Shown: positions 1-64,000 of the stretch, in pieces
How positions within the stretch are numbered: the stretch's first letter is position 1
Layout of the letters: each line of letters starts with the position of its first letter
Source: Trebouxia sp. TZW2008
Taxonomy: Eukaryota > Chlorophyta > Trebouxiophyceae > Trebouxiales > Trebouxiaceae
Length of the DNA: 64,000 nucleotides
NCBI GenBank assembly: GCA_002118135.1
Contig: BDIU01000013.1
Coordinates: 558,001-622,000 of the forward strand
Direction of reading: 5' to 3'
Made by a program: the position numbers and the translations under genes
Notes under the pieces: model-generated
The model's database searches: none
Told to the model about the DNA's origin: nothing
The model's input: only the letters and a program-made list of their open reading frames with translations

Positions 1-1117
1 GTCGGCTGCCGTACTGCATACATCACCTCCTCATTGACCTGCAACACATGCCTCCCTTGCTGAAAGTTGCACTAGCCTTGCAGTTTGTGCCGTGGTGCCG
101 TGGCTGCTGTTCTTGCAGCCGTGTGCATGACATGCAACCCTTGCCCTGTGGGCTACGATGTTGCGTAGCTTGTGACAAATGATCGTCGCTACAATGTCAC
201 ACAGTCATACATTATACAAGCTGACAGTGCTCTTCTTGATTACACAAGTGTTATCTTCACACTCCCTTCCTCCGTTGTTAACTGCGTTACAAGCGCTAGC
301 ATGTCACATACCTCACCTCTGCGTCCACCTGAGTGCGCGGCAACAGATGTTGCATATACAGCAAGCTACTCAGTGCAGACTTTGTTACAATGCCATGAAG
401 CAGAAGGAAGATGTCATCTTGTGCAAGGAAATTTCCAGGGCAAGAGCGTGACTGACCATCAAGCACCACTTTTATCTTAACACTCCCTTCCTCCGGTGTT
501 GAATGCGTTACAAGCGCTACCTTGTCGCATATCTCACCTCTGCATCCACCCGAGCGCGCGGCAACAGATGTTGCATATACAGCAAGCTACTCAGTGCAAA
601 CTGTTGAACGATGCTACAAAGCAGAGGGGTGTCGTCCTGTGCAAGGATGTTACCAGGGCGAAAGCACGGCTGACCATCAAGCAACGCCATGATGTGATGG
701 TCACATCAACACGCTGCCTGATCATGTTCCCAACTTGCATAACGGACACTCCCTCAGACAAGCTCCACTCTTCAGGTGACAGCTGATTCAGCAGCAGATA
801 GCAGACCAGACTGACAAGAAGACTCACATGAAGACAACAAAGCAAGCTGACCTGTGTGGCTTGGTCATAATGATGGTGATAATTGCTTAGGAAGTCTGCC
901 CCTGTCATGTGCTCTGGCAGATTGTGCTCATAGTGCTGCGCCCAAGTGCTAGGCCTCACACTGCACAGGTATCCATTCCCTGCAGACCACATGCGCTGTT
1001 GGCAATGCAAACAACTGGTTCTGTCATGATCATACAGTTTGCTCGTTTTGGAAGTTGGCCGCAAGCTAGCCCATGTCTTGTGCCTGCACCGCCACAGAGT
1101 ATTGGTCTTTTGAACGT

Positions 1118-1180
<63 letters not shown>

Positions 1181-1716
1181 GGCAGCAGCAGCAACAGCAA
1201 CAGCACTACAGTCACAGCACTCCAATCAACAGATGGGGCTGAGGGAGTGTATGCACACAGAAGGGTAAAGAAACCTCCCTAGCAAGCAGGTAGGTGATGG
1301 GAACAGGATGGGGGCCTACCTAGAGGCTCTGGGCCCTCTTCTGCTTTCTGCTGAGTCATGATGCGCAGGCCCATGAAGGCTCCAGCACGCACTGAGGCGT
1401 AATCTGCCCCGCCTATGCTGTGCCGCACCCCTGCAAACCCATGCTGCGTTGACATTTTGCTGACTTGCAACTTGCAGGAAGGTAGGGGACAATCGGTGGG
1501 GGTGTGGTTCATGCAAAACGCTGAGTACATAAAGACATATGTGAGTGTTGCAGGAGGGTGCTGGGGCTGTCAAGGGCCTTGACTCAGTGCTTCTCGACGA
1601 GCAAACAGACGAGCAGGCAGACAGGCAGATAAGCAGAGACACAGAGCAAAGAACAAGGATGAGCTCAATCTAGGCCCTCAGCTTCTGGCAGTGCTTACAA
1701 ATAAAGCTAGACTGGA

Positions 1717-1750
<34 letters not shown>

Positions 1751-4700
1751 CATGTGGGCAGGCAGGCAGGCAGGCAGGCAGGCGGGCATGTGGGCATGTG
1801 GGCAGGCAGGCAGACAGATAGACCGCTCTTCTGCTTGAGATAGGAAAACACAGTGCTGACCTGAGTCTAGCCCCCAGAACTTGAGGTGGTGGGGAATGGG
1901 CACTTCAGGTTCCACCTCAGCAGGCTGGCAGCACATGGCCATCAGTGCCTGTTCATCTCCCAGGGAAGACGCCATCTGGTCCATCACCCCACAGGGCGCC
2001 CCCACCACATAGTTCTCCACCTGTTCATGCATTCGTTCACTCATATCTCTTTTCACTTATGTTTCACTTGTGCATCAAATATGCTAGACAGGCTTTGGTA
2101 ATCATAATATGGCTCCCAACCACGTAGTTCTCCACCTGCGCCCCACAACTGCTTGCATCATATCAGTAAAACAGTAGCAGGGCGCCCCCATGATGTAGCT
2201 CTCCAAATGTACCACACTCCTGCTTGCATGACAGCCATCAAAGCAGGGAGTTGGAAACCTTGAAATGCATCTGCATGCACTGCTCAGCAACAGCAGCAGC
2301 AGCACCAGCAGCACCAGCATGCAAGACGTTGCATGTCAAATTTACTCTTATAGGCAGTGTTTCTTGTTTCGGGCATAAGAAGGCAAGGTGGCGCCCCTGA
2401 ATCTGCATGTCATGGGCGGCACACAGGGCCTGCATTACAGCTCATTTCACTGCTGCTCCACCACCAACAGCATGCAGGTCTTTGTGTGACAAAACCTGCT
2501 TGTTGAGCAGGCACATGATGTTGGTATCTGTGAGAGAGCAGTGTTGCTACCTTCTGGCACAACAAGGCAAGATGGCGGCCATCAATCTGTACATCGTGGG
2601 CGGCACACAGGGCCTGCATGACGGCCACCTCCACGGCCGCAGATGAGGATACCCCTTTCCCTTCTGGCACCGCACTGCTCAGCAGCAGCGAGATGCCCTG
2701 GCTGTAGCGTAGGCCCAGCTCATGCATGAGCACCACCAAGGGCCCAGCCACATATGCCGCCCAACTGCAATCAATTTAGATACGCATGTCAGTCACAAGC
2801 GGAGCAGACAGCTTGCATTGTTCTGAGACAGACAAGAGCAGAGAGAGTCTGTAGCGCCCAGCTCGTACATCAGCACCACAAGAGGTACCGCCACATACGC
2901 TGCCTAGCTGCAGTCAATGCAAGCATAGAATGCAGTCACATGCTGGTGTTGTTTCAGTGAGATGAAATGTGGACTTGGGTCTTGCTGACATGCTGGCAGA
3001 TCAGGATGACAGGTTGCAGTAGTTGTAAGCAAACATCAGTGAGATGCCCTGACTGTAGCGCAGACCCAGCTCGTGCTTGAGCAACAGCAGAGGCCCAGCC
3101 ACATAGGCTGCCCAACTGCAGCCAATGCAGTTGTGGGTCTCAGTGACAGGGTGACCAGACAGCTTGCAGTGTGTACAGGCAAATAACAGCAAGGTGCCCT
3201 GGCTGTAGTGCAGGCACACCTCATTCATGAGCACCTCCAGAAGCCCAGCCACATAGGCTGCCCCAAGTGCAGTCACGTGCTGGTGTCAGATTTGCGTCAC
3301 ACGCAGACAGATCCAGGAAGATAGAATGCAGTGTTCACAGGCAAACATGATCGAGATGCCCTGGCTGTAGCATAGGCCCAGCTCATGCATCAGCGCCACC
3401 AGCAGAAAGTAACAACATGACCTCCACTGTAGCCTGACTGCTGCTAGGCACTCTGCAGATCAGCTGCTGTGCATGCAGAAACCTGCTGAGAAGCTGGTTC
3501 ACAGGTTGACATGAGCTGTTTTATGGCTGACTCAGAGTCTCAAAGTACTGCAACATCTCCGTTGCCCATTAGAAACATATCCAAGCCTGTGTAAATGCGA
3601 GTGGTAAAATGCAACCAAGTATCACATCTGAGAGAAGTTGTGACTGAATATGCTCACGTTTAACAGCAGAAAATCCTGACCTGGTGGCAGGGTCGCTTTT
3701 GAAGTAGGCTCTAGCCTGTGAGTAGGTCAAGGGCTGCCCATCCCTCAGCAGCTCAGACAGATCCATGTCAAAGGTGGGTGATCGATTGGTGTCATCAGCA
3801 TGGAATGACACCACCCTCAGCACTGGCTTAGGACCTACGCACATCAGTTGCAGCTCATCAGAACGTCAATGCTGGAATATGGCAATGTGCAAATGGTAGT
3901 TGATGTCAATCTGAAAGCAAGGGAGACTGTCAGTGCCATCAAAGTACAACATCACCGGTGCCCTTCTTGCTGTCTTGGCACCTGCACCATTGGGCGCAGC
4001 TCATCAGAATGAAGGTGCACACAACAGTGCATGTAAAGCTGTGCAGATGTTCAACGACGTCAATGCTGAGAGCGGGGGAGATTGTCGTAATGACCAAAAC
4101 GGAGTCTCGTCAATGCCCTGTCAAGATAGCTGGGCGCCTGCAAACAAGTTCATGCCTGCCAACAGCTTACGGACACAGTGAGCTTGGGAATTGTTCATTT
4201 GACGTCATGATTGCAATGCAGCATCTCCAGGCCAGGCATGACCAACTGCCATTTGTCTGCAGCAAGTGTTGTCTGGTGCTAGCTGAATCTGTACAGTAGG
4301 TCAAATCCTCAAGTACATGGATGCGCCCAATACTTCTGGAATTTACTTTGTTCGTTGTAACAGGTCTACTCGTCATTCTTGCAGTGAGGTATTTCAGGTT
4401 CTCAACTGCACAGCTTGCAGAAGGTCGCAACATTTGATTTGCCTCAGTCATGAAGCGCAGCAGAGCCAAATCAAGAGATGATATTATGGCTCTGATGCAT
4501 GTACCTTTCATTGGAGAAGACGCTGTTCCTTTGCAGCTTCGACTTTCAACAGGCCACTGGTCAGGGCTGCAAACATCACAACAAGGGCGGCATGAGAAGC
4601 CAGCAGCACGAAAAGTATCAAGCTCAAACAGGGGCACTCCTCATAACAGCTCCCAATCTCCGATTGCTTGATCATATGCAGTGGTGTGATATACAAGCAG

Positions 4701-7700
4701 CATTTACTTTGGCCCTTGTGGCGGTTTTGAATGTGTTTCCAAAGCTTCTGCTTGTCAGGGGCCTGGCGCTGGCACGCCACATGACAGGCCTCAGCAGTGG
4801 GCTTCTGCAGCACCAGGCAGCCGCTATAGTCCCCAATGCCACCCATCACATCCAACCTGCCTGGGGCACGTGACACAATTACCTCCTCCTGCAGAAAGAC
4901 TGGGTCTGCATCGCTTCTTGTACGGATTGTGTACATGTGTGTGTGTTTCTCACAATATAATGTGAAATTCATAGCGAGACCAGACACTAACAAAGCCTCC
5001 TTGAACTGCACTTCATAAGGACTTTGAAAAGCGCAACTATCACCTCCTCCTGCCAAAGCACTGTTCTAAAGACAGGGGCTGAGTCAGTATGAGCAAAATT
5101 GACTGAATCATAAAACGTATGACATATCAATGATGCTGAAGTCCCAAATGCAGCTCATCATGTTCAGCGCTCCTCATCACAATCACCTTCTCCTAGTGAA
5201 ACAGCCTTGCTTTTGTTGGAAGCTGGGTACAACAGGGAGCACCATCTGAGAAAAGTACAATGTCTGCAAAAGCAAGGGGTTCAAGGAAGGGGGACAGAAG
5301 CTGATAGGGTGCATGCATGGATGGGCAGATGAACAAGGGAGTGAGTGGATTGGTGGGTGAGTGATTTGAGTGAGCAAGAGAGCGAGCAAGCAAGCTAGCA
5401 CTTTTTGTAAGTGATTGCTGATGCTAGCCTTTGTATTTTGGGCTGCAGTAGCGGGCAAGTGAACGTAAGGTACAATGTTGAAAAGTGTTATGACAGATGC
5501 AGTCAGCAATGACAGGTGCAGGCTGACCTGACCTCCTAACAAAACAAGCTTTGGCAGCAATAACTGAGTGAAAGGTAGATGCTATTGCTTGTGTGTGGAC
5601 AGGTGTGAAGATGAGATTGTCAAGGTGTGTGCAGCAATGACGAGTTCAGACCAACCTAACAACAGAAGAGGCCTTTGATGGTGGTGAGTGGGCAAGTGCA
5701 TTGTTGAGTGAGAGGTAGCTGCTAGTGTGTATGCGCATACATTCAAGACTGTTACGACAATTGTGTTTAGCAATGACAAGCTCAGACCGACCTCCCAACA
5801 GAAGAGGCAGCCAAGCGCTCATGCAGTGGTGGCGGATCTGCATCCTCATCATCAGAATCATTCAGGTGATCAGCATGCTCAGAAAGCTTCTGTCCAAGAG
5901 ACTTGATTGAAGAGTATCACAATGGGCGCATTCAGCAGCAAGCTGGTGCTGAGGGCTGTCCTGACAGAAAGTCTGTTCAACAGTGTCACAATGAATGCAT
6001 TCAGTAGCAGCAGATACAGACTGACCTCCCAGCAGAAGAGGTCTTCAGAAACCATTGCCAAGTGTTGACCTGGACTAGGTAAGTTCTGTCGAACAATGTT
6101 ATAACGGAGGCATTTTCTGACAGCAAGGGGTGACTGACCTCCCAACAGAAAGACTCTTGGCATCTAAAGGCTCAGGCAGTCGTGGCAGATCTGCGTCTTC
6201 ATTATCAGGGTCGTTCAGGTGATGTGCCATGCTCAGGAACCCCATGTGGAACAGGGAACTTCTACTCAAGAGTGTTGCAAGGAGCGCACTCTTTAGCAGC
6301 AGGTGCGCATTGACCTCTCAACAGAAGAGGCTTCCAGCAGCCATAACTTCCCTCAAACAGTATCACATTGGGTGCATGCAATAGCAGATGCAGACTGACC
6401 TCCCAGCAGAAGAGGCCTTTGGCAGCCAGAAGCTCAGGCAGCGGTGGCGGATCTGCATCCTCAGCATCTGGATCCTTCAGGTGATGTAGCATGCTCAGAA
6501 AATTGACTGTGTCTGGACACCGCCTCAGGTTTTCCTGGCCTGCACATAAGCATTCAGCTGTCACTCTCTGAGAGATGCAAACCATTCATGTGTACATTGA
6601 AAGACTAGCAACATTTGGGGGTCTGCATTCTCATCATCAGCATCATTCAGGTGATGTAGCATGTTCAGGAAATTGACTGTGTCTGGACGCTGCCTCAGGC
6701 TCTCCTGGCCTGCACATAAAGATCAAAAAAGCTGTCACTCTCTGAGAGCTGCAAAGTATTTATCTGTACGTTGAAAGACTAGCAACATTTGGGGGTCTGC
6801 ATTCTCATCATCAGCATCATTCAGGTGATGTAGCATGTTCAGGAAATTGACTGTGTCTGGACGCTGCCTCAGGTTCTCCTGGCCTGCACATACAGATCAA
6901 AAAAGCTGTCACTCTCTGCGAGCTGCAAAGTATTTATGTGTACATTGAAAGACTAGCAACATTTGGGGGTCTGCATTCTCAGCATCAGCATCTATCAGCT
7001 GCTGTAGCATGTTCAAGCAGGTGATTGTCTTACGAAATCATGTACATGCACTCCAGGCGCTGTGAGCACTCACAGAAGCAGTTCACTGTCGGGCCTGCAT
7101 CACCAGACGGCGGTGATGTAGACAGTCAAAGCATGGCACGAAAGGAGCAGGCACTAGGATCAGCAACAATGCTTTGGAGTTGAAGCAAGGTGAGCGTATT
7201 GGCACACCATGCAGGATGTCAAATCGGGTCATAACATCCTGGGTGGCTGCTTCAGAAGCTTGCAGCGCTGCATTGACTTTGTGTGTTTCTGGTGACGCTG
7301 CCCTGACTGCTCCAGGTACATACCACTCAGGCACCTCCACCTGTTTCACAGAAACCTTTTCAGCGGGTCACAAACTTGATGCTCAACGTCAGACGTGTTT
7401 GCATACATGCACATGACAGTGGCTGTATTACTGCAATTACTGCATTTAATGCAAGATCAGCATTAGAACAGGCTGGAGCAAAAGGCTGCAAAGCAGGCTG
7501 TGATAGGAATGGCAGAAATGCTGAAAATAGCAAATGCACTTTCCGGAGAATTGCGTTGGTAAATCGAAAGTAGATGAAGCTGTGGACTTTCAATTGTACA
7601 CACCCACATACCTTCATGGGCGGCAGTGCATCAGTTGTCAATGCAGGTCAAGTTGATTAGCTGGTGCATTCAACATGTGCATCAGCTGTGAGTTGTCTGT

Positions 7701-10586
7701 GGGTATGCCATCAGTTGTATGCCTATGCCAGGCATTCCTGCTAGCTGATGTTGCGCTGCCATTGTGCAAACAAAGTCAATAAGGGCAGCAGAGAGTCAAG
7801 GGCTTTACGAGGCTCCTGAAGCAGCATACATGCATGCTGCCCCTTTGGAGTGTTGATACCAAAGTATTGTTCATCATCAGCAACACAAACAAAGATGTTG
7901 TCCTTTCGGAGACAAACAGTGGGGACATGGAAGTTGCACCTTGCCACGGGCTCTATGCCGCTGCATCATGTATCCAAACACAATGGCATCTCTAAGCCTG
8001 CCCGCCCCAGCCCTGTTGACTGGCCTACCCCTAGGTACCCCAGAGGGGGGACCCCCATTGGCAGCCTCATCCAGATTCTCTGCTGGCTCTGGCAAGGCGA
8101 TGTAGCCTCTGTTGCGCGCAATGTGCTCCAGCATGCGGGCAACCACTTCAGCACCATTGGTTGCCTCACTGCAAGGACAGTAAAGAGTGTTACTGCCCAA
8201 GACGTAGGCCTCTGCCAGTTTGACAGAGCAATGCGGCCTCTGTTGCAAGCAGTCGGCTGCAGCATGTGGGCTGCTACCTTAGGCTAGCAGCGCCTGGATA
8301 CTCTTCAGTGCTGCAAGACAAGCTACATGCCTGATGGCCATGGACAGGTGCAAACAAGCTGTGCTTGAGAAATCACGTGAAACTGGACTCCATGGTCACA
8401 GTCTTGGGCAGAAAAGATGCCCTGCTGGCGCAGGAGGTTTCAATGATAATGTACTGATCATCTGAGGAGGTTTTGGCAGAGTCAAACTTAGCAGTCAACT
8501 GAACACTGGTCATGCATATGCATAGCTCACGTGAAATTGGACTCCATAGTCAAGGTCTTTGATAGGAAAGGTGCCCAGTTGCCTGAAAGGAAGTCCCTGC
8601 GCTTCATTTCCACTCCCAAACCATGCACCTCAAGCTGCTTCCTCAGAAAAGGCTCCTCATTGAAGTAGTCCCGCCGGATGAAGATGAATGGCGTGCCATG
8701 GCCTAAGCACTCTGATGTTGTGCCATACCCAATCTTGCCTAAGACGCAGTTGGCAGCGTTCACCTGCATACATGCATGGCATATGTCACCTGTTCTCCAA
8801 ATGTGCGCTGACTTACCTTGACAACAGCTTGATACAGTGAAACCTGATGCTCATCACAAACTCCAGGAACAGGCTGCACATCAAACATGCATGTGCATGG
8901 AGCATTGTTGGCATCTGCCTGATCATGTCACAAGCAGACACAAGCTGACTCATGAATGCAGCAAACAGGAATCTGATGCATGGCTGCATGAATGTTGATG
9001 CTTGCAAAATGATTTCATGTCTGCTCTCGCGGCACTGACGCGACAAGACATTCTAGTATGTACTGCTGATGGCTTGTAGGAAGTCATATTGGGCCTGTTT
9101 GGGCGTGCTGAGCCTGCCTAGCCCACATCTATAATGAATGAAAATGAATGAATGTTGCCGAAGTCTTTACTGGCAACACCAAATGGGTGTTGTGGCAGGA
9201 AAGGCAAGCACCTGTGCTTCAGCCTTGACGCACCATATCAGGGATGAAGTCATCAGGCTTGGCCAGGCGGAAGTTACTGGGCAGCTCTTTGTCATTCAAA
9301 ATGGGTTTCCCGCCACTGCAGATGACACACACCCAGCCCTCAGGCAGGTTCTCCTCCCTCAATTCCCAGTCACCGGGAGGCTGTCCACCATATATGAAGA
9401 CACAAAGGTGGATATCCTCTTGCAATCCTAGCTCAATGTACACCTGTGTTTGCAGCAAATGAGTTCAATGCAGGGAGTCTTTGGCATTAGCCATTATCGT
9501 ATACGTGTGCAAATACAGAAAGCAGGTTCGACGCAGCAAACGCCTGGATTCTGCCCAAGTAAGCAAGCTCACCAATAGCTGAACACACACAGAGAGTGAA
9601 ATTGCTAAAGAGCTTGATGCAATGCCCTGAACTGCAGTGCGCCTAGCTTGCTTGCCAAATGCACCACTCAGCATTGCTGCAGACAGCACATTGTGCTCTG
9701 GTCGTAGTGACTTCATATAGTAACATTCTCAAATCAATGACAAAGAGAGTGGAACCCAAGCACTGCAATCTGACTGCAGTGGTACTTCTAAATGGTGACA
9801 GCTCAGTTTACTGACAAACTTCTTGGTAGCAAGCACACTTTGTTACATCACAAAGCCACTGTACAGGCATGAATTGCCTATCACCTGGGCTCTGCTTTTC
9901 TGAGCATGTCTGACGACCAGGGGAACATCTATGACCTCTCCAAATGCAGGCATTGGAGAATACCCAGGCAGCCGCAGCAACACGCTGGCACAGGCATAGT
10001 CCTCAGCAATCTGCCACACCATTTTGCGGTAGCTGTTGCCCACATTGCCAAGAGTACTAGCATACTCTGAGTATATGAAGTCTGCAGGGGAAAGTGAAGC
10101 AAGGATTCTCTGTTTGTCACATATTGTGTGGTGTGTTGTATCAGCAGCAAGGCAACTGATGTGCATACCCCAGCTGAAGTTTGAAACACCGACAGCAGGA
10201 ATGCCAGCGGCAGCTGCTGCTGCACAGGCAATGGGGACAATGTCCACTGCCACCAAGTCAATGCTGGTGATCTTCAACCATTGCGACTCTTCTTGAAGGA
10301 TCGCATCGCGACGATCGACGGCAACTTCTTGATACAGCTGTAGTGAGCCTTTCATGTCGACCGAGAAGGCATCCTGCTGCTTGCTGCCACAGTCCAACAC
10401 AGCCCGCCTGACCGTCAGCTGTTGCGAGGGGATCTCTCTGGTGAACACGCCTGCTGCGGCCGCTGTCACGATGTGAACACGGTGGCCTGAAGCAATGAGC
10501 TGCCTACATACTTCTACGACGCGTGTAGCATGCCCGAGACCGTGGCCTGTCACGTAGTAAGCGATGTTGAGCGGCTCGGCAGGCAT
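1..10586 (-). CDS. ARA1: L-arabinokinase (GHMP kinase with N-terminal glycosyltransferase-like domain), 3' end outside window
   Basis: Predicted to phosphorylate L-arabinose to L-arabinose 1-phosphate in the cell-wall sugar salvage pathway. Fourteen exons (minus): 10169-10586, 9885-10081, 9234-9443, 8531-8763, 7940-8168, 7208-7340, 6400-6539, 4708-4888, 3681-3834, 2551-2764, 1861-2020, 1320-1430, 852-979 and 1-38 (cut by the window edge). Intron phases agree at every junction across these exons, giving 836 residues before the last exon; plant ARA1 is about 1040. Visible motifs: N-terminal [13 protein letters not shown] (glycosyltransferase-like), GHMP motif 1 [10 protein letters not shown] near residue 527, galactokinase-like GKGVSSSAA near 660, and [11 protein letters not shown] in exon 11. 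The start is the ATG at 10586; an in-frame TTG lies just upstream. The order and spacing of blocks follow Arabidopsis ARA1. Introns are crowded with duplicated exon edges (separate entries). It diverges from the T1/BTB gene. Confidence 0.93.
290..785 (-). repeat. Two decayed tandem copies of downstream arabinokinase exons in intron 13
   Basis: Seen: the stretches about 300-450 and 505-690 are homologous tandem copies sharing a 35-base near-identical core. On the minus strand both stay open through [14 protein letters not shown]. This resembles the ARA1 segment near its ALGGLLYQCH block but loses frame just after it. The part at about 690-780 resembles the start of exon 14 ([12 protein letters not shown] at 1-38). 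Inference: they are duplicated, decayed copies of exons that follow in the gene. Confidence 0.5.
1118..1205. repeat. AGC/CAG trinucleotide microsatellite, 19 pure units
   Basis: A pure (AGC) run occupies 1118-1174 (19 units), followed by interrupted units to about 1205. It lies in the intron between arabinokinase exons 12 and 13. Because the gene is on the minus strand, its transcript carries CUG repeats. Long Ala or Ser ORFs here are artefacts of the repeat. Confidence 0.95.
1719..1813. repeat. GGCA tetranucleotide microsatellite with two interruptions
   Basis: Tandem GGCA units, broken by CATGTGG spacers. They lie in the intron between arabinokinase exons 11 and 12, 48 bases downstream of exon 11 in transcription. 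In the transcript the repeat reads CCUG. Confidence 0.95.
2105..2220 (-). repeat. Two echoes of the arabinokinase exon 11 start
   Basis: Two imperfect copies (about 2110-2150 and 2170-2215) of the exon 11 acceptor and first codons (ENYVVGAPC), each carrying substitutions. They lie directly upstream, in transcription, of the true acceptor at 2020/2021. Confidence 0.75.
2280..2440 (-). repeat. Echo of the arabinokinase exon 10 end
   Basis: A copy of the last part of exon 10 (true: [23 protein letters not shown]; copy: [20 protein letters not shown] and onward) lies downstream of the true donor at 2551/2550. The copy is still open across this part but lacks a clean donor. Confidence 0.85.
2840..3410 (-). 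repeat. Four echoes of the arabinokinase exon 10 start
   Basis: Copies near 2850-2925, 3040-3130, 3190-3275 and 3345-3410 repeat the segment coding AAYVAGP and [12 protein letters not shown], with the preceding acceptor TGCAG in several. All are upstream of the true exon 10 acceptor (2764/2765). Divergence differs between copies, so they arose at different times or by serial duplication. Confidence 0.85.
5030..5205 (-). repeat. Two echoes of the arabinokinase exon 8 start
   Basis: The acceptor and first codons of exon 8 (EEVIVSRAP, true start 4888) recur in degraded form at about 5035-5060 and 5170-5205, upstream in transcription. Both have lost the reading frame. Confidence 0.6.
5510..6350 (-). 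repeat. Array of exon 7 end/donor copies, arabinokinase
   Basis: The end of exon 7 (GLFCWE followed by GTCAGTCTG) recurs about seven times downstream of the true donor (6400/6399): near 5530, 5650, 5790, 6030, 6140 and 6310, among others. Some copies also carry the upstream [14 protein letters not shown] part (5810-5890, 6160-6260). Spacing ranges from about 90 to 240 bases. Several keep the GT donor, so the spliceosome sees a row of near-identical donors. Confidence 0.8.
6600..7020 (-). repeat. 174-bp tandem cassettes duplicating arabinokinase exon 7
   Basis: Copies begin near 6604, 6778 and 6952 (period 174). The first two differ at about five positions; the third is partial. Each carries the TGCAG acceptor and the codons for the QENLR and [13 protein letters not shown] blocks of exon 7. 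The frame stays open to a GTAC donor-like site, giving a potential 114-nt phase 1-1 exon. They sit between exons 6 and 7, upstream of the true acceptor (6539/6540). Confidence 0.85.
8225..8290 (-). repeat. Echo of the arabinokinase exon 5 start
   Basis: Repeats, with many changes, the segment of exon 5 around 8100-8168 (codons for [16 protein letters not shown]). It lies just upstream of the true acceptor, in the intron between exons 4 and 5. Confidence 0.6.
8365..8425 (-). repeat. Echo of the arabinokinase exon 4 end with donor
   Basis: Copies the last codons of exon 4 (TMESNF) and the following GTGA donor of the true site at 8531/8530. It is located downstream in the same intron. Confidence 0.7.
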
Positions 10587-10895
10587 CCTGCGCAAGCTTG
10601 TGTCTGTTCTGACACTACATTACTTGCCCACGACTGTCTGGATCGACAGAGATCATCGCACAGACAGAGTGGCGCTGAAGCGCATCTCACGCACTGCCGG
10701 TATCGCTGCAGGTCGCACTGTCTCTGCTTGCACATGCGTCATGATCATGACTACCCTTACTCATATTAGTCATGACTCTACGTCACCCACAATCAGATTC
10801 ACCTGTGAAAATGCAAGTGCCGCGGGAGAAACTCGCCGTCGTTTCTGACAGGGAGGACCCTCGTACCACCCTTCCTCCGTCCGAGACGCTGCGTG
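10587..10895. promoter_or_regulatory. Divergent intergenic region, arabinokinase / T1-BTB gene
   Basis: 309 bases separate the two start codons, so 5' UTRs and promoters of both genes must lie here. An ACGTCA element (CRE/bZIP-like core) occurs near 10783. The TCATGACT-like sequences near 10740-10780 form short inverted repeats. No TATA box stands out. The function is inferred from position. Confidence 0.45.
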
Positions 10896-12440
10896 ATGAC
10901 GGAGCAGAAGACGATAATGTTAGAGGAGGCGTCTTCTTTGCTCGGTCAGCTCAATGGTGTGTTCGAAAAAAGAGAGCAAACGCTACAAAAGGTAAGCCCT
11001 CGTACGGATGCTCACCATAGTACGTGCATCGTGATCGATACGCATGTCAAGCTGCAGATCGACGTTTGATCCGAGCAGCAATTGCGTTGTCTGCCAACTC
11101 TTGGATCTGGTCGTCCGCAGCTGCAAGCCGACTGCACACCTTGTGTGTTCGCACTGTGCCGTTGTGCTTGCTTCATCTGCACAAAATGGTGGTGAGATTC
11201 AAGATGCCACATCCACTTGACGCTGACCTGCTCGTTGATAGGCGAGAGCTGACTTCAAACACCAAACCGAGGCGTTTGAGCGAGAAAAGAAACTAATGCA
11301 GACCGTCTCTGTGGCAGATAACGATATTGTCAATCTCAACGTGGGTGGGACGTTCCTATCTACCAAGAGATCGACACTGACACAGGTCTGTTCGAAAGTG
11401 CTTTGGACTTGTGCTGCATTGGCTGTTTCTGTCTGCCGTTGTTGGGAATGCACCAGAAAGCAGACACTACTTCTACGTACTGTTTGACGCCACAGCTGCC
11501 ACTTCTTTGCTCACCCACACACACTATGGCGTCTTGACTGACACAGCAAGCATGCAGTTGCTGCTTTCACACGAAAAGTGCTGTGATACAAACTCAAGGC
11601 TGACCCTAATGCTGACGCCTGACATGCAGTGTTTGCTGACATATACCACCTGCTGACGCACACTCGGTTTGCTCTCAGGCTGAAGGCTCAGCGCTTGCAG
11701 CCAGGTTCAGTGGACGCTGGGAACAGTGCGTAGATCATGACAGTGAGGGCAGAGTCTTTCTAGACTTTGATCCTTACTGCTTCCAGCAGATATTGTTCTA
11801 CCTGCGATCCTGCACCATACGCAGCAACGCCGTTGTGCCATTGCCGGAAGTTGAAGCTTCCAAGCGCAACACCTACTTGGATCTTGTGAAGTATCTGGCT
11901 CTTGAAGACTACATGGGCTACTGCACTGTGAACTCCTTGAGGTTTCTTCAAGCCAGTCCAGGCGTGCAGATTACCAATGACGGCAGGCATGCAAAAGCTG
12001 CTGTACCTGGAATCAAATACAGAAGCATTGTTGTTGGCCCCACCATTGATGATGTCGGCTACCTGAAATGCAAAATGCATCACGTGGCGAATTGGATGTT
12101 TCTGGGAATTGGGCAGGACATCAATCTTGCCAGTGAGACAAACTACTCAACTTCTACTTCATATGGATGGAGCAAGAACAAGTACCAATGGACCAAGGGA
12201 ACCCACATGTCTGCGCCTTCGGTGCACTGGAGCAATGGTGATTGGGTGTTGATCAAGGCTGATTTGCGTTCTGGCAGGCTGTCAATGCTGGCCTCACAAG
12301 TCAATACCGCATGCCACATCAACACTGTTGGCACTGCTGAGGGGCAGAAGCAGTACGTGTTCCATGTCATTCTGTTTGACACTGGTGATGAAGTCGAGCT
12401 GTTGCCAGTTACGGCAGAGGATCAGCAGCTGCTTTCATGA
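10896..12440 (+). CDS. T1-type BTB/POZ (KCTD-like) domain protein
   Basis: Three exons: 10896-10991, 11242-11385 and 11679-12440, all phase 0, giving 333 residues. Residues 1-45 are a short helical region. From about residue 54 the sequence DIVNLNVGGTFLSTKRSTL is the hallmark of a K-channel-tetramerisation-type BTB domain, finished in exon 3 by VFLDFDPYCFQQILFYLR. The C-terminal part (about 170-330) is a Trp/Gly-rich beta-type region with WMFLGIG and VHWSNGDWVLIKAD, unlike a kelch or channel domain. Known: T1-BTB proteins oligomerise and often serve as cullin-3 adaptors; that role here is inference. The start is the first ATG in the frame that splices cleanly into exon 2. Introns are short and contain no clear echoes. 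Confidence 0.8.
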
Positions 12441-13366
12441 CAGCCAGTGCAGAGGCAAAACCTATTGCAGCACTTATTTTTCTCAACCAGTGCAGTCAAT
12501 TCTGCTAATTCCAAGCATCCCGCAACATGATCTGTACAAGTCAGCCTACAAAGATAGCGCACCGCTATGCTACACAGCCAAATCCTGCTAGCACACAATG
12601 TCAAATTTGTGTTAGACACTCAGAAGCTTCCAAACGTGGATTCAGTCATCAGTTCACATGAGTCACTTTTCAGGTGTAGCAAGAGTTTGCAATGCAATCA
12701 TGGGCAATTCCCGCTCTGGTCCGCCTGTCTGTTTTGTATGTCTCATACAGTAGCGTAGTTTGTACGTTGCTCAGTTTCATTTAGGCCATCTCTCAGGTGC
12801 AAATGGCAGCAGCACCCTGTTGGTAGATGTAGGCATTTGTTATTTCATGCTGTATGGGGTCTGCCGTAATGCCGAGATTGTATGTCCTACTTTTGTGCAA
12901 AGCTTTGACATACTGTTTATTTTAGGGCGTGACACAGCTGAGTCAATATACTTCACTGCTGCTGCATGCACATAAGTCTGTTCTGAGTGGCGTTTGATTG
13001 CAAGCAATGTTGCTTATGCATTATATATTGCTATAGCAATTGTGATAATTATTGCATCAATGGACGCAGTGCTCTGCAAGGCTTGCCTATGCATGCAGGT
13101 AGATATGCATTGTAAATCCGTTCGAAATGTTGCCTGGGGTGCGCTGTTATATGATAACTTGACTCATACTCTGTCTGCATACATCTGGGCCAGTGACTGA
13201 CAGTGTCTGTGCGCAAGCCTTGCTGCTGTTGAAGACTTGACCCAGTGTTTGCGTGACGGCAATGACATTTGCTGGTCAGTCGAAAGCTGCTGCAGATGTT
13301 TACGTTTGCAAGTAGGCACCTTGTTGATTACCTGTCGAATTCGCCAAGCTGGAGTCAACTTCAGAG
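12441..13366. other. Gene-poor stretch (3' UTR of the T1-BTB gene and intergenic)
   Basis: Contains only short ORFs without domain-like composition. AT content is higher than in the flanking genes. Likely holds the 3' UTR of the T1-BTB gene; a TGTAA-type (green algal) poly(A) signal occurs near 13110. Confidence 0.5.
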
Positions 13367-13656
13367 ATGCCGGTATACATGCCAAACCGTCTAGGTATCA
13401 TCTCTCTCATGAAACGTGCAGCAGGCATCTTAACAGGACGTTTGTTCAACGAACAGGTAAGCTTTGACTTTCTAAGCTCACCAATGTCATCGAGTTAAAC
13501 CTGCTGACACCATGCTTTTGCCCTCACCGCCATGCAGCACAGAACATGCAAACCTAGAGACTTCTATCCAATGTGTTCTTGATTGTTGCTTTGGCGTTAC
13601 AGCCAAAGATGTACAGCGCAAATACAATATACAGCTCAGCAAGGCGAGGCCGCTGA
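13367..13656 (+). CDS. Possible small two-exon protein, 47 residues
   Basis: Exon 1, 13367-13456, is ATG to CAG followed by a GTAAGC donor. Exon 2, 13603-13656, follows a strong acceptor (pyrimidine-rich stretch, then TTACAG). The product would be basic with a short hydrophobic stretch (RLGIISLMKRAAGILTG) and an Arg-rich end. I do not recognise it. The opposite strand also has an open stretch here with acceptable splice sites, so strand and reality are uncertain. The two good splice signals are the main support. Confidence 0.35.
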
Positions 13657-13739
13657 AGCAGACGCTAATGTGCATCCGCAGACTTGTCATGGCAACATTT
13701 GAAGCGGCTCAGCAAAGGGTGACATATTTTCCTGGTAGA

Positions 13740-16700
13740 TTATAGCAGCAGGATGGTAACTTGCAGGGCACCGGGGTGTTGTAAGTGCCGCAATGGCTGC
13801 CATACTTGGTAACTTTTTACCACGCTGCCTTTCAGCAGCTCCAGTCTCTGCTCAACTTCCTGCAGCACTGCTCCAATGCCGCGTCCTGTGACTAGAGTCA
13901 CCCCAACACTGGGGAGCTCACTAACTGTAGGCAACATGCCACAGTTGACAGGGATGCTGGGAATTGTGATCAGATGATTTAACAACAATGCCAAGAACAA
14001 CAGCAGTAACGGCCATACTTATGGAAATCATTTGTGTCACTTTTCAGCAAAATTGCTAGTTGTGTGTGGCACAAATCCTGTCTTGCCAAGCAGACAATGT
14101 AAGATAGTGCAAGTGCTATTGGAAACAGGTTTCTGACTTTTCCGTCAAGATGTATGTACAGTGTATGACCCACAGCTTGCATGTAAATGCTGGGTATAGC
14201 ATGTTGTAATCAAAATGCGCTCATGCCTGTAGCAGTACGGCAATGCAACCTGCAAAGACTTACTGAAGACTTCTTGCAGAATCCTGAGATAGAGTTCCGC
14301 AGCGTCTGCAGCTTCCCACAGTTCCAAGTGGTCGTCACAACTTGCAAATCTCCACAGCTCAGTTGAGTGTAAGTCAAGCGAATATCCATCTCGCTCTCTG
14401 TTCTGGAAGAACAGAGGCCGCCCATGTTGTGTTGCATTTCTGCATGACAGCAGCCAGGACATGTGCTCAAAAACTACGTGCAAATGCTGCACTGATAGCT
14501 GTGGAGACATCTGCAAAGTATGCGAACCCCGGAATGCTGAATTTGACGCATGTCATACCTGGGATTGGCAGCGACCACATTCTTGATGTGCTGTGGAGCT
14601 CTTGCCTACAAGCAGATATTGCAGCCTTCAGATGCACCAGATTGTTGACTGAAGTGCAGTATGTAGTTCATTGCATGCAGGCTGTGCAAGGCTTGGTTCA
14701 CACATGTTTCATACCTCCCATTCGTTCTCAGCCGTGAGGTACATGATGTCAGGCGCTTTCTTGGGTGAAGGCGGCGCCTGCAATACACCCGGAATTCTTA
14801 ACATGCCCAAACATGCAATGACACCATCCAGAATTGTTAAAATGCCCAAACATGCAACGACGCCATTTGCAGCTGTGAAGCTCAGAGCTTGCATCAGGAC
14901 CACTGCCGTGACAACACCTTTTTGTGCACACAGTATAGTTTTGGTGTACCTGGGTTGACTGGCAAGGAGATGCTGGCAGTACAAGATGAGAGGGGGGGCC
15001 CCAAATTGACCCATCATCTTCTACATCAACCTGCACATCAGCCATTACCAGGTTCAATGCGCTCAAGCCCTTGCTTTATGCTGACATGCTCTGTTGAGTG
15101 CTTTCCGAAAGCGTGCACTTGGATTCTCAGCTTACCCACAAGCTTGAATGAGCTATGTCATTTTGCTTGCCAGCACGCTTGCTGCTGGCGAGGCTACTGC
15201 CCTGCAAAAGTCTAAAGCCTGACTTGCAATCATACCAGCTGAGTATGCTCTGTTGATCTTGGAAAGCAGACTACAAACTCATTTCGTACCTTCTGCTTGC
15301 CCTTTTCCCTCTGTGCACCCTTCTGCTGTCTTGAGGATTTAACAAGAGAATGATCTTCAGAGGCTGTGTCAGCGCTCAAGAGTTCTTCTGCATAATCCTA
15401 AACAAAATGGCAATCCAGGTGCTTGAAGGCTTGGTAAGGACTTGCAGTTGACCATAGCTGCAAATTTGTGCTCTGCAGATTGTTTGGATGGCGCTGACAC
15501 TGAGTGAGCATTATCAGCAGACTTCTACATCACCTCATTATAATCAAGCTGAATCAGCTGCAGACGCGACTTCCCATCCTGTTGCTTGCCTTTGACAAGA
15601 CTGCGATTGCTGCCAGCATAAGCATGCCTGGAATGGTATTCTTGGCTGTTTGAAGCCTTGAGTGCATTTTGGGCGTCACGCACCATTTGCCTGAGTTGCT
15701 GCAGCAAGCAATCACTTCAATGACTTTCTGTGGACTCGATTTGCATGAAAGACAACAGCTCGCATCAATGTGAACAGCTTTTGGCTGATATTGCAGATTT
15801 TGCTGAGCGCAGACAAAGTGATGCTCCATCATTTGATCCAACACAAGTTGCAATGCGTACCAGGGAAGGAGCATTAGCAATAAGGGCTTGCTTTGTTTCA
15901 GCGCGAGCAGTAGCTGCTTGATCAAGCCTGGTGGATCTCTCAGCTGCTCTGCGTTGCTTTCTTGGGCTAAGATGAACAGCTGCACTACCCCGCTGTGGCG
16001 TAGATACAACTGATGCCACAGATATGCCAGACATGCAATCAGTTGCTGCATGTGTTTGCAAGCTCACAGCACTTGATCCTCCATCTCCCGAGGTCTCCCG
16101 AGGCTGCAAATGTTACGTGCTGCATATGTGTAAATTCCTGTGGCGTCTGCAAACCAGCTGCAAGCTGCTGACAGCAAGGCTGGCTGTCATCTGGTGTAGC
16201 AGCACCATCCATTGGGTTCTCTGTGATGCCTTGGATGTCGTTGTATGTTTCAGTACCAGGCAGTATGCCCAAGGGCAAGCCGTCTGCAAGAGCTGGCTGC
16301 AGCTGATGGGTCTTCTCCACTGATTCCATCACTTGATGACTTCCATGAGAAGTGCTGAGGCTCTGGTCATCTTGATGTCCTTGTATGATGGCATCACCAA
16401 CAGTCCTCTCAGCCGTTGATTCACTGGCTACACCGTCTGATGCTGGACAATCCAGGCTTGAAGTGGATTCTACAACCCTTGCACTGCTGTTTGCAGGCAA
16501 TCCTAGCTGTGCCTCTTGCTGATTGCCAGCGTCTGACCTGCTGACTGCCGCTATGTGCCATGCAGGTTCTGCAGTAGGCTGAGTGTCTAGCGCTGCAGCT
16601 ATGCATCGTGGAAGCTGCTGGCTTTGTACAAGACGAGGGTCAGCACAGTCCTCAACCAACTTTGGTGTCAGTGAAACTGCCTGACGTTGCAAATTGCTGC

Positions 16701-16960
16701 ATAGTCTTCCTGCACGAGTATTGACAGCTGCATTGGAGCCCAGCTGACATTTGTCATCCTGCAAGTTCCGGCATATGATCGAGCCGCATCGAAAGATACA
16801 AGTGTTTGATTAGCAGCGTCAAAATCGCTTGAAGAGTGCCCGAATTGTGCCAGATCTGGCGTTTGTGACAACAGCTTAGGTCACAGCATGCACGAACTGG
16901 CGTTTCGAAAGATTGTCAAGCATCAAATCACCTCTGCGGTAAGGCGAGAGCCGCTCATCC
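13740..16960 (-). CDS. Unidentified multi-exon protein, Ser/Gln-rich N-terminus
   Basis: Exons read with continuous phase (minus): 16155-16758, 15861-16009, 15534-15698, 15290-15397, 15136-15201, 14950-15030, 14715-14777, 14559-14605, 14264-14439 and 13740-13924 (stop). The 5' end is unresolved; a start codon near 16955 is possible. The N-terminal third is Ser/Gln/Ala-rich. A charged coiled-coil-like stretch (KQRRAAERSTRLDQ) crosses an intron in frame. A compact C-terminal domain carries NRERDGYSLDLHSTELWRF and SVGVTLVTGRGIGAVLQEVE. I do not recognise the family. The correct phases through ten exons and the protein-like composition argue that the gene is real. Confidence 0.65.
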
Positions 16961-17469
16961 CTGATTGCGATGCATCAGAGGATGATCGATCTGTCGCAAC
17001 AGCGTCTTTATGCTGGGCAAATCCAGCGGTTTTTGCGACCCATGCCAATGTAGCATCTTAAACACTCCGCTTCTCCCGGGATGGCTCTCCTTTCGCCATG
17101 CCATCGCACCAGCCCATTGATCTATATTCAGCTAGACCTCACTTGTTGCTCGCTGTGCGGCAGCAGATCGTTGCTCGTGTGGTTGCGGCATGTCTTCGAC
17201 AGTGTCCGTGTTTATAGTTGGTGCGACATCCGAGCCTTGACCGGCGCAGCTTGTGTTGCCAGTTGATGAGCCCGGTCCAGCTGGCATCAAAAATTAGCAA
17301 TCATGACAACCTGCAGATGCTTCGCAGCGCGCAGAGGCACTCTGTGCGTGAGGCCTGAGCTTACAGAGTGCATGATCCAAGGCTTGGTAACAACTTGGAG
17401 CAACGCTTACCTTGTCCCCCTCGACTTGGCAGGCTCGATCTTCGCCACGCCGGCCTAATGCTGCCGGCG
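16961..17469. promoter_or_regulatory. Divergent intergenic region, unidentified gene / protein kinase gene
   Basis: The start codons of two divergent genes flank this stretch. It must hold 5' UTRs and promoters, but I see no distinctive element. Base composition is slightly richer in GC than the neighbouring introns. Confidence 0.4.
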
Positions 17470-20400
17470 ATGGAGTTGTGTCCATACGATCCTTCCTCTA
17501 GGTACGAGCGTGCAATTAGGCTTGAGGACAGGTTCTTGGGTCGTGGGGGTGAAAGCGATTGTGTTGAGAGGTATGGAATGTGTCTCACGCTTTCTGCTGC
17601 TTGTACGGGTAGTTGCAGTCTTTCGATCTCATACTTATGTCAAAGGTGTCGCCGGATTGAAGACGGCGCTGCCGTAGCTATCAAACAGATAGCAAAAGTG
17701 GACCAAGATGACATATGTCTTGACGAGTATGCAGCACTGAGCTTGGCAAATCAGCACGATGTTCCCAATGTAGTGCAAGTGGTAGAGCTTTTGGAAGGGG
17801 ACCAAACAAACTCATACCTCGTTCTAGAGTAAGCCCTCTTCGCTGGCAAACTGACACAGACGAGTAGGAACTCACACAGACGCTGAAGGTATTGCACACA
17901 GAGTTGCAAGCCTGAAGTTGCTTGTGTTGCAGGCTGATATCAGGTTTGACTTCTGAGCAAGCACTGACCTCATGGCCACAATGGATCTTGTTGGCAGAGA
18001 AAATAGAACGCTCATCTTTGCTGCTGAGCTTCTGCTGGTGAGCATTTGAGCATCCTGAGTATTTATTGCTGCTGCTTTTGCTCCAGTTGCTGCTGCGGCG
18101 GATGCTTGATGCATGTAATTTTATTGTTGCTCACGGTCTGACGTGAAGCATGCTTGCAGACTCTTCACGTGCTTCACAACGAAGCTGAGCTTGCTCACTT
18201 GGACTTGACAAGCAATAACATCATGTTCAGCTCAGTCACAAGACGGCTTAGAGTTTCGGATGTTCGGGTGATAGACTTTGGATTTGCTCAAGACAGCCCA
18301 GGTCAGGATAAGCCCTGTCATTGTCTTCTTGATGTGCAGTACCATGCTTTGATTCTGTGACTTGAACGTGCGTGCCAGAAAAATGTGTGTGCAGGCATAT
18401 GCAGCATGTGCATCAATGGCCCTGGCAAATTGCATCTCTGATGGAAGCGATGAAAGTCATCTGCGCACACAACAGCCCTGCTTTTGAGAAATGATGCAGC
18501 TGATGTTTGACTGGTTGCATCATCACGAGGTATGCATACGCAGCGTTTGAGCACGTGTACAGAAGATGTATTGCTTTGCAGACTTTCACAGGAAAAGCGT
18601 CATGCCAGAGGGCGCCACAATCCTGTTTGCATCACCTGAGCAGCTACAGTCTCTGCAGCTCCAAATCACTTTGGAGGGTGACTTTGAACCTGCCCTGATC
18701 AATGGTCAAGCAGCTGATATCTGGGCTGTTGGTGTGTTGTCATATATCATGATGACGGGCGAGCATCCTTTTCATGCACAAGGGTCTACAGGCAAAGCAC
18801 CTGGCCATCTGTCTCTGGCTGAGAGGGAACAGTGGGAGGACTTTGGGTCAATGGCGAAGTCGCATGCTGAGTGGGTAAGCACGTCCTCTTCATTGAATCT
18901 TCACACAAGCGAGGCTTGATACGGTGTGCTGTAGCAGCAATGCTTGTCTCACCTAACGCCATGTTGTAGGTCAGTTGTGTTGTTTGAAGTGATACTGGCC
19001 AACAGATACTCTCAAAGAGTGAATGATGCTCAAAAGCAAACAACAGTTGATGTGCAGTGTTTGATCAGCGCTGACTTGTTCACATTATGTGCAAGATTTG
19101 CTTAAGGTTAAGGCCATCACAACCTTGACTGATGGCAACAGGAAGGCTTTGTCATGCAAAATGCCCATTTGTTTTGTCACATGCAGGAGAATGCTGTCAT
19201 CATGGCTGCTGCAACTTCCACTCCTGTACTTCATCCAATCATTGACAAGATCAGGGCAGCCACCACCTCCCCTGACCTGGCTGTGGACTTCTTCCTCAGC
19301 CTCCTTGCCCCTGTCCCCAGCAACAGACTTGCGGCTGCCACTGCACTTGAGCCTGACTATGTCAGCTTCTGCGCTTCTCTTGCCAAGAACGCATACTACA
19401 CAGCACAGGTGGCAAAGAATACTGTCCGTCTGGCTCAAGCAGAAGCTGCGCTCGCAAAGGAAGAGGAGAGGTTGAGACTTGAGCAATGCGGGCTCATGCA
19501 GGCCCAGCCCCAAAGTAGCATGCAGCTGGACTCATCGTCAGCTGATGGTTCCGCGACTCTTGCTAGCTCTCATGCTGATGCTGCTCAGCAGTCTGTCGCT
19601 GCCAGTGACTTAGCTCAGTTTGACTCAGGCAAGCCTGTCAGCTCATTGTCAGCTGTGACTACTAAAGCAGCTCTTGCAAGTGATGGAGACCCAGCAGTTC
19701 AGCATGAGCAGTCCCCACGCATTGCAGCAGTTACCTACAGTCCAGCCTTTGGCCGTGGGCATGAAATCTCTGCTGAGACAGGCAAAAGAGCTTCTGTTAG
19801 CACAGAGGCTGATGGCAGCAGCTGTGCCAGCACTGCAGTGATGCAAAGCAGCGCTAAGGGCATTGCTGCTGGGCATACAGACCAGGCTGTGAGCCTGAGC
19901 AGCCCAGCCTCGTCAACCTTTATCGTTGCAGCAAGAACCTCAACAGGAGGAGTCAACCAGACCCAGGAAGCTGGCACAGCAGCTTCAGGCAACAGCCCTG
20001 CACCAACTGTTACTGTGAGTGAGGACAAGCGTCCAGCTTCTTTGGATGCCTTTGCGGATGATTCTCCTGAGGCTGAGCAAAGTGCCTCTGACTCTTCTGC
20101 CAGGTAATTTGCTCATGCCTTGCTGACATTGTGAGAACCCTTGATATTATGGCATCCCGTCATGTGTGTTTGTCCATCTTGTTTGCAATCAATCGTCATG
20201 ACTCATATTTAATGCCAGCTCTTTCAAAGCTTGTACCGGTGTAATCAGCCAGTCTTTGACTTGAGTGCAGTTTTGGTCATGCAAATCTCAGTGAAACTGC
20301 TTGCATGCTTTTTGATAGCACATAGTTGTCACTGCTTATCACCTCAGTAGCCTTGCTGGCACTACGTTATCATTCTGGGAACATGGTTCCTTGCAGAACA

Positions 20401-20604
20401 GAATTGCTTGTCAAAACTACTAAGCTACAACCTTCATAATGAAGTGGGGTTGACAAGGGTGTCCTTGCCTGCAGGCCAAAGAAGAAGGGCATATCAGCCT
20501 GGTGGCAGAAGTCCAAGGGTGCAGTGAGAAAGGCCTGCCACGGTGTCGCTCACAAGGTTAACAAGCTCGCCTGCTGCAGCCAGCCTGCCACCCGGGACTG
20601 TTGA
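17470..20604 (+). CDS. Ser/Thr protein kinase with long Ala/Ser-rich tail
   Basis: Seven exons: 17470-17570, 17646-17828, 17933-18037, 18160-18301, 18582-18874, 19187-20103 and 20475-20604, about 620 residues. Kinase landmarks in order: FLGRGG glycine loop, VAIKQI lysine, catalytic loop HLDLTSNN (Asp kept, Arg of HRD replaced by Leu), IDFGFA metal site, ASPEQL in place of APE, IWAVGVLSYIMMTGEHPF, and NRLAAATAL at the lobe end. The tail (about 360 onward) is low-complexity Ala/Ser/Gln, ending in a basic stretch with paired cysteines (ACCSQ), possibly lipidated. Exon 17933-18037 reads through the expected helix only if one base is added near 17965-17972; otherwise phase breaks. This could be a sequence error, a rare tiny intron or a damaged gene. 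The subfamily is not assigned. Confidence 0.75.
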
Positions 20605-22948
20605 GTCCCTGTGCGGGCGAGGTTACCAAACTCGCCTGCGGCCGCCAGTGTCCATCCATTGGCTGCAACTTCTGCTCACATCCCATGTGGCCTTCAAGAG
20701 TCACCACCCGCAGCGCTCAACAGCCCTGCAGACTCTGCTCAGAGCCTGCAGCGCATGTTGTCACTACCCAGGCGTCTGTGGCAGCCGATGTCAGCGAGCA
20801 TGCTAGCTCATGCAGAATGGATCAGCAGGCCATAGATAATCATGCCATTGATGCTGCCTCAAGCATGGGCCACAAGGCTGCTTATGTCAGCCCTTCAGCT
20901 GTTCCAGACAGCAGTCAGGGCAATGCTGCAGATCGCACGGGTCAGATGTTTGGCTCAGCAATGCAGCGTTCAACATCACCGGTGCATCAGAAAGCTTGCA
21001 GTATATGGTCAACCAGACGGCGAGGGAGATCGTGGTCCGCCCGTCTGGGCTTCAGCCCCACAGCTGCTCTGATAGCCCCTCAGGTTGGCAGTGATGACAG
21101 CATCAGGGGACATTGCAGCACTATGTGGTGGTTCCACTTCAACCAGACTGTCTGACCTGCAGCTCTAGTTGCTGATCAGAGTGCTTGACAGCACTTCTTG
21201 GGCTTGCAGCACAGATGCCAGCTCACACAGGGAGGTCATCATACTTCATTGTGTCCTACCTTGGCTAATTTTTGCCAGCCCAGCAAGCTGGTTGGTCCCA
21301 AGAGCTTCTGTGGCCAGACTCAACTGAGCTCGTCAGCAAGCCTCAGCATGAGGACTTGTGTCTTGCCTGTAGCGGCTGCAGATGCCCTTGTAACCCAGCC
21401 CCGGGTGATGCAGCTGGAGCTGAGATCAACTGCCGTGGCTAGCAGGGACAACTAGCTCAAATGCTGCTTTTGTCAGGTAAGTTCGTGCAGGATCTGCACT
21501 GTCACCTTGTGTTCACGTTTGCGCTAGTATCCCAACAGCAGACCTGCCTTGAGCGTCACTCACATGAGCATATCCACTATCGTGTATTGCGTTGTTACGT
21601 CAAGCATCATGTCTCACTGCTTTGCAGTTCCTCAGTGACTTGTGGTAGCCCACGTTGGTGGACCACATCTGAATGCTCTGTGCAATTGTATGTGGCTTCA
21701 CATGTAGGTATTCCTGTCTGCAGGCATTGCCATAGGATCAAGCCATACAGATGCCCAAAACGGAACCTTGGCACACAGTAAATGGCAACACAGCATGCGT
21801 CGACATTCTATCCGGATCCCATGTTTAGACGCCCTGAGCATTAGCTGTCAGCGCTCGCTTTTGCTTGAGCTTTAGGCTGAACATTGCAGATAGCATTCCA
21901 TGGTAGAGTTCGTTAGTGACAGTGAGATGGTCTATATTTCACAGCATGCATTTTTACTAGTCAGCCTCGCAATTTTGTCTAGCTGAATCAGATGCTGTAC
22001 TACAGTGTATCTATAGTTGATCACGTTGGAGTTGCGTTCCACTGAATACAATCATAACACGCTTGGATTGTTATTTGCCATTCACAATTATTGGACACAA
22101 ATGAGCTGCCATGCAACATTGCGATATCGCTATTCAGATACATGGCGCTGTTAATACATTCATCAAGCCTGATCAAATAAGCACATTTTGCGTGCTTCAC
22201 TGGTCTTAATGTTGAGAGGCAATGATCTCCACAAGTTTTGGTCAGCTGTGTGTGTCCAACATGCATCACATACGCAGACATTGTAGCGGACGACGATTTG
22301 TAGACACACCATATGCCCACAGCTTCTTGTCAATTCGTCGCTATTTGTGGGGTCGTAGCGCAAAGGCTACAGCTAAGACCTCACAACATTATTTACCATG
22401 GGCAAATGAATGTCTTGGCAAATGCTTTATCAATCAGAACCCATACATTGACTGGCCAAATGCTGTCCTCGTGTGATGCCAGATGATGTGAGCGTAGTGA
22501 ATGAAATTTCCCAGTCGAGTCAGACCTTACAGCAACAAGGCCCTCCCCCCCATCCCTCCCCCGACCCCCAATGCACACAAGAATGCTGACAATATTTTGA
22601 CATAAAACTGGAACAAAGCAGCAAAGAGCACAGCAACATAAGCGGAACATGAGCTAGCAAATCTAGCCTAGCGGCAACCGCTTATGTGCCATTTGTAACA
22701 CCAACGTCTGTATAAGGAAATCATACAACCTCTAAACAAGCAGTCTGCTCTCCCAGCATCTCATCATTAGCCTCAAGCTGTGAGAGTGGGCCAAGTGTCA
22801 GCCAATAATGATTGACGAAGCGCCTGCTCATGCACAGTGCCAGGGCCCCAAGGCTGCTTCTGCTCACAGAAGCAGTCGCTGTGACGGCTGACGAAGAACA
22901 TGTTCAACCCCTTCTTTTCTGACTGACAAAAGCCGACAGGCCAGGGAG
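20605..22948. other. Long convergent intergenic region with an echo of the kinase 3' end
   Basis: Between the convergent kinase and FUSC genes. Just after the kinase stop, about 20618-20660 repeats the last coding segment (VNKLAC becomes VTKLAC), so duplications here also touch a gene end. ORFs to about 21460 are Ala/Ser-rich without a recognisable domain. From 21780 to 22900 I see no gene; a C-rich tract lies at 22544-22570. Confidence 0.5.
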
Positions 22949-25900
22949 TCAGTCAATGGGTGAAGTGAGGACTGAAGAGTAATGGTGATGCACAGTGGTA
23001 GCAGGCAGGCGTGTCAGGACATTGGAGACTGCTGCAAAGGCTTCTTTGAGCTCCTCTGCCAGCTGTTGCATGGAAAACTGAAAGCTGTACCACCGCACCT
23101 GCATGCCAATAATGCTATGTTACTTCCTCAGCACTCTTGCTCAGCAGAACACAAAATAGCTTCAGCTTTAGCTCGAGGGGAAAGGATAACGATGCAGAGG
23201 TGGGGGGCAAGCAACCAGAAGAAGAAACATGCGGAGGAGGCTAGCATGAGGGAGGGCTTGGGACTGCAAGTTTAATTTTGAGCACTGCTGCTCAGTCCCT
23301 TTAGGGTATGAGTAGATTGGTGATCTCTTTTGCTCCTCGTTCCCTGTACCAGGGTAGAAGACACAAATTTCGTTGTGGGTCTTGCATTGAGTCTTTGCAT
23401 GATTTTGTAAGACATAACATACCTTTGGAACATAGCCAATGTGTGGAGGAACAGAAGAAGAATTGAAGAACGGTGGGAAGAGGAATGAAAGGACAGACAA
23501 GCAGCTTGTACCTTTGCAGTGTAGCCAGTGTGTGTGGCAGGAAAGAATGCTAGCTTGGGCTGATTATCCAACCCTTCCTGGGTAGCCCCATCAAGGGCCT
23601 GGGCATCCTCCCTGCTGGCAGCATCTGGGTCCCTGTCATCTTCTTCTTGCTTAGCTTGCGCGCTGAAGTCCCCGTTCTGATCTGGACTCTTGTCACTCAG
23701 GTTCGTATACTCCCCTCTGCACCACAAATCACATTTCTGCTTATGGAAAAGGTTTATCACTTGTTTTGGCTTGCTTAGCTTGCTGAAGTCTCCGTTGTGG
23801 TCTGAACTCTTGTCACTCAGCTTTGTGCGATGCTCTCGAAGCCACTAAGAATGGCTCTGCCATACAAACAGCCAGATGCTGAGTACTGCTTGTAAAGATT
23901 TCACTGTGTGAAATGAGCAGCGTCTGCCACACATTGATAGTAGCTTGGCAGAGCAACCGCAAGTGCACGTTTTGACCTGTTGCAGCTAGCCTTTTGCATG
24001 TGGCAGACAGCTGGCAGCACATCTTATGATTAGGCAAAGCTAACATTCCACGGACACTGCCTACCAATCCGGCAGTTTTGACAAAGATGCAACAGGGCTA
24101 TCAACAACAACAGTATTACGAGCTGATCAAAGAACTGCAGCTGAGCAGATGTGAATGCTGATAGCTGTGCATCCATGTACATAGACAGCCTCATACAGAT
24201 CCTAAATAAAGCAAGTGGGTGCATGCTTGCAGCTAAACACTTCATAGTCCCCCCAGAAACGGGAGAGTACATCAGCACTGGCATGGCAGGAAGGTTGGAG
24301 TGACAAGGGCAGGACCAGGAGGCAGGAACAAGGCACAGCAAGGAAGGATAGAGTTTGTGCAGTAAGGTCAAAGCATAGCAGCTGACCTCTGTTCAGCTGA
24401 CAGAAAGTTGAGCAGGGCTGTCATTTGACGGCATTACATCGATAGCATTGACAGACAAGACGCTGCGAGGGATGGAATGAGATTGCAGTTCATAGTGAGA
24501 GCTGACCTCTGTTCAGCTGAGAGGGAGTTGAGGAGGCGCTGCTTGGTGCTGCGTCGCTCACTGGCAATCTTTGTTAGCTCCTCCACTGTCTGCATCAGCA
24601 AACAACGCAGTAGCATCATCAAACAATGGGCCATCAAACAGTGTGGTAGCACCAGCAAGCGATGAGGTAGAACCAGCTACCAATGTGGTAGCACCAGCAA
24701 ATTACGTGGCAGCAGCAGCAAACCATGCAGTTGGCCAATGAAGCATGTGTCATGCAGCTAAACAGTGTGGTAGCATGCATGTGTGGTGGCAGGCATGAGT
24801 GCAGAGGGTGTGACAGGCAAGCTGTGCATCAAACCATTGTCAAAGTTGGCACGGCCAAGCCTGCAGCTGCGAGTGACTGTGCAATACTTGACTTCCAATT
24901 GAATACAGCTTTGGCTCAGACTTGTGGGAATTGCTGGAAGGCCATGTGCTGCAGAAACATCTGATCTGGCCATTACAGTGCGTTTCGTGCAGCCGAACAA
25001 TGTGTTAGCACGCATGAGTGGCACCAGTCCTGACCGCAGAGGAGGCACACGCAAGTGGTGCATCAAGGAGGTTGTCAAGGCTGGCACAGCCAAGATTGAG
25101 GGTGTGAGAGACTGTACGATACTTGAGGTACAGTTTGATACAAGGTTGGCTTGAATTTATAGACATTGCTGAAAGGCCATTTGCTTCATCAACATATACT
25201 GTGACCATTTCAAACCGTGTTTTGCAGCCAAAATATGTGATGGCGTGCATGTGCAGTGGTGGGTACTCATTTCATTTTCCTTAAACGTATGACTGCTGCA
25301 TGTGTGACAGGCATGTTGTGCATCAGAAAGGGTGTCATGGCTGACAATGACTACGCGGAAGCTTGATGTTACAGCTTCAGCGTAAGTCATGCCAACCTTG
25401 ACGACAATTGTGATGCGCAGCTTGCGTGTCACAGCCTCTGGATTGTCCAGGCATTCAAGTTGGCTTGGCCATGTTGCTAGAATGCCTCAAAACAGGATGA
25501 ACTAAAGAAAAGATTTTACGTCATTAAGCGTGTTAGAGAGGCCTCAAATGGATTGTGGCATCCCTTCATTGCTCTTCAAGAGCAAACAAAAGCAACAAGG
25601 TGCAATGAATGGTTTGGTCTTCGGCACGTCCTAGAGTGAAAGGTGGCCTTAGACACACTTGGCAGCAGATAGTGTGCAAGGACTTGTCTGCCTTGCATGT
25701 CTGGTTGGGTTAGTGCAACATAGCTTCTGACAGGGTTGCAGGGGGGCAGCTAATTGCGCCTGTACGTGACTGGTGGCTGGGTCTCAAAGCCTGCCTAGCA
25801 AACATTTGTAACAAACTATTGAATGAATCTTTCAGGCGTTGCAAAGATGCCGAGGCCAGCTGTACCTTAAGAAAGCGCTTGAGATGCAATCAAGACCGCT

Positions 25901-28900
25901 GCTGCATGACAATGCTAGGCAAAGGTCAACTCTGAGAAAATGGCTGGAAAGTCATATGATGGGATCTAGTATCAAAGGGACATGCTAGGCAGAATGTCTG
26001 GGGAGGAAATGATTGAGATTGATGTGGTCAAGGCTGGCGCTTGAGAAAAACAATGCCATAGCAGGATGTTGGGCAGGGAGCACCTTGTAAAAATGGGTAA
26101 AGTTGGTGTGGTCAAGCAGAATGTCATGAGCAGAGGGATCTGCTGACATATCATCACATTTTAAACACTAAGCAGGGTGTACCTTGAGGAAATGATTGAG
26201 GTTTGTGTGATCGACATTGGTGCTATGGGGAAAGGCATTGCTGAGGTCGTGTAGGGCGGCTTGGCTGTAGCGTTGCAGGTCCGGCATGATGTGTGGCGGG
26301 TAGTGCCGCCTCAACAGTCTCAACACCTGCATTTCACAATGCAGCAACTTCACACCTCTTTGCGCTGATGACATGACGCGCAGCAGGTTCTGGCGCCTTG
26401 ACAGTGTCATCCTGCACTAGTCAACTGTCTGTTGTTTTTGTGTTTATGGAGTGATGTGTGGCGGGTAGTGCGGCCTCAGTTCGTCGTGTTACTAGCTTAC
26501 GACTTTTCTTGCACCAAATTGATGTGGACATCTGCCTTGCAAGCGTGATCTGCTGCCTGCGCTGCCGCCTCAACAACCTCAACACCTGCAATGCACACCA
26601 TCAGCAACAAGCAAACACCTTTTGTGTTGATGGCATGATGTGCGGCGGGTACTGCCGCCTCAACAATCTCAACACCTATACCCCACAATGCAACAAGGCC
26701 ACGACTTTTCTTGCACCATGAGGCTTGTCATTGACATATGCCATGATTCATGCAAAATGTCCTTGTAAAGCATACTTGCAAAGCATTCTGTAGAATGATG
26801 ACAAGCAGCAGGAACAGTCTTGCCTCTTCACAGCCCATTTGGAAGGTGTCATGAACCACCCACAGCATACATATAATTGTTGACCGCTGAAGCGTACCAT
26901 GGCTAGGTGCAAGGCAGACTTGCAGTGCATCAGCAGGAGCCACTCAAGTTTCTTACCTCTTCTTCAAAGCCCATTCAAAGGGTGACCTGGACCCCCCATA
27001 GTATATGTTGATGATTGCTACATGGCTCAGTGCACAGCGTTTTTGCAAAGCATTAAATGCAAGACCGATACAGCAGGGGCCTTGCCTCTTTTCGGAAGCC
27101 CATTTGGAGGGTGACATGAATATCCATAGCATGCACTGATGGCGTCCTTGAACCCAGATCATGGCTAGGTGCAAGGCAGACTTGCACTGCATCAGCAGGA
27201 GCCATTCAAGGTTCTTACCTCTTCTTCAAAGCCCATTTGAAGGGTGACGTGGACCCCCCACAGCATACGTGCCACCTGGCGCATAGCAGTAGCGGCCTGG
27301 TCCATCTCATCGTTTGGGAAAGCCCGACTGCAGCCACACAACAGCTGGGTGGACGATGTTGTATTGATGACACTTCATTCGGCACAAGTTGAGGTAGCCG
27401 GACTGCTTTCAGACAACATAGCTGTTCGTTTGCAATGACAGTGCTGTTGCAAGCATTACCTGTTGCGTCGTTTGTGAGACATGTGCTGAGACATACCTAA
27501 TGCAAGTAATGCAATCTCACCTGAGAAGGTGATGACAAAAAGAGAAAACAGGCATGACGGCCTTACAGTCACAATATTGTTGGAAGCACAAGCTCTTCTG
27601 GATAGGCATGACTGAAATGGAAAGCATTGCTTGCTCAAATTCTTACTAACACGCCCGGGCAGCAGCATGCACAGAGCAGTAGTGTGATGCCTTATGCTGT
27701 GCATCTGAGGGACTGTGCTGTGTGTCTTAAGGACACATCGTTCTTTCTAGGTCCAGAAAATGTCAATCAGTAGCTGTCCTGTTGAAAGTCAGTCGAAACT
27801 GCTTTCAGCATTGTATTGAAGCAGCCTGGGCATGATCAGAGTGGTGGTGATGGCGCACCTTCTGCTGCGCATGCCAGGGATTGAGGGCATTGTATTATTA
27901 TCACATCGACCAGTGTCCGTTTTCTCAAAGCGCAGCAAAAAAAGCTTTCAAACATGGTCTTGCAGCAATGAGATCGCCAGCCAACATACAGGAGCAGACC
28001 TTTTGCTGCGCATGCCAGGGATGGATGGCAGGAAGAACCAGCGACCCGCCACAGTGCACACATACACCTCATTCAGCGCCAACGGTAGGTTGTCTTGGCA
28101 CTTGGAGAGCTTGCTGTACACGCTGTGGAGCACCTGCAAGAACAGCCAAACAGTGACAGGGGATAACAGTATAAAATGCAACTGGGTGACCTGACACGTC
28201 TTTTGTCTTGGCACTTTGACAGCTTGCTGTAAACGCTGTGGAGCACGTGCAATAACAGCCAAACGCTCACAGGGCGCAACATCAAAATTGCATTTCGATG
28301 ACCTGACATGTCTTGTGTCCTAGCACCTGTGGAAGCTGCGGAACACGCTGCAGGGCATCTACAATGACAGCCAAACAGTGACAGAGGGTTACAGTGTGTC
28401 ATGGCGTGACCAGACATGGATTTGGACCTGGCACTTTGGGATCTTGCTATACACGCAGTGAAGCACACGCAACAACAGGGCATGATAATGTCAGCGTCTC
28501 AACTGTGGGTGCATTGGGAGCAAGTAATTGTGCTGTACCAGTAGATATCAGTGACCGGCCCATGCAAGGTTTTCGTTACTATACCTCTTCTCTGTGAGCC
28601 TCTTTGTCTCCTTGAGAGGATGCAGGCCCCTTGCCTCGCTCCTCATCACTGTCTGGCAAAGTCTGGTAGCCATCCTGGACGTCCAAGCTGCAAACACAGC
28701 CCGCCTCTCGACGGATCCGACTGCCAAAAGCAGCTTGAAAAGCATGGCAGTAGCCATGCAGCCAGCTACAGCTCATGATAGGCGAGCTTTTGAGCACAGC
28801 AAACGTGAAGCATCACAGATGCAGACAAGCTTGAAGCCAGATGTGACATTCTGTGCAGCTGCAGACTCACACACTCATGACATCTGTACAATTGCATCAC

Positions 28901-31900
28901 TATGATTTGAGACATCCTGGAGCTGCCTGTTTTGCAAACTACTGAGAAAACACTGGAATTGGGCCCAACATGACCCTGTAAACTCGCCACAGTGAGAATT
29001 TGTAGGAATGTTACAGGCACAGTTCAGCGTCATCATGATGGAAAGAGGATATGGCAGCTGTGCAAGTCTGCTAGGCATTGGCATGACAAACACATGCCGA
29101 TGCTAACCATGTTTGTCCCTTTGTGGATAAAAAAAAACAACTGACCATGTGCTGGGCATACATGTCATCACCCTGGGCTGCTTTCCCTTCCTGGCCCCAG
29201 GCCATGCGGCACAGCTCAGTCAGAGCCTGCAGACCCTCATCCAGGCCACTTACACAGTGCCATACATGTGCCACTAGAATTGCACCATAGAGTAGACATA
29301 ACACCCTGTGTGGGCGGGCAAAAAGGGTGTTGGCCATACCCGTCATCAGAGCTCTGGGCCGCTTTTCCTTCCTGGCCCCAGGCCATCCTGCAAAGCTCAG
29401 TGAGAGCCTGCAGACCCTCGTCCAGGCCACTAGTTGCTTTCTGAGAGGCGCTGGTGGGGAAAATCAGCACTGATAGGAACAGTGAGATTAGTACTCCCCC
29501 CAGTATACCACAAATGCGGGACACCATCACTGCAAACGCATCTGCACCCACAACAGGAGATCAGCATTGATAGGAACGGAGCAACCAGCACTTCACCAAG
29601 AATGTCACAAATGCAGGACGGCATTACTTCAAAAACAAATGCACCTACAACACAAGGCTAACACTCCCGTAAGGGTGCCACAAGTTCAGGATACCACCAT
29701 GGCAAAGGGCTTTGTACAATGGGCATGCTAGCTGACAGTCTACACAAGCCAGCGAGCAGGTGATGCTGCACAACCGTGCTGTGCGCACATCCTGTTTGAC
29801 GGCTCAAACAACCCATCACCTGTTACATCCCAAAGGGTGCACGAGGTCAATCTTGTCCCACACAAAGCATACAATCAAGAGCTCACTTGGTGCATCCTTG
29901 GAGCCCAGCAGCACCAACAGGAAGGTGATTGTTGACAGCTTGGCTGCGTAAGCTGATCCAGCCCGCTGGCCAATCAGTTGGGCACCACTGGCGGCCAGTA
30001 GTGTTGCCACTGTACACACAATCTCGTCTGGCAATGGGATGACATCCCGGCCAAACCTTGCTGCAATGTATGCCAGTATGCCACCTGCACAAGGTCAAGA
30101 CTTTATCGATTGAGCACCGCTGGCTGCCAGTAGTGTTGCCACTGTACACACAATCTCATCTCGCAATGATATGACGGTCCAGCCAAACTTTGCTGTAATG
30201 TATGCCAATATGCCACCTACACAGGTTCATGCTTCCAGGCTTATCTTTATGAGGGCCTCATTTGCAGTCTGCGAGCCTTGTGCAAGCGCAATGCATGAAA
30301 TTGCATGAAAAGGCGCAATGTGACACATGCATAGAAAAGGTAGCCATGATGTGCAGCGGTCATGAAATTTAGAGACGCACACCACCAATACTCAACTGCA
30401 GCATACTGCTTCAGGCGACACGCTGCGCTGAGTTTGACCGAAAAGTAACAGCTACAATGCAATGGCTGTCAATCCAGAAAAATAAGCTTTAATTTACAGT
30501 CAACGAGCACAACAAAGCATTCCCTGCAGGCACAAAACAAGCTTTGCATCAGTTGAACAGAAGGGGCACGAGTTGTCATGACAAGGGGGTACCTACGATG
30601 GTCCCCAGAAAGCGCTCAAAGGATACTTTGGCCACTTTTCCTATGACAGGAGATGTCACCACTGCTACTGTGATAGCTGCCCATTTCCAGCTCTGCAACC
30701 ATGCCTTGGCAACTGGAGGAGGTAGCTCTGCAATATGCAAGCCATATGGTCCATGAAAGCCACATGGTCATTTGCAATTTATCCTGGATGCTGGCTATGA
30801 TGCAAGGACTTGGCTGTTCCAAAACCACTTCAACATCACTGATCAGGTGACTAATAAGTTTGAGGAATATATTCAGTCTCTAAACTGCTTATGTTTTCTG
30901 GTAACACAAAAAGTGCATTTCCCAAAAACGTGACTTCCCCAAGAGGGCATATTCCCCCTCATAAGATGCATGTCAGCTGATGTACAAGAGGAATGACCAG
31001 TAACACACATGTAATCCAGTTAGATTTCACACAGCGTATCAGGACAAGCAAAATTGTGTTGATCTGGGGCATCACCACAGTCAAGCATGTCAGCAAGCTG
31101 TTCACAAGAAATTGCGACAAGCCATTTAGCCAGCCGTTGAAGGTGAGGCTGTGGGCTCTGAAGCAGGAGAAAAGGCAAGACACTTATGCGAGACGCTAGC
31201 AATCAAGGCCTGAAAGCTGACCTGGGTCATGCTTGGGGACAATGTACCCCAGCAGCACAGCTGTAGAGACACCGATACCCTGGCGCATGGCCTCCCGGGC
31301 ACATTCGCCCGGAGCTGTGGACATTTTGACGTAAAATGCCATCTTTCCAGAGGCTTTGCTTCGGGTATATACAGCAAACCAGGGCCAACAGTCCCAGACT
31401 TGGTCTTGTGAACCTGCAAAACATGTACAGGGCAGTTGCATGATACCACCAGGATCACCAGGCACACTGTCCGCGCTAGACCGCTGGCTGATTGTGATCA
31501 CCTGCCACCGTATTGAAGGCACTTGCGGTGCTTTTTAAGTGTCAATGGGACTTTCAGCACACCCTTCCAGCAGCTTCTGATCTCATGGTCGGCACAAATC
31601 TGAAGCGCGATTGCCGCACTCGACAAATTTAGTCAAAACGGCCGTGCAGTCAAAGCGATAGCGGAATTGTTGCCCTTTTGACTGCACTTAGTCACGTCTG
31701 ACTAAGGGAATGCTGTGCATGCAGAGCATTGAGCAAGAAGGTTTTGCACGCTTCCTCAGATCTGCTGCTGGTGGCATTCGTGAGAAAAAAGAGTTCAGTG
31801 CTTTCATTTGTTCGCGGACTTTCCGAGCTTGCAACAATGCCTGACATGTGTCACTGTACATGCATGTGACTTCAATCTGACCTGCTTTGTCTGATTCAAG

Positions 31901-32029
31901 AATTGCAGGATCTACTCCAAAGGATGACCAGCCTAAGAGTTGACGTCGGTACATGACTGCAGACACATCGTCTGTAGCAGTCAACTTGCTCAAACAATCA
32001 GTAATCAGGCTTGCAAGGCCTACAGACAG
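22949..32029 (-). CDS. FUSC/ALMT-like (aromatic acid exporter family) integral membrane protein
   Basis: Exons with continuous phase (minus): 31882-32029, 31222-31413, 31031-31155, 30593-30725, 29887-30084, 29340-29541, optionally 29162-29248, 28585-28687, 28000-28133, 27219-27327, 26183-26326, 24507-24589, 24065-24201, 23512-23714 and 22949-23098 (stop). About 700 residues. Family signs: WKWAAITVAVV...GKVAK, FERFLGTIVGGILAYIAARFG, several hydrophobic helices, RICGILGGVLISLFLSVLIFP, then a cytosolic helical part with VLHSVYSKLS and WYSFQFSMQQLAEEL near the C-terminus. FUSC/ALMT proteins form anion or aromatic-acid channels; the substrate cannot be read. The first exon(s), somewhere in 32030-32400, are not resolved. 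Three exons seem to use the second AG of a CAGAG acceptor. The exon at 24065 is the least certain. Introns hold many exon-edge echoes. Confidence 0.75.
24640..24728. repeat. Short minisatellite in a FUSC gene intron
   Basis: Four imperfect units of about 20-25 bases with the core TGGTAGCACCAGCAA. It lies upstream, in transcription, of the exon at 24507-24589. No coding potential. Confidence 0.7.
24765..25440. repeat. Three diverged tandem copies, about 235 bp each
   Basis: Copies begin near 24765, 25000 and 25230. The first two stay open on the minus strand and align residue by residue (SCIQLEVKYCTVTR against PCIKLYLKYRTVSH). The third has an extra segment. They sit in the FUSC intron between the exons at 26183 and 24589. 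The parent exon is not identified. Confidence 0.7.
25970..26135 (-). repeat. Two echoes of the FUSC exon end at 26183
   Basis: The segment coding VDHTNLNHFLK with its GTAC donor recurs in degraded form near 25985-26045 and 26075-26125, downstream of the true donor. Confidence 0.7.
26455..26700 (-). repeat. Echoes of the FUSC exon start at 26326
   Basis: The acceptor and first codons (VLRLLRRHYPP) recur near 26455-26480, 26565-26600 and 26640-26680, upstream of the true acceptor. The middle copy keeps TGCAG before GTTGAG, a credible decoy acceptor. Confidence 0.75.
26800..27150 (-). repeat. Three echoes of the FUSC exon end at 27219
   Basis: The exon end coding MLWGVHVTLQMGFEEE is copied near 26815-26890, 26960-27020 and 27070-27140, all downstream of the true donor at 27219. 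Two copies keep a GTAAGAA-like donor. A companion segment (GCAAGGCAGACTTGCA) is repeated with them. Confidence 0.8.
27842..27892 (-). repeat. Echo of the FUSC exon end at 28000
   Basis: Repeats the segment coding SIPGMRS and an AAGGTGC donor, about 120 bases downstream of the true donor (28000/27999). Confidence 0.75.
28190..28485 (-). repeat. Three tandem echoes of the FUSC exon start at 28133, period about 115
   Basis: The acceptor and codons for VLHSVYSKLSKCQD recur near 28195-28260, 28310-28370 and 28420-28480, each followed by the same intronic sequence including CAGCCAAAC. With the true exon start this is a four-unit tandem array of a splice junction. Confidence 0.85.
29162..29248 (-). 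CDS. Duplicate exon of the FUSC gene, 29 codons, phase 2-2
   Basis: This segment duplicates the end of the exon at 29340-29541. Both code GLDEGLQALTELCRMAWGQE and five more shared residues. Over these 25 codons the two copies differ in six codons, all synonymous; only at the end does a Ser-Ser/Gly change appear. The copy has AG before it and a GT at the position homologous to the true donor, and it enters and leaves in phase 2. Inclusion would therefore add 29 residues without a frameshift. It may be a cassette exon or a young duplicate. Confidence 0.6.
29555..29710 (-). repeat. Echoes of the FUSC exon start at 29541
   Basis: The segment from 29460 to 29550 (acceptor plus codons for FAVMVSRICGILGG) recurs with decay near 29560-29645 and again, shorter, to about 29705, upstream of the true acceptor. 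Confidence 0.75.
30110..30235 (-). repeat. Echo of the FUSC exon start at 30084
   Basis: Copies about 110 bases of the exon coding GILAYIAARFGRDVIPLPDEIVCTV, with its acceptor, upstream of the true site. Changes include codon losses that damage the protein. Confidence 0.85.
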
Positions 32030-32633
32030 CTGCAGCTACTCCAGGTGCAATTCAAATTTGGCGGGATTTTGTTTTTGAACAACGGTCAGAGCTTGAGCTG
32101 CTGAGCCTCTGAGCCGTGACCTGCTGCGGGATTCGCAGCGCAGCAGACTGCACGACATAGCGGTTGCAACGTATGCGCGCGACGTGCGTTGGCACGCACG
32201 CCATCGGGCGCTGCCGTTGGCCCGCTGCACCGACATCTGCTGCGCCCTGCTGCCATTGACGCCCTGAGCGGTGACGTAAAGAGCCCGTGTGGCAACGGCG
32301 TAGAAGCCCAGAACTCTTCCCTGTTCACGTATCTGCAGCAGGTCGTTTGGCAGCAGATCATGTAGCAAAAGCGAGGTTGCATGGGTTCGTGCCTCGCAAG
32401 GCCTAGGTGCCTTTGATCTTAGCAGGCCCTGGACGGGCTGGGTAGCTTGTATGTCACAAAGTCCTGGGCATCATAAGCTCTTGCTCACGCATAAACAAGC
32501 AAAACAAATGGCAGCACAGCGGCACCATGACGATAAGGCGTGCAGTGTCTGCTATATTCCAGAGCTGAAGGGAAGACATCTCCCTTGAGCACAGCCTTGC
32601 AAAGCACACTGCTGCAGGCAACAGCAGCTGCTC
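32030..32633. promoter_or_regulatory. Divergent region, FUSC gene 5' end / coiled-coil gene
   Basis: Contains the unresolved 5' exon(s) and promoter of the minus-strand FUSC gene and the 5' flank of the coiled-coil gene. A GC-rich block at 32090-32300 has open frames on the minus strand (Arg/Ala/Ser-rich) that may be 5' UTR or a first exon. I cannot choose. Confidence 0.4.
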
Positions 32634-35600
32634 ATGGACATGTCCAGCCCAGTGTCATGGGTGTTCAAGCCTGACAGCACAGCACCAACTGCTTCTATCA
32701 GCGCTCAGCACACCTTTACAGCTTCAGGCAGCCTCAGCAAGTCACCACGCATGACTGGACATCTGCAGTCCCCATCCACATCACAGACATATGCCAGCCC
32801 TCTCACACCAAGGTCCACAAATACACAGCAGCTGAGCCCATACAAAGCAAGTTCAGCCAGTCCTCACAGGTCTTCAAGCCTGACCAGGTCTCAGTCAGCT
32901 ACCCAGTCACAAGATCTGTTGCTGCCATTGATGCCCAGCACTGAGGACAGCAAGCTGCATGCCACAGTATCAGGCCTGAGATATGCGTTGCAAGAGACTC
33001 AGCTTCAGCTGAGCCACTCACAACGTCAGGCAAGGCGCCAAGCCTTACTTGCACAGTATTGCGTGTTGCACACAGTAAGCTGTGACCACGCTAGTGTTAT
33101 GTTTTTGCCAGCAGCTAATCATGTACTAACTGCCAGCATGCCAGCTTTGCAACTCAGTCCAGCAGACTCATCACCAGGTTGCATTGCCCCAGGATAGTTT
33201 GTTAGCAGGTCAAGCAATCTAACCTGCGTCCCATGGCAAGCACAAACAGCATGCATAGTACAGCAAACATTCATGCAGCAATTACGAACAGCACGCATGG
33301 TACAGCAATTGTTCAGGCAGCACCTACAAACAATGCATGGTACAGCAATTGTCCATGCAGCAACCACAAATAGCACGCATGGTACAGCAACTGTTCATGC
33401 AGCAACTACAAACAACATGGATGGTACAGCAATTGTTCATGCATTGACTACAAACAGCATGCATGGTACAGCAATTGCTGCAGCAACCGCAAACCCAAGG
33501 CCTGCTAGAAACACAAGACTGTCAGCTTCTTGTGCAGGCGGAAGCCCTACAGCAACAGTGCACAGCTGCAACTGCACAGTCAACTCACCTGCAGCACCAG
33601 CTATCAGATGCTCAAGCAGAGAAAGCCTTGCTCGGTGCAAAGCTGCATGATGGCTCACTGGACATTGTCAAGGGCCAGCTCATCCAGCAGCTGCAGCAGC
33701 AGCTGGCCGAGTCATCAACGGCAGCTGAGGCAGCAGCTGGGGTCAGTCAGCAGGCGGCAACTGATGTCCAGAAGCTTCAGGAGCAGCTGGCAGTGCAGCA
33801 GCAGGCTCAGGCTAGTGAGCGTGAGAGACTGAGCATGGAGGCAGCTCAGAGCCGGCTGCTGTGTAAGGCTAGGGCTCGCCAGGTCAGCGCACTGGAGGGG
33901 CAGTACAAGGCACAGGTGAGCGGACGAAAACACTCACCCCTTTTTTGTAGTGAGCTGAATGGCTCGCCAGGTCAGCGCGTTGCAGTACAAGGCACAGGTG
34001 AGCTGACAGACAGACCAAATAGGCACCTGTGATCTGTACCTAGCTAAGCGGCTCACCAGGTCAGCATCCTTGTCAGCTGACATGTGCCTTGTGCTGCCCC
34101 TCCAGGACAAGGCACAGGTGAGCTGACAGGTGACTTACCTGTTGCATGCATTCAACTTGATGGCTTGCCTAGTCAGCGCCCTGGAACGACAGTACAACAG
34201 CATAGGTGAGCTTTCATCAAACTCCTGCTGACTTTGAACGAGGTTGCAGTCATGCATGAATAGCAGCTTTTGCATGTTGAAGCTGGAACACAGAGCCAGT
34301 AAGTATGTGTTGATGCAGCAACAATAACAGAGCAAAGTCAAAAGGGAACATAGCAAAGAGGGCCCTTTGCTATCTGACAAAAGTAGCAATGCCCATGTGC
34401 CCTATCGTTACAGTCAGTATCGGCAGCGCTGCATGGTGCAGTCTGCAGCAAATATGGATTGTCTTTATTGTTGAAAGCACAAACAACATGCTTTGCAATT
34501 CATAATGTTGTTCCCTGGCAGAGGATGTCAAGCATACAACATGTTTGCTTGAGGATAGAGCGCAAGCTTTTCAGTGCTTGTCAATGCTAAATGGAGAATT
34601 GGCTGCAGGTTGAGCAGGCAGAGGCAGCAGCACGTGACATGCAGCAGGCGCGTGATGAGGCAGCACGCTCCATCTCAGACTCAATGCTGCAGCAGGACGC
34701 AGCTATGAAGCAGTCCCAGCAGGCCAGAGAGACTGCATCGCTGGCCCAGCAGCAGCTGCAGAAGGCACAGCATGCACAGCATGCAGCTGAGCAACAAAGG
34801 TATGCCTTGCTTGGAACAATGACTTCACATTGATCTGTACCTTCGGTTGATCTGTATAGATGTTCAGCCTGTTGCAAGGTTGCAGCTGCAGAATGTCTAG
34901 CAAGCAGCTAGCAGCAACAGTGTGCCTTGCACCAACATGCCAAAATGGGCTTTGCAGCTGTTTCAAATGCTGCATGCTGGCTAGGCCAAAAAGTACTTGT
35001 GTTGTTTGCACAGGCTGCTTTGGAACCGCTTTTATTGTGCAATGTATTCGGCAAGAGGAAGGCCGAGCATGTGCTGGATTGCCAAGCCTGCACGAATGTT
35101 AACACATTGCATGGCAGTACAATGACAACGTCAAGCAGCATGATTGTCACAGCCCCAAATGTTTGAGGCAAAGTGACAGGTCATCAGAAAAGTATGTCAT
35201 GTGCAGCATAATAGAATACTATAGCAGTGCCTCTTCTGGGCATTATATGCACAAGCAGACTTCTCAAGCCCTGAATGCAAACACCAAGGTTCCTTGTTGC
35301 CGCAGATCTGTGCCCAGGCTTGCGGGATTGTTTATGGCTTGCATGCCTGATAGCTAGTCTATTTGACCAACTTGCAGGCAGCAGGCAGAAGACAATCTGA
35401 GGGACGTGAGGCTGCACATGGACTGGCAGGAGTCACGCATTGCTGATCTGGAGTCACAAGACATGGCTCAAACAGCACGCAGATACGACTCAGAGCTGCA
35501 GAGCATGAAGCAGCAGCTGCAGCAGGAGCGGCAGAGGCTAGAAGGGCAGCTGTTGCAAGAAAAAAGAGCCAGGGAGGTGGCTGAGAGCCAGCTGCAGCAT

Positions 35601-38600
35601 GGCACAGCAGTCAGCATGGGCAAATTGGTTAGTCCAAAGAAAGGCAGGGAGAACTCCAGCCCAAACAAGCAGAGAGCTGCGTCCAGCCTGCAGGAGAGTG
35701 CGGTCTTGAAGGCTCAGCTGCAGCAGGCTAAGGAAACTGCACAGAAGGAATGTGCACGCTGGAAGTCCGCGCTTGCAGAAGAGCAGCGCAGCAGTCAGAA
35801 GCTGCGGCAGCAGCTGAATCAGCTGCAGGAGTCTGACCAGCTCGTGGCGACAGCGGCGGCCAACAGCCAGGAGCAAGTACACCACTTGAGGCAACAGCTG
35901 GAGTCGGAAAAGTCCCGCACCGCCATGCTGGACGCCAACCTGCAGGCGGCAGCGCACAGCGTGCGCAGCAGCAAGACGTTCAAACGGCGGCAGCGCTCAC
36001 GCTACGCCGTGCAGGATAGTGCGAGGATGGACGGCGGTCATGTCGACGACCACAGCTGGCAGCACGCCTTAGGCCTGACAGACAATGACACTGGCAGCAG
36101 TGCTGAAGAGGATGGGGAGGATGCTATTCTGGAGTCAGGATCACAGCCTGTCATGGTCACAGTTGGCCTGCAGACAGATGATGTTGCCTTGACTGCTCTC
36201 TTGGCCGGCACAGCAGGCAAGGACAGCTTGATGTCAGCTGCGCGGCAGGAGATCCTGCGTCTCAAGGATGTCAACAGCCGCTTGCTGCAGCAGAAGGTTC
36301 CTGGTATGTCGTCTGCCTGCCCAAGGCCATGCACATCTTGACAAAACTGCTCGGCATGCAGCCTTTGTCAGCGCTGTGGACTGCCTGCTATGCATTGAGT
36401 GAAAAATTCCCACTGTGCATTACCATGCCTGACATCCCAAGTGCATCTCTGTCAATTGTTGTCTGCATCGTCAACGTTGCTTGAAGCAGCAAGAGGCAGC
36501 ATGCAGCATGCAACTTTGTACTTGCTTCCTTGCTCTGTGTGAATGTCCTGAGCCATGACTACCTAAGCTGAGCATAGTACAGGCGATGTGTCTGCAAAAC
36601 TGCATGACATGCACAGATACACAACTTGGCGTGTGAACATTTCATTCCTCACCAGTCACTTGCAATGAAGGCGTCAACTTTGCTGTCAGCTCAAGAAGGC
36701 TATGATGTAATATGCGTCCTTATGTAGCATGTACAAAAAGTTTCCTGCACAGAATCAGCTGACCATGATGCAGCAGAGGATGCAGCTACAGATACCTGTG
36801 TCTTTTGCATTGATGTCTGAGGCCCATGTCAAACATCAACATTGTCATGGACGACCTTGCATCATCTTCAACCCACAGACCAACAAGAGCAAGACCACAG
36901 GCAGTCAAGCGAAGATGCAAGTCCATTCTGAGCATAAATGGAATGCCTGGTCTTGCAGGATTGGAGGCAGGTCCTGTTGTGGCAGAGAAGGATGCTGCAG
37001 CTGCTGTTGCAGCTGCTCAAGCAGCTGCCAGGCAACAGCAGGAGCAAGCTCTGCAGCACTGCAATGCAGACTGGGCTGTCAGGCTAGGTAAGCACATTTG
37101 ACTTTGGTTTGTCGCCGCCTTGGAAGCATACTCAATGTAAAACAATGTTGCTATCACAATATGTGCATTTGTTGTGTCTAGCTCATTCCAACAAAACTCC
37201 CGTGCAGGACATGTCTCTGGACATACATTGTTTCTATTGCACAAGCTTGCTTGCTTTTGCGGTAAGCTTCCTATCTCGTCGATTGCAGTGCTCGTGTGTC
37301 TGAGATGAAACCCATATTCAGGTGTTCTGACTCTGCACTGATCACATGTTGCTGCAAGGTCTAATGTTTGTCAGAAAAGTTCTGCTTCACCCTCTTGCAC
37401 TCATCCGCCACGCTTGTCTTTCAGTGCTGCATTGTCATGCCACGAGTAAGGCAGGCTTCCGGCAATCTTGGTTCTTGTCCTGCAGAAGCACTGAAGTCTG
37501 ACTTGCATGAGGCAAAGGCAGAGGCCCAGCGTGTGAGGGACTGTCAAGCAGAGCTTACACGGCAACATCAGGTGGGCTTTGCTGCAGTATCACTTGGGCA
37601 TTGCATGCAGCATCGACAACTACTTCGTTGCAGATGGCAAAATTGTACTTGATCAGCATCATGCATGAACTCACTCTGCCATCCACTGATACATAGCGTC
37701 AGCAGCTGTACTAAGGATTGCTGCAAGATCCAGGCTGCTGCAATACACATATACACCCAGCCATGCAAAGGTGGTGTCATCTGTTCACAACAGCACTGGC
37801 AGCAAGCTTTGATTTGATCAAGGTCAAGCCTGCAAAGAGCCTGTGTCACAAGGCCAATGCATTCCTGTATAGTTTGTTGATGACATCCATCTGCACCCCA
37901 GCCAGCATGGCCATAAGTTTCAGCCTCATGCTGGCATTCAACAAATTGTACAGCCAAGTTGGGCTGTGATAAGTCTTTAACTCTGCCTCCTGACGCAAAA
38001 TTTGCATACTGCCATGAGTGCTCAGCATGCTTGCAAGCCATTGACCCTGCTTGGTGCCAAAATGCAGGCTGAGGTCATGCAGGCAAAGACAGCATATGAG
38101 GAGCAGGCTGCACATGTGCAAGCTGCGGTGTCTTTCATCACTTCAACATGCTTCCAAGCCAGTGAAATTGACCTGTGCCAAACTGCAGGCTGAGGTCTTG
38201 CAGGCAAAGGCAGCATCTGAGGAGCAAGCTGCACAGGCGCAAGCTGAGGTGTCAGACCTAGAGCAGCGCATGCAGGCTGCAGAAGCTGAGCTGGCAGCTG
38301 CTCAAGCCAGAGTGCAGCAGCTGGAGCAGCAGCTGCTGGCACAGCAGGCGGAAGCGGAAGCGAGCTGCAAGCGCACATTGGCTCAGATGGAGCAGATGAA
38401 GCTGGATGTGAGTTTCTCTTGAGTGGCATGTGTATGCATGGCATGCTGATGTGTCTGGGCAAGCCATGTGCAGCTGCAAGCGCATGCCGGCCCAATCACT
38501 TGTGTAGGTATTCTATCAACTTTTCAAGTGAGAGGGTACAACATGTAGTTGCCTGCGACGAGGACTTCTTGGATCTACAGCTCATGCCTTAATTCATTCT

Positions 38601-41600
38601 CATTCATTCTAAAGTTGTGCTAGACAGGCTCAGCAGGCCCAACTGGGTACAGACTGGAGAAACCAACTGTCTCCAACCAGTTCAGAACTCATGCCTTGGA
38701 ACATGCCATACAAGGACAAGGAATGCCATCTGCAGCTGCCATGCTTACAGCAGGACACTCGCCTAAAGCTAGCGATGCAGTGGAAACATACTCAAGTTAT
38801 CATGGAACACCGTGAACAGCATGACTCAAATCAACATGAAGTGCAACAAACACAAAACACACTTCAAAAGATTGTGTGCCATTGTGAACACCATGAAACA
38901 AGTTAGCCATGACAGACGTAAGTTGCAGTGGAACCATACTCAAAACGTTATGAATTACTGTGACAAGCGTCAAATGAGTCCAACTGCAACATAATGCAGG
39001 CTGACACAGACTTGGCAATGGTGATGTTGGAGTCCAGCAGCAGCGCCAGTGAGGCAGCCTCCCGCCTTGACAGCCTCAAAATTGCTGCTGAAGCCTCCAA
39101 GCAGGCAAGTCTGCAAGCTTGCATGATCATCATCATCATCTTGTACGCGCTTGCTTGTGAAACGAGTTCCTTGATGCTGCTGGATACATGTAGCTGCTGT
39201 GAATTGCCTTCAAAACGCTACTTCCAGAGTCATGTTTCACCATTGCAAGTGACCTCAACTCACACAAATCTCTGATTGCTTTGTCTTTATGTGTCTGTAC
39301 TTGCTTGCATGAAACCACCTTTGCCATTTTCTGGACACAAGGCCATGTTTTTGTCATGCCCCCAAGCTCAGTTTGCACCGAGCACAGCGCACGTCATGCT
39401 GCCGCTGCAGATGCAGTCTGATTGAGATTGGCCTTGCACTAGGTCCTGCTTAGGCAGATGAGCTGCATACTCATGTGTAACAAACACCTTGAGCACAGTG
39501 CTGCACCTGCCCAAGCACCAACCTCTTGGCCATTATGGTGATGTCCTTCAAAGTATAGACACGCGTGGCCACAGAAATGGGTACTGGCATGTCCACAAGT
39601 TTTTTTTGCAAATGGCAAGTCACACGCCTGTTTTGTATTTTGCAAATGGCAAGTCACACACCTGACCGCCTGCTATTTCCACAGGCTGCAATAACAGAGC
39701 TGCAAGAGCTGCTGGATGGGGAGAGGCGGCGCACACACCAGTTGCAACAGCAGCTCGCAGCCAAGACGCACACAGCTGTCTCACAGGTGCAAGCGGCACC
39801 TTCTCAAGCAGCTGCTGATGCACCTGCTGGGGCAGATGACAGTGGTAGTGCGTCTGCACGTTCTGTGACTGATGCTGGGGACACCAATGAGCCTGCGGCC
39901 AACTCACAGAACAAGGCAGAAGGTGTGTCCTGCAGTGGTACAATCACCTGCAAGCAAGTGCTTGTGACTTGCTTTTGTGCAACAAGAGACTTGCTGCTTT
40001 GCGCCTGTGCCAGGTGGTGTATTGCTTGCTGTATGACTGTGCTGCATGCACATGCATTGCTGAGACAACGTAAGCTCATTCTCACTGGGCTTTGACCATG
40101 AGATAGCAAGGAACAATTAGCTTTCCTGTCAATTACCACCGCTGAGATGATGCCAACAACATTGCTTGGATGCATCATGCAGGCTCCTCCCCAAGACACA
40201 ATGGTGACTTGGAGGACGACACAGCCAATGCTTCAGCAGTCACTGAGCATGTCAGCGGCAGCACAGCTGTGAGCGTTGCTGTTCAGACTGACATGCACCT
40301 TCTGTGCGAGGCCACAAACCCTTCTGGCCTGCCCACCTCAGACCAAGCTCACATACATGCAACTGATAGACCAGCATCAAGCACTCCTCAGGCGCTCCCA
40401 CAGATGCATGCAAAGAAGCGGCAGCATAAACATGAGTCGTCAGCTACTGCTCAGCTGCCTCAGCATGAGCCATCAGCTGCTGCTCAGCTGCCTAGGCATG
40501 ACTCCTTGCCCGCTGTTCAGCTGCCAGTCCTGCCTGATGTGCCCTCAGCCCTAGGGGCACTTGCCTCACCTAAGCAAGCTGTGACGCAGACAAGCAGTCC
40601 AGCCGGCAGCAGTGCTGAGTTGGACAGCCCAGCTTCTTGTGCCTCAGTGAATGCAGCACACATCAACAGCAGCAGCCTAGGCAGGGCTCATAGCGACAGC
40701 AGCGCCAGCTCAGATGCTCCTGTCAAGTCGACGCATGCTGGCATCAGTCCTAGGCGTGATGACAACAGCCAATGCACTGACAGCAGCCATGCTGTGGTCA
40801 AGATTGACAAACCTGCAAGCTCAGCTCGCAACAGCACTGCTGCTGAACCAGGCAAATCTCACATGCCTGCTACTTCTGCACTTGTCAAGGAGGCAGATCA
40901 TTTCAGCAAACATAGCAGAGACAGTATCAACCGAGGAGACAGGACAATGTCCAAGAGGCATGAGACTTCAGCTGCAGTGGAGGCATATCAAGAGACAGCT
41001 AGTGTGAAGGCTTATGCCATGGCAGATGGGGGCAGCAGAAGAGAAGTGCGTCAGCAGGGCCAGGGCAGGGCTGGTGCAAAAGACCCCAGGGGCTTGCAGC
41101 TGCCGCAGAAGCTGTCCATTGGCACGCTGGCCAAGCATGCTGGTGTTGATAAGGCTTTCATGCAGGTGATGCTGCTTCTAGTTGACTGCTTGCATATGCA
41201 CCTAGCGGGGTCGCAAACTGCCACTAGCAAGCGTGTCACACATGATAATGACAAGAATCATATGTCGATTTGGCGGCAGAATGAGCAACCACGTTCACCA
41301 ATAGTTGTCTCTGGTTTTGCTGTGTCAATTGCCTTGCTTATTTGCACCTGTATGTGCTGGTTGTCCTGCTCAGCCACACTCTATCTAGCCTCCCATGTTG
41401 TACCAAACATCAAGCACCTACGCTTGCATCTTTATGTTTGACGTGGGAGGCAAGCCATGACTCATTTTGTAGATGGAGCAGCAGACAAGCAGCACACTTT
41501 GGCCGAAAGAACATGAGTTCTGAACTTTGATTGCCTTTTCAGGAATGGATTGCATCAGTGAAAGTGCCGTCAGAAGAAGCTTCCGCCCTGAGTCGCATGG

Positions 41601-44600
41601 CAGATGCTGCGGCAGCTGCTGCAGCCTTCACAGCAGAAGGCCTCAGAGATGATTTGTCACAGCAGGCCCAGCATGCTGAGCTGGCAAAGCGGGCACAGCA
41701 GGCCAGTGGTGCTGTGCTGAGGGGCGAGACAGACCATATGGGATTGTTTCAAGTGGACAGGTGTAGCTATGGCAGGTGAGCTTAGCTGTGCTTCTGTACT
41801 AGCAATAAGAGTGATGATGGTGATAATAATAACAGTAATAACAAAAAAGCCATAGTAACAATAATCATAGTTACAAAATTCCCAAGCTGCCTCTTTAGAC
41901 AGAGGCTCCCGCTACGACACCTAATGGCGTAGAGTCTTCTTTTCTTCTCTTTTCTTTTTCTTCTGGCTAACACTTGCAGTCAGTCAGTCAGTCTGTCTGT
42001 CTGTCTTGAGTCTATTTCTTCTTATGTTCTCAAGGCTTGTAAGGCACATGTGCTTGCAGTTAAGTTACCTAGAAATATAAAAAGTAACAAAAAGGGGGTC
42101 AGAAAAAAGGGGTTAAGTGTTCCTTGGCCCCTCTCACAATGCCAGCTGCATCTACAGCACCACTGCATGCCAATCAGATGTTTCAGCTGCTAGACAATCT
42201 TTGCCACCGGATTGTCGCTGCTGATCCAAGCTGCTCATAGGTCTTGTGCCACACAACAAACCTGGTAGGACAGCTGCAGCCAAACAGCAGCAATGCATCA
42301 CAGGGTGCATGCAAGCCTTTCTTTTGTTTGCAGTGTGGACTGTTTGCATGTGCTTTGACAATGTTTGCTCGAGAGAATGCGCATCTGCAGATGGTCAGGC
42401 ATGGATGCTGGTGATGATGACATGTGCCGCACCTCCTCGGCAGTGGCCACTCCAGAGTCCTCCTACGCCACCGCTAGGCCTGTGCCACCCTCACTGTCCC
42501 ATCGCTCAGAGTCGTCTGGCCACAGCTCACGCAAGGGACATCTGCCGCCTGTGTACAGTGTTTCACCTGTCATTCACCATCACAGGTCTGTCGTTGGCAC
42601 TGTGTATTATAACCGCCTGTCACAGGGCAACAAAACACATAGCCCAGGAAACATAGTCATTGAAGATATTGCAGCTTTGCCATAAGCAGCAAAGTGCATA
42701 CATCGTGTTGTGTATGGGGTTCGGCAACCATGCAGAGTCTGCCGTGACCATGAGCAAATGTCACTGTCATTGATTGCATGCTTACAGCGCCTTACCTTTG
42801 TATCCGAAAATATTGTTGCTGTCAGGCACTCCATTCACCATCATGCTCATGCATAGCTACATATCACTATGACACTATTACAACCCAGAGTTTGCTGCTA
42901 GCATGTTTGCATGGGACCTGATTGAGCCATGTGACTCTTGTATGCATGCATTTAAAATGGCAAAGTGCTTGCAGGCAGCATCAGTCCAATGCAATTGAGT
43001 CTGCAACCAGCCCCTTTGCTACTGCCCTGTCCTTCTCAAAGGCCCCAGCCCTGCCCAAGCCAGCTGCTCCAGATGCTGACACACCACGCTTTGCCACACT
43101 GGGCAGATCAGACCACAGATCAGCAGCTCAGTCTCCTGATCAGCGCAGATCAACTCATCATGCCAACAGATCATCCTACGCTCATCAATCATCATCCCTA
43201 GCTCAGCCGAGATCATCCCAGGCTCACATGCTGTCTGCTTCATCAGTCAGAGATCCTGCGGCAAGTCCAGAGCGTAGTCATGGTAGCATGCTTGAACCCT
43301 TCTCAGATGCGCATATGAGTCGATTAAGGTCATCATATCATGCCAGCAGCGGGCAAAATCCAGGCCATTCTCGTCTAGGGTTGAGGCCGCCGCTGTACTC
43401 ACAGGATGCTGACGCAGCCTCACCAGCAAGGGCATCCTCCAGCAGCCCTTACAGCAGGGCATTCCCCGGCAGCCCCTACAGGTCACCTGCTCACGCAGCT
43501 GCCGTCTCTGCAGTCGAGCAGCAGCTGCACACCTCACTGCACAGACAGTCAGGGCAGACTGATTCTGCTAGGGCTGGGCCGCACAGCCCTGCCCCTCAGC
43601 AACAGTCAGCGGCTGGCATACCTCTTGAAGACCGCTATCAGCGGTGGACTGGGTACACTAAAGCCGCTGATCCATCAGTTGCGCAGCAAAGCAGCCATGA
43701 TCAGCATCTGCACGCATCAGGCCTAAGGCATGCTCACACTACTGCTGAGCAAGCTCCTGCCTTCAGACCAAGTGAAACAGCAGCGCAACCCAGCTTGTTG
43801 CTCGAGCCCTTGAGTCAACAGCTCAACCCCTCGCCTGAGCTTGATTCCTTGAGTCAGCGCTTGAGGGAGCAGAAGCTGTCCATGGCTAGGCAGGGCCAAA
43901 CAGGGAACAGCCTTCTTGCAGGCGGGCCTGTGTACAGCCCTTCCAAGGGCTATTTGGCAAACAGCCCTGCAAGGGGCTATGGTGCAAACAGCCCCTTGGC
44001 AGACAGGCCTCCTAACAGCCCTGCAACGGGCTATGCGGCAAACAGCACCTTGGCAGACAGGCCTGCATACAGCCCTGCAAAGGGCTACGCTGCATCTACA
44101 AATGACTCTGTGGGTTTGGGGCTGTATGGCTCGTACAGGCAGCCAACCAGGACAGGCACTGCACCCTCAAGGTATTCTGCTTGCCATTGCGCCTTTGTGC
44201 TAGCATACCCTGATGGTGGCCTTTGCAGTTTGATGCCAGCTTGATTTGATTTGGGTGACAAAATGGCGCATTGGTCGTTGACATGTCTGCGTCAGATTCT
44301 CTGGCCAATGCTGTCCACTCCTCTCAATACAGCTGTCACTCCATCAGTCCCTCAAGTACCCAAAAGATGATAATGGACTGTTGAATGCTGTCTGTCTCTG
44401 TGTATCTAAGTGTACACTTCCTGGCCTTCACCAAGCATTCTCCTCAAGCACATCACCCAGACAGTGTCATTTGTCATTGCAGGTCAGCATATGCTGCAGC
44501 TGCTCCAGAAGCTGGAAGGGCCTCCTCTCCAATGGCCCTACAGCAGGGCCGTTCACTGCGTGGCCTGAGTCGGCAGGATGCCAACAGTGACCTTCAGGCC

Positions 44601-45408
44601 TCCATGTATCATAAGGAGCGCTCCCGCTTGCAGGTGTGCAGTAGACAAAAAAAGAAAAGTCTGCGCCGTTAGGCGTCATAAGTGGAGCCTCTGTTTATAG
44701 AGGCAGCCCAGGTCACTACTGATGCACTACTGATGTGTCTTTACTAAACCATTTCATTTGCAAGGCATTGCCTGGGGTTACTGCATGGGGATAGCAAAGC
44801 TTGCTTGCTCCCCGTCAACTTTGCTACCTTCCAAAGCTTATAAGTACATGGCAGTAAAGCACACATAGAGATACAGCATGCTTCATTGGTCGCGGAAGCT
44901 TTGAGAGATGCCACTAACACTAAACAATGAGGCGTCTCCTGTTTGCACAAAGTATTGCTTGGCTTGCATTTAGCTCAGCTTGTTGGCTTCGTTTTGCTTC
45001 TGACATTATGACAACTTCAATGCTAGTGACTGTACCTACAATATAACAACAACAGTAATGTATAATGCGGTGAGCTCAGTAGCTGGATTGTTTGAGGCGG
45101 CATGGACCATGCAGGAGGCGCTGGCGGCACAGCATGCTCGGAGTGCAGCTGGCAACAGCAGTGCGGCAGCTGATCTATTGCCCAGGCCCGGCTCTCCATG
45201 GGATTCAGCATGGGATGAGCAAAGCGCAGCACACAGGCAGCACAGTCCCCAACCGCGAGGTTCAAATTTGGCGACAGACCCATCTGGTGTCAGATCCAGG
45301 ACTCACAGCCAGGGTGTGTTTGGATCAATAGTGACAGAGTATAGACCATCTGCTGAGCATACATATAGTAGCAGCAGCAGCAGAAGTCATCGCTATGCTG
45401 GGAACTGA
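32634..45408 (+). CDS. Very large Ser/Pro-rich coiled-coil protein, about 1945 residues
   Basis: Fifteen exons with unbroken phase: 32634-33074, 33484-33915, 34609-34799, 35378-36303, 36959-37087, 37486-37571, 38189-38407, 39000-39104, 39685-39922, 40183-41165, 41543-41775, 42391-42585, 42975-44171, 44483-44633 and 45097-45408. A Ser/Thr/Pro-rich head is followed by long coiled coils (residues about 130-900, many Gln/Ala/Leu/Glu heptads) broken by short acidic or basic linkers. A disordered Ser/Ala/Pro/Gln-rich region follows to the end. It carries two similar motifs, VTVGLQTDD and VSVAVQTDM, and a tandem C-terminal repeat (43930-44100: ANSPLADRP and AYSPAKGYA type). Composition suggests a scaffold such as a centrosomal/basal-body or cytoskeletal protein, but no homologue is recognised. 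Exon 39000-39104 ends in a GC donor (CAG|GCAAGT). Confidence 0.8.
33250..33480 (+). repeat. Minisatellite (about 42-bp unit, six units) made of copies of an exon acceptor
   Basis: Units contain GGTACAGCAATTGTTCATGC followed by AG and CAACTACAAACA. The last unit is the true acceptor and start of the exon at 33484 (QPQTQ). The upstream units offer near-identical decoy acceptors roughly every 42 bases. Confidence 0.85.
33945..34215 (+). repeat. Three echoes of the coiled-coil exon end at 33915
   Basis: The exon end coding ARQVSALEGQYKAQ plus its GTGAGC donor recurs near 33960-34003, 34045-34125 (with an insertion) and 34160-34212, downstream of the true donor. All keep a GGTGAGC-like donor. Confidence 0.85.
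38056..38140 (+). repeat. Echo of the coiled-coil exon start at 38189
   Basis: The acceptor and about 23 codons of the exon (AEVLQAKAASEEQAAQAQAEV) are copied about 120 bases upstream, with an intact TGCAG acceptor and open frame (AEVMQAKTAYEEQAAHVQAAV), then diverge. Usable as an alternative acceptor only if a donor or continuation exists; none is clear. Confidence 0.8.
41811..42005. repeat. Intronic microsatellites (AAT/AAC-rich, then CAGT/CTGT)
   Basis: An AT-rich trinucleotide-like stretch at 41811-41870 and a (CAGT)n/(CTGT)n block at 41975-42005 flank a dispersed hairpin repeat. All lie in the intron after the coiled-coil exon 41543-41775. Confidence 0.85.
41879..41965 (+). mobile_element. 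Short dispersed repeat, copy A (two hairpins then T-rich tract)
   Basis: Reads stem GCCTCT...AGAGGC, then a second small stem around ACACC-TAAT-GGCGT, then a long pyrimidine/T-rich end. The same arrangement recurs in reverse orientation at 44644-44712 and 60450-60517. Interpreted as a small non-autonomous element, possibly Pol III-derived or a LINE 3' end; the class is unknown. Confidence 0.55.
44644..44712 (-). mobile_element. Short dispersed repeat, copy B
   Basis: Reverse-oriented copy of the element at 41879. It keeps both stems (GCCTCT/AGAGGC and GCGCC/GGCGT) and the A-rich tract that is the complement of the T-rich end. Located in the intron between coiled-coil exons 14 and 15. Stem bases differ from copy A in a way that preserves pairing. 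Confidence 0.55.
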
Positions 45409-46149
45409 GACGTACAGTTGTTTTAAGTGAATTGGCATTGCGTGTCTGCATGACTATCAGCTTGTTGGATTTGTTGCTGTCAGCGCCGTGTGTTGTCAAT
45501 GTCAGTGACTTGTACAAGTCTGTGAAGTTTTGCCTTTTACCTGGGTTGGTTCCAGACAGCAAGAGGTTGTTCAAACAAGTAGACTTGTGATGTGTTGTGT
45601 GCTCCAAAGTGACGACTCAAAGTTCGGCTTATGAGCTTTGTTGATACTGATACAGCTTTCGAGCATGTCTGCCTATAATCTGAGCTAATGCATGCCAATG
45701 CAGACACTCACAATTGTTAGTGTTTCAGCCCTCAGATGTCACAGTGTCAGCAAAGTTCTGCTGAACTGTTTGCCGGAACGTCATGCTTGTAACGCTAGGT
45801 GATGACGCAACTTCACAATGGTCATGAAGATCGTTCAAGCGCATGACAAGCATCTCTGGTCAGGCGACTAAAGTTTACTTCATGCTGACTGTTGCTGAGG
45901 CATGCGTCATTAGCTGCCAAGATGCTGCTGCATTTTTACATGCCAAACGCATGTCACTCATTTCAGGTCTGTTACTGCGTCACTGTTCAGTTGCTACTCA
46001 ATCTTGCTGTTGAGCATCAGCAACTCCTGGTTTTGATGTGACAAAAAATGCTCAAAGGTAGTTTGTTGTGCATTGCAATTTTGAAAGTTTGCATGGCCAT
46101 GGCATGCGGTCAGCGCACTTGCAGCTTGCAGACTGCATGCTTGAGCACC
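45409..46149. other. Intergenic region, coiled-coil gene / TPR gene
   Basis: Tandemly oriented genes. This stretch should hold the 3' UTR of the coiled-coil gene and the promoter of the TPR gene. I see no further gene and no distinctive repeat. Confidence 0.5.
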
Positions 46150-49100
46150 ATGCCCGCAAGAGACCGACAACGTGGACACAAATCAGGTGCGAGGTCAGGG
46201 TCTCGGCCGTCCAGCGTTCAGCCCAGCTTGCAAGCTCTCAGCGGTGAGCGTGCATGCTTGCATGCCAGCTGAGTGACCCACTTGTCAGTTGCAGCATGCA
46301 TGTCTTATGCCGGCAAGTATAACGGCAAGATTGATGCAGAAGCGGAGACACTGCAACAGAGGGCTGAGCGAAAGCGCGGTCAGGAAGCCATATCAGCTTT
46401 TGAGCAGGCAGCAGTAAGGCACCTATGGCAGTATAAATTTGTGTATGTGGCAATCTTTGGGCTTCTGTTGCCGCCAACATCAAGGCTTGCTATGCAGAAC
46501 AAGTTCAGGCAGGCTCTGTCCTTGGAACAGACTTCACCTTTGCCTTTTGAGCGTCACTGCGACGCATACTTTGGCTTGGTAGGTCTCTATCTGTCTCTGC
46601 AAAATGTGTCTGCACCAGAAGGATTCATTGCAAGCAGATTCTGCATTACTTGCAGCCTTGGTCTGTGGCATGCAGGCTGAGGTTTTGCAAAATTGGTCAG
46701 AGGCTCTTTTAGCATTGTGTTCTAGCTTGCCTGATGCTGAGCTCACTCTAAGTGTAGAGCAGCAAGCCAGCAGCCTTGCTCAGCCGCTGTTCAAACAAGC
46801 AGTGGAGGCATATCAACAGGTCTGCTCCAACCACTAGCTGCCAACTCCTATCGAGAGCCACTCTCGTGACGAAACGCTTTGATCCCTGTATGGGTCATCA
46901 TCTGCAGGAATGGCCTTATGTCTCGCTGTATGAGATTGAACTCACCATTTGCTGTGTGCACATGCCGAGCAGTGTACATTGCGGTTCTTCTTCTTTGCCA
47001 GGCGCACAACTTGCAGTCAATCAATCAATCAATCAGTCAATAGAATTGACAGTTCAGGGTAGGGAGCCAGACGTGACTCATCGGACTTTCTGGTCTGAAA
47101 GCACAGGTGAATGTGTCTGGCAGCCAAAGGCAGCTGATCAGAGTTTGCCTCAAAAACAAGGCGAATGTCTCGCTGATGAAAGGATGAACCAAGCACAGAA
47201 ACATGTTGATCTCTGATGACACTGTAAGATGGGCAGTCAAATAGAAAATGTTGTTCATCCTCAACAGCTTGCATGGCACAATGACAGCAAGGTGCTAAGG
47301 TGCTTTGCATTCCACAGGTGCAGACACCAACTCAGGAGGTACGCGCTGACGCTGCAGTCAACAGCGGCAATACTCTAGCAGCATGGGCAGAATTGATGCC
47401 TGTTGCTGAGGCCATTCAAATGCTTGACAGCGCACAACAGGCCTATCAGGCAGCTTTGGCCCAAGAGCAAGATGCTGCGGTGAGTCACCTGTTGTACCCA
47501 GCAGCGCCAAATCCTTGCAGTTGTTACTGCCCTCTTACAGGAACCCAGCCAGAGGATACATGTACTGTGTCTGAAACCCTATATGCATACAAAATGAGAC
47601 AGAATAACATGTCTTGATATTTTTGTGGGACCTGTCAGTACAAAAAGGCAAGCAGCATGGAGAAGCCCTCAGGGCCAATGTACAGCAGTCTGTTGAGTAC
47701 TTATGCAGCATCTGAATGTGCTCGTTAGCTTGTGAGATTCCTGGCGCTGCTCGCACAATACTGAGCAAGCGACATTCTCACTGCATGCTGGCGCATTGTG
47801 CTGAGACACAGTCAGATTATGCAGCGTCTCTACGGGCTCATGCTCAAGTCATGGAGGCGCATTACACTGCCTGCCCAATGTCCACTGTGTGTGGTTTGTT
47901 AGGATATTCAAAGACAGGGTGTCCCTGTGCATTTGTTGCAGACATCGGGCAACAAAGCGAGGTATTGACTAAAACAATGAGTATCTGTGTGAGTTTTGCA
48001 GACCTGGTGCAACTATCAATTGTGGAGGCGTTTCAGCCATGCAAAGACGACAGACAATTGTGCATACTTTCCAAACACGCAAAGACGACACATGACTGGG
48101 CATGTGCAGACCTGGGGCAACAAGGCTGATGCATTGGTGCGCCAAAAGGGGAGCTGCTAGTGGAGACACAGTCGCATCATACAGCTTTTCACCTTACACC
48201 CAAGCCATGGGTCCACTCGTACAACACTGCGATCTCTCGAGCCCAACTGTTCTCGGTGATAAAAAATGCACAACCAATCAATTTCTGTGCATATGTTGCA
48301 GACCTGGGGCAACAAGGCTGATGCATTGGTGCGCCAAGGCGAGCTGCTGGCCGAGACACAGTCAGATCATGCAGCCTCCCAGCAGGCTTATGCTCAAGCC
48401 GTGGAGGCCTACAAAACTGCCTGCTCCATGTCCACGTCAGATCAGGGCGATGACCTGCCTGGCTTGCTGCACAACTGGGGCGTGGGCTTGCGTTCTATGG
48501 CCGAGCATGAACAGGTATTTGAAAGCCACGACAACAATGATAACAATAATAATTATAACAACAATAGTAATAACAATCATGATAACAATAGTAACAACAA
48601 TCATGATAATAATAGTCATAATAGTAGCAATAATATAGGAGTTGTGTTCGGCATTTTTGTAAGGTCTTGAACGAAGTTAGCACTTGCAGCTATTGCAGCA
48701 GTGCACTTTTGCAGGCTCTGATCAACGCTACCAGTCCCTTCTGTCAATCAGATCACTGCAGCGTAGCTGCTGAGCTTTGAGGCATGATAATATTGCATGC
48801 ACGGTCCATATGCAATGGAAGGAGCGCTGTTCAAACATGCATACGGACTGTCCCTTTCTATGCTAATGCACGTTTGCCGGGCGCTTGTCACAGCTGGATG
48901 TTCGATGGCTCACATCTCTTGGGTGCTTTGCAGGACACTGAGGCTGCTTGCACTTCACACGATCATGCAGTCCAGAAGCTTCAGGCATCCATGCAATTTG
49001 CACGGGGTGATGTGGCGCCTCAATGCCACTGAAAATTTACATGTTGCCTGGCACTTGTTACAGCTAGGTATTTAATATCACATGCTTTGATTGCTGTGCA

Positions 49101-49683
49101 GGACAATCAGGCTGCTTGCACTTCATACGACCTCGCAGTCCAGAAGCTTCAAGCATCCATACAATTTGCTCGGGGTGATGTGGCGCCTCACAACGCCATT
49201 GGAGATGCACATGTTGGATGGGCAGAGCGTCTATCAGGCACTGATGCAATGCAGCATCTGCAGATGGCAATGGACCAAGGCTATCAACGCGCTCTGCACA
49301 TCAATGCCTCCTGTGCTGAAGCGCTTGTTGGTCTGGCAGAAACTCACACCAAAATGGGCAAGCTGTGCTCGCACAATGCACATGAGGATGTTCAGATGCA
49401 CTTTGCAAGTGGGATTGCTGCTTACACGCGGGCTCTGCAGTTTCCTGCCCAGTTGGGAAGCTTCCAGGACAGATGTGAAGTGCGATACAACTTTGCCTGC
49501 CTGTTGTCGCTGTGCCATCAACAGCAGGAGGCACTGCAGATTCTTACTCAGCTGGTGAATTGTCAAGGAGTGATAGCTTCAGACTTGTCAAATGATGCAG
49601 ACTTTGCCAGTATATGGATGCTGCCTGCCTTTCAGCACTTGATTGACCAGGCACACTCAATGTCCCAGGCAATGCAAACTTGA
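46150..49683 (+). CDS. TPR-like repeat protein, 464 residues
   Basis: Seven exons, phases consistent: 46150-46243, 46295-46413, 46498-46578, 46676-46819, 47318-47479, 48302-48514 and 49102-49683. A basic N-terminus (about 30 residues) is followed by helix pairs with TPR-like pattern: KFRQALSLEQ...AYFGL, NSGNTLAAWAEL...AYQAAL, NKADALVRQGELLAET...AYAQAVEAYKTA, and a C-terminal AEALVGLAETHTKMGKL and YNFACLLSLCHQQQEALQIL. TPR arrays usually mediate protein-protein contacts; a partner cannot be named. The ATG opens the only frame that splices into exon 2. Its stop lies 79 bases from the stop of the convergent G-patch gene. Confidence 0.75.
47016..47310 (-). mobile_element. 5'-truncated non-LTR retrotransposon relic (RT zinc-binding C-terminus)
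   Basis: On the minus strand an open stretch codes PCCHCAMQAVEDEQHFLFDC followed by P and an R-rich helical segment. This is the CxxC...HxxxxC pattern typical of the zinc-binding end of LINE reverse transcriptases. It ends in a stop close to a (TTGA)n tract (47016-47042 as its complement), as expected for a LINE tail. It is inserted in an intron of the TPR gene, antisense to it, and lacks the rest of the polymerase, so it is inactive. Confidence 0.65.
47780..48215 (+). repeat. Echoes of the TPR exon start at 48302
   Basis: The acceptor and codons TWGNKADALVRQ, or the later AETQSD...AYAQAVEAY part, recur near 47785-47885, 47930-47960, 47995-48025 and 48105-48215. The last is nearly intact but shifted by an AAGG insertion. 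All precede the true acceptor. Confidence 0.85.
48525..48642. repeat. AT-rich trinucleotide microsatellite (AAC/AAT)
   Basis: About 118 bases of imperfect AAC/AAT/ATGATA units right after the donor at 48514 in a TPR gene intron. Asn-rich ORFs here are artefacts. Confidence 0.9.
48925..49032 (+). repeat. Echo of the TPR exon start at 49102
   Basis: Copies the acceptor and about 30 codons (true: SYDLAVQKLQASIQFARGD; copy: SHDHAVQKLQASMQFARGD) about 160 bases upstream. The copy has a credible acceptor but reaches a stop right after the shared segment. Confidence 0.9.
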
Positions 49684-49762
49684 CATGCTATGGTATCACA
49701 TGGCACAAAAGTGCAGCTGCTGTTTGAGCTGGTAGTGCTCGAGTAAAGCGAGATTAAGGCTA

Positions 49763-52700
49763 TCAGAATTTCATCCATTTCTTCTGCCTTTCTTTGTCAG
49801 ACAACAATGTTGCATGGCCAGAACCTGCTGCTTCAGAAGCCACAATCTCGGATTTGACTTTCTGCAGCTCACGCGCTACCTGCATAGCACACAAGTCTGT
49901 GTCTCCTTGACCCATCAAATAAGCACCCACAGGTGGCAATAAATCACTACATGCATGCGATGAAATGCGGCACATGGCAAAGCATCTTGCTCATAGCTGC
50001 AGGCAGCATTAAATTGCGGTAAAAGCACGTGTGTGCCACGCCAGACAAGTAATACTCAATGAGGATCACGAGAAACAGCAAATGGAACGTGCAGGCATTG
50101 CTCAGTCATAATCTGTCTACTTACCAACGCTGACTATGATGAACCAAGACAAACAAGCAAATGGTCTGGTACAAGCATTCAAACACTACCTGAGCGCTGA
50201 TGACCTTGTCATTGCTGTTGCGGGCAGCCATTGCTTCCAACTTTGATGCCTTCTGCCTCAAGGCGGCAACGTGATCCTGCATCTCAAATATGGTGAGTGG
50301 CCACACATGCGCAGACAATGTCATGTAGACATGAGCAGGCCTCACCATTCCCTGTTGTGCTTGCAAGCAGGCTTACCAGCACCTTGCTTGCATGACACAT
50401 CAGGGAATGCATCATCAGTCTGAGTCGAAACCGTGATGAGTAGCAGGCAGGGCATTTGGCAAAACAGGTCTTAGCGATCACAACCTCACACATGAGTAAG
50501 TCAGAACAGATGTCCAAAAGCAACACCTTTGATTATTTTGATATCCAAAGTTTGACAATACTTTCTTGTGCTTGCTGTCTTGTGTTTAGCCAGATGAGGC
50601 TGACAAGCACCTGATGAGCAATCAAAGACTTGCGGTCTTGAGGCTTTGGACTAGCTTGAATCCTGGCGCCGTCTGAAAACTTGCTCTGTCTGGGTGTAGA
50701 GGCTTGCTGTTCAATTACATGGTTAGTGCTGCCGTGCATATGCCGCTGGCGTGACTGGTCTCCCAGCCTTGAGTTGATCAAGGAGAATATACCGGCATCT
50801 CCGGTCTCAGTTTCATGCTTGGCCTGCTCATCACGGTGCTGCGCTTTGTTAGCTCTGTTCTGGCTGGCAAATTTCCTGCAAAGCAGCAACATCATCATCA
50901 CATGGATGCTTGCAGGTGAGGCGGTACAACCTTGCCATACGCATACAGAAGCATCTGACAAACATTGCAGACGCATCATCATCGTGACCTATTGTGTGCT
51001 TGCGAGTGAGGGTCTATGACCCTGCTAGGAGGGTATTGGAGCATCAAACAGTCCAGGCATATCACACAGTGCTGGAAGGGTGTCTGCAGGGTCCAATGCC
51101 GGGCCTTCACTGTGTGTGACACAGGCCATTGCATTGTGATCTTTGCCACTTCTGTAAGCGGCACATGCTTGCAAGCTTGCTGGCTGGCAAGAGGGTAATA
51201 CATCCTGCTTGTTGAACATGTCACAGCATACAGCATCAAGCTGGGTAGCCCAAGCCAGCATGCAACAGATGCCATTGCAGCTGCATGCCACAGCAAGCAG
51301 TGCTAGCATGGAGGGACTGCGATGCCCTGAGGACCCTACTTTTGCCTGGCTCTGAGGCCTCCACGCTTGCGCTTCTTGTTGGCTTTGCTGCTGCATGCCT
51401 CTGTCACAGGTACACTTCCCAGCCCTGCCCCGCTAGGGTATAAGCTGACCTGTATATGATCACATGCAGAGGTCAGTTTGAGCTCCTTTTGAGCCCCTAT
51501 GACAGTGCATCTACATTGATGAAATGACAGATGCCTTGCAGTGGCTGTCACAGACACACTTCCCAGCCCTTCCTCACGTGGGTACAAGATTGCCTGCATA
51601 TGATGGTATATGTATGTATGTGCTGCAAGCCCGTATGCTTGTGTGTACAAACTTACCTGTACATGGCCACAGTCAGTGACATGACCATCTGCTGGGCACC
51701 TTTGACTGACAGTAGACTGATGTTGATTGTAGGTCCATGCCCTGCTAAGGACCATTGACCTAGCTGGTGACCTTGCTGGCAAGTGACAGGTGATGCATGG
51801 TGTTTCAGCATGTGCTGGCACAGGCATAGTTTGATGGTTTGCAGGATGGAGACAATAGTACACATCACAGGGAAAATTGCAGCTTGTGGCTTACCGCCAA
51901 AGGATTGGCAATGCCTGCTTGGTTGCGGCCTAGGCCTGTTCCTTTTACATACCCCATACTTGCTAGCAGCTTGCTGCCAATACCCCGTGTGCCCTCTTCC
52001 CAAGTGGCAAAATATGCAGTGTCAGTCTGAGGCCCAGCTGCAGCCGCCTGCGCATTACTGTTTTCAACTTTCTGATCTTTACATCAGATCATGACTTGTC
52101 TACAATCGCCATAGCATTACTTTTTCTGTCAATGCCATACTGCTTTCTTGTCAGCAATACACATCAGACTTTTCCAGCTACATGCAAAGGCTGACATGGC
52201 TGGTGCGTTTAGAGAAGAATGAGTCTGCTGCGTGACTGCTGCGCAATGGCAGTCAGTAAAACTGTGCAGATGAATTGCCTTAGTAAACTGACCTGGGTTG
52301 CAGCTTGGTCTGCGCCCAGCACTGCCAGGGAAACAGCATTGTACAATTGTGTCGATCCAGGCTCATCTTCTTCGTCTTCCGACAGAGACATGTCACCGTC
52401 AGAGGTGTCAGCACCATCCTGACTGCTGCTGGCATCACCGTGGTGGTCTGGCTGCACAGTCTCTTGCAGTACCACTGCTGCTAAAGGTGCTTGGTGCTGA
52501 GCGCCTGTGCTAACAATTGTAACACTGGCTGTTGCTGTGTCAAAATTGATGCTGTCAAGTTCTGCTCGTTGTAATAGCTCATTTGACTTGAGCCTGACAT
52601 AAACAATTGAGCCTGGTGGAAGCTCAGAGACAGCTGGTTGCTTGAGGCCTTCTCGGTGTGGTTGCAGCGCTGTGTTTGCAATCTGGAGGCTTTGCAGCAT

Positions 52701-53224
52701 GTATGGCTCTGTAGGGTACTCAAACTGCACTGTGGCACTGCTGTCATCTTGCCTCAGCAGTCGGCCTAGATGCCACTGGCCGTTTGGAGCTAAGAATCTG
52801 GACAGCACCAGCATGGTTGCATTCTTGTCAAAGAAGCGAAATGAGCATAGCTGCTGTGAGGAGTAATCTGCCAAACCTATGCAAGGCCCCCACTTGGCTG
52901 CTGCTCTGATGTGCTGGCCCGTCTTGAAGCTTGTTTGCTGCCTCAAAGTCGGACAAGGCTAGCTGAGTCTCTTGCACTCCAGTAATAAGTTCTTGATGCA
53001 GCTGCAAACAAGACTCCGTCAGCTTGGTGAATTTTGGAAGCTGCATTTTCTGCAGAGCTGCAAAGCTGCGCGCATAGGCTGTCAAGCATTGGCTGCATAG
53101 CTCGCTGCACCTGGATCAGCTCTGCAGTGGAGTCTTCAGCCAGCAGTGCTGCGATCTCCTCGACAGCGGCTTGTTGCTCCGCTAGCTGTGCCAGCAATTG
53201 ATCATGTAGATTCGTGTCGTCCAT
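49763..53224 (-). CDS. G-patch protein of the ZGPAT type
   Basis: Exons (minus): 53111-53224, start of second at 53049, a large exon ending at 52293, then 51895-52047, 51340-51449, 50611-50875, 50190-50276 and 49763-49879 (stop). An N-terminal helical segment (LHQELITGVQETQLAL) is followed by a Tudor-like part (SRFLAPNGQWHLGRLLRQ), an acidic stretch (SLSEDEEDEPGS), the G-patch RGIGSKLLASMGYVKGTGLG in exon 4, a basic KKRKRGG, GIFSLINSRLG and a C-terminal coiled coil. This order fits ZGPAT-like nuclear proteins. The CCCH zinc finger expected before the Tudor part is not seen. The join between exon 2 and the large exon near 52900-52960 is unresolved. G-patch proteins bind RNA helicases or act in splicing or transcription; the exact role is inferred. 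Confidence 0.72.
51525..51670 (-). repeat. Echoes of the G-patch gene exon start at 51449
   Basis: The acceptor and codons for VSLYPSGAGLGSVPVTE recur near 51535-51605 and, shorter, 51640-51670, upstream of the true acceptor. The nearer copy keeps a GCAG acceptor and the codons for GLGSV. Confidence 0.75.
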
Positions 53225-53565
53225 AGAAACCAGACGAACGTGTCGAGGCAACAGAAACAAAACCAGGTGGTGTCAACACATGCAGCTGAAACCGCTACCC
53301 AACCTTATGCAAGTGCAGACGAGCAGAAGTTAAATCAGCTTCTGCAAAGTATGTATTGAAAGAGATTTGGCCGCGCATTCGAGTCATGTCTGGCGCCATG
53401 CTGCTACAAGTGTGAGTCAAAGTCGCTTCAGCGTTTTCTCACAATTGTGACATCGCAGCAAAGCCGTTTCGTCTTCTAAACACGAACAAGAAAAGTGCTT
53501 CTTCGAGTCAAACTTCTTGGCGTGACAGCATCGCTCCCGTGCATCGTGTCGCACACGTTGCTCAA
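53225..53565. promoter_or_regulatory. Divergent intergenic region, G-patch gene / CLPTM1
   Basis: 341 bases between the two start codons must contain both 5' UTRs and promoters. I see no TATA-like box or strong palindrome. Confidence 0.4.
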
Positions 53566-56500
53566 ATGGCTCCTCCTAGGGCAGCAGCAGTCGCGCAGCC
53601 CGGAGCTGAGGCTCCAAGAGGAGAAGACACCAAATGGGGAATCGGGACCGTGCTGCGCATGCTAGCCATCTTTTGGTTGGTGAAAAGCTTCTTTGGGGGC
53701 TCAAGCAGCCCGCCTAAGAACGCAGTGCGCAGTGACTATTATTGGCCCAAATTCAACCGATCGGAATCAGTAGATTTCTATCTGTACGGTTCAGAAAGTG
53801 CGAGTTTCACTGACGTCTCTGACCAAAGCAAACTTATATGGACGCAAAGGAGTGTACCACTAGCCACAAATCAAGAGACCAGCCTCCAGTATCAATACCA
53901 TCCCAGCAAGGTGATTTGTGACCATCTGAGTTGCTGAAGACAAGCAAACGAAGGCTGTTCTGACAAGCCCTGACTGTGAGCGCAGGATGTACAGCACAAC
54001 GGCACATTCTATTTGTACGCATATGTGGTCAGGTCAGGTCGGCCGTTGGATCGCACGAGCCCACGCTTTGACCCTGACAGCGTGGCAGTCAAGCAGCATC
54101 GTAAGTCTCCCCCTCCAAGTAACCTTCACCACTAGAGCAGATGATGATCAGCTGAACTGTTTGGCCCTGTCACTTGTCTGGCGCAGCTTGGGCTGCATAC
54201 AAGGACACACATTTTGGCTGAGCTCTGACACTGGGTTCTGGAAGCACCTGCCAAGCTTTGCTTAAGCATAAGGGCAAACGTGTTGAGCCTACTCCCACAG
54301 AGTGTTGCAGAAGCCTTTGCAAAGCTTTGCTTGCACATCAGCACAAACAATCCAGCGCTACCCTGCCCTGCCTTGCCCTCACCTTGTGTTGCAGTACCTT
54401 CAGCAAAGCAGGCAGCAGTGATCAAATTGTTGTTGCAGACCTGATCACCTGGCTGCCTGCATGCAAGAAGGCTTGCACATAAAGGCAAACCTTTTGAGCC
54501 CTACTCTAGCAGCGTGTTGCAGTACCTTCTGCAAAGCAGGCAACAATGAGCAAACTGTTGTTGCAGAGCTGATTACCTGGCTGCCTGAAAAGAAGACAAA
54601 GCAAGGCATCAATTTGTTGTCTGGGCAGGACAGCAAGGGTCTTCAAACAACACATGAGGAGCAAGCTGAGCTTGCAAATGTCCCACGGAGCTATGTCTCG
54701 TATCTGAAGCCAAACATGACTGTGGTGTTGGTTGATGACTTCACAAAGTACCCTGCTAGGGGTATTCCTCAGCCGGTGCGTGCTCCCTGCTGTGCTTGAA
54801 CCGTTTGTATGACATAGGCTTCTGGGTTGCTTGTATTCATTGAGGCTCTCATTGACGTCCAAAAGCATAAACTGTGCTTTGCCTTTGATGGCACAAGCCC
54901 TGTTTCTGCTTTACTGCGCCAGCCTTTGTCCGTCGCTGCAAGTGCACATCTTAAACCCCAAGGTGATGGCCAGGGCTTTGAAAGCATTATTGCATGCTTT
55001 ATGTCTCGATGCTGTTCATCCACAACTGGGCATTCTGCGCATGGCAGCTCTTCCGAGTACAGGGAGAAAAGGATTCCGGGAGAATCCGTTGCAGATGCCT
55101 CCTTACATGATTGCTTTTTTATTTGAATGACACTCCAACGCATGCAAAACCGTCAAGTGTTCTATTTCTCAGTCGCACTTCTTGCTTGCCTTACAGTCTG
55201 TGGAGCCTTGCATGTGGCCACCATGGTCTATGGTCTTGCATCAAGCCTGATGTGATGCCTTTTGTTTCTGCAGATGGCAGAGCACATGTCATTCAATCCT
55301 ATGGCTATGGAATATCACCCAATCATCTGATACAATGAGTTCGGGACGCTCAGGAACCACCCAATTGCCACAAGCAATACATACTGCATCAAGCCTGGTT
55401 GATTGCCCTTGTGTGGTGCAGATGGCAGAACTCATGTCACTCGATCCTGTGGCCATGGAATACTACCCGACCATTTGGTTCAATGAGTTCTGGCTGCTCA
55501 GAGATTATCTCATTCCCATGAATGATACAGTGACAGAGGTTCCTCTTACCTTCACCCTGACCAGCATGTCACTGACCAAGTTCAGCCTGATGTCCCAAAT
55601 GGACCAAGCCTTCAGCAAGCAGGTACGCACCAAAAGCATCGCCATGACCAATCACAGCACCATCTTCATCTCCAGCAGCATCACCAACAGCAACATCATC
55701 ACCAACATCATCAACATCAACATCAACATCAACATCAACATCATCAGCACATTCTTGCGATTCAGATCATTGGACCAAGCTAGGTGCATACAGAAGCAAG
55801 CTGAACCAGCATGCGTCAGCACATACCCTACATGTACAGCATGCTTCAGATAAAGTCTTATGACCAATGTACAAAACGAACAACAATTGTTGACACACCT
55901 TGCTAGTCATGCATGTGCTACTAGTACAGTATGCAGTACAAATAGTACATCCACAGGACAGGTACACTTCAGGTCACAAACACTGGGCTGCTTCTACTTG
56001 AGAAAGCTCTCTGTACCATACCAACTGGCATAGACTATTAGATCCTGAAGTTTGCGCAGTTTTTTGTTACCTTGTCCCCTTCATTGATGATGTTTCAGCT
56101 TGACATGTGCATGCAGCAATCCTGGGGGGCCATGGGTGAGGGGGAGTCAGATGAGTTCAAGAGGGTGTTGCTGGAGGGCAACCCCTTCTTCCTCGCCCTC
56201 ACTTTCTGCGTCTCCCTGCTGCATTCCGTCTTCGACTTCTTCGCCTTCAAGAATGACATTGGGTTCTGGAGGAACAAGAAGAGCGTGGAGGGTTTGTCTG
56301 TGCGCTCCATTGGTATCAACTGCTTCATGCAGGCAAGTCAAGCTTAGTATGTATGGCCAGCTTGCTGTGGACTGCAGTCCTTGTAATTGCCAAAAACTGT
56401 ATTTGTTGAAAATTTCTGTCTTGTGGCCAATTTTCCAGAGTCAAAGCGCCGTGCTCTGCTTTGTTTTGCTGCATTGCTGCAATTGCTGCTGGCATCTTTT

Positions 56501-59500
56501 GGTATGTTTTGAATATTTGTCCTGATAGATTGAGTGAATCATAAAACTGGCAGAGATGAATGAAAAGAGTTTTTGTACTTTGCTTTGTTGCAGCTGATCA
56601 TTTTTCTGTACTTGCTGGACAACGAGACAAGCACAGTGGTGCTGCTCAGCGCTGGCGCTGGCACTGCCATTGAGTTCTGGAAGGTGACCAAGGCCATGAA
56701 GGTGTCCATTGACTGGTCACGCGGTTTCCCGCTGCCTAAATTTGAAGACAAAGCAGGTACGCATGTCTAAAGCAAGCTGACTTGTGACATGATTTGCTTG
56801 CAAAATGTTGCCTGCTCCACTGAAGTTGGGTCACTATTGGTGTGCAGAGCAATTCTGCATTAGCAACAGCTTAATTGTGTGAGTCTACTTTGTCGCTTGG
56901 TGCTGCTCATCACTTGACCCCAATTTACGGGTCAGAGACTTGCAGTGCCAGTACTGATTTTCATTCTACAGCTGTATGCTTCTGTAGTGCTTGGTGGCCT
57001 TCTAACCACATAACTTGCTGCGCTCGTTACCAAATTGTCACCTGCATTGCCTCCAATGATGTCTGCTCTGTGACGATGTCATGGTGTACGAAACACAACA
57101 TACATTGCTGTGAGGGTCTCACTGTGGTGTATGTGGTGTATGTAATGATACAGGTTGGCAAAATTCTCTCCAGTAACACCAAGAAGTCTTGACATACATG
57201 AATGATGTACAATGATGTGACATGCATTTCATTAAATTCAACGTGATAATGCCCATGTTGCAGACTCACATCACTTCTGGCAAGACCCCAGAACATGACA
57301 TACAAAGTAGCTGCGAGTATTGCAAGCCTTGTGTTCAGCTGAGCATGCTTGTATTTGTGTTGCAGGTTACAATAACTCCAGTGAGACAAAGAAGCATGAC
57401 GCTGATGCCATACGGTATCTGAGCTACATGTGCTATCCCTTGCTGATTGGTTACGCCATCTACAGCCTGTACTATGACACCCACAAGAGTTGGTACAGCT
57501 TTGTGCTGAACACTCTGGTTGGGGCTGTCTACACCTTTGGCTTCATCCTTATGTGTCCTCAGGTCCGCTCCTCTTCATCTTACCTGTTGACCCTGTCTTG
57601 TCACTGATCACTGTGCCTATTTGCTGTGTACCTCTTTGGCTTCATCCTCATGTGCCCTCAGGTCCGCTCCTCTTCATCATACCTGTTTAATGTGTCTGGT
57701 CACTAATCACTCTGCCTTTTCATTTTACACCTTTGGCTTTGTCCTCATGCGCCCTCAGGTCCGTCCTTCTTCACTGTGCCTCTGGACTTTGCCTCCATGC
57801 TGTACCTCATGACTCTGCCTGTGCATCCGCTCAAATTGTCGTGCCACGGGAGGCAGCCATCCTGAGTCACCCTGAGGTGTCATTGATAGCTAAGCTATGC
57901 TGCTGTTATTCTTGATTGTGCTTGCGCTTGCTTTGTTAGTGTATCTGTGCTGCTCCTGTACATGTGCTGCAGATCAACTCTCAGGCATCAGACTAATCAT
58001 CAGATATCATGTACAGAGAAGCGTCTGTTGTTGAGGAGCTTCATGTATGCTGCAGCTGTGCATGTGCTGCAGACCTGCTCCAAGGTATCAGACTTTGCAC
58101 TCATCTTGAGTCTCTCACAAGGCAAAGTCTGTTGCGAAGCAGCAGCATGCTTGCCGCGCATCAAGTCCTAGGGGTTACAACAGCTTTTTGACCATCAGGT
58201 ACACGGCAGAATGTCTTGATGTGTTGTGCAGCTTTGCGTATCATACAGACCAGCTTCTGGGTTCTAGGCATCCAAGTCTGCTTGCATCAGGTACAAGGGA
58301 GAATGTGTTGAATGTGTTGCTAACAATGTGCACATGTGATGCAGCTGTACATCAACTACAAGCTGAAGACTGTGGCAGCCCTCCCCTGGTGCCAGATGTA
58401 TTATCAATCATTCATTGTCATATTTCTGGTCACAATGCAAAGCGGAGTCTGGTGCTGACAGACTGCATGTTTGCTGCAGCTGTACATCAACTACAAATTA
58501 AAGAGTGTGGCAGCCCTGCCCTGGCGTCAGATGACCTACAAGTTCCTTAACACCATTGTGGACGACCTCTTCGCCTTTGTGATCAAGATGCCCTGGCTGC
58601 ACCGCCTTAGTGTCTTCAGAGACGATCTCGTGTTCCTAGTCTACATCTATCAGCGCTATGCTTACAGAGTGGACAAACGCAGAGCCAACGAGTTTGGGTG
58701 AGCCCTTAGATGACACTCAGTACTTCCCTGCCCTTGTCATGTGTCTTTGTGATCAAAATGCCCAGGCTGCACCACCTCAGTGTCTTCAAAGGCGATCTGG
58801 TTTTCCCAGTCTACATCTATCAGCGATACGCTTACAGAGTGGACAAGCGCAGAGCCAACGAGTTTTGGTGAGGGCCGTCATATCTGTCAACTTGGGTTGG
58901 AACTTTTTTGTCCTTGCCTTGAACTCATGAGTGTTTTGGCAACTGTCCTTGGCGGTGTCTTGCCCTTCCCTTGTGTTTGTTGGTGATGATGGCTTCACAG
59001 AGTGGACATGCATAAAGCCAACGAATGTCGGTGAGTTTCTTGAAGCCCATTGTTCAGCATTGTGTTGCCCTTGCCTTGTGCCTTTGTCATCAAGGCACTG
59101 GCTGTATGTCTTCAGAGACAACTAGATTTTCCCAGTCGACATCTAGGAGCGCTATGCTTACAGAACGGACAAGCGCAGAGCCAATGAGTTTGGGTGAATG
59201 CATTGAAAGCCATTGCTGCAAAGTGTCTTGTTCCTTTCTTGGATCTGGTCAAGACAAAGAGACAGCCTTTGCCGCTTGTGTGCTGTGTGTTGCAAGCTCA
59301 GGTCCAGTCTTCATTTATGTGTGCCATCACAACTGGTCACTATTTACATGACTGCCTCATAACACTGCATCAGCTTGTGAACATGTCATATTTGGCCTAC
59401 TGAGTAGAGATGCTTCAAGTCGTGTGTTTGCCTGGAATGTAGCTGTTAGACTGAGCAAGCTGCTTGGAACGGCTACATGAGCAATCTGCTTGCAACCTGC

Positions 59501-60919
59501 TGTCATAGAGCTAGTTTGTGATACCCTGGCCTGTAGCATCCTGCTTGTGTGTTGCATGCTGGCACTTACGTCCTCAACGTGCCAGGTGAGACAATAGCAG
59601 CTAGTTCTCGTCTCAGTTTCACACTGAAGCTGTTGACACTGTGTCAATATGCCATGCAGCTATGCTGCAGAAGCAGACCCAGAGGACTCAGAGGCTCCAC
59701 AGCTTGTGCCCTTGACTGGAGCCTCAGACCAATTAGCCACACCCAGTGTGGGCAAGGTCAGCACCAGACCCCCAGCTGCATCAGAGGGGCGTCCCTGCTA
59801 GCTATCATCTCAATGTTTAAGGTTTGGGGTGCTGACCCTCCCTTTGTGTGGCATGCAGCTATGCTGAAGAAGCAGACCCAGAAGAAACTGAATCCGAGGC
59901 TCCACAGCTTGTGCCCCTGACTGGAACCTCAGGTCAATCAACCGCACCAACGGTAGGGAAGGTCAGCACCAAACCCCCCGCTGCTTCAGAGGGGACCCCC
60001 CTGCTGGCTGACAGGGCAGGGGACACAGCCCATAAGCCCGTTGGGGATGCCCCTAGGGCTGCAAGAGACGGCCCCAGACAGGTGGAATCAGTCGGTGGAG
60101 ACGAAGTTGAGACAAGCACACTGGATGGAGAGGAATTTGTTGATTTGGGTCAGAATGCAATCATTCAAGAGCTAGAACCTGAAAGGTGAGCTGGGATGAT
60201 GTGCCTGTGATGATGTGGCCAGAGATCAAACTGCATGAAAGTGCAATCCTGTTCAGACCTAGCTAAGTCCTGCAAGTTTTGCTGGAAGCACACCATTTCA
60301 TGATAAAATTGCCATGCATACTGCATCATAGCTGCATGTGCCCTGCATCATAGCTACATGTGTGCCTGACTTGGTCAGTGCAGAGTGCAAGTGCTGTATG
60401 CGCTGTGATTACGCATGCTTGTATGCATATCTGCATCAGCTTGCATGCATAGAAAAGCAAAGACAAGTCTGTGCCATTTGGCATTACAATGGAAGCTTCT
60501 GTTTAGGCAGCCCAGGAATGCGGCTTTGAGAGCAGCAATCAGCACATGCATACATCAACTGCAGTGATACTGTTACACAATGTGTCACCTGTCATGGTAA
60601 GCATTGCTTCTCACCTGCAACATGACACACTGTCAGAAGGGCTGCGGTGGACGTAGCAAGCTTTGAAGTCAGCACAGGACCAAACTGGTGGGACATAGTT
60701 GATTGCTCCAGTACATACTTAGCTGGGCCTGCTAAGCCTGTCCAGCATGCGTTTTGATCAAAATGAGTGAAAAATTTTTGACAGGAAGTGAAAGTTGCCA
60801 CATTGTGCAGGGCTGCGCAACATGGAGGTGCTGCAGCGCAGACTGACCAAAGCATGCCTTCAGTGGCAGAGGTGTTGGATCGCATGAAAGTGCCCAGTGA
60901 GGTCAAGAAGACAAACTAG
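53566..60919 (+). CDS. CLPTM1: CLPTM1 family multi-pass ER membrane protein
   Basis: Ten exons, every phase consistent: 53566-53910, 53986-54100, 54567-54775, 55422-55622, 56099-56332, 56594-56756, 57366-57562, 58480-58697, 59859-60185 and 60811-60919; 705 residues, close to animal CLPTM1 (about 669). A membrane anchor (MLAIFWLVKSFF) is followed by the luminal part and family blocks: YVSYLKPNMTVVLVDD, YYPTIWFNEFW, GNPFFLALTFCVSLLHSVFD, FKNDIGFW, EGLSVRSI, LYLLDNETS, YNNSSETKK, INYKLKSVAALPWRQMTYK, IYQRYAYRVDKRRANEFG. The C-terminal tail is acidic and Pro-rich. Exon 56099-56332 ends in a GC donor (CAG|GCAAGT). Known relatives act in ER folding and trafficking of receptors and in lipid scrambling. 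Introns are rich in exon-edge echoes. Confidence 0.95.
54200..54545 (+). repeat. Tandem echoes of the CLPTM1 exon start at 54567
   Basis: Units of roughly 65-145 bases end with TTGTTGTTGCAG plus codons for LITWLP. The copy at 54425-54473 is the clearest, with partial ones near 54215, 54270 and 54340. They precede the true acceptor and share an intronic part with GTGTTGCAGTACCTTC. Confidence 0.8.
55195..55375 (+). repeat. Echo of the CLPTM1 exon start at 55422
   Basis: From about 55273 the acceptor CTGCAG and the codons for the MAELMSLDPVAMEYYPTIWF segment are copied, but with frame-breaking changes. The preceding intronic part (CATCAAGCCTG...) is duplicated too. Period about 150. Confidence 0.85.
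55655..55752. repeat. ATC/AAC microsatellite
   Basis: Imperfect (ATCAAC)n and (ATC)n units starting about 35 bases after the donor at 55622, in a CLPTM1 intron. Confidence 0.9.
57625..57780 (+). repeat. Two echoes of the CLPTM1 exon end at 57562
   Basis: The segment coding TFGFILMCPQ with its GTCCG donor recurs at about 57632-57690 and 57722-57775, downstream of the true donor. Both keep CTCAGGTCCG, so both are intact decoy donors. Confidence 0.9.
57940..58405 (+). repeat. Echoes of the CLPTM1 exon start at 58480
   Basis: Copies of the acceptor and of the codons LYINYKLKSVAALPW lie near 57945, 58045, 58215 and 58337-58402. The last is almost intact (GATGCAG acceptor, KLKTVAALPWCQM). The earlier ones are increasingly decayed, a gradient with distance from the true exon. 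Confidence 0.85.
58741..59200 (+). repeat. Three echoes of the CLPTM1 exon end at 58697
   Basis: Copies of the segment coding VIKMPWLHRLSVFRDDLVF through RRANEFG, with the GGTGAG donor, at about 58741-58880 (best), 58975-59045 (partial) and 59080-59200. All lie downstream of the true donor. Confidence 0.9.
59650..59805 (+). repeat. Near-intact duplicate of the start of CLPTM1 exon 9
   Basis: Copies about 140 bases including the CATGCAG acceptor of the exon at 59859. In the correct phase the copy stays open for about 49 codons (AEADPEDSEAPQLVPLTGAS and onward) and then ends in TAG. Use of this acceptor would give a shorter alternative C-terminus. Confidence 0.85.
60450..60517 (-). mobile_element. 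Short dispersed repeat, copy C (decayed)
   Basis: Third copy of the two-hairpin element: an A-rich tract, then the GTGCC/GGCA stem and a degraded second stem, ending in GGCAGCCCAGG as in copy B. In the last CLPTM1 intron. Confidence 0.45.
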
Positions 60920-61602
60920 ATCTGATCAATGTCACACGACCTGTAATATAGTAGATACTTGGACGTACCCTTTGTTGCATGTACAAGGTCTTCGATTGCA
61001 GGTGCCCCACATGGCAGGTGCTTGTACTGCGCAAAGTAAAGGGCAGATGACAATGCACAACATTGTGCTGTGCTGTCAAAAACTGCTGCTCTTCATCACT
61101 GACAACTTGCTTCATGTGTCAAGCAAAGCGTCTGGTTCATCCACATCTTCAGACTTGTTTACGGTTGAATGTTACCTCAAAGAGTAGCTTGCAGCGATCA
61201 AGCACCTGCTATTGGACTAGATGCCAGTGCTCTACTGAGAATCTGATATTCGGCAATTGCCCAAATTATGCAGGGCAATTTGTGGGGGATGCGGGGCAGT
61301 TTGTGTGGGTTGCACTGGTAGTGTATTGATATTGAGGCAATTGTATGCGGAGTTCCCCACCAAGAGAAAGAGAGAGAGAGAGGATTTTACAAGTTTTGGC
61401 CAGCCTAATTAGGCTGATCACTTGTGCTGAAGTAACTGCCACTTCAGCATGAACCCTCAAAATTGAAGTCGCTTCAGGCAAGCTAGAACAAAGTCAAGGA
61501 CAGCCCCAGTGTCTGGATGCGCAAAAAAGGTGCGCATGGGAAGTGGGGGCTTAAGTCAGCTCCATTAGCTAACATTAGCTAATGTCACGGGACATCAACA
61601 AA
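60920..61602. other. Intergenic region, CLPTM1 / GNAT gene
   Basis: Holds the CLPTM1 3' UTR (a TGTAA motif occurs about 30 bases after the stop), a (GA)n microsatellite at about 61362-61383 and the GNAT 5' flank. Short ORFs here show no domain. Confidence 0.5.
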
Positions 61603-61614
61603 CATTAGCTAATG
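61565..61614. promoter_or_regulatory. Three TTAGCTAA palindromes, the last overlapping the GNAT start codon
   Basis: TTAGCTAA occurs at 61565-61572, 61575-61582 and 61605-61612. Two are extended to the perfect 12-base palindrome CATTAGCTAATG (61573-61584 and 61603-61614). The final ATG of the second is the predicted start codon. Such repeated palindromes are typical of dimer-binding operators or could form small hairpins in the 5' UTR. The function is unproven. Confidence 0.55.
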
Positions 61615-62415
61615 ATTGGTCTCGGAGCTAGTAGTGTGATCGCAGTATTGCTGCGCCATCGCAGCGCCAATGTCTGCTTGCAACGCGAACTGACAAGTGG
61701 CAGTACGCTGAGCAGGGCTGCAGACTTCACGCAGTTGTTGTCAAATCGTCAAGAGGAACTGGGACACCAGCGGCGTCATTCAGCAGGTTGCCTGTGCATG
61801 ACGGGTGCCGGCGCTCAGATCCTTCCTGGATCCACCGTAGGACATGCGACTAAAACAACAAACCTAAAATTTACAATCAGGCCAGCCTCTTGTGCTAGTG
61901 ATGTTGCTTCCTATGCAAACATCTTGGTTCAATTTTTGACCTGGTTGAAGGCTTACTCGGGCCAAGATCTCTCGTTCCAGAACTGTGACAAAGAGATCGC
62001 TGGGCTGCCTGGCCCATTTGCTGCACCGCACGGTGTGATCCTCATTGCTGCTGCTGCATTCGAAGACGGCTCGACGAAAGACGTAGGGGCTGTTGCACTG
62101 AGGCCACTGACACAAGCTGCAATCTATGATGATACCGTAGCTGCTACAGACTGGTCTGTCAAAACCTGCGAGCCAAAACGACTGTATGTCTTACCCGATT
62201 GGCAGCAATATGGTCTGGGACGAAAACTCATGGAGGCAGTCATTGCTCATGCACAGCAACTGGGGTACAGCAGGATTGTTTTGGACACTTTGCCCGCTCT
62301 AAAGGCTGCCAATGGTCTGTATAAAAAGCTGGGCTTTAGGCAATGTACCTCGTATAATGGCAATCCCCTTTCTGGTGTCTTGTTTTGGGAGTTGCTGTTG
62401 CCAAAGCAGAAGTAG
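61612..62415 (+). CDS. GNAT-family N-acetyltransferase, single exon, 267 residues
   Basis: The region from about residue 85 matches the GNAT fold. The acetyl-CoA loop is QQYGLGRKLM near residue 198, followed by the typical helix and strand (AHAQQLGYSRIVLDT) and NGLYKKLGFRQ. Residues 1-80 are rich in Ser/Arg/Leu with few acids, resembling an organelle transit peptide, so plastid or mitochondrial location is inferred. The acceptor substrate cannot be told. It is the only clearly intronless gene in the window, a contrast with its neighbours that could reflect retroposition or transfer. The ATG overlaps a palindrome; later in-frame Met codons exist. Confidence 0.85.
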   Translation: MIGLGASSVIAVLLRHRSANVCLQRELTSGSTLSRAADFTQLLSNRQEELGHQRRHSAGCLCMTGAGAQILPGSTVGHATKTTNLKFTIRPASCASDVASYANILVQFLTWLKAYSGQDLSFQNCDKEIAGLPGPFAAPHGVILIAAAAFEDGSTKDVGAVALRPLTQAAIYDDTVAATDWSVKTCEPKRLYVLPDWQQYGLGRKLMEAVIAHAQQLGYSRIVLDTLPALKAANGLYKKLGFRQCTSYNGNPLSGVLFWELLLPKQK

Positions 62416-63374
62416 GGAATATAAATGGTGTTGCTGCTGGCGCAAACACTGCAACTGGGTCTTGCCACACCAACTCATCTGAGACAGTCACGCCTGTATG
62501 GATCTTGGATGATTTAGAATGGATGATGTTGTGATTGTCGTTGAGAAGAAGCTACTGCTGGGTTCCTTGGCATTGAAGCGCAAAACAATTTGTAGGCAAA
62601 CTGCCATGTATGCTGGTGTCGCAAAGCTTTCAGCTGCACCTGTGTTGCAAAAGCTGCAGCAGCACAACTCTAAACCGTCTGCTACAAGGATCTGCCTTGC
62701 ATGCAACCAGGTGCCATTTCGCGGCATAAATGTTTGAATGTTGCTACGACATGTGATCTTGGGGACTTCCCAAAGCTTGCTCGTTAGTGCAGTTCTGGGA
62801 ATCTGCTTCCAGATTACCAACTAAGTAACCAGGTGCCATCAGGCTGCTTTCGTTGGGGCTGAGGTACACAGCACGGCATGATGCAAGTCAACATGTTGTG
62901 CATATGCCAATATTAAGCTCGCCTGACTACTTTCGGCTAGGAGCAACAGATTACCGCATGTGCCAAGAAATGCAGCAACCCCACATGTACAGTGACGTGG
63001 TAAGGCTGAAAGAGGTCATAACTAACGCTGGGCTACATCCAAAGCAATGCGCGCGCTGACAGACTCTGCTAGCACAAAGAGAGATCCTGAGCAACAGACA
63101 CATTGACTATTTCAGCACTGCTGACTGCAAACTGAGTAAAGGAAATCCGCTAATGCATGGCTGACACTCTGTGTATGCATCAATCATCCATGGTAGGTTG
63201 CCCGCTAGGTCTTGTAGAACATCCTGGATACACTGTCAGAAATTACGCTGCCGCCCTGCTCATATTCCACTCAAGCTGAGGTCTGGTACCACTCATAAAG
63301 CTTACTCGCTCGGTCACTCTCTTTGCTTGCTGCACACACTCTTATATACCGCTGCTCTCGCTCGCGCAACACAA
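62416..63374. other. Unassigned stretch between the GNAT and KAS genes
   Basis: Open frames of 60-110 codons occur on both strands (for example plus 62519-62737 and 62853-63059, minus 62488-62820). None shows a known motif or good splice context. Likely 3' UTRs and spacer. Confidence 0.4.
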
Positions 63375-63515
63375 TCACTCTTTCCATGGTGCAAACGCCA
63401 CAACTGAGTTGTGACCACCAAAGCCAAATGAGTTGGAGATGGCGGCTGTGATGTCATGTTGCTGTTTCTCGTTTGGAACAGTGTTGATGTCAGAAACTTC
63501 ATCCACCAGGTTGTC
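63375..63515 (-). CDS. Last exon of a beta-ketoacyl-ACP synthase (KAS I/II type)
   Basis: A CTGTGCAG acceptor is followed by 46 codons and TGA. It contains VPNEKQQHDITAAISNSFGF and then GGHNSVVAF, the strongly conserved C-terminal block of condensing enzymes for fatty acid elongation. Upstream exons should lie to the right. The expected preceding block (STKS...GH...) is not found intact inside the window, so the gene is partial here. Most likely a plastid or mitochondrial fatty acid synthase component. Confidence 0.8.
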   Translation of the reverse strand, partial: DNLVDEVSDINTVPNEKQQHDITAAISNSFGFGGHNSVVAFAPWKE

Positions 63516-63879
63516 CTGCACAGAAGCAGATTGTGACGCACTTATAGCTGTGCAACAACAACACAAGGTTCACGCATGCTGCCTGGTCTATGCCTTCATC
63601 GTATCGTGAAGAGTGCAGCTTCAGCAAGCCAAACCCACAGCACAAGGCTTTGTATCTGCTAACACGCTGTACCGCATCAAAACAGGGTCGACCTGAGATC
63701 CGCAAGGACACAACTTAGTGTCACGCTCAGCATGCAACTACCTTGATCTGAGCCTCTAGGGTAATGTCAAAACAGCAGCACTGTCACCACAAGCGGCAAA
63801 ACTCTCTGCAGCTGACTGCACATTCAATGCAATCAAACAGGGTCGAGCGCACATCATGATGCAAGAGGCAGCAGGTACA

Positions 63880-64000
63880 GTGCCACGATTACTCACTCCA
63901 GTCTTTCTTGAGCTTCAAACCAAAGGCCCAATACATGGCGGCCATAACTTCAAAGACGTGACTGTTGGAGTTGTGAAACATGGCTATATGCTTGGTACTC
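63880..64000 (-). other. Exon-like open stretch, possibly a decayed KAS exon
   Basis: Minus-strand frame STKHIAMF...FEVMAAMYWAF, followed by a GTGAGT donor. The STK start and the EVMAAMY end fall where KAS proteins have STKSMxGH and EAxAAx. The catalytic His context is not recognisable. Either a degraded duplicate of the KAS exon or an unrelated exon of a gene continuing to the right. Confidence 0.3.

Follow-up and report, generated by a model that had tools for sequence, protein, structure and literature searches.

Copies of exon edges in the adjacent introns of a Trebouxia genome probably stem from tandem duplications across exon-intron borders

Growth of introns is usually attributed to transposons. 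The stretch of Trebouxia sp. TZW2008 DNA analysed here (64,000 nucleotides of contig BDIU01000013.1; hereafter the window) raises the question of whether introns can also lengthen by copying their own borders, since a reading of the letters alone (the sequence-only reading) had noticed degraded copies of the flanking exon edge together with its splice site in the introns of at least six genes. We call these copies echoes and asked whether they are real, whether they extend beyond the window and which process explains their shape best.

We compared the window with 20 regions, each from another contig of the assembly (68.5 Mb, 527 contigs), and about 300 kb of this one genome was analysed, at places which were chosen and not random. 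The repeat-rich regions L008 and L011 were excluded from gene finding, leaving 18 other contigs and the window to be counted; both are unlike the other 18 regions, with 84 and 50 local inverted matches, respectively, besides many direct ones, and with a lower GC content (0.42 and 0.45). For two genes we fixed the introns by homology, using a spliced protein-to-DNA aligner written for these models and two sister proteins per gene, which yielded 13 introns for the arabinokinase and nine for the CLPTM1 gene (22 introns, 44 exon edges). The arabinokinase draft is 71% identical to the protein of Trebouxia sp. A1-2 and the CLPTM1 draft shares 77 and 79% identity with the proteins of Trebouxia sp. 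C0006 and C0009; the templates disagree at two arabinokinase donors and in the region near the CLPTM1 acceptor 59859. A hidden Markov (HMM) gene finder, trained on the homology genes and on long open frames of this genome, reproduced the homology exons of the two genes nearly exactly. It also added extra ones, calling two echoes of the arabinokinase and one of the CLPTM1 gene as exons, which is a warning for gene annotation. For the main count the HMM models of these two genes were swapped for the homology models, resulting in a set of 240 introns with 480 edges (window and 18 loci), in which exons shorter than 25 nt and introns shorter than 40 nt were left out, the searched exon edge comprised 120 nt (150 nt in the homology-fixed genes) and the echo threshold was 32 bits. 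A Pfam search with six shortened proteins out of the 36 predicted genes identified patatin, helicase C, CYTH with uridine kinase, AAA lid and Noc2 domains in the five from sample loci and the FUSC domain in the one from the window.

Compared with itself at 30 bits or more, the window contains 98 direct but only 10 inverted repeats, of which 84 and 3, respectively, lie at most 1 kb apart; at 50 bits, 49 direct repeats, all within 1 kb, compare with four inverted ones. This self-comparison gave no local repeats of at least 40 bits past 60.1 kb of the window. Direct repeats at distances of 60 to 1000 nt (at least 40 bits) are present in 15 of the 18 sample regions and local inverted repeats in two (L010 and L018), and first-order Markov shuffles of the 20 sample loci produced no match of 35 bits or more.

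In the homology-fixed genes, 13 of the 44 exon edges have a sense echo of at least 30 bits in their own intron (23 echoes) and none has an antisense one, while eight more same-strand matches lie in the neighbouring intron and two elsewhere. The main count revealed 94 sense echoes in the edges' own introns, one antisense echo, 25 matches on the other side of the same exon and 24 matches in all unrelated introns together, corresponding by approximate arithmetic to an own-intron rate about 900 times the unrelated rate per edge-intron pair. These 94 echoes are distributed over 62 of the 480 edges, 55 of the 240 introns and 15 of the 19 sources. The held-out regions L035 to L039 gave 20 own-intron echoes, none antisense, 10 matches on the other side and none in unrelated introns, the echoes being found at 16 of 88 edges and in 14 of 44 introns. 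Copies thus lie on the same strand and adjacent to their source, as tandem duplication requires (94 versus one antisense; held-out 20 versus none). This confirms that the echo pattern is real, that it extends beyond the window and that the copies, as the sequence-only reading had proposed, are private to their own exon and not dispersed.

Within the window, the count depends on the threshold, with 39 echoes at 32 bits, 43 at 30, 45 at 28 and 47 at 25 bits, so that the earlier figure of more than 45 requires the lowest of these thresholds. Echoes were found in the arabinokinase, FUSC, CLPTM1 and coiled-coil/TPR genes, the coiled-coil and TPR genes being merged in our model; for the G-patch gene, also named, they were not reproduced. 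The gene regions are:

852..10586, minus strand, L-arabinokinase gene, homology-spliced by alignment to P0001 and P0002, with further introns running on to 39; 13 echoes at 32 bits
22952..31324, minus strand, FUSC-family gene, HMM model; 14 echoes at 32 bits
32634..49029, plus strand, coiled-coil and TPR region, one merged HMM gene; five echoes at 32 bits
53566..60916, plus strand, CLPTM1 gene with 10 exons, homology-spliced by alignment to sister proteins; seven echoes at 32 bits
61609-62415, GNAT frame, outside the counted intron set, in the part past 60.1 kb that lacks local repeats of at least 40 bits

The gene in the G-patch region (W.5) has no echo at 32 bits, and the gene model there may be wrong. 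The BTB gene (W.0) shows no match at 32 bits either, in agreement with its description as free of echoes. Repeats internal to exons of the coiled-coil/TPR gene are in frame; at 43918-44094, inside a coding exon of the coiled-coil gene, lie in-frame 27/54-nt repeats.

The echoes in the arabinokinase gene, all on the minus strand, are:

3401-3352, 3263-3187, 3115-3034 and 2904-2851 (within 2851..3401), four echoes upstream of the acceptor, matching the start of exon 2764-2551 at 78 to 94% identity
2368..2441, downstream of the donor, 82% identical to the end of exon 2764-2551
7015-6967, 6883-6793 and 6709-6619 (within 6619..7015), three echoes matching the start of exon 6539-6400 at 82 to 88%, the latter two lying within a 174-nt tandem array
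6239-6139, 6045-6026 and 5885-5792 (within 5792..6239), echoes of the end of exon 6539-6400
8377..8422, 80% identical to the end of exon 8763-8531
8228..8271, matching bases 29-72 of exon 8168-7940 at 77% and ending short of the edge

Those in the CLPTM1 gene, all on the plus strand, are:

55274..55353, echo of the start of exon 55422-55622, 80%
57623-57661 and 57726-57758 (within 57623..57758), both matching the end of exon 57366-57562 and keeping its GT
58345..58398, 87% identical to the start of exon 58480-58697, AG kept
58745-58865, 58992-59024 and 59080-59193 (within 58745..59193), three echoes matching the end of exon 58480-58697 at 82 to 90%, of which the longest comprises 121 nt at 90%
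59660..59802, 81% identical to the start of exon 59859-60185

One of the two templates prefers the echo acceptor 59660 over 59859, with an odd added intron.

The echoes are copies of exon borders. Of all 94, 73 reach to within 5 nt of the exon edge, and among these edge-touching echoes the AG is kept in 27 of 40 at acceptors and the GT in 23 of 33 at donors. At 23 of the 40 acceptors and 18 of the 33 donors the echo site scores no lower than the 5th percentile of the modelled real sites, a level reached by 11% of the AG and 13% of the GT dinucleotides in introns. Introns with echoes have a median length of 651 nt, those without of 386 nt, and none of the 64 introns shorter than 300 nt carries an echo; the sequence from the farthest echo to its junction amounts to 10% of the sampled intron bases. 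Over 6006 aligned nucleotides of the 94 echoes the mismatch rates at the three codon positions are 0.131, 0.098 and 0.220, the alignments contain 55 gaps, most of them a single nucleotide long, and 13 of 1909 codons are stops, which together fits an untranslated copy beside a constrained exon. Comparing the echoes of the two homology genes with the sister proteins, we found 28 lineage-derived amino-acid states shared with the exon and four sister states kept (sites counted per echo), indicating that the origin, or the last homogenisation, of most echoes postdates the split from the sequenced Trebouxia strains; for the claim that the process is ongoing this is indirect support. Haplotigs or recent paralogues suitable for dating did not emerge for the first 20 kb of the window, which gave only short assembly matches among the matches listed. 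A rise of divergence with distance from the exon, part of the earlier description, is not borne out, as 11 consecutive pairs agree with it, eight run against it and one is tied.

The explanation that fits best, with a probability of roughly 0.7, is that small tandem duplications straddling the exon-intron border made the echoes, the outer original site still being used and the extra copy staying intronic. Offsets of exon-intron pairs have a median of 181 nt (10th to 90th percentile 108 to 396 nt), the middle half lying between 135 and 276 nt. A duplicated acceptor would give the order tail, head, tail, head, in which splicing to the last acceptor would yield the same protein and turn the first head into the upstream echo; a duplicated donor would be the mirror image with its echo downstream. 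The spliceosome would keep the outer original site, so the extra copy would likely persist in the intron, whereas a duplication wholly within an exon would have no such escape by splicing and would survive only in frame. Introns would thereby likely grow without a change of the protein, the echoes being predicted to be skipped by splicing. We infer the duplication mechanism, the use of the modelled splice sites and any selection acting via splicing from sequence comparison.

This model accounts for the side on which echoes lie, because only the outer site restores the protein. Copies on the right side outnumber those on the wrong side by 39 to 3 for exons of at least 200 nt, by 47 to 15 for exons of 120-199 nt and by 8 to 7 for those below 120 nt; the rule that start-copies lie upstream and end-copies downstream is therefore strong for long exons, but not absolute as the earlier 'always' implies. 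It accounts also for the reading frame, as the offset is divisible by three in 12 of 12 pairs of exon-internal duplications (about five arrays) but in 29 of 104 exon-intron pairs, a contrast that would follow from indiscriminate duplication of which splicing tolerates only the border-spanning events. Two findings speak against the model: the duplication-pair count includes 17 inverted pairs beside 185 direct ones, and intron-only duplications are rarer than uniform duplication predicts, being present in 20 of 240 introns compared to 56 expected.

A tandem unit across a junction should carry an intron half next to its exon half. We evaluated the nearest echo at 53 edges, one of which was dropped for its short spacer (one of 13 was skipped in the held-out set), and in 25 of the remaining 52 the spacer matches the echo's other flank (p<0.01). 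The other 27 individually show no clear matching intron half, while simulated full neutral units are detected in 96%; pooled, their in-register similarity still beats the controls, with p=0.0005 for acceptors and p=0.018 for donors (12 pairs each, 40 nt). The 25 matching intron halves, the frame rule, the longer introns and the decoy site scores make duplication across borders the best-fitting reading, and in this and in the privacy of the copies the sequence-only interpretation stands, while its age-distance trend and its G-patch gene do not.

The two halves are not found equally often. Junction-touching matches with exon-edge and intron-edge queries number 73 and 15 in the 176 main introns of at least 300 nt, to which this comparison was confined, and 16 and 3 in the 33 held-out ones. 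Neutral simulations of full units in the same pipeline give exon/intron ratios of 1.3 to 1.6, and more or longer indels, considered as a cause of the imbalance, bring the ratio to at most 2.6 even when heavy. Simulations in which the intron half decays 2-4 times faster, best about threefold, approach both the observed ratio and the share of matching spacers, the simulated echoes being slightly too similar (about 87 to 88% versus 84.7% observed). Exon halves thus turn up about five times as often as intron halves, which would correspond to a roughly threefold faster decay of the intron halves, and simple neutral duplication fails to explain that the exon halves outlast them. Between pairs of echoes the intron halves match in 11 of 27, though both halves are intronic there. 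Low complexity does not explain the fast decay, the halves showing no difference in that direction.

A possible, if doubtful, amendment is that the same duplications took place and the exon half was afterwards refreshed by gene conversion from the exon or weakly selected as a splicing-relevant decoy end; its probability overlaps with that of the main reading because it accepts the same duplications. The roughly threefold longer persistence of exon halves speaks for it, as do the echoes lacking a clear intron half, which keep the GT in 12 of 14 and the AG in 9 of 13 cases and have a lower nonsynonymous share (108:112 versus 109:71; Fisher p=0.026, unadjusted), a hint of constraint. Conversion, however, would be expected to homogenise the intron halves too, a run-length test revealed no conversion-like identity runs, most gaps shift the frame, and the branch-length estimates for echoes and exons are noisy. 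We put forward only tentatively that the exon half, together with its splice motif, survives about three times better than the adjoining intron half, that splicing-level selection or exon-to-echo conversion thereby maintains long-lived decoy exon ends, and that this might be a general route of intron growth in the lineage.

If instead only the exon edge and a few intron bases were copied, in events bounded by the splice site and lacking a full tandem unit, homology would end near the splice motif, as it does in 27 of the 52 nearest echoes. The in-register copying of the intron half in the other 25, the residual in-register similarity in those 27 and the lack of a known mechanism yielding such ends make this unlikely. 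Still less probable is that echoes are remnants of whole-exon duplications, including mutually exclusive exons: some short exons are indeed copied on both sides, e.g. the arabinokinase exon 6539-6400, and the 25 matches on the other side of the same exon would fit, but the far end of the 120-nt edge is reached by only 9 of the 94 echoes, the 39:3 side ratio of long exons is unexpected, and with their mostly single-nucleotide gaps the echoes are not complete open-frame exon copies. Dispersed introner-like mobile elements, chance or assembly artefacts can hardly account for the pattern in spite of short dispersed elements in the window, since echoes match their own exon and seldom another intron, shuffles lack matches, substitutions follow the codon position, and the spacers and flanks of the 27 unclear echoes, considered as dispersed elements, match at most one other of the fetched loci, and that weakly.

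Introners are dispersed copies of one element and represent a lineage-level process shaping many introns. The process described here resembles them in the latter respect and differs in that echoes are private to their own exon, copies in unrelated introns being outnumbered 24 to 94 and, in the held-out regions, none to 20. Internal duplications across gene structure are reportedly common (Gao and Lynch 2009, as cited by others), and may overlap with the exon-edge copies described here.

A close single case is the potato RdRp gene, in which a junction-spanning tandem duplication gave rise to a new intron that uses a cryptic donor (Ma, Lan and Niu 2016, PMC4974935). The segment duplicated there runs from the 3' part of an intron into the 5' part of the following exon, with splicing signals inherited from the parental copy, as they appear to be here; unlike that one event creating a new intron, existing introns appear lengthened here, on acceptor and donor sides, in 55 of 240 introns. 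In the Rogers-type model of intron gain, as outlined in a review (PMC3443670), a duplicated exonic AGGT makes a new intron. Both processes involve a small intragenic tandem duplication resolved by splicing, but the unit of that model is exonic, whereas the unit proposed here spans an existing junction and extends an old intron: 73 of 94 echoes reach the exon edge and 50 of these 73 keep AG or GT, and they are thus not copies of wholly exonic segments. Single junction-spanning duplications are therefore already known. For a genome-wide pattern of exon-edge copies in introns we found no report in the open-access literature, and passages of two algal genome papers contain no description of it, which is weak evidence for the absence of a precedent.

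If the main reading, duplication across the border, is correct, it is a route by which introns can grow without transposons; 55 of the 240 sampled introns carry copies of their own borders. It would also provide a natural experiment in which the spliceosome ignores near-identical rival sites, as 41 of 73 edge-touching echoes score like a real site.

Some minor observations concern repeats and elements of other kinds. The protein of the HMM gene L005.0, which has no echoes, resembles a retrotransposon polyprotein by eye. A short element at 9094-9159, inside an arabinokinase intron, has no tRNA or Rfam match, in line with the window as a whole, in which no tRNA or Rfam genes were found; it has at least 20 other copies in the assembly at about 88 to 94% identity. 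The segments 4402-4537 and 9685-9866 each have about eight dispersed matches in the assembly, among the matches listed.
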